Origin: Warburgia ugandensis | Taxonomy: Eukaryota; Streptophyta; Magnoliopsida; Canellales; Canellaceae | Direction: 5' to 3' | Length of the DNA: 64,000 nucleotides | NCBI GenBank assembly: GCA_035236585.1 | Contig: CP141128.1 | Coordinates: 25,387,618 to 25,451,617, forward strand | Shown here: positions 1-64,000 of the stretch, piece by piece | Layout of the letters: every line of letters starts with the position of its first letter | How positions within the stretch are numbered: position 1 is the stretch's first letter | Notes under the pieces: generated by a model | The model's input: only the letters and a program-made list of their open reading frames with translations | Database searches by the model: none | Told to the model about the DNA's origin: nothing | Made by a program: the position numbers and the translations under genes

Positions 1-318
1 TTTGGGTGCGCGCATGACATAGGGCATCAGTCCTGGCTTGACCAGGATGCACGGGGTGCCCTGGGAGCTGAGACGCGCCATGCTACACCAAAGGTGAGTT
101 ATTGCAATGCCATCCAGGATGCACATCATAGCGCGTCGCTTGAGCATGCATGTGCACGTACAAAACGCAGTCCCTGCCACGGCCTTTGGGCACGAATGCA
201 CATGAGGCGGTCGCGGTTTAACCAGAATGCACGGGTGTCCTGAGAACTGGGACACGCAGACCTAATGAGACTTTAAAGTTAGGATCAGAGTACAATTTAC
301 AGAGTTTAACTATTGAAT
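1..318 (+). mobile_element. LTR0, left part of a split plus-strand LTR
   Basis: This is the middle of an LTR in plus orientation, homologous to about 13,730-14,035 in the L2 3' LTR (shared blocks such as GACTTTAAAGTTAGGAT and ACAATTTACAGAGTT). It ends in TGAAT, where minus-strand element L1 inserted. The LTR resumes after the second TGAAT at 22,156-22,160 and runs to 23,684. The 5' part of this LTR lies outside the window. No gene is present. Confidence 0.85.
314..318. repeat. Target site duplication TGAAT, left copy (L1)
   Basis: TGAAT directly precedes the L1 terminus TGTGACGACC and is repeated exactly at 22,156-22,160 after the other terminus, GTTACA. Removing L1 and one TGAAT restores a continuous LTR0 sequence (...TATTGAAT-AGTAGATCC...), compare 14,034-14,050 in L2. 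Five base pairs is the usual duplication length for Ty3/gypsy integrases. Confidence 0.93.
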
Positions 319-614
319 TGTGACGACCCGAGTTTTTCCATGCATTTTTAAATGCAAGATCTAGTTCTTAAGGCGGGATGGGATGAATCCCTATTTGAAA
401 ACCATTTTATAAAACACATGCAATGCAGTGGAAAATCTTTTGTTTTAAACTTATTTTGAAAACCCCGAGTGTCATTTGCTTTCACAACAACGAAAGTAGT
501 TTTTGAAAAACTTCAGAAATCATAAATTTTTTTCCCAGGTCTTTCTAGTCACAGCTCATAGCCCAACTGTAAATAAATACAAATACATGTCCATAGGGTA
601 AAGTGTTTACTTAC

Positions 615-691
615 AGGGATAATTGTCTCCTTGTGATTTTTCTTGCTCATGGCACTAACATAGGTGTCCTCTACTCGTGGATGGAACTATC
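615..691 (-). promoter_or_regulatory. Splice-like mini-exon module in L1 3' LTR
   Basis: On the minus strand, CCTTAACATTTTTCAG ends at 692 and resembles a plant branch point plus 3' splice site. After 77 nt, GTAAGTAAAC (complement at 605-614) is a strong 5' splice site. The same arrangement occurs in other LTRs of this window, including diverged families. Function is inferred. Confidence 0.5.
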
Positions 692-2377
692 CTGAAAAAT
701 GTTAAGGATAGGGTGAGTATATACTATACGCAGTAAGAGTCTATCACCACTAGTTTTGCAATGCATGCTATGTTTAAAATCATATGCTCTTTAAAATATG
801 TGCATGTTCAAACAACCATGGTCAATATCGATATTAAAAACCATTGTCGAATCGAAATACTAACGACTTAAAGAATTGCATAATCCAAGTCAAAAGTATC
901 ATATATATATCATAAACATAATGATATGCATAATATGGTCAACTGAATCCAACTCATGGATATCTGGTATGGTATGGTCGACCAACCTCATGTCATGCCA
1001 TATGCAATGCAAGTAAGTCCACGAAACCATAGGGCCCAACTATGCCCACGACCTCGTCGTTGTGTGGTGCCCAGGTACCTAGGGACATAGGGTCATATCC
1101 CTCCAAGGGACATATGACACTTCGACCCAGTGCCGTGACACCAGTGGTAGCCCCCTATACCACATGCAGTCGAAGCAGGGATATGCCCTTTTTGGGCATG
1201 GTACCCATCCACCTAATAGTGGTAGAGGCTGGGAGGCCACCATAGACCTCTTGGCATAGGGTCCACGAGCTTATTAGCCCAAATCATATATGATCAAACA
1301 AGCCAAAAACCTCTTTTTCAAAACCTGTCCTCTTTGGGTCCCTCACAATTGCCTGGCCCTCACAAGTGCCTACCCAGTGTCTTTTGGGCACTCCTACGTC
1401 TTTCGGTAACCCTCAAGGACATGCAATTTTTCAAGAACTCAATGCTCACAGATCATGCAATATATGCAATTGTTTGTAAAACATGTTTATGCATAATGTA
1501 TTTAATCACATGCATGCTGAATTCACTTATATGCTAAACAAGCCATAAAATAAGTCATGCTAACCAAGTCATACTTAAAACATGCATTCAAAACAATCAT
1601 GGCTCTTTTTAAAAGTCTAGTAGCGATAGAGCACCTACCTCGAAGTCTCCTAGAGTCATGTTCTTCATCACTCAACCCATCCCTAAGTCTCATTTATAAA
1701 CTCCTAGATATGAATGGATACAAGGAGTCCTTATCAATTTCATTCTATTTAGACATTAGATTGTTAGATCTGCCTTTTAGGGTCCATGGTCCTTGCCTAT
1801 TTCATTGTCAGGCTAGATACTATGATATGGATCTACTATTCAATAGTTAAACTCTGTAAATTGTCCTCTAATCCTAACTTTAAATTCTCATTAGGTTCGC
1901 GTGTCCTAGTTACCAGGACACCCGTGTATGCTGGTTGAACCGTGACCGCCTTATGTGCGTGCGGGCCCAAAGGCCAAGCCAGGGACCGCGTTTTGCATGC
2001 GCACATGCATGCTCAAGCGACGCACTATGCCGCGCATCCTGGATGGCATCACATGGACGCACCTTTGGTGTATCATGGCAAGTCTCAGCTCCCAGGGCAC
2101 CCCGTGCATCCTGGTCGAGCCAAGACCCATGCCCCACATCAAGCGCGCACCCGAAGGCTGCACCAGGGACACTGTGTGCACTGTCGTATGCCTGGAACTC
2201 ATCCCAGGGACCCAGGTGCAGGTGGAGTATGGCGTCCTTGGGAAGCCTAGTTCGTACAAGGCCGGCTGAACCGGCTTAGAGCATTTTTCGGCCAGGAAAC
2301 CCGACTGGGAAGAGACCAGATCCGGCATGGATCTTGACCTGGGGGAAGCAAAACAGAGAGAAGGTAAGGAGGGGTTT

Positions 2378-2382
2378 ACCTG
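2378..2382 (-). promoter_or_regulatory. Possible leader splice donor CAG|GT in L1 3' LTR
   Basis: Sense strand reads CCCAG|GTAAAC, about 280 nt after the TATA-like box. Comparable sites exist at 21,499-21,500, 52,479-52,480 and 58,658-58,659 (minus), and at 7,563-7,564 and 39,901-39,902 (plus). The predicted intron to the acceptor at 692 would be about 1.7 kb. Confidence 0.4.
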
Positions 2383-2660
2383 GGTAGCCTGGGGACGCCC
2401 TTTTTCCTGGTGGTGCATTTCCCTTTGTCGGAAACCTATGTTGTCAGAACCCACGAAGAAGGGGAAAACCCCAATGCCATACCCGAAAGGAGAGGAGGGG
2501 AAATGGGGAGACGGGAAAAGGATTGGCCGGCCTGACTAGGGCCTAAGCATTGCCAAAAAATGCAGAGGAGACTAGCTTGAGATGGGTTTCTGATTTTGCC
2601 AGAAACCCCAGTCTCAAAATGGCCGAAAAATCGTGTTTTGGAGAGGGGGGAGATGGGGCT

Positions 2661-2667
2661 TTTTATA
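2661..2667 (-). promoter_or_regulatory. TATA-like box, L1 3' LTR
   Basis: The complement reads TATAAAA within GGGCTATAAAAAGCCCC, preceded on the sense strand by a GC-rich stretch of CCGCCAT-like repeats. It is conserved at 21,771-21,777, 52,761-52,767, 58,940-58,946 (minus) and 13,290-13,296 (plus). It is placed as an LTR U3 promoter, roughly 400 bp into the LTR. Confidence 0.65.
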
Positions 2668-3059
2668 GCCCTACTATGGCGGTGCTGCCAATGGTGGTGC
2701 TGCCATTGGCAGTGGTGGAAACCTCTGGAAACGGGGTTTCTGGAGAGATCTGGAGGTGGAAGATGACAGGGGTGCTGTTAGCAAAATGGCCCCCTGCGTT
2801 TTTCGTTCTTTTTCGTTTTCTGTTTAATTTACAAAAATACCCCTGATCTTTAAATAGCCGAAACTTCTTCATACAAACTCCGTTTTAGGTGTTCTTTGAG
2901 GCGTTGGATTCCATTTTTTGAGTAGAATCTAATGGTTCCAAGTTTCCTCACAAATTCCTTCATTTACTATTTTAAATAAATTAAAACATTCAACACAGTT
3001 TATTTCCCATAAAATGTCCAATTTTTGTTAAAAATAGCATAAATTGCTCGGGCGTTACA

Positions 3060-3079
3060 TTATTACCCCCTTAAAAGAA
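3060..3079 (-). other. Polypurine tract of L1
   Basis: On the sense strand the interior ends with TTCTTTTAAGGGGGTAATAA immediately before the 3' LTR start TGTAACGCCC. Just upstream is GAATTTCGAGGACGAAATTC, a sequence typical of the plus-strand priming region of many plant chromovirus elements. The matching sites are 12,864-12,886 in L2 and 53,131-53,150 in L3. Confidence 0.88.
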
Positions 3080-3153
3080 TTTCGTCCTCGAAATTCAATA
3101 AATTATCATCTTCAAGGTATTTTGTCTCTTAGATAACTTCTTGGTGAATGCAT

Positions 3154-3315
3154 GCTACCCTTAGGAATCACATCTAAGCTCAACCTCAATATTATCATTT
3201 TTATTATTCCTTCTACAAGGCCTTACCTATAAAGGCTACCCTTAGGAATCACATCTAAGCTCAACCTCAATATTATCATTTTTATTATTCCTTCTACAAG
3301 GCCTTACCTATAAAG
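3154..3315 (-). repeat. Perfect 81-bp tandem duplication inside L1 interior
   Basis: The unit beginning GCTACCCTTAGGAATCACAT at 3,154 is repeated at 3,235 with no visible mismatch. L2 (about 12,710-12,790) and L3 (about 53,225-53,310) carry one copy, so the duplication is private to L1 and recent. Confidence 0.9.
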
Positions 3316-6300
3316 GCCGCTTTCGCTTCGTACTCTGATGCATACTCCCATACGTGTCAGTTTAACAATACCGGTTTCTAGCTGTAATTCATCTATATCG
3401 AAATCCTTAGATGCCTGTACTTTTCTCATCGTGTATAGGATAGTCTCCTCGTAGGATCTTGCTTCTTTATTCATGCATCAATTTCTCCATACTTCTTTGA
3501 GATCATATGATCTTATTTCTCCTATTTCATTTTGAATATCATAGGATAATCCCTTTTTCTTCTTGTCTTTCATCTAGTGATCTCTTCATCATCCACATCT
3601 CGTTCTAATGGTTGGTTATATGTCATTAGTAAGAGTCCAAAAAACATTACCTTCTTTCTATTATGTCTAACTTTGCTTCTTATCTTTCATATTTGTCCCC
3701 AAGATACTTCAATAGCTGACATGGTATCATTTGCTCTACAGCCATACCCTTGATTAACTTTGAATTTCAACTGTCTGTCGTTTTCCATATGTGACTTGAT
3801 TTCCTTGACCAAGGTTACATTCAAAATAAGATCATGAAAGCCAATTAGTAGCTTCTTCCAACGAGGACCTTATCATATACTGAAAGTAAAATGTCCTAAC
3901 TCCATATCCAGTTTCATAATTATTGAATTCATTAAATGCTTTTCTCATGTCAAATGTTAAAGGTCGATTCATCATCATGGGTCAAATGTTCTCATCCAGA
4001 GGCCTCTCTCACTATTCACATCAATTTGTCATTAGGATTTTCAATAATGTTCCCATTTATGCAAAGCGAAAAGTCTCTTGTTCATAACCATGTACCCTTA
4101 CTAGGTCATGGTTGAATCCTTTGTCATCATCCTCTGTCCTTTCTTTGCTTGATGGTTTTCTTCGTAACCTTTCAGTCCAAAAGTTCTATACTCAATCCAG
4201 TAGGGTTAGTCCTTAGGAAATTCCTTCAATTGATTTTTCGTACTTGGTATATGCTCATAACAACTAACTACTTGTCTAAAGGCAACGTAACATTAAATCC
4301 TCACCTTATAGTGTGCTATCCATCTCACCTTTTCTCCTTCCATCCCTTATGTCAATATGTTGTTCAATTTGTTATCGTCAACTATGCAGTCTGTATTGTC
4401 AGGAGGTATCCTCATAAGTAGTGATTTTCTCAATTGCTCAAATGTTATCCTTCAAGTGCCTCCTCATACTTAGCTTATAATAGCAGTTCTTGTCCAATAG
4501 CTACCACATCAAGTTATGCTGAAGCTGTAAAATCATCAAATTTGAAAAACACTCATGTAAGCATAGAATATTTTCTTAGACATAGAAAGACTTTATTTGA
4601 TTACCTCATGATCTCTTTCCAGATATATCTATGTCATAAGCTCAAGGGTCTCTAAAGTGATCAGTACTTGTTTAACTTTCTTTTCAATCTAAGTCAGCAG
4701 CATCTTTTAGACCCACAGTGATTTCTATGGTTTGTCATGGTATCTATTCAGGTTTGGAAAAATCAGTGTCACTGGTGGAGATCGTTCCTTATTTTTGCTT
4801 CTGTCTCAGTTGTCACTGTATTTATTGTACTTGTAGCTCCTCCATGATGTGACCTAATCAACTGACCTCATACCCTCAAATGACTTAGTCTAATAAGTAA
4901 CTTCCTCATGTTCAAATACTTATAATATCCCTTTGAGTATTTGATTATGGTGGGATACCTTTATTTAGTCAACAGTTATCTAAAGGTAATGACTAAATAA
5001 TGGTCTTAAGATTTTTGGTCTTCCAATTTATAATAGTAAGACCTCCATTTTGATCCTTGATGGTACCCTACTTGCTAAATGGGCAAGTCACTGTCCTGGC
5101 TTAATTCCTTTTTCAATATATTTTATTGGCAAGGTGGGATATCACCAAATTTTACCTTTTATGGATTATATCCATTGGTGTTGCCCATAAGCTAATGGAT
5201 CCGGTAAGAATCTAATTGTAATAATTGATATCAAACCATTTGTAGCATTTAATTTCTAGTTGGTCACCATTCCTCTTTGAAAATTTCTTGTCGCATAATC
5301 TCCTAAAATTCGATACTCTACTCAAAGTCTTAAACCCCATACGCTTTCTCTCTTTTATACTCTTTTACAATAAGATCACCAACTCATCTATCATCATTCC
5401 TTTGAAATTGAGTGGTTTATCTTCCTATAGGATTCAAGATGAAAGATTTGTATGTATCTCCATAGAGTCATGATCTTCTTTTTTTGAATATTCAATATTC
5501 ATCGAATACTTATAGTTACATCTCTATCTCTTTCTCTCTTTTCTTCAAAATCCTCATTTTTGTCTATCTAGATCAATGCTTTCATTTGAGTGGTTGCATA
5601 TATTTGATCTACGCGGTAGTCAAGAGAAACTTAATACTCCCAGAAAATGTTGAAGTTTTCTAATATCATCGAAATCCTTAATTGCCTATAGCCTCAATTC
5701 ATACAATGTTTTAATAATGGCATTGACGTTTTGGTCATGCTATACTTCTCTTACAAGTTCATGTTAGGATCAATCTATTATCATCCCTAGTATTATCATC
5801 AAAATCCTTTGATAACTCGGTCGAATTCATTTCCCTATCATATTCGTGTTATGTTTCTCTTAATCACATAATATGTCACTTGTACACATCTTCTGATTTG
5901 CTCCATAATACTTTGGTAGTTTTTATTCGATAGCACTTTACTCTTCATAAGACTCCAATGAAGTTATCAAAAATTGAGCTAAGTCCTTCAGGATCCATAC
6001 CTTGGTGATCTAGTATGAGTCACGGTTATTTCCTAATATCATCTTGCATTCTCATCCCTCTTAGATTATCATCAACATCTTCTCAAAGTCTGTCTTTTAC
6101 ATCTCCTATCATACTTATATCATATCCGTGTGATAGTGTACTCATATTCTGATATTCTTTATGATGGTAAGATAGCCATCTAGGTTCTTCAATTTTCTCA
6201 CCTTTAATGAGATTACTTTATTACAGGTCAGAACTATCTACTAACAAGTTCACCAACACCTTCATTCATTACTCTCATCATAATCTAATTTATATATGAG

Positions 6301-6550
6301 TTTTCCTGTTTGCACCACTGCACAACAATCCTTATTGATAAGATTTAAGCCATCCACTATCTAAGTAATTGCTAGACCCATCTCCTTTGTCACCTATTTG
6401 TTTATGGGGAAATGCCTTGAGCATTAATGTTGTAATCCTCAAATAGAAGTAGTCATCTCTACTACTCCTATTTATACTACTTCTCCTTGATTTTCTCTAT
6501 TGACTATGACCCTTGGACATGCTAGACTGGCTGTGAAAGGATAAAACCTG

Positions 6551-6564
6551 GGCTCTGATACCAA
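6551..6564 (-). other. Primer binding site of L1 (initiator tRNA-Met type)
   Basis: The complement reads TTGGTATCAGAGCC, starting one base after the 5' LTR end. TGGTATCAGAGC matches the 3' end of plant initiator tRNA-Met, the usual primer for Ty1/copia and many Ty3/gypsy elements. It is identical in L2 (9,575-9,588) and L3 (56,639-56,652). Confidence 0.92.
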
Positions 6565-6565
6565 C

Positions 6566-7314
6566 TGTGATGACTCGGGTTTTTCCATGCATTTTTAAAT
6601 GCAAGATCTAATTCCTAAGGTAGGATGCATCCCTATTTGAAAACCATGCAATGCAGTGGAAAATCTTTTCTTTTAAACTCATTTTGAAAACCCCGAGTGT
6701 CATTTGCTTTCACAACAACCAAAGAAGTTTTTGAAAAACTTCAGAAATCATAAATGTTTTTTCTAGGGCTTTCCAGTCACAGCTCACAGCCCAACTGTAA
6801 ATAAATACAAATACATGTCCAAAGCGTAGAGTGTTTACTTACAAGTATAATTGTCTCCCTCTGATTTTTCTTGCTCGTATCACTAACATAGGTGTCCTCT
6901 ACTCGTGGATGGAACTATCCTGAAAAATGTTAAGGATAGGGTGAGTATATACTATACTCAGTAGGAGTCTATCACCACTAGTTTTGCAATGCATGCTATG
7001 TTTAAAATCATATACTCTTTAAAATATGTGCATGTTCGAACAACCATGGTCAATATCGATATTAAAAACCATTGTCGAATTGAAATACTGACGACTCAAA
7101 GATTCGCATAATCCTAGTCAAAAGTATCATATATATATCATAAACATAATGATATGCATAATATGCTCAACTGAAACCAACTCATGGATATCTGGTATGG
7201 TATAGTCGACCAACCTCATGTCATGCCATATGCAATGCAAGTAAGTCCACGAAACCATAGGGCCCAACTATGCCCACGACCTCACCGTCGTGTGGTCCCC
7301 GGGTACCTAAGGAC
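6566..7314 (-). repeat. L1 5' LTR, first piece
   Basis: It corresponds to about 319-1,085 of the L1 3' LTR. It contains a mini-exon module at 6,843-6,919 (acceptor complement 6,920-6,921, donor complement 6,841-6,842). It stops at AGGAC where L2 inserted and resumes at 15,500 (ACAGGGTCAT), reconstituting the order seen at 1,076-1,110. Confidence 0.9.
7310..7314. repeat. Target site duplication AGGAC, left copy (L2)
   Basis: AGGAC here and GGGAC at 15,495-15,499 flank L2 with one mismatch. The uninterrupted L1 3' LTR has GGGAC at this place (1,080-1,084), so the left copy has mutated. Confidence 0.85.
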
Positions 7315-9164
7315 TGTAATGCCCGAGCAATTTATGCCATTTTCAACAAAAATTGGAAATTCTATAGGAAATGAACTAAGTTAAATGTTTCACTTTATTT
7401 AAAAAAGTAAACGAAGGAATTTGTAAGGCCGGCCATTCCTTTACTCGTCTCCCCATTTCCCCTCTTCTTCTTTTCGGGACTTGGCAATGGGGTTTCCCCT
7501 TCTTCGAGTTTTTCGGTGAGCAGGCACACCCATCGGGAAAAGGGCATCCCCAGGCTAACCAGGTAAGCCATTTTTCCCTTGTTTCTCTCCGTTTTGGTTC
7601 CCCCAGGCCAAGAACCATGCCGGATCTAGTCTGTCCCAGCCAGTTTTTCCACTCGGAGAAGACAAAGCCAGTTCCAGCCGGCCATGAATGAACTAGGCAT
7701 CCCACGGATGCCATGCTGCACGTGCACCTGGGACGGGTTCCAGGCATACGACAATGTGTACACTGTCCCTGGTGCGCCCTTCGGGTACGTGCTCGACATG
7801 GGGCACGGGTCCTGGCTTGACCAGGACGCACAAGGTGCCCTGGGAGCTGAGACGCGCCATGCTACACCAAAGGTTAGTCCGTGTGATGCCATCCAGGATG
7901 CACATCATAGCGCCTCGGTGGAGCTTACATGTGCACGTGCAAAACGCGGACCCTGGCACGGCCTTTGGGCGCAGACGCACGTGAGGCGGTCGCAGTTCAA
8001 CCAGAATGCACGGGTGTCCTGGGAACTGGGACATGCGAACCCAATGAGACTTTAAAGTTAGGATTAGACGACAATTTACAGAGTTAGCCATGGAATAGTA
8101 GATCCATATGATAGGATCTAGCCTGACAATGAATTAGGCAAGGACCATACACCTTAAAAGGCAGATCTAGCAATCTAATGTCTAAATGGATTAAAATTAA
8201 TAAGGACTCCTTGTATCCATTCATACCCAGGAGTTTATAAATGAGACCCAGGGATGGGTTGAAGTGATAAAGGACACAACTCCAAGAGACTTTGAGGTAG
8301 GTGCTCTATCGCTACTAGACTTTTAAAAAGGAGCCATGATTGTTTTGAATGCATGTTTTAAGTATAATTTATATAACTTGTTTAGCATGACTTATTTTAT
8401 GCATGCATATGATTAAATACATTATGCATAGACATGTTTTGCAAACAATTGCATATATTGCATGGTTTGTGAGCATTGAGTTCTTGAAAAATTGCATGTC
8501 CTTGAGGGTTACCAAAAGACACTAGAGTGCCCAAAAGACGCTGGGTAGGCAATTGTGATAGACCCAAAGGGGACAGATTTTGAAAAAGAGATTTTTGCTT
8601 GTTTGATCATATATGATTTGGGTTGGTAAGCTTGTGGGCGCTATGCTGAAAGGGTTGGGTTGGCCTCTAGCCTCTACCACTATTAGGTGGATGGGTACCA
8701 CACTTAAAAAGGGCATGTCTCTACTTCGACTGCATGTGGTACAGGGGGCTACCACTAGTGTCACGGCACTGGGTTGAAGTGTCATATGTCCCGTGGAGGC
8801 ATATGACCCTGTATCCCTAGGTACCCGGGGACCACACGGCGGCAAGGTCGTGGGCATAGTTGGACCCTATGGTTTGAGGATTTACTTGCATTGCATATGG
8901 CATGACATGAGGTTGGTCGACCATATCAGATATCCATGAGTTGGATTCAGTGAGCATCCAAGCATATCATTATGTTTATGATATATATATATATATATAC
9001 TTTCGACTTGGATTATGCTATTCTTTAAGTCGTCAGTATTCCAATTCGATAATGGTTTTTAATATCGATAGTGACCATGATTGTTCGAACATGCACATGT
9101 TTTAAAGTGCATATGATTTTAAACATAGTATGCATTGTAAAACTAGTAGTGATAGACTTCTACC

Positions 9165-9181
9165 GAGTATAGTATATACTC
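9165..9181 (+). repeat. Dyad GAGTATA-GTA-TATACTC before splice-like acceptor
   Basis: It has perfect 7-bp inverted arms with a 3-nt spacer, ending 22-23 nt before the CAG acceptor at 9,202-9,204. It is exactly conserved in the diverged sister LTR at 41,680-41,696 and nearly so in the other LARD LTRs (one mismatch at 715-731). Confidence 0.7.
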
Positions 9182-9204
9182 ACCCTATCCTTAACATTTT
9201 TCAG

Positions 9205-9281
9205 GATAGTTCCATGCACGAGTAGAAGACGCCTATGTTAGTGCTATGAGCAAGAAAAATCAAAAGGAGACAATCATACAT
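9205..9281 (+). promoter_or_regulatory. Splice-like mini-exon module in L2 5' LTR
   Basis: The acceptor context is CCTTAACATTTTTCAG ending at 9,204. A 77-nt segment follows, then GTAAGTAAAC at 9,282. The copy in the 3' LTR (about 15,127-15,204) keeps the donor, but its acceptor has changed from CAGG to CAAG. The role as an exon is inferred. Confidence 0.5.
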
Positions 9282-9574
9282 GTAAGTAAACACTCTACCC
9301 TTTGGACATGTATTTGTATTTAATTACAGTTGGGCTGTGAGCTGTGACTAGATGGACTTGGGAAAATATTTATGACTTTTGAAGTTTTCCAAAAAACTAC
9401 TTTGCGTGTTGAAAAAGCAAATGACACTCGGGGTTTTCAAAATGAGTTTAAAACTAAAAGATTTTCCAATGCATTGCAAGGTTTTTATAAAATGGTTTTC
9501 AAATAAGGATGCATCCCGCCTTAGGAATTAGATCTTGCATTTAAAAATGCATGGGAAAACCCAAGTCGTCAAAG

Positions 9575-9588
9575 TTGGTATCAGAGCC
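9575..9588 (+). other. Primer binding site of L2 (initiator tRNA-Met type)
   Basis: TTGGTATCAGAGCC lies directly after the 5' LTR end (...CGTCAAAG). It is complementary to the 3' end of initiator tRNA-Met and fixes the element orientation as plus. Confidence 0.92.
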
Positions 9589-12500
9589 CAGGTTTTATCC
9601 TTTCACAGCCAGTCCAGCATGTCCAAGGTCATAGACAATCAAGAAAATTAAGAAGAAATAGTAGAAATAGAAATAGTAGAGATGACTAGCATATTAATGC
9701 TCGAGGCATTTCACCATAAACAAATAAGTGAAAAAGGAGATGGGTCTAGCAAATACTTGGATATTGGATGGCTTAAATCTTATCAATAAGGATTATTGTG
9801 TAGTGGTGCAAATAAGGAAACTCATATATAAATTAGATTATGATAAGAATGATGAAGGAAGATGTTAGTGAACTTGTTAGTAGATAGTTCTGACCTGCAA
9901 TAAAGTAATCTCATCAAAGGTGAGAAAATTGAAGAACCTAGATGCCTATCTTACCATCATAAAGAATATTAAAATATGAATACACTATCACAAGGATATG
10001 ATATAAGTATGATAGGGGATGTAAAAGACAGACTTTGAAAAGATGTTGATGATAAGCTAAGAGGGATGAGAATGGAAGATGATATTAGGAGATAATTGTG
10101 ACTCATACGTGATTAAGAGGAATATAACACGAATATGACAGGGAAATAAATTCGACCAAGTTATCAAAAGATTTTGATGATAATACTAAGGATGATAATA
10201 GATTGATCCCAACATGAACTTGTAAGAAAAGTATAACATGATCAAAACGTCAATGTCATTATTAAGACATTGTATGAATTTTATTGAGGCTATAGGCAAT
10301 TGAGCATTTCAATGATATTAGAAAACTTCAACATTTCCTAGAAGTATTAAGTTTCTCTTGACTGCCACGTAGATATATGCAACCACTCAAATGAAAGCAT
10401 TGATCTAGGTAGATAAAAATGAGGATTTTGAAGAAAAGAGAGAAAGAGATAGAGGTGTAACTATAAGTATTAGATAAATATTGAATATTCAAAGGAACAA
10501 GATCATGACTTTATGGAGATACATACAATTCCATCATCTGGAATCTTATTGTAAAAGAGTATAAAAGAGAGAAAGCATATGGGGTTTAAGACTTTGAGTA
10601 GAGTATCGAATTTTAGGAGATTATGCGACAAGAAATTTTCGAAAAGGAATGGTGACCAACTAGAAATTAAATTCTACAAATGATTTGATGCCTATATCAA
10701 TTATTGCAAATAGAATCTTATTGGATCCATTAGCTTATGAGGAACACCAATGGACATAGTCCATAACAAGGAAAATTTGGTGATATCCTACCTTGCCACT
10801 ACATGAGCAAATAAAGTATATTGAAAAAGGAATTAAGCTGGGATAGTAACTTGTCCATTTGTCTTTCTTCAGCAAATAGGGTACCATCAAGGATCAAATT
10901 GAGGTCTTGCTATCATAGATTGGAAGAGCAAATATCTTAAGACCATTATTTAGTCATTACCTTTAGATTATTCTTGAGTAAATAAAGGTATCCCACCCTA
11001 ATTAATCAAGTATGTTAGTATCTATGAGTTAGTAGTCAAAGTTATATACTTAGAGGGATGTTATAAGTCTTTAGACTTGAGTTTTCCTTGAAAGAAGCAC
11101 TTGTTAAACTAAGTCATTTAAGGGTATGAGGTCAGTTGATTAGGCCACATCATGCAGTTGATTGGGCCACATCATGGAGGAGCTACAAGTACAATAAATA
11201 CAGTAACAACTGAGACAGAAGCAAAAATAAGGAGCGATCTCCACCAATAAGATAGATTTTTCCAAACTCGAATAAATACCACAAGAAACTATAGAAATCA
11301 CTGTGAGTCTGAAAGATGCTGCTGACTTGGATTGAAAAGAAAGGCAAATGATACCGAACACTTTAGAGACCCTTGAGCTTATGACAAAGATATATTTGGA
11401 AAGAGATGAATAGGTAATCAAATAAAGTCTTTCTATATGTCTACGAAAATGTTCCATGCTTACCTGAGTGATTTTCAAATTTGATGATTTAATAGCTTCA
11501 GCATAACTGGATGTAGTTGTTATTGAATGAGAACTGCTATTATAAGCTAAGTATGAGGAGGCACTTGAAGGATAAACTTTGAGGAACTGAGAAAATCATT
11601 ACTTATAAGGATACCTCCTGATAATACAGACTGCATGATTGACAATAAAGCCTTGATAAAAGATTGCACAATATATTGACATAGGGGATGGAAGGAGAAA
11701 AGGTGAGATGGCTAGCACACTATAAGGTGAAGATTTAATGTTACATTGCCTTTAGACAAATAGTTAGTTGTTATGAGCATATACCAAGTATGAAAAATCA
11801 ATTAAAGGAATTTCCTAAGGACTAACCCTACTGGATTGAGTATAGAACTTGTGGACTAAAAGGTTACCAAGAAAACCATCAAGCAAAGAAAGGACAAAGA
11901 GGATGATGACAAAGGATTCAACCATGACCTAGTAAGGGTACTCGGTTATGAATAAGAGGCTTTTTACTTTGCATAAATGGGAACATTATTGAAAATCCTA
12001 ATGACAAATTGATGAATAGTTAGATAGGCCTCTGGATGAGAACATTTGACCCATGATGATGAATCGACTTGAGTGTGGATAAAATCTTCATGGAGAAAAG
12101 CGTTTAATGAATTCAATAGTTATGAAATTGGATATAGAGTTAGGACATTCATTATATAATAAGGTCCTCAATGGAAGATGCTACTAATTGGTTTTCATGA
12201 TTTTATTTTGAATGTAACTTTGGTCGAGGAATAAAGTCACATATGGAAAATGACAGATAGTTGAAATTCGAAGTTAATCAAGGGTTTGGTTGTAGAGCAC
12301 ATGATATCATGTCAGTCATTGAAGTATCTTGGGGACAAATATAAAAGATACGAAGCAAGGTTAGACACAATAGAAAGAAGGTAATTTTTTTGGACTCTTA
12401 CTAATGACATATAACCAACCATTAGAAGGAGATGAGGACGATGAAGAGATCACTAGATGAAAGACAAGAAGAAAAAGGGATCATCCTATGATATTCAAAA

Positions 12501-12863
12501 AGGACTAAGAAATAAGATAATATGATCTTGAAAGAAGTATGGAGTAATTTATACCTGAATAAAGAAGCATGATCCTACGAGGAGACTATCCTATACATGA
12601 TGAGAAAAGTATAGGCATCTAAGGATTTCGAGAGAGATGAATTACAGCTAGAAACCGGTATTGTTAAACTAGCACGGATGGGAGTATGCATCAGAGTATG
12701 CAGCGAAAGTGGCCCTTATAGGTAAGGCCTTGTAGAAGGAACAATAAAAATGATAAACTCAGGTTGAGCTTAGATTTGATTCCTAAGGGGGAATGCATTC
12801 ACCAAGAAGTTATCTAAGAGACAAAATACCTTGAAGATGATAATTTATGGAATTTTGAGGACA

Positions 12864-12886
12864 AAATTATTTTAAGGGGGTAATAA
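12864..12886 (+). other. Polypurine tract of L2
   Basis: TTTTAAGGGGGTAATAA immediately precedes the 3' LTR start TGCAACGCCC. Upstream, GAATTTTGAGGACAAAATTA is a decayed form of the motif next to the L1 tract. Confidence 0.86.
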
Positions 12887-13009
12887 TGCAACGCCCGACC
12901 AATTTACGCCATTTTCAACAAAAATTGGACATTCTATAGGAAATGAACTGAGTTAAATGTTTCACTTTATTTAAAATACTAAATGAATGAATTTGTAAGG
13001 ATACTTCGT

Positions 13010-13185
13010 ACCATTAGATTCTACTCGAAAAATGGATTCCAACACCTCAAAGAACGCCAAAAACGGAGTTCGTATGAAGAAGTTACGGCCGTTTAAAGAT
13101 CAGGGGTAGCTCTATAATTTAAACAGAAAACGAAAAAGACAGAAAACGCAAGGGGCCGTTTTGATAACGGCACCCCCTATCGTCT
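13010..13185 (+). repeat. LTR segment homologous to the satellite monomer
   Basis: The order of shared blocks is ACCATTAGATTCTACTC (13,010), AATGGATTCCAAC, CGTATGAAGAAGTTACGG (13,071-13,088), a GATCAGGG block, and the dyad GCCGTT-TTGAT-AACGGC (13,155-13,171). Satellite monomers read ACCATTAGATAGTACTC, AATGGAATTCAAC, CGTATGAAGAAGTTATGG, a GTCAGGG block and GCCATT-TTGAT-AATGGC with similar spacing. The homology extends leftward to the LTR start in long monomers (GACCAATTTACG at 12,897 against GATCAATTTACG). Confidence 0.85.
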
Positions 13186-13289
13186 TCCACCTCCAGACTT
13201 CTTCAGAAATCCTCCTCTCCCGATTTTTCCAGAGATATCTGCCACCGCCAAGGGCGGCACCGCCATTACCAGCACCGCCATAGCAGGGC

Positions 13290-13296
13290 TATAAAA
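13290..13296 (+). promoter_or_regulatory. TATA-like box, L2 3' LTR
   Basis: TATAAAA in GGGCTATAAAAAGCCCC, 403 bp into the LTR and preceded by CCGCC-rich sequence. It is conserved in all U3-complete LARD LTRs of the window and deleted in the L2 5' LTR and in the LTR at 32,392-34,397. Confidence 0.65.
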
Positions 13297-15494
13297 AGCC
13301 CCATCTCCCCTCTCTAAAACAGAATCTTTCTGCCCATTTTGAGACTAGGGTTTCTGGCAAAATCAGAAACCCGTCTCAACCCAGTTCGCTTTGCATTTTC
13401 CGACAACGGCCAGGCCCAAGTCAGGCCAGCCATTCCTTTACCTGTCTCCCCATTTCCCCTCTTCTTCTTTCTGGACTTGGCAATGGGGTTTCCCCTTCTT
13501 CGAGTTTTCTGGGTAACAGGCACACCCATCGGGAAAAGGGCATCCCCAGGCCAAGATTCATGCCGAATCTGGTCTGTCCCAGTAGTTTTTCCAAGAGGAG
13601 AAGACAAAGCCAGTTCCAGCCGACCATGAACGAACTAGGCGTCCCAGGGACGCCATGCTACACGTGCACTTGGGATAGGTTTCAGGCGTACGGTAGTGCG
13701 TACACTGTCCCTGGTGCGGCCTTCGGGGACATGCGCGACATGGGGCACAAGTCCAGGCTCGACCAAGATGGACGGGGTGCCCTGGGAGCTGAGACGCACC
13801 ATGCTAGACCAAAGGCGCGTCCGTGCGATGGCATCCAGGATGCGTGTCATACCGCGTCACTTGAACTTGCATGTGCACGTGCAAAACGCAGTCCCTGGCA
13901 CAGTCTTTGGGTGCGCACACACGTTAGGAGGTCGCAACTGAACCAAGATGCACGGGTGTCCTGGGAACTGGGACATGCGGACCCAATGAGACTTTAAAGT
14001 TAGGATTAGAAGACAATTTACAGAGTTAGCCATGTAATAGTAGATCCATATCATAGGATCTAGCTTGACAATGAATTAGGCAAGGACCATACACCCTAAA
14101 AGGTAGATCTAGCAATCTAATGTCTAAATGGATTAAAATTAATAAGGACTCCTTGTATCCATTCATACCCAGGAGTTTATAAATGAGACCCAGGGACAGG
14201 TTGAAGTGACGAAGGACGTGACTCCAGGAGACTTTGAGGTAGGTGCTCTATCGCTACTAGACTTTTAAAAAGGAGCCATGATTGTTTTGAATGCATGTTC
14301 TAAGTATAAATTATATAACTTGTTTAGCATGACTTATTTTATGCATGCATATGATTAAATACATTATGCATAGACATGTTTTGCAAACAATTGCATATAT
14401 TGCATGATTTGCGAGCATTGAGTTCTTAAAAAATTGCATGTCCTTAAGGTTACCAAAAGACGCTTGAGTGCCCAAATGACGCTAGGTAGGCAGTTGTGAG
14501 GGCCAGACAGTTATGAGGGACCCAAAGGGGAGAGGTTTTGAAAAAATGTGTTTTGCTTGTTTGATCGTATATGATTTGGGCTGGTAAGCTCGTGGGCGCT
14601 ATGCCGAGAGGGTTGGGTTGACCTCCAGCCTCTACCACTATTAGATGGATGGGTACCATGCCCAAAATGGGCATGTCCCTACTTCTACTGCATGTGATAC
14701 AGGGGGCTACCACTGGTGTCACGGCACTGGGTCGAAGTGTCATATGTCCCGTGGAGGCATATGACCCTGTCCCTACGGCATAGTTAGACCCTGTGGTTTG
14801 AGGATTTACTTGCATTGCATATGGCATGACATGAGGTTGGTTGACCATACCAGATATCCATGAGTTGGATTCAGTTGAGCATCTAAGCATATCATTATGT
14901 TTATGATATATATATATATATACTTTTGACTTGGATTATGCTATTCTTTAAGTCATTAGTATTCCAATTCGATAATGGTTTTTAATATCGATATTGACCA
15001 TGATTGTTCGAACATGCACATGTTTTAAAGAGGTTATGATTTTAAACATAGAATGCATTGTAAAACTAGTAGTGATAGACTCCTACTGAGTATAGTATAT
15101 ACTCACCCTATCCTTAATATTTTTCAAGATAGTTCCATACACGAGTAGAAGACGTCCATGTTAGTGCTACGAGTAAGAAAAATCAAAAGGAGACAATCAT
15201 ACATGTAAGTAAACACTGTACCCTTTGGACATGTATTTGTATTTAATTATAGTTGGGCTATGAACTATGATTGGATAGACCTGGGAAAATATTTATGATT
15301 TTTGATGTTTTCCAAAAAACTACTTTGGTTGTTGAAGAAGCAAATGACACTTGGGGTTTTCAAAATGAGTTTAAAACTAAAAGATTTTCCACTACATTGC
15401 ATGGTTTTTATAAAACGCTTCAAATAAGGATGCATCCCACCTTAGGAATTAGATCTTGCATTTAAAAATGCATGGGAAAACCCAGGTCGTTGAA

Positions 15495-15499
15495 GGGAC
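15495..15499. repeat. Target site duplication GGGAC, right copy (L2)
   Basis: It matches AGGAC at 7,310-7,314 with one mismatch. The L1 LTR sequence continues directly from it (ACAGGGTCAT). Confidence 0.85.
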
Positions 15500-15803
15500 A
15501 CAGGGTCATATGCCTCCATGGGACATATGACACTTCGACCTAGTACCGTGACACCAGTGGTAGCCCCCTGTACCACATGCAGTCGAAGCAGGGACATGCC
15601 CTTTTTGGGCGTGGTACCCCTCCACCTAATAGTGGTAGAGGCTGGGAGGCCACCCCAGACCTCTCGGCATAGTGCCCACGAGCTTATTAGCCCAAATCAT
15701 ATACGATCAAACAAGCCAAAAACCTCTTTTTCAAAACCTATCCTTTTTGGGTCCCTCACAATTGCTTGGCCCTCACAACTACCTACCCAGCGTCTTTTGG
15801 TAA
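15500..15803 (-). repeat. L1 5' LTR, second piece
   Basis: It corresponds to about 1,085-1,413 of the L1 3' LTR (for example GACACTTCGACC and ATTAGCCCAAATCATATA). It is bounded on the left by L2 and on the right by the 4.7-kb solo LTR. Confidence 0.9.
15799..15803. repeat. Target site duplication GGTAA, left copy
   Basis: GGTAA precedes TGTAATAACCCC and is repeated exactly at 20,521-20,525 after ...GAGTCATCACA. The uninterrupted L1 3' LTR has one GGTAA at the same place (about 1,405). Confidence 0.93.
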
Positions 15804-16216
15804 TGTAATAACCCCAATTTTTGTAATTGATTGAGAATCAATAAAGTTTGAGTTTCAGATATTTCGGGCTGAAATATTAGGGTTATTTAGAATATACTTT
15901 TTATAAAAGTATAATCAAATCATAGGACATGTAAAATTGAAATTAAACTTAGCAAACCCTTCAAAATGACTGTAAGCACGACAAATTTCGAATTCGCATA
16001 AGAAATCCTTAAGTTTCTTCATTTCTTGGACAAAAGGGGTAAAATAGTAATTTTACCAAAAAATCAAAATCTCCCAAAAATAAAAATATGAAACATCAAA
16101 ATTTAGAATTTACTAAGAAATACGAATCCAACACCGCTAAGTACACTCAAATCCGAGATCATGGGAATAAAACCCAAAATTTTATGCGTAATGGCAAAAC
16201 GGTCTTTTTACACTAT

Positions 16217-16238
16217 GTGGGGCCCACATGGGCCCCAC
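16217..16238. promoter_or_regulatory. 10-bp-arm palindrome of TGGGCC motifs
   Basis: Arms GTGGGGCCCA and TGGGCCCCAC are perfect inverted repeats around CA, about 180 bp upstream of the TATA box. TGGGCC/TGGGCY matches the plant site II element bound by TCP factors. A role as LTR enhancer is inferred. Confidence 0.5.
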
Positions 16239-16419
16239 AAGGGACCCAACAACCAAGCTTATCAGCAGCTCACGTGAATTCATGGGTCAACAAACATCAA
16301 CTGGTCTTGGGGAAGAAAAATGGGGCATGGGGAAGAAAAAATGGAGCATGGGCAACTTTCATGCCATTTAATAATAATAAATAAAATATTATAATCATGA
16401 AAAAAAGACCCAAAATGCC

Positions 16420-16427
16420 TATAAATA
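16420..16427 (+). promoter_or_regulatory. TATA box of the 4.7-kb LTR
   Basis: TATAAATA within GCCTATAAATACAACTCC, 616 bp into the LTR. This is a good plant TATA consensus with a CA-rich stretch downstream where transcription could start. A possible leader donor CAG|GTAGGT follows at 16,778-16,779. Confidence 0.6.
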
Positions 16428-19400
16428 CAACTCCAAAAATGCTCATAAAATCCTGACAAAATTCTCTTCACTCTCCCAGAAAAATTAGATCTAGATCCCT
16501 CCCCAAAAACTCAAAATTTCCGAGAGATAGGTCTCTTTTTTATTTGTTTTTCTTTTTAGATTGGAACAAGAGACCTAAAATCAATTAGACACTCTGTTCC
16601 ATATCTAATTTGATCAATTCCACCGTTCAAAACTTCCCAACATATCTATTCTACAAAACCCCCAAAGAAAGGTTCAAACAACAGAAATTTGCAAGAAAGG
16701 TGAATCTTAGGCCATATCTTCATCAACAAGGTATTTTTTTTAATTGGGCATATAACTGAGGTTTTTTCTCCAATCAGGTAGGTGGAAATACTTTCCATAT
16801 ATGTTTAATACTGTTTTATGTAATTTTTAGTTTACTGTAATTTATTTTGGTAATAAAAAGTTAAAAATAAAGTAAACACTACAACCCTTAATTCTAGATG
16901 ATAGAGTGCTCAGATGAAAATTCCGATTGCACCAATCGATCCAGAAGGGTCCAAAACCCCTAGGGTAGAATTTTCATAAAGATAAGAGATGTTTTGGGCT
17001 TTCAATTGAGAGAGGATTGATTGGACAGTCCAAAATGGACTGTCCGATCTCCGGATCTAACAGTGCCCAAAACGCACACGTGACACACCGTCGGAAACGG
17101 TGCATGCGCTGTGTGTGGAGCATCATTCCAAGCGACATGACGGCGCATCTGTCAAATCCACGAGTGGACACGCCAGATGAGAACCCCATTTGTGGGCGTG
17201 CAAACGACGAGCATTCCGCTCATCCCGTTCGCGTCTGTGGACACACCTCAAGGGCGCTTCCTCCATTCATCTGAGCGGACGCGTCCAACGAACCAAATGC
17301 ATCCGCCCGGTTTGGTTTTCCACCCGAACGATCTAGGCCGTCCGTTCCTTGGGCCCATATCAAATCTAAGCCCTAGGAAGGACTGTGAACTTCCAAATCC
17401 AATTCCGGAGTCATCGAAACTCCAAATTGAGATCGGAAAGAAGCTATGGAAAGCTTGAAACCTCTATTTTTTGATAAAATGATAAAATGGACATGTTATT
17501 TAGTAAAAACTTTCTATATTAAAGAAACAAGTTTCCAATTACCTAGATCTTCAAGATCTGAGATGATCAGATCTTGAAAATTTGTTTTAATAATGATATA
17601 CTATTGAAATAAAGTGAGATCTATGGTTTAATTGGATATATATGAGATATATTAAGGGATCTACCCATTATGGTAGAAAAACCCTAAAAATACAAAGGGA
17701 CCCACTTGATCAATGAGATCAAGTGTGATCAGATCCTTGGGATAGAAAGAATAAATGTTGATATGATGAAATCTAAGAAAATCATGAATGGATTATGACA
17801 AAAATAGATCAATATGATCTTTTGACCTTAATAAAGAAAATTCCCTAAATATAACTAAAGCCCTTAATCAAAGGAAAAGATCTAAGATCAAATGGTTGGA
17901 TCATAAGCAAAGGTTTCTAAAAATGTTAATGTAATTAGTTTCATAACATTTTAAATATGATTATGTTATAAAGCATGCTAGTATAACATTTAGAGTTTAG
18001 CATGATATGTGATTTCATTGTTATCATAAGGTGCTAGATTTAATTATTTTAAGTACTTTGCCTCATTATCATTAAATGTTAAATTATGTAGTTTTATGCT
18101 TTGAATTTATAATTTATTTATGGTTAAATGTTATTAGTAGATTTACTTGTTATGAGATAAAGAGCATAAAACATCAAAAATATATTCTAATGAGAAAATA
18201 GAGTTTCATTACACAAATAAGAATAGAGTACTTTGGACTTAATTAGTAAGGGCTACAGTTAGTAGGACAATATAAGGATTATCAAGTCCTTGGCCCAAAT
18301 TAGGAAAAGAATAATAAACCCCATGAATGACATTATAAATATTCATGGACTTAATTAAAATCCATTAGAAAAAGTACTTAGGGTAAACATGCTTATAGGA
18401 ACCTTATGAAAGGTTGAGCTATGGTCATTCTAGTGAATGATGAACATAGTGGTTAAGGGGGTTATCTAATAGAGTCTCGCTCTTCCCCTACCTTCCGTTG
18501 ACGTTTGTGAGGTCTAAACGCCTCCTTTCATGAGGATTGAAGTAACCACTTTGTGTTCACCCATTCAGCTAGTAAGCCTTAGCCAATTGGAAAGAAGAGG
18601 AGCATCCTAGATTTAGGCTTGAATAAGCTACCTTCAACCAGCACATTAACTGGTTGAATAATAATAATAAGAGCATAAAAGGTTAGTAAATTACCTAACC
18701 CTAATAAAAATAGTACGTAAGATAAGGATGATCAAACAAGATCCATTAGATCTTGGATGATCAAGAACAATAAGAATAAGAACACTATATTGTATTTAGT
18801 ATGCATGTTTATTAGTATACTTGTTATAGTTCATTAGATTAGATAATCCAAACCCTTGATCAAAGATGATTCAAGGAAGAAAACCAAGATCATCCTCTAT
18901 AGGGATGATTCAATAACTGAACTTAGATCAAAGAAAAACTAGATGATAGAAGATCTATGACCTTGATCTTTATCAACATGTGTAGATTGTCAATCAATGG
19001 ATCTATGAAAGATCAAGATCAAGGTGATGGACATACAAAGACTTAGAGATAGAAAAATACTTATATATGAATGATCTAAAGATCATTATAAACATCATAT
19101 CTAGTGATCAATAGGATTGTTCATAATTTATATATTGACAATATGTATGGATGTACAGATTACATACATCAGTCAAGATCATGAAAGATTGGAGAAAAGA
19201 GATCAATCCTTAAAGGTGGGAGGATTTGATGAATGCATACATGATTGTACTCATGATCTTATGTTGACAAGAGTAATGATAATACTTGTATTTAATCTCT
19301 TGAAAACCTTATGATCCAACCAAACACATATAAGATGGTTAAGGACTAAACTATAAGTGAATAGGGAACTAGGAAATATTTCAGCCCTAAGAAAACAGAC

Positions 19401-20115
19401 ATATGGTCTGATATATATGAAATCTATTTTACATACAAGCTTGGAGGCTTGTGAGTTTGTTTTAATAGGCATAAGCCTAGGGGAATGCTATTGCTAGAGG
19501 AGTCATGAGGGTTTGGCCACTCGCTCCTTGAAATTTGATGATGTGATGATACCTTGCCCTAAGAGAGGCTAAAAGTCGGGTGGTGGCAATTATAGGAAGC
19601 CCACCACTGTGAAAGTCTTGCCCCCACATATGAGCAGTGACATAATATTTTCCACCATGGTATTAGTGGTGAATAGGGCAGTTATCCGAGCGTGCTAGTA
19701 CGGATTAGACTGGAGCATGGCAACCTTTCTGATTATTTTGCACTATGATGCATATGAGAATAGGCATAGTGAAGTGCCTTATGTTATAGCATAATGAAAT
19801 GCTAGGTAATTGTATATTACCAATATTTCCCAAGAAGGAAAATTCCCAGTATAAGATTAGCTGTAATACTCAATTCTCAAAATGAAGAGAATTGATCAGC
19901 TTAGTTGGGAATGATATTTGACTACTTTCATAAATTTAATTAGTTTACCCATGAAGGGTATGTATGTATATAGATATACATAGCTTACAAAGTAAAGAGT
20001 ATGTTTAAGGATAATGAGATTATGAAGTATTAGAATTACATTGTCAATGTTATGTTTCTTGAATCCCCTACCAAGCATTGCTTGCTGAGATATTGTAATT
20101 GTTGCAATATCTCAG

Positions 20116-20177
20116 ATACAGGGAAGGAGAGTTAGGAGCTGAAGATTATAGAGGACTTGAAGAGAATAATCTTCAAG
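20116..20177 (+). promoter_or_regulatory. Splice-like mini-exon module in the 4.7-kb LTR
   Basis: ATATCTCAG ends at 20,115 and CAAG|GTATAC follows 62 nt later. It lies about 400 bp before the LTR end, as in the LARD LTRs, and a similar ACATGTATTT block follows in both families. Its position supports homology, while its splice sites are weaker. Confidence 0.35.
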
Positions 20178-20315
20178 GTATACCCTTCAAGACATGTATT
20201 TTTCTTTGTTGAGAGTTTTATTATATGGTGAGCTTGAGTTTTGGATTATGTAATTTGGACAAGTATTATAGTAGATTTGACTGTACTGTGAACCACTGGA
20301 TGGATCCTAGAGTTT

Positions 20316-20321
20316 AATAAA
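20316..20321 (+). promoter_or_regulatory. Possible polyadenylation signal AATAAA
   Basis: AATAAA about 200 bp before the end of the 4.7-kb LTR, a plausible end of the R region. If used with the TATA at 16,420, R would be unusually long (about 3.9 kb). Confidence 0.35.
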
Positions 20322-20520
20322 AGTATATTCCTTCAATGGAATTTTATTTTGTACACAAATTGTACTTATGTTATGTATGAAGTGGTGACTTGGGTTTTCA
20401 AAACAAGTTCTAAAGAAAAGAATTTCCGCCGCTTTGTTTTGCGAAATTTTTTTACACTCTTAAAGGCCCTGCCTTTCAAAATACTTTACAAATCATATTT
20501 CAAAAACTTGAGTCATCACA

Positions 20521-20525
20521 GGTAA
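20521..20525. repeat. Target site duplication GGTAA, right copy
   Basis: Exact partner of 15,799-15,803. The L1 5' LTR continues with CCCTCAAGGACATGCAATTT. Confidence 0.93.
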
Positions 20526-22155
20526 CCCTCAAGGACATGCAATTTTTCAAGAACTCAATGCCCACAAATCATGCAATATATACAATATTTTGCAAAACAT
20601 GTCTATGCATAATGTATTTAATCAGATGCATGTTGAATTCACTTATATGCTAAACAAGCCATAAAATAAGTCATGCTAAACAAGTCATACTTAAAACATG
20701 CATTCAAAACAATCATGGCTCTTTTTAAAAGTCTAGTAGCGATAGAGCACCTACCTCAAAGTCTCCTGGAGTCACGTTCTTCATCAGTCAACCCGTCCTT
20801 GGGTCTCATTTATAAATTCCTGGATATGAATGGATACAAGGAGTCCTTATCAATTTCAATCTATTTAGACATTAGATCGCTATATCTACCTTTTAGGGTC
20901 CATGGTCCTTGCCTATTTCATTGTCATGCTAGATCCTATGATATGGATCTACTATTCAATAGGTAAACTCTATAAATTGTCCTTGGATCCTAACTTTAAA
21001 GTCTCATTAGTCCGCGTGTCCCAGTTCCCAAGACACCCGTGTATCCTGGTTGAACCGCAACTGCCTCACATGTGTGCGCGCCCAAAGGCTGTGCCAGGGA
21101 CCACGTTTTGCACATGCACATGCATGCTCAAGTGACGCGCTATGCCGCGCATCCTGGATGGCATCACACGGATGCACCTTTGGTGTATCATGGCGCATCT
21201 CAGCTCCCAGGGCACCCCGTGCATCCTAGTTGAGCCAGGACCCGTGCCCTGCATTGCGCGCTCACCCCAAGGCCACACCAGGGATAGTGTATACACTGTC
21301 GTATGCCTGGAACCCGTCCCAGGGACCTAGTCTCAGGTGCAGGTGGAGCATGGTGTCCTTGGGACGCCTGGTTCGTACAAGGCCGGCTAAATCGGCTTGG
21401 AGCGTTTTCCAGCCAAGAAACCCAGCTGGGAAGAGACCAAATCCGGCATGGATCTTGACCTGGGGGAAGCAAAATAAAGAGAAGGTAAGGAGGGGCTTAC
21501 CTGGGTAGCCTAAGGACGCCCTTTTTCCTGGTGGTGCGTTTCCCTCTGCCGGAAACCTATGTTGTCAGAACCCACGAAGAAGGGGCAAACCCGAATGCCA
21601 GACCAGAAAGGAGAGGTGGGGAAATGGGGAGACGGCAAAAGGAATGGCCAGCCTGACTAGGGCCTGGCCGTTGCTGAAAAATGCAGAGGAGATGGGTTTT
21701 CAATTTTGCCGGAAACCCCAGTCTCAAAATGGCTAGAAAATCGTGTTTTGGAGAGGGGGGAGATGGGGCTTTTTATAGCCCTGCTATGACGGTGCTGCCA
21801 TTGGCGGTGGTAGAAACCTTTGCAAATGAGGTTTCTAGAGAGATCTGGAGGTGGAAGACGACAGGGGGTGCCGTTATCGTAACCGCCCCCTGTGTTTTTC
21901 GTTCTTTTTCATTTTTTGTTTAGTTTACAAAAGTACCCCTGATCTTTAAACAGCCGTAACTTGTTCATACGAACTCCGTTTTCGACGTTCTTTGAGGCGT
22001 TGGATTCCATTTTTGGATTAGAATCTAATGGTTCCAAGCTTTCACACAAATTATTTCATTTATTATTTTAAATAAAGTAAAATATTCAACACAGTTTATT
22101 TCCCATAAAATGTCCAATTTTTGTTAAAAATAGCGTAAATTGCTTAGGAGTTACA
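20526..22155 (-). repeat. L1 5' LTR, third piece (U3 side)
   Basis: It corresponds to about 1,410-3,059 of the L1 3' LTR and ends GAGTTACA, the complement of the LTR start. It holds a TATA-like box (complement 21,771-21,777), a possible leader donor (21,499-21,500) and the satellite-like segment about 21,866-22,155. With the other two pieces the LTR totals 2,683 bp. Confidence 0.9.
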
Positions 22156-22160
22156 TGAAT
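22156..22160. repeat. Target site duplication TGAAT, right copy (L1)
   Basis: Exact match to 314-318, directly after the L1 terminus GTTACA. Confidence 0.93.
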
Positions 22161-23684
22161 AGTAGATCCATATCATAGGATCTAGCTTGAAAATGAATTA
22201 GGCATGGACCATAGACCCTAAAAGGCAGATCTAACAATCTAATGTCTAAATAGATTGAAATTGATAAGGACTCCTTGTATCCATTCATACCTAGGAGTTT
22301 ATAAATGAGACCTAGGGATGGGTTGAGTGATGAAGGGCATGCCTCCAGGAGACTTCGAGGTAGGTGGTCTATCGTTACTAAAATTTTAACAAAAAGAGAG
22401 AGCCCATGATTGTTTTGAATGCATGTTTTAAGTATAAATTATATGACTTGTTTAGCATGACTTATTTTGTGACTTGTTTAGCATATAAATGAATTCAGCA
22501 TGCATTTGATAAATACATTATGCATAGACATGTTTGGCAAACAATTGCATATATTGCATGATTTGTGAGCATTGTGTTCTTGAAAAATTGCATGTCCTTG
22601 AGGGTTACCAAAAGACGCTGGAGTGCCCAAAAGATGCTGGATAGGTAGTTGTGAGGGCCAAGCAATTGTGAGGGACCCAAAGGGGACAGGTTTTGAAAAA
22701 GTGGTCTTTGCTTGTTTGACCGTATATGATTTGGGCTAATAAGCTCGTGGGCGCTATGCCAAGAGGTCTGGGGTGGCCTCCCAGCCACTACCACTATTAG
22801 ATGGAATGGGTACCATGCCCAGAAAGGGCATGTCCCTACTTCAACTGCATGTGGTACAGGGGACTACCACTGCTGTCACGGCACTTCTCGAAGTGTCATA
22901 TGTCCCATGGAGGTATATGACCCTGTGTCCCTAGGTACCCGAGGACCACACGGCGGCGAGGTGGTGGGCATAGTTGGGGCCTATGGTTTGAGGATTTACT
23001 TGCATTGCATATGGCATAACATGAGGTTGGTCAACCATACCAGATATCCATGAGTTGGATTCAGTTGAGCATCTTATGCATATCATTATGTTTATGATAT
23101 ATATATGACACTTTCGACTAGGATTATGCGATTCCTTAAGTCGTCAGTATTCCAATTCGACAATGGTTTTTTAATATCGATATTGAACATGGTTGTTCGA
23201 ACATGCACATGCTTTAAAGAGCATATGATTTTAAACATAGCATGCATTGTAAAACTAGTAGTAATAGACTCCTACTAAGTATAGTATATACTCACCCTAT
23301 CCTTAACATTTTTCAGGATAGTTCCATCCACGAGTAGAAGACACCTATGTTAGTGCTACGAGCAAAGAAAAATCAAAAGGAGACAATTGTACATGTAAGT
23401 AAACACTCTACCCCTTGGACATGTATTTGTATTTATTTACAGTTGGGCTGTGAGCTATGACCAGATGGACCTGGGAAAAACATTTATGAATTCTGAATTT
23501 TTCCAAAATAACTTTGGTTGTTATGAAAGCAAATGACACTCGGGGCTTTCAAAATGAGTTTAAAACAAAAGATTTTCCAGTGCATTGCATGGTTTTTATA
23601 AAATGGTTTTCAAATAGGGATGCATCCCGCCTTAGGTATTAGATCTTGCAATTAAAAAAGCATGGGAAAACCCGAGTCGTCACA
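22161..23684 (+). mobile_element. LTR0, right part, abutting the satellite
   Basis: The plus-strand LTR continues from the L1 insertion site (AGTAGATCCATATCATAGGA) to ...CCCGAGTCGTCACA at 23,684. It aligns with 14,035-15,494 of L2. A splice-like mini-exon lies at 23,317-23,394. No primer site follows. The satellite begins at 23,685 in the middle of a monomer, so this is either a solo LTR or a 3' LTR at the array edge. Confidence 0.88.
23317..23394 (+). promoter_or_regulatory. Splice-like mini-exon module in LTR0
   Basis: CCTTAACATTTTTCAG ends at 23,316. GTAAGTAAAC follows at 23,395. Both signals match those in L1, L2 and L3. Confidence 0.5.
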
Positions 23685-24483
23685 CCTCAAAGTCAAGCCT
23701 ATTTTGGTACTTAAGAATGAAAAAAAACAAAGAAAGCTCAGGGGTCCATTTTGATAATGGAAGCACTCGTTGGTGTAATAACCATTAGACATTACTCAGA
23801 AAATCAAATTCAATGAGTGAAAGAATGTTGAAAATAGTGTCTGTATGAAGAACTTATGGGACTCAAAGTCAGGGCTATTTCTGTAATTAAAAGTTAAAGA
23901 AAAAGGTAGAAACCTCAGCGAGCCATATTGGTAATGGCGGGGTTCGCTGGAGTAACAACCTTAAAATTTTCTATTCCATGATCAGTTTACGAGTTTTTCA
24001 GAAGTATATCTTTTAATAGCAAAATTATTTAGAACTAAAACTAAAACCATTAGATAGTACTCATGAAATGGAATTCAACAACAAAAGAATGCAGAAAATA
24101 GATTATGTATGAAGAAGTTATGGGACAACAAAGTCAAGGTTATTATGATAATTAAAAGAGAAAAAAAAAACGTAAAAACCTTATGTGGTCATTCTGATAA
24201 TGGCGAGGCTCGCTGGCGCAACAACCTTAAAATTTTACTATTCAATGATCAATTTACGACTTTTCAAGAAGTACAACTTTTCATAGGAAAATTATTTAGA
24301 ACTAAAACAGAAACCATTAGATAGTACTAAGATAATCGAATTCAATGAGCGAAAGAATGCTGAAAATAGAGTCCGTATGAAGAAGTTGTGGGACCACAAA
24401 ATCAGGGCTATCTCATTAATTAAAATTGAGAAAAAAAAATAGAAACCATAGGGTGCCATTTTGATAATGGCGGGGCTCGTTGG

Positions 24484-24660
24484 TGTAATGACCATTAGTT
24501 GGTACTCAGAAAATAGAATTCAACGAGGGAAAGAATGCTGAAAATAGTCTCCGTGTGAAGAAGTTATGGGACCTCAAAGTCAGGGCTAATTCGGTACTTA
24601 AAAGTGAGAAAAAACAAAGAAACCTCAGGAGTCCATTTTGCTAATGGCAGCGCTCGCTGG
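24484..24660 (+). repeat. Example short satellite monomer (177 bp)
   Basis: It starts TGTAATGACCATTAG and runs to the next start at TGCAATATCCATTAG. The TGTAAC-like start is joined directly to CCATTAG, without the ~88-bp block found in long monomers. Confidence 0.8.
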
Positions 24661-25251
24661 TGCAATATCCATTAGATATTACTCAGAAAATCAAATTGAA
24701 TGAGCGAAAGAATGCTGAAAATAGTGTACGTATGAAGAACTTATGGGACCTAAAAGTCAGGGCTACTTCTGTAATTAAAAGTTAAAGAAAAATGCAGAAA
24801 CCTCAGGGAGCCATTTTGATAACGAAAGGGCTCCCTGGTGTAACAACCTTAAAATTTTACTATTCCATAATCAGTTTTTGAGTTTTCAAGAACTCAAATA
24901 GAAACCATTGGATATTAATCAGAAAATGGCAATCAACGAGCGAAAGAACTCTGAAAATAGAGTCGGTATGAAGAAGTTGTAGGACCTCAAAGTCAAGGCT
25001 ATTTCAGTATTTAAAAGTAAAAAAAAAAATAGAAACCTCAAGTGTCCATTTTGATAATGGCGGGGCTCGCTGCTGTAACAACCACGAGACGATACTCAGA
25101 AAATCAAATTCAACACGCAAAAGAATGCTCAAAATAGAGTCTGTATGAAGAAGTTATGGGACCTCAAAATAAGAGCTATTTTTGTATTTAAAAGTTAAAG
25201 AAAAACATAGCTACCTCAAGGAGCCATATTGGTAATGGCGGGGTTCGCTAG

Positions 25252-25519
25252 TGTAACAACCTTAAAATTTTCTATTCCATGATCGGTTTCCGAGTTTTCA
25301 AGAAGTATTTCTTTTAATAGGAAAATTATTTGGAACCAAAACTAAAACCATTAGATAGTAGTCAGGAAATGGAATTCAACAAGTGAAAGAATGCAGAAAA
25401 TAGATTCCGTATGAAGAAGTTATGGAACAATAAAGCCAGGGTTATTATGATATTTAACAGAGAAAAAAAAAAACAAAGAAAACTTAGGTGGTCATTTTGA
25501 TAATGGCAGGGCTCACTGG
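25252..25519 (+). repeat. Example long satellite monomer (268 bp)
   Basis: It starts TGTAACAACCTTAAAATTTT and includes ATAGGAAAATTATTT, ACCATTAGATAGTAGTC, CGTATGAAGAAGTTATGG (25,408-25,425) and TTTTGATAATGGC, ending before the next GCAACAACC. It corresponds to LTR bases 1 to about 300, with a shorter gap after the first 60 bp. Confidence 0.78.
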
Positions 25520-28500
25520 GGCAACAACCTTAAAATTTTACTATTCAATGATCAATTTACGAGTTTTCAAGAAGTATATCTTTTCGTAGGAAAATTATTT
25601 AGAAGTAAAACAAAAACCATTGCGTAGTACTAAGATAATGGAATTCAGTGAGCGAAAGAATGCTGAAAATAGAAACCATAGGGGGCCATTTTGATAATGG
25701 CGGGGCTCATTGGTGTAACAACCATTAGTTGTTACTCAAAAAATAGGATTCAACGAGGGAAACAATGCTGAAAATAGACTCCGTGTGAAGAAGTTATGGG
25801 ACCTGAAAGTTAGGGCTATTTCGGTACTTAAGAATGAAAAAAAAAAGTAACCTTAGTGGTCCACTTTGATAATGGAAGCGCTCACTGGTGTAATAACCAT
25901 TAGATATTACTCCGAAAATTAAATTCAATGAGCGAAAGAATGCTAAAAATAGTGTCTGTATGAAGAACCTATGGGACTCAAAATCAAGGCAATTTCTGTA
26001 AGTAAAAGTTAAACGAAAAGGTAGAAACCTCAGGGAGCCATATTGGTAATGGCGTCGTTCACTGGAGTAACAACCTTAAAATTTTCTATTCCATGATCAG
26101 TTTACGAGTTTTTAAGAAGTATATCTTTTAATAGGAAAATTATTTGAACTAAAACTAAAACCATTAGATAGTACTCAGGAAATGGAATTCAACGAGCGAA
26201 TGGATGCAGAAAATAGATTCCGTATGAGGAAGTTATGGGAAAACAAAGTCAGGGTTATTATGATAACTAAAAGAGAAAAAAAATAATAATAAGGAAACCT
26301 TAGGTTGCCATTTTGATAATGGCGGGGCTCGCTGGGGCAACAACCTTAAAATTTAACTATTCAATGATCAATTTATGAGTTTTCAAGAAGTATATCTTTT
26401 CATAGGAAAATTATTTAGAACTAAAACAGAAACCATTGGATAGTACTAAGATAATGGAATTCAATGAGGGAAGGAATGCTAAAAATAGATTCCGTATGAA
26501 GAAGTTGTGGAATCTCAAAATCAAGGCTATCTCATTAATTAAAATTGAAAAAAAAAAAAATAGAAACCATAGGGGGCCATTTTGATAATGGCAGGGCTCG
26601 TTGGTGTAACAACCATTAGTTGTTACTCAAAAAATAGGATTCAGTGAGGGAAACAATGCTGAAAATAGACTCCGTGTGAAGAAGTTATGGGACCTCAAAG
26701 TCAGGGCTATTTCGGTACTTAAGAATGAAAAAAAACAAAGAAAGCTCAGGGGTCCATTTTGATAATGGAAGCACTCGTTGGTGTAATAACCATTAGACAT
26801 TACTCAGAAAATCAAATTCAATGAGTGAAAGAATGTTGAAAATAGTGTCTGTATGAAGAACTTATGGGACTCAAAGTCAGGGCTATTTCTGTAATTAAAA
26901 GTTAAAGAAAAAGGTAGAAACCTCAGCGAGCCATATTGGTAATGGCGGGGTTCGCTGGAGTAACAACCTTAAAATTTTCTATTCCATGATCAGTTTACGA
27001 GTTTTTCAGAAGTATATCTTTTAATAGCAAAATTATTTAGAACTAAAACTAAAACCATTAGATAGTACTCATGAAATGGAATTCAACAACAAAAGAATGC
27101 AGAAAATAGATTATGTATGAAGAAGTTATGGGACAACAAAGTCAAGGTTATTATGATAATTAAAAGAGAAAAAAAAAACGTAAAAACCTTATGTGGTCAT
27201 TCTGATAATGGCGAGGCTCGCTGGGGCAACAACCTTAAAATTTTACTATTCAATGATCAATTTACGACTTTTCAAGAAGTACAACTTTTCATAGGAAAAT
27301 TATTTAGAACTAAAACAGAAACCATTAGATAGTACTAAGATAATCGAATTCAATGAGCGAAAGAATGCTGAAAATAGAGTCCGTATGAAGAAGTTGTGGG
27401 ACCACAAAATCAGGGCTATCTCATTAATTAAAACTGAGAAAAAAAAATAGAAACCATAGGGTGCCATTTTGATAATGGCGGGGCTCGTTGGTGTAATGAC
27501 CATTAGTTGGTACTCAGAAAATAGAATTCAACGAGGGAAAGAATGCTGAAAATAGTCTCCGTGTGAAGAAGTTATGGGACCTCAAAGTCAGGGCTAATTC
27601 GGTACTTAAAAGTGAGAAAAAACAAAGAAACCTCAGGAGTCCATTTTGCTAATGGCAGCGCTCGCTGGTGCAATATCCATTAGATATTACTCAGAAAATC
27701 AAATTGAATGAGCGAAAGAATGCTGAAAATAGTGTACGTATGAAGAACTTATGGGACCTAAAAGTCAGGGCTACTTCTGTAATTAAAAGTTAAAGAAAAA
27801 TGTAGAAACCTCAGGGAGCCATTTTGATAACGACAGGGCTCCCTGGTGTAACAACCTTAAAATTTTACTATTCCATAATCAGTTTTTGAGTTTTCAAGAG
27901 CTCAAATAGAAACCATTGGATATTAATCAGAAAATGGAAATCAACGAGCGAAAGAACTCTGAAAATAGAGTCGGTATGAAGAAGTTGTAGGACCTCAAAG
28001 TCAAGGCTATTTGAGTATTTAAAAGTAAAAAAAAAAATAGAAACCTCAAGTGTCCATTTTGATAATGGCGGGGCTCGCTGCTGTAACAACCACGAGACAT
28101 TACTCAGAAAATCAAATTCAACACGCAAAAGAATGCTCAAAATAGAGTCTGTATGAAGAAGTTATGGGACCTCAAAATAAGAGCTATTTTTGTATTTAAA
28201 AGTTAAAGAAAAACATAGCTACCTCAGGGAGCCATATTGGTAATGGCGGGGTTCGCTAGTGTAACAACCTTAAAATTTTCTATTCCATGATCGGTTTCCG
28301 AGTTTTCAAGAAGTATTTCTTTTAATAGGAAAATTATTTGGAACCAAAACTAAAACCATTAGATAGTAGTCAGGAAATGGAATTCAACAAGTGAAAGAAT
28401 GCAGAAAATAGATTCCGTATGAAGAAGTTATGGAACAATAAAGTCAGGGTTATTATGATATTTAAAAGAGAAAAAAAAAAACAAAGAAAACTTAGGTGGT

Positions 28501-31500
28501 CATTTTGATAATGGCAGGGCTCACTGGGGCAACAACCTTAAAATTTTACTATTCAATGATCAATTTACGAGTTTTCAAGAAGTATATCTTTTCGTAGGAA
28601 AATTATTTAGAAGTAAAACAAAAACCATTGCGTAGTACTAAGATAATGGAATTCAGTGAACGAAAGAATGCTTAAAATAGAAACCATAGGGGGCCATTTT
28701 GATAATGGCGGGGCTCATTGGTGTAACAACCATTAGTTGTTACTCAAAAAATAGGATTCAACGAGGGAAACAATGCTGAAAATAGACTCCGTGTGAAGAA
28801 GTTATGGGACCTGAAAGTTAGGGCTATTTCGGTACTTAAGAATGAAAAAAAAAAGTAACCTTAGTGGTCCACTTTGATAATGGAAGCGCTCGCTGGTGTA
28901 ATAACCATTAGATATTACTCCGAAAATTAAATTCAATGAGCGAAAGAATGCTAAAAATAGTGTCTGTATGAAGAACCTATGGGACTCAAAATCAAGGCAA
29001 TTTCTGTAAGTAAAAGTTAAACGAAAAGGTAGAAACCTCAGGGAGCCATATTGGTAATGGCGTGGTTCACTGGAGTAACAACCTTAAAATTTTCTATTCC
29101 ATGATCAGTTTACGAGGTTTTAAGAAGTATATCTTTTAATTGGAAAATTATTCGAACTAAAACTAAAAGCATTAGAGAGTACTCAGGAAATGGAATTCAA
29201 CGAGCGAATGGATGCAGAAAATAGATTCCGTATGAGGAAGTTATGGGAAAACAAAGTCAGGGTTATTATGATAACTAAAAGAGAAAAAAAAAGAAAAAGG
29301 AAACCTTAGGTTGCCATTTTGATAATGGCGGGGCTCGCTGGGGCAACAACCTTAAAATTTAACTATTCAATGATCAATTTATGAGTTTTCAAGAAGTATA
29401 TCTTTTCATAGGAAAATAATTTAGAACTAAAACAGAAACCATTGGATAGTACTAAGATAATGGAATTCAATGAGGGAAGGAATCCTAAAAATAGATTCCG
29501 TATGAAGAAGTTGTGGAATCTCAAAATCAAGGCTATCTCATTAATTAAAACTGAAAAAAAAAAAAATAGAAACCATAGGGGGCCATTTTGATAATGGCAG
29601 GGCTCGTTGGTGTAACAACCATTAGTTGTTACTCAAAAAATAGTATTCAGTGAGGGAGACAATGGTGAAAATAGACTCCGTGTGAAGAAGTTATGGGACC
29701 TCAAAGTCAGGGCTATTTCGGTACTTAAGAATGAAGAAAAACAAAGAAACCTTAGGGGTCCATTTTGATAATGTAACCGCTCGCTAGTGTAATAACCATT
29801 AGACATTACACAGAAAATCAAATTCAATGAGGGAAAGAATGCTGAAAATAGTGTCTGTATGAAGAACTTATGGGACTCAAAGTCAGGGCTATTTCTGTAA
29901 TTAAAAGTTAAAGAAAAAGGTAGAAACCTCAGCGAGCCATATTGGTAATGGCGGGGTTCGCTGGAGTAACAACCTTAAAATTTTCTATTCCATGATCAGT
30001 TTACGAGTTTTTCAGAAGTATATCTTTTAATAGCAAAATTATTTAGAACTAAAACTAAAACCATTAGATAGTACTCATGAAATGGAATTCAACAACAAAA
30101 GAATGCAGAAAATAGATTATGTATGAAGAAGTTATGGGACAACAAAGTCAAGGTTATTATGATAATTAAAAGAGAAAAAAAAAACGTAAAAACCTTATGT
30201 GGTCATTCTGATAATGGCGAGGCTCGCTGGGGCAACAACCTTAAAATTTTACTATTCAATGATCAATTTACGACTTTTCAAGAAGTACAACTTTTCATAG
30301 GAAAATTATTTAGAACTAAAACAGAAACCATTAGATAGTACTAAGATAATCGAATTCAATGAGCGAAAGAATGCTGAAAATAGAGTCCGTATGAAGAAGT
30401 TGTGGGACCACAAAATCAGGGCTATCTCATTAATTAAAACTGAGAAAAAAAAATAGAAACCATAGGGTGCCATTTTGATAATGGCGGGGCTCGTTGGTGT
30501 AATGACCATTAGTTGGTACTCAGAAAATAGAATTCAACGAGGGAAAGAATGCTGAAAATAGTCTCCGTGTGAAGAAGTTATGGGACCTCAAAGTCAGGGC
30601 TAATTCGGTACTTAAAAGTGAGAAAAAACAAAGAAACCTCAGGAGTCCATTTTGCTAATGGCAGCGCTCGCTGGTGCAATATCCATTAGATATTACTCAG
30701 AAAATCAAATTGAATGAGCGAAAGAATGCTGAAAATAGTGTACGTATGAAGAACTTATGGGACCTAAAAGTCAGGGCTACTTCTGTAATTAAAAGTTAAA
30801 GAAAAATGTAGAAACCTCAGGGAGCCATTTTGATAACGACAGGGCTCCCTGGTGTAACAACCTTAAAATTTTACTATTCCATAATCAGTTTTTGAGTTTT
30901 CAAGAACTCAAATAGAAACCATTGGATATTAATCAGAAAATGGAAATCAACGAGCGAAAGAACTCTGAAAATAGAGTCGGCATGAAGAAGTTGTAGGACC
31001 TCAAAGTCAAGGCTATTTCAGTATTTAAAAGTAAAAAAAAAAATAGAAACCTCAAGTGTCCATTTTGATAATGGCGGGGCTCGCTGCTGTAACAACCACG
31101 AGACATTACTCAGAAAATCAAATTCAACACGCAAAAGAATGCTCAAAATAGAGTCTGTATGAAGAAGTTATGGGACCTCAAAATAAGAGCTATTTTTGTA
31201 TTTAAAAGTTAAAGAAAAACATAGCTACCTCAGGGAGCCATATTGGTAATGGCGGGGTTCGCTAGTGTAACAACCTTAAAATTTTCTATTCCATGATCGG
31301 TTTCCGAGTTTTCAAGAAGTATTTCTTTTAATAGGAAAATTATTTGGAACCAAAACTAAAACCATTAGATAGTAGTCAGGAAATGGAATTCAACAAGTGA
31401 AAGAATGCAGAAAATAGATTTCGTATGAAGAAGTTATGGAACAATAAAGTCAGGGTTATTATGATATTTAAAAGAGAAAAAAAAAACAAAGAAAACTTAG

Positions 31501-32391
31501 GTGGTCATTTTGATAATGGCAGGGCTCACTGGGGCAACAACCTTAAAATTTTACTATCCAATGATCAATTTACGAGTTTTCAAGAAGTATATCTTTTCGT
31601 AGGAAAATTATTTAGAAGTAAAACAAAAACCATTGCATAGTACTAAGATAATGGAATTCAGTGAACGAAAGAATGCTGAAAATAGAAACCATAGGGGGCC
31701 ATTTTGATAATGGCGGGGCTCATTGGTGTAACAACCATTAGTTGTTACTCAAAAAATAGGATTCAACGAGGGAAACAATGCTGAAAATAGACTCCGTGTG
31801 AAGAAGTTATGGGACCTGAAAGTTAGGGCTATTTCGGTACTTAAGAATGAAAAAAAAAAGTAACCTTAGTGGTCCACTTTGATAATGGAAGCGCTCGCTG
31901 GTGTAATAACCATTAGATATTACTCCGAAAATTAAATTCAATGAGCGAAAGAATGCTAAAAATAGTGTCTGTATGAAGAACCTATGGGACTCAAAATCAA
32001 GGCAATTTCTGTAAGTAAAAGTTAAACGAAAAGGTAGAAACCTCAGGGAGCCATATTGGTAATGGCGTGGTTCACTGGAGTAACAACCTTAAAATTTTCT
32101 ATTCCATGATCAGTTTACGAGTTTTTCAGAAGTATATCTTTTAATAGCAAAATTATTTAGAACTAAAACTAAAACCATTAGATAGTACTCATGAAATGGA
32201 ATTCAACAACAAAAGAATGCAGAAAATAGATTATGTATGAAGAAGTTATGGGACAACAAAGTCAAGGTTATTATGATAATTAAAAGCAAAAAAAAAACGT
32301 AAAAACCTTATGTGGTCATTCTGATAATGGCGAGGCTCGCTGGGACAACAACCTTAAAATTTTACTATTCAATGATCAATTTTTGACTTTT

Positions 32392-34397
32392 TGTGACGAC
32401 CCGGGTTTTCACATGCATTTTTAAATGAAAAATCTAAATTCCTAAGGTGGGATCCCGATTTGAAAAACCATACAATGGAACGAAAAAATCTTTTTATTTT
32501 AAACTCATTTTGAAAACCCCGAGTGTCATTTGCTTTCACAACAACCAAAGTAGTTTTTGAAAAACTTCAGAAATCATAAATGTTTTCCTAGGTCTATCCA
32601 GTCACAGCTCACAGCCCAACTGTAATTAAATGCAAACACATGTCCAAAGGGTAAAGTGTTTACTTTTGTGTATAATTGTCTCCTTTTGATTTTTCTTGCT
32701 CGTAGCACTAACATAGGTGTCCTTTACTCGTGAATGGAACTATCCTGAAAAATGTTAAGGATAGGGTGAGTATATACTATACTCAGTAGGAATCTATCAC
32801 TACTAGTTTTACAATACATGCTATGTTTAAAATCATATGCTCTTTAAAACATGTGCATGTTCGAACAATCATGGTCAATATCGATATTAAAAACCACTGT
32901 TGAATTGGAATACTGACGACTTAAATATAGCATAATCCAAGTCAAAAGTATCATATATCATAAACATAATGATATGTATAAGTTGCTCCACTGAATCCAA
33001 CTCATGGATATGTGGTATGGTCGACCAAGCTCATGTCATGCCATATGTAGTGCAAGCAAATCCTCAAACCATAGGGCCCAACTATGCCCACGAGCTCACC
33101 GCCCTGTGGTCCCCAGGTACCTGAGGACACAACGTCGTAGCCTCCACGAGGAATATGACACATCAACCCAGTGCCGCGACACCCGTGGTACCCATTCCAC
33201 CTAGTAGTGGTAGAGGCTGGGAGGCCACCCCAGCGTCTAGGCACAGCGCCCACGAGCTTACTAGCCCAAATCATATACAATCAAATAAGCAAAAACATCT
33301 CTTTTCAAAACCTGTCCCCTTTGGGTCCCTCACAACTGCCTAGCCCTCACAACTGCCTACCCAGCGTCTTTTGGTAACCCTCAAGGACATGCAATTTTTT
33401 TAAGAACTCAATGTTCACAAATCATGCAATACATCCAATTGCTTGCAAAACATGTCTATGTATAATGTATTTGTCATATGCATGCTGAAATTGTTTATAA
33501 GATTAAGTCATGCTAAACAAGTCATATAACTTATACTTAAGACATGCATTCAAAACAATCATGGCTCTTTTTAAAAGTCTAGTAGCAATAGAGCACCTAC
33601 TTCAAAGTCTCCTAGAGTCACGTCCTTTATCACTTCAACCCATCCCTGGGTCTCATTTATGAACTCCTAGGTATGAATGGATATAAGGAGTCCTTATTAA
33701 TTTTAATCCATTTAGACATTAGATCGCTAGATCTACCTTTTAGGGTCTATGGTCCTTGCCTAATTCATTGTTAGGCTAGATCCTATGATGTGGATCTACT
33801 ATAAAATAGTTAAATTCCGTAATTTATCCTCTTATCCTAACTTTTAAGTCTTATTAGGTCCGCGTGTCCCAGGACACCCGTGTATCCTGGTTGAACCGCG
33901 ACCGCCTCACGTGCGTGCGCACCTAAAGGCCGTGCCAAGGATAGCGTTTTGCATGCGTACATGCATGCTCAAGCGACGCTATGCCGCGCATCCTGGATGG
34001 CATTGCATAGATGCACCTTTGGTGTATCATGGTGCATCTAAACTCCCAGGGCACCCCATGCATCCTAGTCGAGCCAGGACTGCCCCGCATTGCGTGGCAC
34101 TGGAAGGCCACACCAGTGACAATGTATGCATTGTCGTATGCTTGGAACTCGTCCTAGGGACCCAATCCTAGGTGCAGGTGGAGCATGGCGTCCTTGGGAC
34201 GCCTGGTTCGTACAAGGCCGGCTGAACCCGCATGGAGTGTTTTTCGGCCAGGAAACCTGGCTGGGAAGAGACCAGATCTAGCATGGATCTTGTCCTGGGA
34301 GAAGCAAAATGTAGAGAAGGTAAGGAGGGGCTTACCTGGGTTGCTTGGGGACGCCCTTTTTCTCATAAAATGTCCAATTTTTGTTAAAAATAGCGTA
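32392..34397 (-). mobile_element. Truncated LARD LTR inside the satellite
   Basis: A minus-orientation LTR starting TGTGACGACCCGGG, of the same subfamily as L3 (shared GGGATCCCGATTTGAAAAAC). Near 34,362 an internal deletion of about 570 bp removes the TATA and satellite-like U3 part. The last ~20 bp (GCTTGGGCGTTACA) are also missing, the sequence running straight into satellite (GCGTAA|TTTAGTAC). Its left junction GACTTTT|TGTGAC is the same as that of L3 at 50,452. The second donor of the mini-exon module has decayed. No primer site or interior is present. Confidence 0.88.
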
Positions 34398-37300
34398 ATT
34401 TAGTACTTAAAAGTGAGAAAAAACAAAGAAACCTCAGGACTCCATTTTGATAATGGCAGCGCTCGCTGGTGCAATATCCATTAGATATAACTTGGAAAAT
34501 CAAATTCAATGAGCGAAAGAATGCTAAAAATAGAGTCTGTATGAAGAACTTATGGGACCTAAAAGTTAGGGCTATTTCTATAATTAAAAGTTAAAGAAAA
34601 ATGTGGAAACCTCAAGGAGCCATTTTGATAATGACAAGGCTCCCTGGTGTAACAACCTTATATTTTTACTATTCCATAATCAGTTTTTTAGTTTTCAAGA
34701 ACTTAAATAGAAACCTTTAGATATTAACCAGGAAATGGAAATCAACGAGCGAAAGAATACTGAAAATAGAGTCGGTATGAAGAAGTTCTGGGACCTCAAA
34801 TTCGAGGCTATTTTGGTATTTAAAAGTGAAAAAATATATTGAAAACTCAAGTGTCCATTTTGATAATGGCGGAGCTCTATGGTGTAACAACCACGAGACA
34901 TTACTCAGAAAATCAAATTCAATACACAAAACAATGCTCAAAATAGAGTCCGTATGAAGAAGTTATGGGACCTCAAAATAAGGTTAATTTCTTTAATTAA
35001 AAGTTAAAGAAAAACATAGAAATCACAGGGAGCCATATTGGTAATGCCGGGGTTCCCTGGTGTAACAACCTTAAGATTTTCTATTCCATGATCAATTTAT
35101 GAGTCGTCAAGAAGTACATCTTTTAACATTAAAATTATTTAGAACTAAAACTAAAACCATTAGATAGTACTCAGGAAATGGAATTCAACAAGAGAAAGAA
35201 TGCAGAAAATAGATTTCGTATGAAGAAGTTATGGGACAACAATGTCAGGGTTATTACAATAACTAAAAGAGAAAAAAAAACACAGAAACCTTATGTGGTC
35301 ATGTTGAAAATGGCGAGGCTCGCTGGGGCAACAACCTTAAAATTTTACTATTCAATGATCAATTTATGAGTTTTCAAGAAGTATATCTTTTCATCGAAAA
35401 ATTATTTAGAACTAAAACAGAAACCTTCGGATAGCGGGGCTCGTTGGTGTAACAACCATTAGTTATTACTCAGAAAATAGAATTCAACGAGGGAAAGAAT
35501 GCTGAAAATAGGCTCCGCGTGAAGAAGTTATGGGACCTCAAAGTGAGGGCTAATTCGGTACGTAAAAGTGAGAAAAAACAAAGAAACCTCAGGAGTCGAT
35601 TTTGATAATGGCAGCGCTCGCTAGTGCAATATCCATTAGATATAACTTAGAAAATCAAATTCAACGAGCGAAAGAATGCTAAAAATAGAGTCTGTATGAA
35701 GAACTTATGTGACGTAAAAGTTAGGGCTATTTCTGTAATTAAAAGTTAAAGAAAAATGTGTACACCTCAGGGAGCCATTTTGATAATGGCAGGGCTCCCT
35801 GGTGTAACAACCTTATATTTTTACTATTCCATAATTAGTTTTTGAGTTTTCAAGAACTCAAACAGAAACCTTTAGATATTAATCAGGAAATGGAAATCAA
35901 CGAGCAAAAGAATACTGAAAATAGAGTCGGTATGAAGAAATTATGGGACCTCAAATTCAAGGCTATTTCGGTATTTAAAAGTGATACAAAATATTGAAAG
36001 CTCAAGTTCCATTTTGATAATGGCAGGGCTCGCTGGTGTGACAACCATGATACATTACTCAAAAAATCAAATTCAACACGCAAAACAATGCTCAAAATAG
36101 AGTCAGTATGGAGAAGTTATGGGACCTCAAATTAAGGGCAATTTCTTTAATTAAAAGTTAAAAAAAAACATAGAAACCTCAGGGAGCCATATTGTTAATG
36201 GCGGGGTTCGCTGGTGTAACAACCTTCAAATTTTCTATTCCATGATTAGTTTACAAGTCTTCAAGAAGTACATCTTTTAATAGGAAAATTATTTAGAACT
36301 AAAATGAAAACCATTAGGTAGTACTCAAGAAATGGAATTCAACGAGCAAAAGAATGTAGAAAATAGATTCCATATGAAGAAGTTATGGGACAACAAAGTC
36401 AGGGTTATTATGATAATTAAAAGAGAAAAAAAAACATAGAAACCTTATCTGGTCATTTTGATAATGGCGAGGCTCGCTGGGGCAACAACCTTAAAATTTT
36501 ACTATTCAATGATCAATTTATGAGTTTTCAAGAAGTATATCTTTTCATCGAAAAATTATTTAGAACTAAAACAGAAACCTTCGGATAGCGGGGCTCGTTG
36601 GTGTAACAACCATTAGTTATTACTCAGAAAATAGAATTCAACGAGGGAAAGAATGCTGAAAATAGGCTCCGCGTGAAGAAGTTATGGGACCTCAAAGTGA
36701 GGGCTAATTCGGTACGTAAAAGTGAGAAAAAACAAAGAAACCTCAGGAGTCGATTTTGATAATGGCAGCGCTCGCTAGTGCAATATCCATTAGATATAAC
36801 TTAGAAAATCAAATTCAACGAGCGAAAGAATGCTAAAAATAGAGTCTGTATGAAGAACTTATGTGACGTAAAAGTTAGGGCTATTTCTGTAATTAAAAGT
36901 TAAAGAAAAATGTGTACACCTCAGGGAGCCATTTTGATAATGGCAGGGCTCCCTGGTGTAACAACCTTATATTTTTACTATTCCATAATTAGTTTTTGAG
37001 TTTTCAAGAACTCAAACAGAAACCTTTAGATATTAATCAGGAAATGGAAATCAACGAGCAAAAGAATACTGAAAATCGAGTCGGTATGAAGAAATTATGG
37101 GACCTCAAATTCAAGGCTATTTCGGTATTTAAAAGTGATACAAAATATTGAAAGCTCAAGTTCCATTTTGATAATGGCAGGGCTCGCTGGTGTGACAACC
37201 ATGATACATTACTCAAAAAATCAAATTCAACACGCAAAACAATGCTCAAAATAGAGTCAGTATGGAGAAGTTATGGGACCTCAAATTAAGGGCAATTTCT

Positions 37301-39080
37301 TTAATTAAAAGTTAAAAAAACATAGAAACCTCAGGGAGCCATATTGTTAATGGCGGGGTTCGCTGGTGTAACAACCTTCAAATTTTCTATTCCATGATTA
37401 GTTTACAAGTCTTCAAGAAGTACATCTTTTAATAGGAAAATTATTTAGAACTAAAATGAAAACCATTAGGTAGTACTCAAGAAATGGAATTCAACGAGCA
37501 AAAGAATGTAGAAAATAGATTCCATATGAAGAAGTTATGGGACAACAAAGTCAGGGTTATTATGATAATTAAAAGAGAAAAAAAAACATAGAAACCTTAT
37601 CTGGTCATTTTGATAATGGCGAGGCTCGCTGGGGCAACAACCTTAAAATTTTACTATTCAATGATCAATTTATGAGTTTTCAAAGAGTATATCCTTTCAT
37701 AGCAAAATTATTTAGAACTAAAACAGAAACCATTGCATAATACTAAGAAAATGGAATTCAATCAGCGAAAGAATGCTGAGAATAAGGCCCGTATGAAGAA
37801 GTTGTGGGACCTCAAAATCAGGGCTATCTCATTAATTAAAATAGAAAAAAACGTAGAAACCATAGGGGGCCATTTTGATAATGGCGGGGCTCATTGGCGC
37901 AATATCCATTAGATATTACTCAGAAAATCAAATTCAATGAGCGAAAGAATGCTGAAAATAGAGTTTGTATGAAGAACTTATGGGACCTAAAAGTTAGGGC
38001 TATTTCTGTAATTAAAAGTTAGAGAAAAATGTAGAAACCTCAGGGAGCCATTTTGATAATGGCAGGGCTCCCTGGTGTAACAACCTTATATTTTTACTAT
38101 TCCATAATCAGGTTTTGAATTTTCAAGAACTCAAACAGAAACCTTTAGATATTAGTTAGGAAATGGAAATCAACGAGCAATAGAATACGGAAAATAGAGT
38201 CAGTATGAAGAAGTTATGGGGCCTCAAATTCAAGGCTATTTCGGTATTTAAAAGTGAAAAAAATTTTTGAAACCACAAGTGTCCATTTTGATAATGGTGG
38301 GGCTCGCTGGTGTAACGACCACGAGACATTACTCAAAAAATCGAATTCAACACGCAAAACAATGCTCAAAATAGAGTCCGTATGAAGAAGTTATGGGACC
38401 TCAAAATAAGGGCAATTTCTTTAATTAAAAGTTAAAGAAAAACATAGAAACCTCAGGGAGCCATATTAGTAGTGGTGGGGTTCACTGGTGTAACAACTTT
38501 AAAATTTTCTATTCCATGATCAGTTTACGAGTCTTCAAGAAGTACATCTTTTAATAGGAAAATTATTTAGAACTAAAACTAAAACCATTAGATAGTACTC
38601 AGGAAATGTAATTCAATGAGCAAAAGAATGTAGAAAATATATTCTGTATGAAGAAGTTATGGAACAACAAAGTCAGGCTTATTATGATAATATAGAAACC
38701 TTATGTGGTCATTTTGATAATGGTGAGGCTCACTGGGGCAACAACCTTAAAATTTTACTATTCAATGATCAATTTATGAGTTTTCAAGAAGTATATCTTT
38801 TCATAGCAAAATTAGTTAGAACTAAAACAGAAACGATTGGATTGTACTAAGAAAATGGAATTCAATCAGCAAAAGAATGCTGAAAATAGTGTCCGTATGA
38901 AGAAGTTGTGGGAGCCTAAAATAAGGGCTATCTCATTAATTAAAACTGAAAAGAAAAAACATAGAAGCCATAGGGGCCCATTTTGATAATGGCGGGCCTC
39001 GTTGGTGTGACAACCATTAGTTGTTACTCAGAAAATAGAATTGAACAAGGGAAAGAATGCTGAAAATAGGCACCGTGTGA
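34398..39080 (+). repeat. Satellite block 2
   Basis: Same satellite family and orientation as block 1, more irregular. It contains a direct duplication of about 1,154 bp (35,300-37,690). Monomer landmarks of the GTATGAAGAAGTTATGG type recur throughout. The block ends inside a monomer at GTGTGAAGA, where the gag remnant begins. No genes are seen. Confidence 0.9.
35300..37690 (+). repeat. 1,154-bp direct tandem duplication of satellite
   Basis: Two successive copies share an unusual junction, CCTTCGGATAGCGGGGCTCG, at 35,424 and 36,578, where one monomer has been deleted into another. Sharing the break shows that the deletion came first and the multi-monomer duplication later. Confidence 0.88.
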
Positions 39081-39348
39081 AGACCAGACTGGAAGACATG
39101 CCCTAAGTGTAATAGGTATCATTCAGGAAAACCATGTCCCATTTCCAACATCACTTGCTATCTTTGTGGAGAATTAGGTCATTTTGCTAGAAATTTCCCT
39201 AAAAAGAAAGTTGAAGAAGATCAAGTTCCAAGAAGGCCAAGGATGTGTCTTTGCCCTCACTTCCAATCAAGCCCAAGCTTCAAATGCTGTAGTTGAAGGT
39301 ACCCATAGAGTTGACAGAGGATCTCAAGCTAGAGACGAGACCAGTTGA
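39081..39348 (+). pseudogene. gag: Frameshifted Gag zinc-knuckle / protease-junction remnant of a Ty3/gypsy element
   Basis: From 39,081 one frame encodes a first knuckle CPKCNRYHSGKPC (39,099 on) and a second, CYLCGELGHFARNF. The last cysteine of the CX2CX4HX4C pattern is replaced by Phe. After basic residues the frame is lost. From 39,241 the +1-shifted frame reads VFALT...ASNAVVEGT, the conserved sequence joining Gag to the aspartic protease in chromovirus-type polyproteins. It stops at TGA 39,346 before any DSG active-site motif. The normal role is RNA binding and packaging in virus-like particles. The rest of gag and all of pol are missing. It lies between satellite and a sister-family LTR, and is the only protein-family remnant I recognise in the window. 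Confidence 0.85.
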
Positions 39349-39489
39349 GATCTAGAATTATAAGAGTAAGAAGCTGTGGAACAACGACATACACTTAGTC
39401 AATGTTTTGTGAAGAAATGTTCACATGGAAGAAGAGACTTGGGAACTGGAGTCAGAAATGCGAGAAATTTGACTGAACACAGAAATTTG
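39349..39489 (+). other. Unassigned spacer between gag remnant and LTR
   Basis: About 140 bp of AG-rich sequence with no recognised motif, probably residual retroelement interior. The expected LTR start (TGTAAC) is not seen, so a deletion probably joined interior sequence to the U3 part of the LTR. Confidence 0.4.
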
Positions 39490-39784
39490 ATCCTGGAAAT
39501 GGTACCATTAGGTGCGTCTCAGAAAAAGGAATCCAACAAGACCAAAATCACCCAAAACGGAGTTAAAATGAGCATGTTATGGCCCTTTGAAATTCAGGGG
39601 CAAATATGTAATTTTTACAAAAAACGGATTTAGCCTGCAAAACACATGGGCCCGTTTTGATACGAGCACCCTTCATCTTCAACCTCGTAGAGGGTTCTAG
39701 AATGGCGGTGATTGGAGGAGAAATCGCCGCCATTCTGGAGGTTTCTCCACCGCCATTCAAGGGCAGTGAGAGCCCCCTCTTATA

Positions 39785-39800
39785 GCTCTATAAATAGAGC
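39785..39800 (+). promoter_or_regulatory. TATA box embedded in a perfect dyad
   Basis: GCTCTATAAATAGAGC: 7-bp inverted arms around AA, with TATAAATA at 39,789-39,796. It probably acts as the LTR promoter, given its position downstream of the U3 segment. Confidence 0.6.
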
Positions 39801-41149
39801 TCTTGGGTGCCTCTAATGGCAGCCCAAAAGCTTGAAGAAAACTCGTTTTGGAGAAGCAACCAAGAGGAGAAAAGAGGAGAAAAACCCAGCAACGAGCCAG
39901 GTATGCTGAAGATCCCTCAAAACCCGTCTTCATAGTAGTCCTAGGCTCAGTTTCCCTAAGTTTTTGCATGAAAAATCATGCAAAATAGAGCCCTGGAGAG
40001 TCACTAAGGACCCAAGGACGATCCCTGGGCTGCACTGGTTCGACAGGGTCCAACCAGGGTGTCCTGAGGATGCCCTGGTCCCCCAACGAATAAGACGTTC
40101 CAGACGGAACAAGACGCGTCGACCGCGTCTAAGAGAACCAAACGGGCGCGTCCATGGACGACCCGCAAAAGGAACAGACGGGCGAGAAAATCTGGAGCAT
40201 CGGCAAATGCGCCCACTGGGAGGCATGCTGCTGATGCATAGAGATAGCGTTTTAAGATTTTCCACTTCTTAAAGCAGATGGGGTGCATGCCGCTGACGCG
40301 CAGCACGCTAGCATTCTGCTTTTAACTCTTAAGGTCCTTATGTACACCTGATACTAAAAAGCTTATAACTTGAGATCTAGAGCTCCGATTGAGGCGTCGT
40401 AAAAGGCGTTCTGTTCGTGTCAACAATGCGGACACACCCAAACTATAAAATCCTTAATCAAGGCCCAATCAAAGGTGGGCATGACCCTTACAATAGGATG
40501 GTGGTGCATGGCTGCTAGACCTTTGGAAAACTGATGATACCAAGGCCCAATTAGGACCTTAGGACACCCATAGGCATAGGGATAGACCCTTAATGCCTTA
40601 GTAATAAGACCAACTACTCTAAAACCCATAAAAGATAGGCCAAACTAACCTTGATTCCCCAAACCATGTTCAGGAGCGTACGAGGACAAAGAGGGTAGCG
40701 CGACCTAGCCATGTAGGTGCTCTATCGCTACTAGACTTTTTAAAAATGAGCCATGATTGTTTTATGCATGTTTTAAGTACAAATTATATAACTTGTTTAG
40801 CATGACTTAATTCAGCATACATATGATAAACGCTTTATGCATAGACATGTTTTTTAAATAATTGCATATACATTATGCATAGATATGTTTTGCAAACAAT
40901 TGCATATGTTGCATGGCTTGTGAGCATTGAGTTCTTGCAAAATTGCATGTCCTTAAGGGTTACCAAAAGATGCTGGAGTGCCCAAAAGACGCTGGGTAGG
41001 CAGTTGTGAGGAGCCTAAAGATGACAGGTTTTGAAAAATACATTACGCATATATTGCCAAGACGTGTGCTACATACATAGATTGCATGATAAGTGTAGCC
41101 TTGACTGATGAGGGCGGGCCGATGTGGGTGGGCCAGAGAGAGCTGACAA

Positions 41150-41191
41150 GGCTTCTAGGTTGGCAGGCTTCTAGGCTGTCAGGCTTCTAGG
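41150..41191. repeat. Three copies of GGCTTCTAGG, 16-bp period
   Basis: GGCTTCTAGG at 41,150, 41,166 and 41,182 in a stretch of the sister LTR that is absent from the LARD LTRs. A small local tandem expansion. Confidence 0.75.
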
Positions 41192-41719
41192 TAGGGTTAT
41201 GACTTTGAATGCAATACTAGCATGAGTAGATTTTATGCATTGTATGCATGTTTTGCAACCGATTGCATAAATTGCATGATTTATGACGAATATGTGTCAT
41301 AGGCCCCATTGAGGCTATGACCGAGTGTCCTCAGGTACCCGGGGACCACACGGTGAGGAGGTTGTGGGCATAGTTGGACCCTATGGTTTCGTGGACTTAT
41401 TTGCATTGCATATGGCATGATATGAGGTTGGTCGACCATACCATACTAGATATCCATGAGTTGGATTCAATGAAGCATCTTATGCATATCATAATGTTAT
41501 GATATATATATATGATACTTTTGATTTGGACTATATGATTCTTTAAGTCGTTAGTATTTCAATTTGACAATGGTTTTTGATATATTGAACTTGAGTGTTT
41601 AGACATGCACATGTTTTGAAAGAGCAAATGATTTTAAACATCGCATGCATTATAAAACTAGTTGTGATAGGCTCCTACTGAGTATAGTATATACTCACCC
41701 CATCCTCAACATTTTTCAG

Positions 41720-41782
41720 ACACAAAGTAAATACTTAAGGGCAAGCAACGCTTGTGATAGAAGACACCCAGACTAAGTGCAA
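41720..41782 (+). promoter_or_regulatory. Splice-like mini-exon module in sister LTR
   Basis: CCTCAACATTTTTCAG ends at 41,719 and GTAAGTAAAC starts at 41,783. The 63-nt segment between has diverged almost completely from the LARD copies, while both borders and the upstream dyad (41,680-41,696) are unchanged. This is the strongest comparative argument for splice function. Confidence 0.55.
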
Positions 41783-42049
41783 GTAAGTAAACCCCTACCT
41801 TACCTTTCAATGTTACTTGATTGTAGTTACTCTCTAATAGCTCAGGCTGTGACCAACACTTTCTTGGAAATAATGTTGATTTAAAATTATGCCATGGCTA
41901 TATAAATTGAAAAATGTGTTTTGACACTCGGGGTTTTTAGGAAAGATTGTTTTCCAAACGAAAAGGATTTTCACGCATTTCATACTTATAAAACAAGAGA
42001 TCTCGCCATTTTATCAAAATTGCATCATATAAAAACACGGGTCGTCACA

Positions 42050-45000
42050 GTGGGCCTCGTTGGTGTAACAACCATTAGTTGTTACTCAGAAAATAGAATC
42101 GAACGAGGGAAAGAATGCTGAAAATAGGCTCCGTGTGAAGAAGTTATGGGACCTCAAAGTCAGGGCTAATTAGGTACTTAAAAGTGAGAAAAAACAAAGA
42201 AACCTCAGGACTCCATTTTGATAATGGCAGCGCTCGCTGGTGCAATATCCATTAGATATTACTCAGAAAATCAAATTCAACGAGCGAAAGAATGCTGAAA
42301 ATAGAGTCTGTATGAAGAACTTGTGGGACCTAAAAGTTAGGGTTATTTCTGTAATTAAAAGTTAAAGAAAAATGTAGAAACCTCAAGGAGCCATTTTGAT
42401 AATGGCAGGGCTCCCTGGTGTAACAACCATATATTTTTACTATTCCATAATCAGTTTTTGAGTTTTCAAGAACTAAAATAGAAATCTTTAGATATTAATC
42501 AAGAAATGGAAATCAACAAGAGAAAGAATACTGAAAATAGGGTCGTTATGAAGAAGTTATGGGACCTCAAATTCAAGGCTATTTTGGTATTTAATAGTGA
42601 AAAAAATATGGAAACCTCAAGTGTCCATTTTGAGAATGGCGGGGCTCACTGGTGTAACAACCACGAGGCATTACTCAGACAATCAAATTCAACACGCAAA
42701 ACAATGCTCAAAATAGAGTCCGTATGAAGAAGTTATAGGACCTCAAAATAAGGGCAATTTCTTTAATTAAAAGTTAAAGAAAAACATAGAAACCTCAGGG
42801 AGCCATATTGGTAATGGCGGGGTTCGCTGGTGTAACAACTTTAAAATTTTCTATTCCATGATCAGTTTACAAGTCTTCAAGAAGTACATCTTTTAATAGG
42901 AAAATTATTTAGAACTAAAACTAAAGCCATTAGATAGTACTTAGGAAATGTAATTCAATGAGCAAAAGAATGTAGAAAATATATTCTGTATGAAGAAGTT
43001 ATGGGACAACAACGTCAGGCTTATCATGATAATATAGAAACCTTATGTGGTCATTTTGATAATGGCGAGGCTCGCTGGGGCAACAACCTTAAAATTTTAC
43101 TATTCAATGATCAATTTATGAGTTTTCAAGAAGTATATATTTTCATAGTAAAATTATTTAGAACTAAAACAGAAACGATTGGATAGTATTAAGAAAACGG
43201 AATTCAATCAGGGAAAGAATTATCAAAATAGAGTCCGTATGAAGAAGTTGCAGGAACTCAAAATCAGGGCTATCTCTTTAATTGAAACTAAAAAAAAAAA
43301 ACATAGAAGCCATAGGGGGCGATTTTGATAATGGCGCGCCTCGTTGGCGTAACAACCATTAGTTGTTACTCAAAAAATAGAATTGAACGAGGGAAAGAAT
43401 GCTGAAAATAAGGCTCCGTGTGAAGAAGTTATGGGACCTGAAAGTCAGGGCTAATTCGGTACTTAAAAGTGAGAAAAAACAAAGAAACCTCAGGAGTCCA
43501 TTTTGATAATGGCAGCGCTCGCTGGTGCAATATCCATTAGATATTACTCAAAAAATTAAATTCAACGAGCGAAAGAATGCTGAAAATAGAGTCCGTATGA
43601 AGAACTTATGGGACCTGAAAGTTAGGGCTATTTCTGTAATTAAAAGTCAAAGAAAAATGTAGAAACCTCAGGGAGCCATTTTGATAATGGCAGGGCTCCC
43701 TGGTGTAACAACCTTTTATTTTTACTATTCCATAATCAGTTTTTGGGTTTCAAGAACTCAAATAGAAAACTTTCGATATTAATCAGGAAATGGAAATCAA
43801 CAAGAGAAAGAATACTGAAAATAGGGTCGATATGAAGAAGTTATGGGACCTCAAATTCAAGGCTATTTAGGTATTTAATAGTGAAAAAAAATATGGAAAC
43901 CTCAAGTGTCCATTTTGATAATGGCGGGGCTCGCTGGTGTAACAACAACGAGGCATTACTCCGACAATCAAAATCAACATGCAAAACAATGCTCAAAATA
44001 GAGTCCGTATGAAGAAGTTATAGGACCTCAAAATAAGGGCAATTTCTTTAATTAAAAGTTAAAGAAAAACATAGAAACCTCAGGGAGCCATATTGGTAAT
44101 GGCGGGGTTCGCTGGTGTAACAACCTTAAAATTTTCTATTCCATGATCAGTTTACGAGTCTTCAAGACGTACATCTTTTGATAGGAAAATTATTTAGAAC
44201 TAAAACTAAAGCCATTAGATAGTGCTCAGGAAATGTAATTCAACGAGCAAAAGAATGTAGAAAATATATTCTGTATGAAGAAGTTTTGGGACAACAACGT
44301 CAGGCTTATCATGATAATATAGAAACCTTATGTCGTCATTTTGATAATGGCGAGGCTCGCTGGGGCAACAACCTTAAAATTTTACTATTCAATGATCAAT
44401 TTATGAGTTTTCAAGAAGTATATATTTTCATAGTAAAATTATTTAGAACTAAAACAGAAACGATTGGATAGTACTAAGAAAATGGAATTCAGTCAGGGAA
44501 AGAATTATGAAAATAGAGTCCGTATGAAGAAGTTCTGGGACCTCAAAATCAGGGCTATCTCATTAATTAAAACTGAAAAAAAAAACATAGAAGACATAGG
44601 GGCCATTTTGATAATGGCGGGCCTCGTTGGTGTAAAAACCATTAGTTGTTACTCAGAATATAGAATTGAATAAGGGAAAGAATGCTGAACATGGGCTCCG
44701 TGTGAAGAAGTTATGGGACCTCAAAGTCAGAGCTAATTCGGCACTTAAAAGTGAAAAAAACAAAGAAACCTCGGGAGTCCATTTTGATAATGGCAGTACT
44801 CGCTGGTGCAATATCCATTAGACAATACTCAAAAAATCAAATTCAACACGCAAAAGAATGCTCAAAAAAGAGTCCGTATGAAGAAGTTATGGGTCCTCAA
44901 GATAAGGGAAATTTCTGTAATTAAAAGTTAAAGAAGAACATAGAAACCTTAGGGAGCCATATTGGGAATTATAGGGTTTGCTGGTGTAACAACCTTAAAA

Positions 45001-48000
45001 TTTTCTATTGAATGATCAGTTTATAAGTTTTCAAGAAGTATATCTTTTAATAGGAAGATTATTTAGAACTAAAACTAAAACCATTAGATAGTACTCGGGA
45101 AATGTAATTCAACGAGCGAAAGAATGTAGAAAATATATTCTGTATGATGAAGTTATGGGGGAACAAAGTCAGGCTTATTATGATAATTAAAAGAGAATAA
45201 AAAAAGCATAGAAACCTTATGTGGTCATTTTGATAATGGCGAGGCTCGCTGGGGCAACAACCTTAAAATTTTATTATTCAATGATAAATTTATGAGTTTT
45301 CAAGAAGTATATCTTTTCATAGCAAAATTATTTAGAACTAAAACCGAAACGATTGGATAGTATTAAGAAAACGGAATTCAATGAGCAAAAGAATGCTGAA
45401 AATAGAGTCCGTATGAAGAAGTTGCAGGAACTCAAAATCAGGGCTATCTCTTTAATTGAAACTAAAAAAAAAACATAGAAGCCATAGGGGGCGATTTTGA
45501 TAATGGCGCGCCTCGTTGGCGGAACAACCATTAGTTGTTACTCAAAAAATAGAATTGAACGAGGGAAAGAATGCTGAAAATAAGGCTCCGTGTGAAGAAG
45601 TTATGGGACCTAAAAGTCAGGGCTAATTCGGTACTTAAAAGTGAGAAAAAACAAAGAAACCTCAGGAGTCCATTTTGATAATGGCAGCGCTCGCTGGTGC
45701 AATATCCATTAGATATTACTCAAAAAATCAAATTCAATGAGCGAAAGAATGCTGAAAATAGAGTCTGTATGAAGAACTTATGGGACCTGAAAGTTAGGGC
45801 TATTTCTGTAATTAAAAGTCAAAGAAAAATGTAGAAACCTCAGGGAGCCATTTTGATAATGGTAGGGCTCCTTGGTGTAACAACCTTTTATTTTTACTAT
45901 TCCATAATCAGTTTTTGGGTTTCAAGAACTCAAATAGAAAACTTTCGATATTAATCAGGAAATGGAAATCAACAAGAGAAAGAATACTGAAAATAGGGTC
46001 GATATGAAGAAGTTATGGGACCTCAAATTCAAGGCTATTTAGGTATTTAATAGTGAAAAAAAATATGGAAACCTCAAGTGTCCATTTTGATAATGGCGGG
46101 GCTCGCTGGTGTAACAACCACGAGGCATTACTCCGACAATCAAAATCAACATGCAAAACAATGCTCAAAATAGAGTCCGTATGAAGAAGTTATAGGACCT
46201 CAAAATAAGGGCAATTTCTTTAATTAAAAGTTAAAGAAAAACATAGAAACCTCAGGGAGCCATATTGGTAATGGCGGGGTTCGCTGGTGTAACAACCTTA
46301 AAATTTTCTATTCCATGATCAGTTTACGAGTCTTCAAGACGTACATCTTTTGATAGGAAAATTATTTAGAACTAAAACTAAAGCCATTAGATAGTGCTCA
46401 GGAAATGTAATTCAACGAGCAAAAGAATGTAGAAAATATATTCTGTATGAAGAAGTTTTGGGACAACAACGTCAGGCTTATCATGATAATATAGAAACCT
46501 TATGTCGTCATTTTGATAATGGCGAGGCTCGCTGGGGCAACAACCTTAAAATTTTACTATTCAATGATCAATTTATGAGTTTTCAAGAAGTATATATTTT
46601 CATAGTAAAATTATTTAGAACTAAAACAGAAACGATTGGATAGTACTAAGAAAATGGAATTCAATCAAGGAAAGAATTATCAAAATAGAGTCCGTATGAA
46701 GAACTTCTGGGACCTCAAAATCAGGGCTATCTCATTAATTAAAACTGAAAAAAAAAACATAGAAGACATAGGGGGCCATTTTGATAATGGCGGGCCTCGT
46801 TGGTGTAAAAACCATTAGTTGTTACTCAGAATATAGAATTGAACAAGGGAAAGAATGCTGAACATGGGCTCCATGTGAAGAAGTTATGGGACCTGAAAGT
46901 CAGAGCTAATTCGGCACTTAAAAGTGAAAAAAACAAAGAAACCTCAGGAGTCCATTTTGATAATGGCAGTACTTGATGGTGCAATATCCATTAGACAATA
47001 CTCAAAAAATCAAATTCAACACGTAAAAGAATGCTCAAAAAAGAGTCCGTATGAAGAAGTTATGGGTCCTCAAAATAAGGGCAATTTCTGTAATTAAAAG
47101 TTAAAGAAGAACATAGAAACCTTGGGGAGCCATATTGGCAATTGCGGGGTTTGCTGGTGTAACAACCTTAAAATTTTCTATTGACTGATCAGTTTATAAG
47201 TTTTCAAGAAGTATATCTTTTAATAGGAAAATTATTTAGAACTAAAACTAAAACCATTGGATAGTACTCAGGAAATGTAATTCGACGAGCGAAAGAATGT
47301 AGAAAATATATTCTGTATGCAGAAGTTTTGGGGGAACAAAGTCAGGCTTATTATGATAATTAAAAGAGAAAAAAAAAAACTTAAAAACCTTATGTGGTCA
47401 TTTTGATAATGGCGAGGCTCGCTGGGGCAACAACCTTAAAATTTTACTATTCAATGATAAATTTATGAGTTTTCAAGAAGTATATCTTTTCATAGCAAAA
47501 TTATTTAGAACTAAAATAGAAACGATTGGATAGTATTAAGAAAACGGAATTCAATGAGCAAAAGAATGCTGAAAATAGAGTCCGTATGAAGAAGTTGGAG
47601 GAACTCAAAATCAGGGCTATCTCTTTAATTGAAACTAAAAAAAAAAAATAGAAGCCATAGGGGGCCATTTTGATAATGGCGGGCCTCGTTGGTGTAACAA
47701 CCATTAGTTGTTACTCAAAAAATAGAATTGAATGAGGAAAAGAATGCTGAAAATAAGGCTCCGTGTGAAGAAGTTATGGGACCTGAAAGTCAGGGCTGAA
47801 AAACAAAGAAACCTCAGGAGTCCATTTTGATAATGGCAGCGCTCGCTGGTGCAATATCCATTAGATATTACTCAGAAAATCAAATTCAACGAGCGAAAGA
47901 ATGCAGAAAATAGAGTCTGTATGAAGAACTTATGGGGCCTAAAAGTTAGGGCTATTTCTGTAATTAAAAGTTAAAGAAAAATGTTGAAACCTCAGGGAGC

Positions 48001-50451
48001 CATTTTGATAATGGCAGGGCTCCCTGGTGTAACAACCTTATATTTTTACTATTCCATAATTAGTTTTTGAGTTTTCAAGAACTCAAACAGAAATCTTTAG
48101 ATATTAATCAGGAAATGGAAATCAACGAGCGAAAGAATTCTGAAAATAGAGTTGGTATGAAGAAGTTATTGGACCTCAAAGTTAAGGCTATTTCGGTATT
48201 TAAAAGTGAAAAAAAACTTAGAAACCTCAAGTGTCCAGTTTTGATAATGGCGGGGCTCGCTCGTGTAACAACCACGAGACATTACTCAGAAAATCAAATT
48301 CAACACGCAAAACAATGCTCAAAATAGAGTCCGTATGAAGAAGTTATGGGACCTCAAAATAAGGGCAATTTCTTTAATTTAAAGTTAAAAAAAATATAGA
48401 AACCTCAGGGAGCCATATTCGTAATGCCGGGGTTCGCTGGTGTAACAACCATAAAATTTTCTATTCCATGAACAGTTTACGAGTCTTCTAGAGGTACATC
48501 TTTTAATAGAAAAATTATTTAGAACTAAAACTAAAACCATTAGATAGTACTTAGGAAATGGAATTCAACGAGTGAAAGAATGCAGAAAGTAGATTCCATA
48601 TGAAGAAGTTATGGGACAACAAAGTCAGGGTTATTATGATAATTAAAAGAGAAAAAGAAACAAAGAAACCTTAGGTGGTCATTTTGATAATGGTGGGGCT
48701 CGCTGGGGCAACACCCTTAAAATTTTACAATTCAATGATCAATTTATGAGTTTTCAACAAGTATATCTTTTCATAGCAAAATTATTTAGGGCTAAAACAG
48801 AAACCATTGGATAATACTAAGAAAATGGAATTCAATTAGCGAAAGAATGCTGAAAATAGAGTCCGTATGAAGAAGTTGTGGGACCTCAAAATCAGGGCTA
48901 TCTCTTTAATTGAAATTGAAAAAAAAAAAACATAGAAACCATAGGGGGCCATTTTGATAGCAACCATTAGTTATTACTCAGAAAATAAAATGCAACAAGG
49001 GAAAGAATGCTGAAAATAGGCTCCGTGTGATAGAAGTTATGGTACCTCAAAGTCAGGGCTAATTCGGTACTTAAAAGTGAGAAAAAACAATGAGACCTTA
49101 GAAGTCCATTTTGATAATGGCTGCTCTTGCTGGTGCAATATCCATTAGATATTACTCAAAAAATCAAATTCAACAAGTGAAAGAATGCTAAAAATAGAGT
49201 TTGTATGAAGAACTTATGGGACCTAAAAAACCAGGGCAATTTCTTTAATTAAAAGTTCAAGAAAAACATAGAAACCTCAGGGACCCATATTGGTAATGGC
49301 GAGGTTCACTGGTGTAACAACCTTAAAATTTGCTATTCCATGATCAGTTTACGAGTCTTCAGGAAGTACATCTTTTAATAGGAAAATTATTTAGAACTAA
49401 AACTAAAACTAAAACCATTAGATAGTACTAAGGAAATGGAATTCAACGAGCGAAAGAATGCAGAAAATAGATTCCGTATGAAGAAGTTATGGGACAACAA
49501 AGAAACCTTAGGTGGTCATTTTGATAATGGTGGGGCTCGCTGGGGCAACAACCTTAAAATTTTACTATTCAATGATCAATTTATGAGTTTTCAAGAAGTA
49601 TATCTTTTCATAGGAAAATTATTTAGAACTAAAACAGAAACCACTAGTTAGTACTAAGGTAATGGAAATCAATGAGCGAAAGAATGGTGAAAATAGAGTC
49701 CGTATGCAGAAGTTGTGGGTCCTCAAAATCAGGGCTATCTCATTAATTAAAACTAAAAAAAAAAATAGAAACCATAGGGGACCATTTTGATAATGGCGGG
49801 GCTCGTTGGTGTAACAACGATTAGTTGTTACTCAAAAAATAGTTGTTACTCAAAAAATAGGATTAAAGGAGGGAAAGAATGTTGAAAATAGACTCCGTGT
49901 GAAGAAGTTGTGGGACCTCAAAGTCAGGGCTATTTCGGTACTTAAGAATGAAAAAAAATAAAGAAACCTCAAGGGTCCATTTTGATAATGGAAGCGCTCG
50001 CTGCTCGCTGGTGTAATTACCATTAGACTTTACTTAGAAAATCAAATTCAATGAGTGAAAGAATGCTAAAAATAGTGTCTGTATGAAGAACTTATGGGAC
50101 TCAAAGTCAGAGCTATTTTGTAATTAAAAGTTAAAGAAAAATGTAGAAACCTCATGGAGCCATATTGGTAATGGCGAGGTTCGCTAGAGTAACAACCTTA
50201 AAATTTTCTATTCCATGATCAGTTTACAAGTTTTCCAGAAGTATGTCTTTGAATAGGAAAATTATTTAGAACTAAAATTAAAACCATTAGATAGTACTCT
50301 TGAAATGGGACAACAAAGTCAGGGTTATTATGATAATTAAAAGAGAGAAAAAAAAAATATAGAAACCTTATGTGGTCATTTTGATAATGGTGAGGCTCGC
50401 AGGGGCAACAACCTTAAAATTTTACAATTCAATGATCAATTTTTTACTTTT
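42050..50451 (+). repeat. Satellite block 3, ~2,172-bp higher-order repeat
   Basis: Same satellite and orientation. A unit of about 2,172 bp runs through about 43,100-47,790: the landmark GCTGAAAATAAGG occurs at 43,401, 45,573 and 47,746 (periods 2,172 and 2,173). The third copy breaks down after a small deletion near 47,790. Outside this zone the monomers are irregular. A local duplication of GTTGTTACTCAAAAAATAG occurs near 49,826. The block ends within a long monomer at GATCAATTTTTTACTTTT, where L3 inserted. Open frames of 61-86 codons recur with the unit and are not genes. Confidence 0.92.
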
Positions 50452-53130
50452 TGTGACAATCCGGGTTTTCACATGCATTTTTAAATGAAAAATCTAAATT
50501 CCTAAGGTGGGATCCCGATTTGAAAAACCATACAATGCAATGGAAAAATCTTTTTATTTTAAACTCATTTTGAAAACCCCGAGTGTCATTTGCTTTCACA
50601 ACAACCAAAGTAGTTTTTGAAAAATTTTAGAAATCATAAATGTTTTCCTAGGTCTATCCAGTCACAGCTCACAGCTCAACTGTAATTAAATGCAAATACA
50701 TGTCCAAAGGGTAGAGTGTTTACTTACATGTATAATTGTCTCCTTTTGATTTTTCTTACTCGTAGCACTAACATAGGTGTCCTTTACTCGTGAATGGAGC
50801 TATCCTGAAAAATGTTAAGGATAGGGTGAGTATATACTATACTCAGTAGGAGTCTATCACTACTAGTTTTACAATGCATGCTATGTTTAAAATCATATGC
50901 TCTTTAAAACATGTGCATGTTCGAAAAATCATGGTCAATATCAATATTAAAAACCACTGTCGAATTGAAATACTGATGACTTAAAGAAATAGCATAATCC
51001 AAGTCAAAAGTATCATATATCATAAACATAATGATATGTATAAGATGCTCTACTGAATCCAACTCATGGATATATGGTATGGTCGACCAAGCTCATGTCA
51101 TTGCATACGCAGTGCAAGTAAATCCTGAAACCATAGGGCCCAACTATGCCCACGACCTCGCCTCTGTGTGGTCCCCGGCTACCTAAGGACACAGCATCAT
51201 AGCCTCCACGGGGCATATGACACATCAACCCAGTGCCGTGACTTCAATGGTAACCCCTTGTACCACATGTAGTCGACGTAGGGACATGCCCTTTTTGGGC
51301 GTGGTACCCATTCCACCTAGTAGTGGTAGAGGCTGGGAGGCCACCCCAACCTCTCGGCATAGCACCTAGGAGCTTACTAGCCTAAATCATATACGATCAA
51401 ATAAGCAAAAATATCTCTTTTCAAAACCTGTCCTCTTTGGGTCCCTCACAACTGCCTGACACTCACAACTGCCTACCCAGCGTCTTTTGGGCACTCCAGC
51501 GTCTTTTAGTAACCCTCAAGGACATGCAATTTTTTTAAAAACTCAATGTTCACAAATCATGCAATATATGCAATTGCTTGTAAAACATGTCTATGCATAA
51601 TGTATTTGTCATATGCATGCTGAATTCATTTATAAGATTAAGTCATGCTAAAGAAGTCATATAACTTGTACTTAAAACATGCATTCAAAACAATCATGGC
51701 TCTTTCTAAAAGTCTAGTAGCAATAGAGCACCTACTCCAAAGTCTCCTCGAGTCGCGTCCTTTATCACTTCAACCCGTCCCTGGGTCTCATTTATGAACT
51801 CCTAGGTATGATTGGATATAAGGAGTCCTTATTAATTTTAATCCATTTAGACATTAAATCGCTAGATATGCCTTTTAGGGTCTATGGTCCTTGCCTAATT
51901 CATTGTTAGGCTAGATCCTATGATATGGATCTACTATAAAATAGTTAAATTCTGTAATTTGTCCTCTAATCCTAACTTTAAAGTGTTACTAAGTCTGCGT
52001 GTCCTAGTTCCCAGGACACCCGCGTATCCTGGTTGAACCGCGACCGCCTCATGTGCGTGTGCGCCCAAAGGCCGTGCCAAGGACCGCGTTTTGCAGGCAC
52101 ACATGCATGCTCAAGTGACGCGCCATGCCGCGCATCTTGGATGCCATCGCACGGACACACCTTTGGTTTATCATGGCACGTCTCAGCTCCCAGGGCACCC
52201 CGTGCATCCTGTTCGAGCCAAGACCCGTGTCCCGCGTCACGCGAGCACCCGAAGGCCGCACCAGGGACAGTGTATGCACTGTCGTATGCCTGGAACCCGT
52301 CCCAAGTGCAGGTGGAGCATGGCGTCCTTGGGACGCCTGGTTCGTACAAGGTCGGCTGAACCGGCTTGGAGCTTTTTTCAGCCAGGAAACCCAGCTGGAA
52401 AATGGCTGGGAAGAGACCAGATCCGGAATGCATCTTGGCCTGGGGGAAGCAAAACGGAGAGAAGGTAAGGAGGGGCTTACCTCGGTAGCCTGGGGACGCC
52501 CGTTTTCCCGATGGTGCGTTTACCTTTGCCGGAAACCTATGTTGTCGGAACCCACGAAGAAGGGGAAAACCTGAATGCCAAACCGGAAAGGAGAGGAGGG
52601 AAAATGGGGAGATGGGAAAAGGAATGGCCAGCCTGAATAGGGCCTAGCTTTTGTCAAAAAATGCAGAGGAGACTGGCTTGAGACGGGTTTCCGATTTTGC
52701 TGGAAACCCAGTCTCAAAATGGCCAAAAAATCGTGTTTTGGAGAGGGAGGAGATGGGGCTTTTTATAGCCCTGCTATGGTGGTGGCAGAAACCTCTGGAA
52801 ACGGGGTTTCTGGAGAGATTTGGAGGTGGAAGACGACAGGGGGTGCCATTATCAAAACGGCCCCCTGCGTTTTTCATTCTTTTTCGTTTTCTGTTTAATT
52901 TACAAAACTACCCCTGATCTTTAAATGACCATAACTTCTTCATATGAACTCTGTTTTCAGCATTCTTTGAGGCGTTGGATTCCATTTTTCAAGTAGAATT
53001 TAATGGTATCAAGTTTCCTCACAAATTCCTTCACTTACTATTTTAAATAAAGTAAAAAATTCAACACAGTTTATTTCCCATAAAATGTCTGACTTTTGTT
53101 AAAAATAACGTAAATTGCTTGAGCGTTACA
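50452..53130 (-). repeat. L3 3' LTR
   Basis: It starts TGTGACAATCCGGG and ends GAGCGTTACA on the plus strand. It holds a TATA-like box (complement 52,761-52,767), a possible leader donor (complement 52,479-52,480), a mini-exon at 50,728-50,804, and a satellite-like U3 segment about 52,850-53,130. The dyad here is GCCGTT-TTGAT-AATGGC on the sense strand, intermediate between the L2 LTR form and the satellite form. Confidence 0.9.
50728..50804 (-). promoter_or_regulatory. Splice-like mini-exon module in L3 3' LTR
   Basis: Sense-strand acceptor CCTTAACATTTTTCAG (complement ending 50,805) and donor GTAAGTAAAC (complement ending 50,727), 77 nt apart. In the L3 5' LTR the donor has changed to GCAAGAAAAC (complement near 56,930). 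Confidence 0.5.
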
Positions 53131-53150
53131 TTATTACCCCCTTAAAAGAA
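53131..53150 (-). other. Polypurine tract of L3
   Basis: The complement reads TTCTTTTAAGGGGGTAATAA next to the 3' LTR start, as in L1. Confidence 0.88.
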
Positions 53151-56100
53151 TTTCATCCTCGAAATTCCATAAATTATCATCTCCATGCTATTTTGTCTCT
53201 TAGATAACTTCTTAGTGAATGCATCCTCCCCTTTGGAATCACATCTAGGCTCAACCTTAATTTATCATTTTTATTTTTCCTTCTACAAGGCCTTACCTAT
53301 AAGGGCCACTTTCACTACGTACTCTGATGCATACTCCGATATGTGTCAGTTTAACAATACTAGTTTCTAGCTGTAATTCATCTATCTCAAAATCCTTAGA
53401 TGCCTATACTTTTCTCATCATGTATAGGATGGTCTCCTCGTAGGATCTTGCTTCTTCATGTATAAATTACTCCATACTTCTTTGAGATCATATGATCTTA
53501 TTTCTCCTATTTTGTTTTGAATATCATAGGATAATGCTTTTTCTTCTTGATCTCTTCATCATCCACATCTCCTTCTAATGGTTGGTTATATGTCAATGGT
53601 TATATGTCATTAGTAAGAGTCCAAAAATTTACCTTCTTTGTATTATGTCTAAGTTTGCTTCTTATCTTTTATATTTTTCCCCAAGATACTTCAATAACGG
53701 ATATGGTATCATGTGCTCTACAGGTAAACCCGTGATTAACTTCGAATTTCAACTATCTGTTCTTTTCCATATGTGACTTTATTCCTCGACCAAAGTTACA
53801 TTCAAATTAAAATCATGAAAGCCAATTAGTAGCATCTTCCATCAAGGACCTTATCATATACTGAAAGTAAAATGTCCTTACTCTATATCCAGTTTCATAA
53901 TTATTGAATTCATTAAACGCTTTTCTCATGTCAAATGTTAATGGTCGATTCGTCATCATGTGTCAAATGTTCTCGTCTAGAGGCCTTATCTCACTATTCA
54001 CATCAATTTGTCATTAGGATTTTCAATAATGTTCCCATTTATGCAAAGAAAAAAGTATCTTATTCATAACCGAGTACCCTTACTAGGTCATGGTTGACTC
54101 CTTTGTCATCATCCTCTTTGTCCTTTCTTTGCTTGATGGTTTTCTTCGTAACCTTTCAGTCCAAAAGTTCTATACTCAATCCAGTAGGGTTAGTCCTTAG
54201 GAAATTCCTTCAATTGATTTTTTCATACTTGGTATATGCTCATAACAACTAACTATTTGTCTAAAGGCAACGTAACATTAAATCTTCACCTTATAGTGTG
54301 CTAGCCATCTCACCTTTTCTCCTTCCATCCCCTATGTCAATATATTGTGTACTTTTTTATCAAGTCTTTATTGTCAATCATGCAGTCTGTATTGTCAGGA
54401 GGTATCCTCATAAGTAGTGATTTTCTCAATTCCTCAAGCTTTTATCCTTCAACTGCCTCCTCATACTTAGCTTGCAATAGCAGTTCTTGTTCAATAGCTA
54501 TAACATCAAGTTATGCTGAAGCTGTTAAATCATCAAATTTGAAAAACACTCAGGTAAGCATGGAACATTTTTGTAGACACATAGAAAAACATTATTTGAT
54601 TACCTATTGGTCTCTTTCCAAATATATTTTCGTCATAAGCTCAAGGGTCTCTAAAGTGTCTGTACTTATCTACCTTTCTTTTCAATCCAAGTCAGCAGCA
54701 TTTTTCAAACCCATAGTGATTTCTATGGTTTGTCATGGTATCTATTCAGGTTTGGAAAAATTTGTCTCACTGGTGGAGATTGCTCCTTATTTTCGCTTCT
54801 GTTTAAGTTGTTACTGTATTTATTGTACTCGTAGCTCCTACATGATGTGGCCTAATCAACTGACCTCATACCCTTAAATGCCTTAGTCTAACAAGTACTT
54901 CTTTCACAGAAAACTCAAGTGTAAAGACTTATAACATCCCTCTGAGTATATAACTTCAACTTCTAACTCATAGATACTAACATACTTGATTAATTAGGGT
55001 GGGGTACCTTTATTTAGTCAACAATACTCTAAAGGTAATGACTAAATAATGGTCTTAAAATTTCTGGTCTTTTAATCCATGATAGTAAGACCTCAATTTG
55101 ATCCTTGATGGTACCCTACTTGCTAAATGGACAAGTCACTGTTCTCGGCTTAATTCCTTTTTCAATATACTTTATTAGCAAGGTGGGATATCACCAAATT
55201 TTCCTTTTTATGGACTATATTTATTGGTGTTCCTCATAAGCTACTGGATCCGATAAGAATCTAATTACAATAATTAATATAGACATCACACTATTTGTAG
55301 AATTTAATTTCTAGTTGGTCACCATTCCTCTTCGAAGTTTCTTGTCGCATAATCTCCTAATATTCGATACTCCACTCAAAGTCTTAAACCCCATATGCTT
55401 CCTCTTTTTATACTCTTTTACAATAAGATCACCAACTCATCTAGTATTATTCCGTTGCATTTGTTTGATTTACCTTCCTATCGGATTCAAGATGATAGAA
55501 TTGTATGTATCTCCATAAAGTCATGATCTTCTTCTTTTGAATATTCAATATTCATTGAATACTGGTAGTTACATCTCTATCTCTTTCTTTCTTTCCTTCA
55601 AAATCCTTATTTTTGCCTACCTATATTAATGTCTTCATGTGCTTTGTTGCATATAATCGATACTGCATCTACTCCCTTACTTAACAGATATGATAAACTA
55701 AATGCTTCTAAGAAATTCTAAACTGTCTTAAGATCATTGAAATCCTCAATTGCCTATATCCTTAATAAAATTCATATAATGTCTTAAGAATGGCATTGAC
55801 ATTTTGATCATGCTATACTTTTCTTACAAGTTCATGTTAGGATCAATCTATTATCATCCTTAGTATTATCATCAAAATCTTTTGATAACTTGGTCGAATT
55901 CATTTCCCTATCATATTCGTGTTATGTTTCTTTTAATCACATAATATGTCACTTGTATACATCTTCTGATTTGCTCCATAATACTCAGGTAGTTAATATC
56001 ATTTCACTCTTCATGAGACTCCAATTAAGGTATCCAAAATTGAGCTAAGTCTTTCAGGATCCATACCTTTGTGATCTAGTACGAGCCACAATTATTTCCT

Positions 56101-56638
56101 AATATTATCTTGCATTCTCATCCCTCTTAAATTGTCATCAAAATCTTCTCAAAGTCTGTCTTTTACATCCCTTATCATACTCATGTCATATCCCTTGTGA
56201 TAGTGTGCTCATATTCTGATATTCTTTATGATGGTAAGATAGCCGTCTAGGTTTTTCGATATTCTCACCTTTGATGAGATTACTTTATTGCAGGTCAGAT
56301 CTATCTGCTAACAAGTCCACTAACAGCCTCATTCCTCATTCTCATAATATGATCCATATATGAGTTTTTTATATTTGCACCATACAACAATCGTTGATCC
56401 TTAAGTTGTCTTAGACTAGATTTTGGATAAGGGTTGCACTATCCTTTACCTAATTATTTGTTAAACCAAGCTATATTTCACCTATTTATTTATGGTGAAC
56501 TGTCTTGTGCATTAATATTGTAATCCTCAAATAGAAGTAGTCATCTCTACTACTCCTATTTATACTACTTCTCCTTGATTTTCCCTATTGTCTATGACCC
56601 TTAAACATGCTGGACTAGCTGTGAAAGGATAAAACCTA

Positions 56639-56652
56639 GGCTCTGATACCAA
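56639..56652 (-). other. Primer binding site of L3 (initiator tRNA-Met type)
   Basis: The complement reads TTGGTATCAGAGCC, one base from the 5' LTR end. Confidence 0.92.
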
Positions 56653-56653
56653 C

Positions 56654-59336
56654 TGTGACGACTTGGGTTTTCACATGCATTTTTCAATGAAAAATCTAAA
56701 TTCCTAAGGTGGGATCCCGATTTGAAAAACCATACAATGCAATGGAAAAATATTTTTATTTTAAACTCATTTTGAAAACCCCGAGTGTCATTTGCTTTCA
56801 CAACAACCAAAGTAGTTTTTGAAAAACTTCAAAAATCGTAATTATTTTCCCAAGTCTATCCAGTCACAGCTCACAGCCCAACTGTAATTAAATGCAAATA
56901 CATGTCCAAAGGGTAGACTGTTTTCTTGCATGTATAATTGTCTCCTTTTGATTTTTCTTACTCGTAGCACTAACATAGGTGTCCTTTACTCGTGAATGGA
57001 ACTATCCTGAAAAATGTGAAGGATAGGGTGAGTATATACTATACTCAGTAGGAGTCTATCACTACTAGTTTTACAATGCATGCTATGTTTAAAATCATAT
57101 GCTCTTTAAAACATGTGCATTTTCGAACAATCATGGTCAATATCGATATTAAAAACCACTGTTGAGTTGGAATAGTAACGACTTAAAGAAATAGCATAAT
57201 CCAAGTCGAAAGTATCATATATCATAAACATAATGATATGTATATGATGCTCCACTGAATCCAACTCATGGACATATGGTATGGTCGACCAAGATCATGT
57301 CATGCCATATGTAGTGCAAGTAAATCTTGAAACCATAGGGCCCAACTGTGCCCATGACCTCGCCGCCGTGTGGTCCCCGGATACCTGAGGACATAGTGTT
57401 ATAGCCTCCACGGGGCATATGACACATCGACCCAATGCCGTGACATCAGTGGTAGCCCCCTATACCACATGCAGTCGACTTAGGGACATGCCCTTTTGGG
57501 GCGTGGTACCCATTCCACCTAGTAGTGGTAGAGGCTAGGAGGCCACCCCAACCTCTTGGCATAGTGCCCATGAGCTTACAAGCCCAAATCATATACGATC
57601 AAGCAAGCAAAAACATCTCTTTTCAAAACTTGTCCACTTTGGGTTCCTCACAACTGCCAGCCCAGCGTCTTTTGGTAACCCTCAAGGACATGCAAATTTT
57701 TAAGAACTCAATGTTCACAAATCATGCAATATATGCAATTGCCTGTAAAACATGTCTATGCATAATGTATTTGTCATATGCATGCTGAATTCGATTATAA
57801 GACTAAGTCATGCTAAACAAGTCATATAACTTATACTTAAAACATGCATTCAAAACAATCATGGCTCTTTTTAAAAGTCTTGTAGCGATAGAGCACCTAC
57901 TTCGAAGTCTCCTGGAGTCGCGTCCTTTATCACTTCAACCTATCCCTAGGTCTCATTTATGAACTCCTAGGTATGAATGGATACAAGGAGTCCTTATTAA
58001 TTTTAATCCATTTAGACATTAGATCGCTAGATATGCCTTTTAGGGTCTATGGTCCTTGCCTAATTCATTGTCAGGCTAGATCCTACGATATGGATCTACT
58101 ATAAAATAGTTAAGTTTTATAATTTGTCCTCTGATCCTAACTTTAAAGTCTTATTAGTTCCGTGTGTCCCAGTTCCCAGGACACCCGTGTATCCTCGTTG
58201 AACCGCGACCACCTCACGTGCATGCGCACCCAAAGGACGTACCAAGGACCTCGTTTTGCATGCGCACATGCATGCTCAAGCGATGCGCAATGCCTCGCAT
58301 CCTGGATGGCATTGCATGGATGCACCTTTGGTGTATCACGGCACGTCTCAACTCCCAGGGCACCCTGTGCATCCTAGTCGAGCCAGCACCCGTGCCCCGC
58401 ATCGCACGCGCACTGGAAGGCCGCACCAAGTACAGTGTATGCACTGTCATATGCCTGGAACCCATCCCTGGGACCCAATCCTAGGTGTAGGTGGAGCATG
58501 GCGTCCTTGGGATACTTGGTTCGTACAAGGCCGGCTGAACCGGCTTGAAGCGTTTTCTGGCTAGGAAACCCGGCCGGAAAATGGCTAGGAAGAGACCAGA
58601 TCTGGCATGGATCTTGGCCTGGGGGAAGCAAAATGGAGAGAAGGTAAGGAGGGGCTTACTTGGGTAGCCTAGGGGTGCTCTTTTTCCTGGTAGTGCGTTT
58701 CCCTCTGCCGGAAACGCATGTTGTCGGAACCCACGAAGAGGGGGAAAACCCCAATGCCAGATCGAAAAGGAGAGGAGGGAAATGGGGAGACGGGAAAAGG
58801 AATGGCCGGCCTGATTAGGGCCTGGCCGTCACCAAAAAATTCAGAAGAGACTAGCTCAAGACGGGTTTCCGATTTTGCCAGAAACCGCAGTCTCAAAATG
58901 GCCGGAAAATCGTGTCTTGGAGAGGGGGGAGATGGAGCTTTTTATAGCCCTGTTATGGTGGTGCTGCCAATGGCACTGCTGCCATTGGGGTGGCAGAAAC
59001 CTCTGGAAATGGAGATTTTGGAGAGATCTGGAGGTGGAAGACATACGGGGTGCCATTAACAAAACGGCCCTTGCATTTTTTGCTCTTCTTTGCTTTTTGT
59101 TTAATTTACAAAAATACCCCCGATCTTTAAACGGCCGTAACTTCTTCATATGAACTCTGTTTTCGGCGTTCTTTGAGGCGTTGGATTCTATTTTTTGAAT
59201 AGAATCTAATGGTACTAAGGTTCCTCAAAAATTCCTTCATTTACTATTTTAAATAATGTAAAATATTCAACATAGTTTATTTCCCATAAAATGTCCAATT
59301 TTTATTAAAAATAGTGTAAATTGCTTGGGCGTTACA
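56654..59336 (-). repeat. L3 5' LTR
   Basis: It starts TGTGACGACTTGGG and ends GGGCGTTACA on the plus strand. It contains a TATA-like box (complement 58,940-58,946), a possible leader donor (complement 58,658-58,659), and a satellite-like U3 segment about 59,050-59,336. Full length, so L3 has a complete promoter LTR. Confidence 0.9.
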
Positions 59337-62300
59337 TTTCAAGAAGTATATCTTTTCATAGCAAAATTATTTAGAACTAAAACAGAAACCATTGGATAAT
59401 ACTAAGAAAATGGAATTCAATCAACGAAAGAATGATGAAAATAGAGTCCCTATGAAGAAATTGAGGGACCTCAAAATCAGGGCCATCTTATTAATTAAAA
59501 GTGAAAAAAAAAAAATAGAAACGATAGGTGACCATTTTGATAATGGCGGGGCTCATTGGTGTAACAACCATTAGTTGTTACTCAGAAAATAGAATTCAAC
59601 GAGGGAAAGAATGCTGAAAGTAGGCTCCGTGTGAAGAAGTTATGGGACCTCAAAGTTAGGACTAATTCGGTACTTAAAAGTGAGACAAAACAAAGAAACC
59701 TCAGGAGTCCATTTTGATAATGGCAGCATTCCCTGGTGCAATATCCATTAGATATTACTCAGAAAATCAAGTTCAACACGCAAAAGAATGCTCAAAATAG
59801 AGTCCTTATGAAGAAGTTATGGGACCCCAAAATAAGAGCAATTTCTGTAATTAAAAGTTAAAGAAAAACGTAGAAACCTCAGGGAGCCATATTGGTAATG
59901 GCGGGGTTCGCTGGTGTAACAACCTTAAAATTTTCTATTCCATGATCAGTTTACGAGTTTTCAAGAAAAATATCTTTTAATAGGAAAATTATTTAGAACT
60001 AAAAGTAAAACCATTAGATAGTACTCAGGAAATGGAATTCAACGAGCCAAAGAATGCAAAAAATAAATTTTGTATGAAGAAGTTATGGGACAACAAAGTC
60101 AGTGTTATTATGATAATTAAAAGAGAAAAAAAAAACTTAGAAACCTTATGTGGTCATTTTGATAATGGTGGGCCTCGTTGGGGCAACAACCTTAAAATTT
60201 TACTATTCAATGATCAATTCACGAGTTTCAAGAAGTATATCTTTTCATAGGAAAATTATTTAGAACTAAAATAGAAACCATTGGATAGTACAAAGATAAT
60301 GGAATTCAATGGGCGAAAGAATGCTGAAAATAGAGTCCGTATGAAGAAGTTGTGGGACCTCAAAATCACGGCTATCTTATTAATTAAAATTGAAAAAAAA
60401 ACATAGAAACCATACGGGGCCATTTTGATAATGGCAAGGTCGTTGGTGTAACAACCATTAGTTCTCACTCAAAAAATTGGATTCAACGGGGGAAAGAGTG
60501 TTGAAAATAGACTCCGTGTGAAGAAGTTATGGGACCTCAAAGTCAGGGCTACTTCGGTACTTAAAAGTGAAAAAAAACAAAGAAACCTCAGGAGTCCATT
60601 TTGATAATGGCAGTGCTCGCTGGTGCAATATTCATTAGATATTACGTAGAAAATCAAATTCAAGAAGCAAAAGAATGCTAAAAATAGAGTTCGTATGAAG
60701 AAGTTATGGGACCTCAAAATAAGGGTTATTTCTGTAATTAAAAGTCAAAGAAAAATGTAGAAACCTCAGGTAGCCATTTTGATAATGACATGGCTCCCTG
60801 GTGTAACAACCTTAAAATTTTACTATTCCATAATCAGTTTTTGAGTTTTAAGAACTCAAACAGAAACCATTAGATATTAATCAAGGAATGGAAATCAACG
60901 AGCGAAAGAATGCTGAAAATAGAGTCGGTATGAAGAAGTTATGGGACCTCAAAGTCAAGGCTATTTCAGTATTTAAAAGTGGAAAAAAACATAGAAACCT
61001 CAAGTGTCCATTTTGATAATGGCAGGGCTCGCTAGCGTAACAACCACGAGACATTACTCAGAAAATCAAATTCAACACGCAAAAGAATGCTCAAAATCGA
61101 GTCCATATGAAGAAGTTATGAGACCTCAAAATAAGAGCTATTTCTATATTTAAAAGTGAAAGGAAAACATAGAAACCTAAGGGAGCCATATTGGTAATGG
61201 TGAGGTTAGCTGGTGTAACAACCTTAAAATTTTCTATTCCATGATCAGTGTACGAGTTTTCAAGAAGTATATCTTCTAGTAGGAAAATTATTAAGAACTA
61301 AAACTAAAACCATTAGATAGTACTCAGGAAATGGAATTCAACGAGCCAAAGAATACAGAAAATAGATTTTGTATGAAGAAGTTATGGGACAACAAAGTCA
61401 GTCTTAGCATGATAATTAAAAGAGAAAAAAAAAATAGAAAGCTTATGCGATCATTTTTATAATGGCGAGGCTTGCTGGGGCAACAACCTAAAAATTTTAC
61501 TATTCAATGATCAATTTATGAGTTTTCAAGAAGTATAACTTTTCATAGCAAAATTATTTAGAACTAAAAGAGAAAAAATTTGATAGTACTAAGAAAATTG
61601 AATTAAATTAGCGAAAGAATGCTGAAAATAGAGTCCGTATGAAAAAGTTGTGGGACCTCAAAATCAGAGCTATCTCATTAAGTAAAACTGAGAAAAAAAA
61701 AACATAGAGAAGCCATAGGGGGCCATTTTTTATAATGGCGGGCCTCGTTGGTGTAACAACCATTAGTTGTTACTTAGAAAATAGAATTGAACGAAGGAAA
61801 GAATGCTGAAAATAGGCTTCGTGTGAAGAAGTTATGGGACCTCAAAGTCAGGGCTAATTCGGTACTTAAGAGTGAGAAAAAACAAAGAAACTTGAGGAGT
61901 CCATATTGATAATGGCAACACTCGCTGGTGCAATATCCATTAGATATTACTGAGAAAAGCAAATTCAACGAGCGAAAGAATGCTGAAAATAGAGTCTGTA
62001 TGAAGAACTTATGGGACTCAAAGTCAAGGCTATTTCTGTAATTAAAAGTTAAAGAAAAAGGAAGAAACCTCAGGGAGCCATATTGGTAATGGTGGGGTTC
62101 GCTGGTGTAACAACCTTAAAATTTTCTATTCCATGATCAGCATATGAGTTTTCAAGAAGAATATCTTTTAATAGGAAAATTATTTAGAACTAAAACTAAA
62201 ACCATTAGATAGTACTTAGGAAATGAAATTCAACGAGCCAAAGAACGCAGAAAATAGATTTTGTATGAAGAAGTTATGGGATAACAAAGTTAGTGTTATT

Positions 62301-64000
62301 ATGATAATTAAAAGAGAAAAAAAAAGCTTAGAAACCTTATGTGGTGATTTTGATATTGGTGGGCCTCGCTGGGGCAACAACCTTAAAATTTTACTATTCA
62401 ATGATCAATTCACGAGTTACAAGAAGTATATCTTTTCATAGGAAAATTATTTAGAACTAAAATAGAAACCATTGGATAGTACAAAGATAATGGAATTCAA
62501 TGGGCGGAAGAATGATGAAAATAGAGTCCGTATGAAGAAGTTGTGGGACTTCAAAATCACAGCTATCTCATTAATTAAAACTGAAAAAAAAAACATAGAA
62601 ACCATACGGGGCCATTTTGATAATGGCAAGGTCGTTGGTGTAACAACCATTAGTTGTCACTCAAAAAATTGGATTCGACGAGGGAAAGAGTGCTGAAAAC
62701 AGACTCCGTGTGAAGAAGTTATGGGACCTCAAAGTCAGGGCTATTTTGGTACTTAAGAATGAAAAAAAACAAAGAAACCTCAGGGGTCCATTTTGATAAT
62801 GGAAGCGCTCGCTGGTGTAATAACCATTAGATATTACTCGGAAAATCAAATTCAATGATGGAAAGAATGCTGAAAATAGTGTCTATATGAAGAACTTATG
62901 GGACTCAAAGTCAGGGCTATTTCTGTAATTACAAGTTAACGAAAAAGGTAGAAACCTTAGGGAGCCATATTGGTAATGGGGAGGTTCGCTGCAGAAAATA
63001 GATTCTGTATGAAGAAGTTATGGAACAACAAAGTCAGGGTTATTACGATAATTAAAAGAGAAAAAAAAACAAAGAAACCTTAGGTGGTCATTTTGATAAT
63101 GGTGGGGCTCGCTGGGGTAACAACCTTAAAATTTTACTATTCAATGATCAATTTATGAGTTTTCAAGAAGTATAACTTTTCATAGCAAAATTATTTAGAA
63201 CTAAAAGAGAAACAATTGGATAGTACTAAGAAAACTAAATTAAATTAGCGAAAGAATGCTGAAAATAGAGTCCGTATGAAAAAGTTGTGGGACATCAAAA
63301 TCAGGGCTATCTCATTAAGTAAAACTGAGAAAAAAAAAAAAAGAGAAGCCATAGGGGGCCATTTTTTATAATGGCGAGCCTCGTTGGTGTAACAACCATT
63401 AGTTGTTACTTAGAAAATAGAATTGAACGAAGGAAAGAGTGCTGAAAATAGGCTTCGTGTGAAGAAGTTATGGGACCTCAAAGTCAGGGCTAATTCGGTA
63501 CTTAAGAGTGAGAAAAAACAAAGAAACCTGAGGAGTCCATATTGATAATGGCAGCACTCGCTGGTGCAATATCCATTAGATATTACTGAGAAAAGAAAAT
63601 TCAACGAGCGAAAGAATGCTGAAAATAGAGTCTGTATGAAGAACTTATGGGACTCAAAGTCAAGGCTATTTCTGTAATTAAAAGTTAAAGTAAAAGGAAG
63701 AAACCTCAGGGAGCCATATTGGTAATGGTGGGGTTCACTGGTGTAACAACCTTAAAAGTTTCTATTCCATGATCAGTTTATGAGTTTTCAAGGAGAATAT
63801 CTTTTAATAGGAAAATTATTTAGAACTAAAACTAAAACCATTAGATAGTACTTAGGAAATGAAATTCAACGAGCCAAAGAACGCAGAAAATAGATTTTGT
63901 ATGAAGAAGTTATGGGATAACAAAGTTAGTGTTATTATGATAATTAAAAGAGAAAAAAAAAAGCTTAGAAACCTTATGTGGTGATTTTGATATTGGTGGG
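59337..64000 (+). repeat. Satellite block 4, ~2,191-bp higher-order repeat, continues past window
   Basis: It resumes at TTTCAAGAAGTATATC, the monomer position interrupted by L3. The variant landmark GAGCCAAAGAA occurs at 60,044, 62,235 and 63,871. The first interval is 2,191 bp. The second is 1,636 bp because about 555 bp were deleted near 62,991 (GGTTCGCT|GCAGAAAAT). Monomers are of the same size classes as elsewhere. The array runs to the window end. Open frames of 60-82 codons recur with the unit. Confidence 0.9.

Follow-up and report, generated by a model that had tools for sequence, protein, structure and literature searches.

The window, a stretch of 64,000 nucleotides of Warburgia ugandensis DNA, carries blocks of satellite interrupted by LTR elements whose U3 ends resemble the satellite monomers, and it raises the question of whether the satellite descended from an LTR, an LTR captured satellite, or the likeness is fortuitous. 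Very probably this is an LTR-derived satellite, the donor of which belonged to a lineage related to the main LTR family of the window and had TGTAACAACC as its 5' terminus.

Satellite arrays and the elements within them

Four satellite blocks, all on the plus strand, lie at approximately 23684-32391, 34400-39083, 42051-50451 and 59338-64000. The first is built of a higher-order repeat of ~3007 bp, copies of which start near 23780, 26788 and 29794 and are 98.8 and 99.5% identical; the second is a run of nhmmer matches, the third follows the unit order short, long, long, short, short, middle, and the fourth continues beyond the window end. With one 267-bp monomer as query, nhmmer gave 133 matches in the window, of which 128 are satellite, all on the plus strand, and five are LTR U3s (E 3e-11 to 7e-16). 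The orientation of a plus-strand LTR, which the initial annotation had given to all four blocks, therefore holds for 128 of 128 satellite matches in the window, but not for nearby minus-strand satellite (~C3:25,304,652-25,307,972). Arrays are head-to-tail, and one run starting at C3:25,322,502 extends for ~60.4 kb, the final ~280 bp of a 60.7-kb run of matches being the head of an LTR.

The short monomer (for example 24491-24658, plus strand, ~177-bp period) is the long form (for example 24216-24482, plus strand, 267 bp) minus ~90 bp, with a junction reading AACAACC/ATTAG; AACC/ATTAG was found in 58 of 59 short units at up to three mismatches. The 177-bp units arose by loss of ~90 bp between two AACC motifs, and the ancestral unit is that of ~268 bp, as in the long-unit arrays on C3 and C7. 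These arrays, with units of ~257-272 bp, lie at C3:53.94, 54.00 and 54.09 Mb and at C7:55.47 Mb, the one at 53.94 Mb also including one unit of 240 bp and one of 245 bp. At C3:34.14 Mb, units of ~175 bp that have lost the 3' part occur in a few instances within 6 kb. Allowing two mismatches, the satellite junction motif was found at 810 places in the genome and at none in controls; the 100 places listed, including all 13 exact ones, are every one on C3 or C7, the one-mismatch part of the list ending within C3 and other contigs being excluded for exact matches only.

The LTRs of the window read TGTAAC...GTCGTCACA, AAGGGGG precedes LTR starts, and a primer site, TGGTATCAGAGC, which we take to fit initiator tRNA-Met, lies near 9577; the elements thus show the Ty3/gypsy hallmarks of TG...CA ends, primer site and polypurine tract. 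U3 ends were placed at 12887-13171 (plus strand, the 3' LTR of element L2, starting TGCAACGCCC, with the satellite-shared part at 13006-13171), at 2774-3059 and 21865-22155 (minus strand, shared parts 2774-2949 and 21865-22041), and at 52837-53130 and 59051-59336 (minus strand), the last two belonging to the 3' and 5' LTRs, respectively, of an element inserted in satellite at 50452-59336 (minus strand). The LTR pair of this element is 90.5% identical (K = 0.104) and the satellite resumes in phase beyond it; no clean 5-bp target-site duplication was seen there. The earlier proposal that the satellite served as target for its own descendants stands insofar as LTRs entered pre-existing satellite, the phase of which was kept, but the interrupting elements are graded as relatives of the donor.

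A sister-family LTR at 39463-42050 (plus strand), which has lost its 5' end and ends GTCGTCACA, has its U3 block at 39502-39686, and a zinc-knuckle piece (39081-39293) lies upstream of it. The elements had been labelled chromovirus; Pfam returned no family, chromodomain included, for 39370-39630, a segment that to the eye presumably holds a chromodomain-like tail. The main-family internal region at 9571-12886 has no sense ORF of at least 70 aa, and hence pol domains are not encoded there; 50-80 kb beyond the right edge of the window there are frames for gag, protease, integrase and RT with RNase H (the RT closest to Ty3).

A core shared with LTR U3 regions

The core blocks ACCATTAGAT..TACTC, GGATTCCAAC, CGTATGAAGAAGTTA, TCAGGG and TTTTGATAAYGGC stand in identical order in monomers and LTRs, the L2 3' LTR among them, just as had been described. 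The alignment also withstood shuffling: against the five main LTRs the short-monomer consensus matched LTR positions 123-287 at 70.9-76.8% identity with scores of 65-84, compared with a mean of ~13 and a maximum of 22 in 300 shuffles, and its reverse complement scored only 11-17 against the LTRs. Homology above chance between satellite unit and LTR spans a ~165-bp core. That the sister LTR carries the blocks too was confirmed, its U3 block aligning both to the monomer consensus (63.6%, score 37, shuffle maximum 21) and to the main LTR (E 5e-20); ~1 kb farther down, sister and main LTRs are 70% identical (E 3e-144).

Scored copies of the main LTR (40 of 7308 first-look candidates) are dispersed over C1-C10 and C12, and those of the sister LTR (40 of 4061) over C1-C13. 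In a sample of 22 of the 115 classed window units and six units from each of five other loci, the satellite rows form one clade (support 100/100), at a mean core distance of 0.31-0.34 from main and 0.43-0.47 from sister-type LTRs; the corresponding distance is 0.16-0.28 between satellite loci and 0.347 between main and sister. The tree of monomers and LTR U3s is unrooted, with no reliable outgroup; it places the satellite nearer main than sister, but the nesting of monomers inside the main family that had been envisaged is unsupported (AU p = 0.363). A solo LTR at 15804-20520, which has one 69-bp match to main U3 (E 5e-6), was rejected as outgroup, its first 795 bp not being significant against the monomers.

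Monomer head and LTR terminus

The initial annotation had the monomer start like the LTR, a likeness that could not be upheld. GAYCAATTTACG, at up to one mismatch, is present in 28 of 42 long window monomers but in none of the 91 taken from five other loci, 84 of which read GATCAGGTYATGAG-like in its place, and over its first ~96 bp the monomer exceeds shuffles inconsistently. In shuffle tests this segment had no consistent likeness to main, sister, solo-LTR or AACC-type heads. Against main heads (16 of 27, used 8 at a time, the others having failed the start filter) the mean z per locus was -0.9 to 0.9 in local and 0.4 to 1.7 in global alignments; the solo-LTR head, taken from two bases inside the LTR, gave P values of 0.01 to 0.52 against five monomers in two modes, half of these 10 tests reaching P <= 0.05. 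Subgroup A of the AACC-type heads, defined by the analyst's own motif rule, reached a mean z of 0.9-2.2 at every locus; 38 of the 40 long monomers entered this comparison, as did 36 of 44 heads listed for C1 and C2, the eight TGTAATAACC heads of C2 being left out. Three pattern-found LTR heads, with the selected ends removed, were not close to the satellite, averaging z 0.7 (local) and 1.2 (global) against 40 monomers, although one such pair with ends kept reached 39, the shuffle maximum being 24. Three of the four global tests of sister heads against main heads reached P <= 0.01, and none of the four local ones did, the main copies here, as in the comparisons of pattern-found heads, AACC-type heads and AACC-type middles, being those stored from the first base only. 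End-of-LTR comparisons gave P <= 0.02 in 3 of 54.

The position of the LTR 5' terminus within the monomer is supported as TGTAACAACC, rather than the 5' blocks chosen in the initial annotation. TGTAAYAACC followed, at a gap of 215-245, by TTGATAAYGGCAC, which is approximately the monomer spacing, occurs at 240 places in the genome and at none in the control; the 100 of these that were listed are on C1-C5. Within the satellite, four long-unit arrays have 49 anchors, 31 of which show the terminus motif at LTR distance; the corresponding figures are 6 of 63 for two stretches of the window and 0 of 18 for C3:34.14 Mb. Of 20,000 shuffled monomer heads, 4 produced TGTAAYAACC and 54 produced TGTAAYNNCY, the general LTR form. 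It is solely from the spacing argument that TGTAACAACC gains weight; as a plain 12-mer compared with the main LTR start, it gave P values of 0.37-0.99 in six arrays. The middles of 12 hand-picked AACC-type copies were at z 1-2 above shuffles relative to main, sister and satellite, and AACC-type LTRs were on that ground rejected as a tree root. Because these middles barely exceed shuffles, the terminus-anchor layout looks older than the satellite, the age of which is gauged by how far its loci differ in the core (mean distance 0.16-0.28).

Direction and origin

Descent of the satellite from an LTR U3 segment appears, on sequence comparison, well supported, since two LTR families with downstream sequence in common have the block at an identical place in U3, the satellite clade lies nearer the main family, and the terminus motif recurs with its spacing at 240 places. 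Chance short AT-rich matches without common origin, conceivable for the 5' third only, are next to impossible as an explanation, and for the core the alignment scores, set against their shuffle maximum and the reverse complement, refute them. It is unlikely that only the ~165-bp core came from U3, with the other ~100 bp unrelated adjoining DNA and TGTAACAACC a chance motif. Such an account would fit the head comparisons, which exceed shuffles consistently for no LTR group tested, and the restriction of GATCAATTTACG to the window, but TGTAACAACC is rare among shuffled heads and stands where LTR ends seem to lie at the 240 places with the same U3 anchor, and the results for subgroup A and the solo-LTR head also speak against it.

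The reverse course, in which satellite sequence was taken up into the 5' end of an ancestral LTR and spread by it, is highly improbable. It has precedents in TCAST and pDv, as described in PMC3648361, and is compatible with the unrooted tree taken alone; yet the capture would have to have hit the very LTR terminus before main and sister split, and the terminus-plus-anchor layout is found at LTR-like places so diverged as to be scarcely recognizable. Moreover, satellite loci differ less among themselves than main does from sister, an effect that concerted evolution could also produce, and the listed satellite places (100 of 810) are on C3 and C7, whereas scored LTR copies are on C1-C13. Given this dispersal of LTR copies and a U3 layout that is apparently older, the course from LTR to satellite is much likelier than capture.

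In an origin from an LTR, a donor copy would have undergone tandem duplication of ~268 bp, the unit comprising ~12 bp, RGGGCTCGCTGG, and a 256-bp LTR segment that starts at position 1 and ends with the conserved U3 anchor TTTTGATAATGGC. The 12-bp joint may derive from the flank; its origin was not found. The duplicated unit, amplified by unequal exchange or circular intermediates, would have given arrays at several C3 places and on C7, after which the units would have diverged locus by locus. In the window, loss of ~90 bp between two AACC motifs gave 177-bp units and mixed higher-order repeats, and LTR elements of related families later inserted into the arrays. An LTR with tandem U3, sought in the genome as an exact pattern (TATGAAGAAGTTACGG twice, gap 262-292) that would miss diverged copies and other spacings, gave no matches, nor did the exact pattern of a polypurine tract followed by an LTR with TGTAACAACCTTAAAA as its start. 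In viral contigs one U3 pattern matched nine stretches and another none; the nine were taken as chance (best E 0.036 in three blast lines with one query). No occurrence of the monomer sequence words was found in the literature.

A bolder reading, which we consider quite doubtful, is that a U3 promoter fragment is being turned into a centromere-type satellite in real time. At two loci, independent and different deletions would have cut the 268-bp unit to about nucleosome-repeat length (177 bp by 5' loss in the window and nearby, ~175 bp by 3' loss at C3:34.14 Mb), the units then being arranged in higher-order repeats, with relatives of the parent still inserting.

The origin of a satellite from an LTR is a known type of event, as in Sobo and CRM1TR, and the present satellite is a further clear case. 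Sobo, which forms a pericentromeric block in wild potato, is similar in that it came from and resembles the LTRs of a gypsy-type element, Sore1 (PMC3648361, PMC9659126), but its monomer is of 4.7 kb and mixed origin and is described for one chromosome (PMC3648361), whereas the Warburgia satellite has a ~268-bp unit, from the U3 end only, and is found on two chromosomes at several loci. In maize, CRM1TR and CRM4TR are likewise reported as tandem repeats of Ty3/gypsy LTR regions, with later LTR insertions between islands (PMC3648361), but they straddle the junction of LTR and UTR in centromeric elements, and the unit here is at the opposite, U3 end. In the same account, the 348-bp monomer of RPCS in rodents is identical in part to a retroviral U3 region, although its source is an animal retroviral LTR (PMC3648361). 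Satellites of the PisTR-A type, which come from tandem repeats in the 3' UTR of Tat-lineage elements, share a plant Ty3/gypsy non-coding source (PMC3648361, PMC9659126); there the element itself is described as having tandem repeats, whereas here the exact tandem-U3 LTR pattern has no matches. A single assembly holds thousands of first-look LTR candidates, ancestral-unit arrays, shortened forms, higher-order repeats and re-invasion, and with so many layers together the succession of steps that led from transposon to satellite becomes testable. Conserved U3 anchors can betray the origin of a satellite after its remaining sequence has drifted.

Core shared by the satellite and the LTR U3

The initial annotation had proposed that monomers and LTRs share a series of blocks, from ACCATTAGAT to TTTTGATAAYGGC, in the same order. 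In all five window LTRs of the main family (those interrupting the satellite) that keep this part, positions 123-287 match the short-monomer consensus at 70.9-76.8% identity, with alignment scores of 65-84, whereas shuffles averaged near 13 and peaked at 22 (n = 300); the reverse complement of the consensus scored 11-17. The LTR of the related sister family (window copy 39463-42050) scored 37, with a shuffle maximum of 21. Since the scores exceed the shuffle maxima, the blocks are real and in order.

The genome examined comprises 1.12 Gb in 14 contigs, the window lying on C3 at 25,387,618-25,451,617. The window holds one satellite in four blocks, and the claim that these share one orientation holds, with 128/128 satellite matches on the plus strand; five more matches lie inside LTRs. 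The 128 matches comprise 42 long units of about 265 bp, 14 middle ones of about 233 bp, 59 short ones of about 177 bp and 13 partial ones. Block 1 is a higher-order repeat with a period of ~3007 bp and copy identities of 98.8 and 99.5%. Within the wider 261.6 kb a single satellite run extends over about 60.4 kb, the ~280 bp at the far end of the matched run being an LTR head, and some minus-strand satellite is also present.

The monomer head and the history of the unit

Long monomers were also said to begin like the LTR, with GAYCAATTTACG. With at most one mismatch, this start was found in 28/42 long window monomers and in 0/91 at five other loci, where 84/91 have a GATCAGGTYATGAG-like start; the likeness is therefore local. 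In comparisons with groups of LTR heads, the monomer head (its first ~96 bp) did not score above shuffles consistently. Against main heads, mean z per locus was -0.9 to 0.9 in local and 0.4 to 1.7 in global comparisons; against sister heads P was 0.02 to 0.63, and against a solo-LTR head 0.01 to 0.52 (<=0.05 in 5/10 tests). Among heads with a TGTAAYAACC terminus, taken without their first 10 bp and divided by our own grouping, subgroup A gave mean z of 0.9 to 2.2, and B and C values around or below 0. Sister and main heads compared with each other reached P <= 0.01 in 3/4 global and 0/4 local tests. At the level of sequence comparison, homology of the 5' third is thus left unsupported, yet is not disproved.

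A pattern search for the terminus GTAACAACCTTA followed at about the spacing of the monomer by the U3 anchor GATAAYGGCACC returned three genome places (control 0), and the broader TGTAAYAACC, with TTGATAAYGGCAC at 215-245, returned 240 (0 in reversed controls). These places look like LTR heads, because in the three from the narrower search, retrieved with their flanks, the upstream sequences differ and agreement begins at TGTAACAACC. The middles of 12 hand-picked copies, at z of 1-2 against main, sister and satellite, barely exceed shuffles, which makes the layout of terminus and anchor look old. The putative ancestral monomer shares this layout, the stretch between the start of TGTAACAACC and the end of TTTTGATAATGGC measuring 256 bp, with a further 12 bp. 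In four long-unit arrays, 29/49 anchors pooled have the terminus motif at LTR distance: 7/12 at C3:53.94 (contig and Mb), 2/2 at C3:54.00, 13/20 at C3:54.09 and 7/15 at C7:55.47; by chance TGTAAYAACC arose in 4/20,000 shuffled monomer heads. The corresponding counts are 0/18 at C3:34.14, where the unit starts with TGTAACAATC, and 6/63 in two stretches of the window where short units abound.

The same four arrays consist of units ~257-272 bp long; the exceptions are two units, of 240 and 245 bp, and those truncated at stretch ends. The short unit is a long unit without ~90 bp between two AACC motifs, the junction AACAACC/ATTAG being present in 58/59 short window units (3 mismatches allowed), and the deletion forms at C3:34.14 are different ones, about 175 and about 211 bp long. 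Long-unit arrays at four loci, together with deletion forms in the window and at C3:34.14, argue that the long unit is most likely ancestral.

Dispersal, distances and phylogeny

The U3 block occupies one same slot in main and sister LTRs, which also have ~1 kb further down the LTR in common. Main-family copies scored (40 of 7308 candidates) lie on C1-C10 and C12, and sister-family copies scored (40 of 4061) on C1-C13. Satellite junctions number 810 genome-wide; the 100 listed, including all 13 exact ones, fall on C3 (25.3, 34.1 and 53.9-54.1 Mb) or C7 (55.4 Mb), the listed one-mismatch junctions covering the genome up to a point within C3.

Mean core distances are 0.16-0.28 among satellite loci, 0.31-0.34 between main family and satellite, 0.347 between main and sister families, and 0.43-0.47 between sister-type LTRs and satellite. 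In a core tree (80 rows, 165 columns) the satellite forms one clade (support 100/100), and rooting on the sister family places it inside the main family. A constraint keeping the main family together cost no more than 3.9 log units (AU p = 0.363); thus a single satellite clade related to the main family stands, and its nesting within that family is not significantly supported.

LTR elements in and near the satellite

The satellite had also been regarded as a target of LTR insertion. Its phase continues across a minus-strand element at 50452-59336 (LTR pair 90.5% identical, K = 0.104), which therefore entered pre-existing satellite; a clean 5-bp target-site duplication was not seen at this element. 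The insertions at 32391 (fragment starting at 32392) and 50451 occupy an identical monomer position and may be copies of one insertion. Another family is represented at 15804-20520 by a solo LTR (TGTAATAACCCC...GTCATCACA) that has the target-site duplication GGTAA.

The main-family internal region 9571-12886 (~3.3 kb) contains no sense ORF of at least 70 aa; this element has a primer site and resembles a large retrotransposon derivative. Right of the window lie open frames for protease at 25.502 Mb, gag at 25.514 Mb, RT with RNase H at 25.524 Mb (the RT nearest to Ty3) and integrase at 25.525 Mb. In the integrase frame the zinc-binding domain passes the curated cut-off and the core domain falls just short of it, and a sister-type LTR head comes after this frame. 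Pfam found no chromodomain in the one piece tested.

At C3:25,487,986-25,488,520 a lone satellite monomer stands directly upstream of an LTR head, in tandem, and their joint, TGG/TGTAACGCC, equals the monomer joint; the pair may be a product of insertion or recombination. One satellite-LTR joint occurs both at C3:25,291,510 (+) and at 25,316,390 (-), the opposite orientations suggesting an inverted duplication. Two LTRs, at C3:25,297,477 (+) and 25,310,596 (-), are main-like over the first ~65 bp and sister-like in the core, as if heads had been swapped between LTR families.

Among the papers listed in literature searches, titles and abstract openings yielded no description of this Warburgia ugandensis satellite. 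PMC3648361 describes parallels, namely Sobo, CRM1TR/CRM4TR, the Tat-lineage UTR satellites and the rodent U3-related RPCS, which PMC9659126 tabulates in part.
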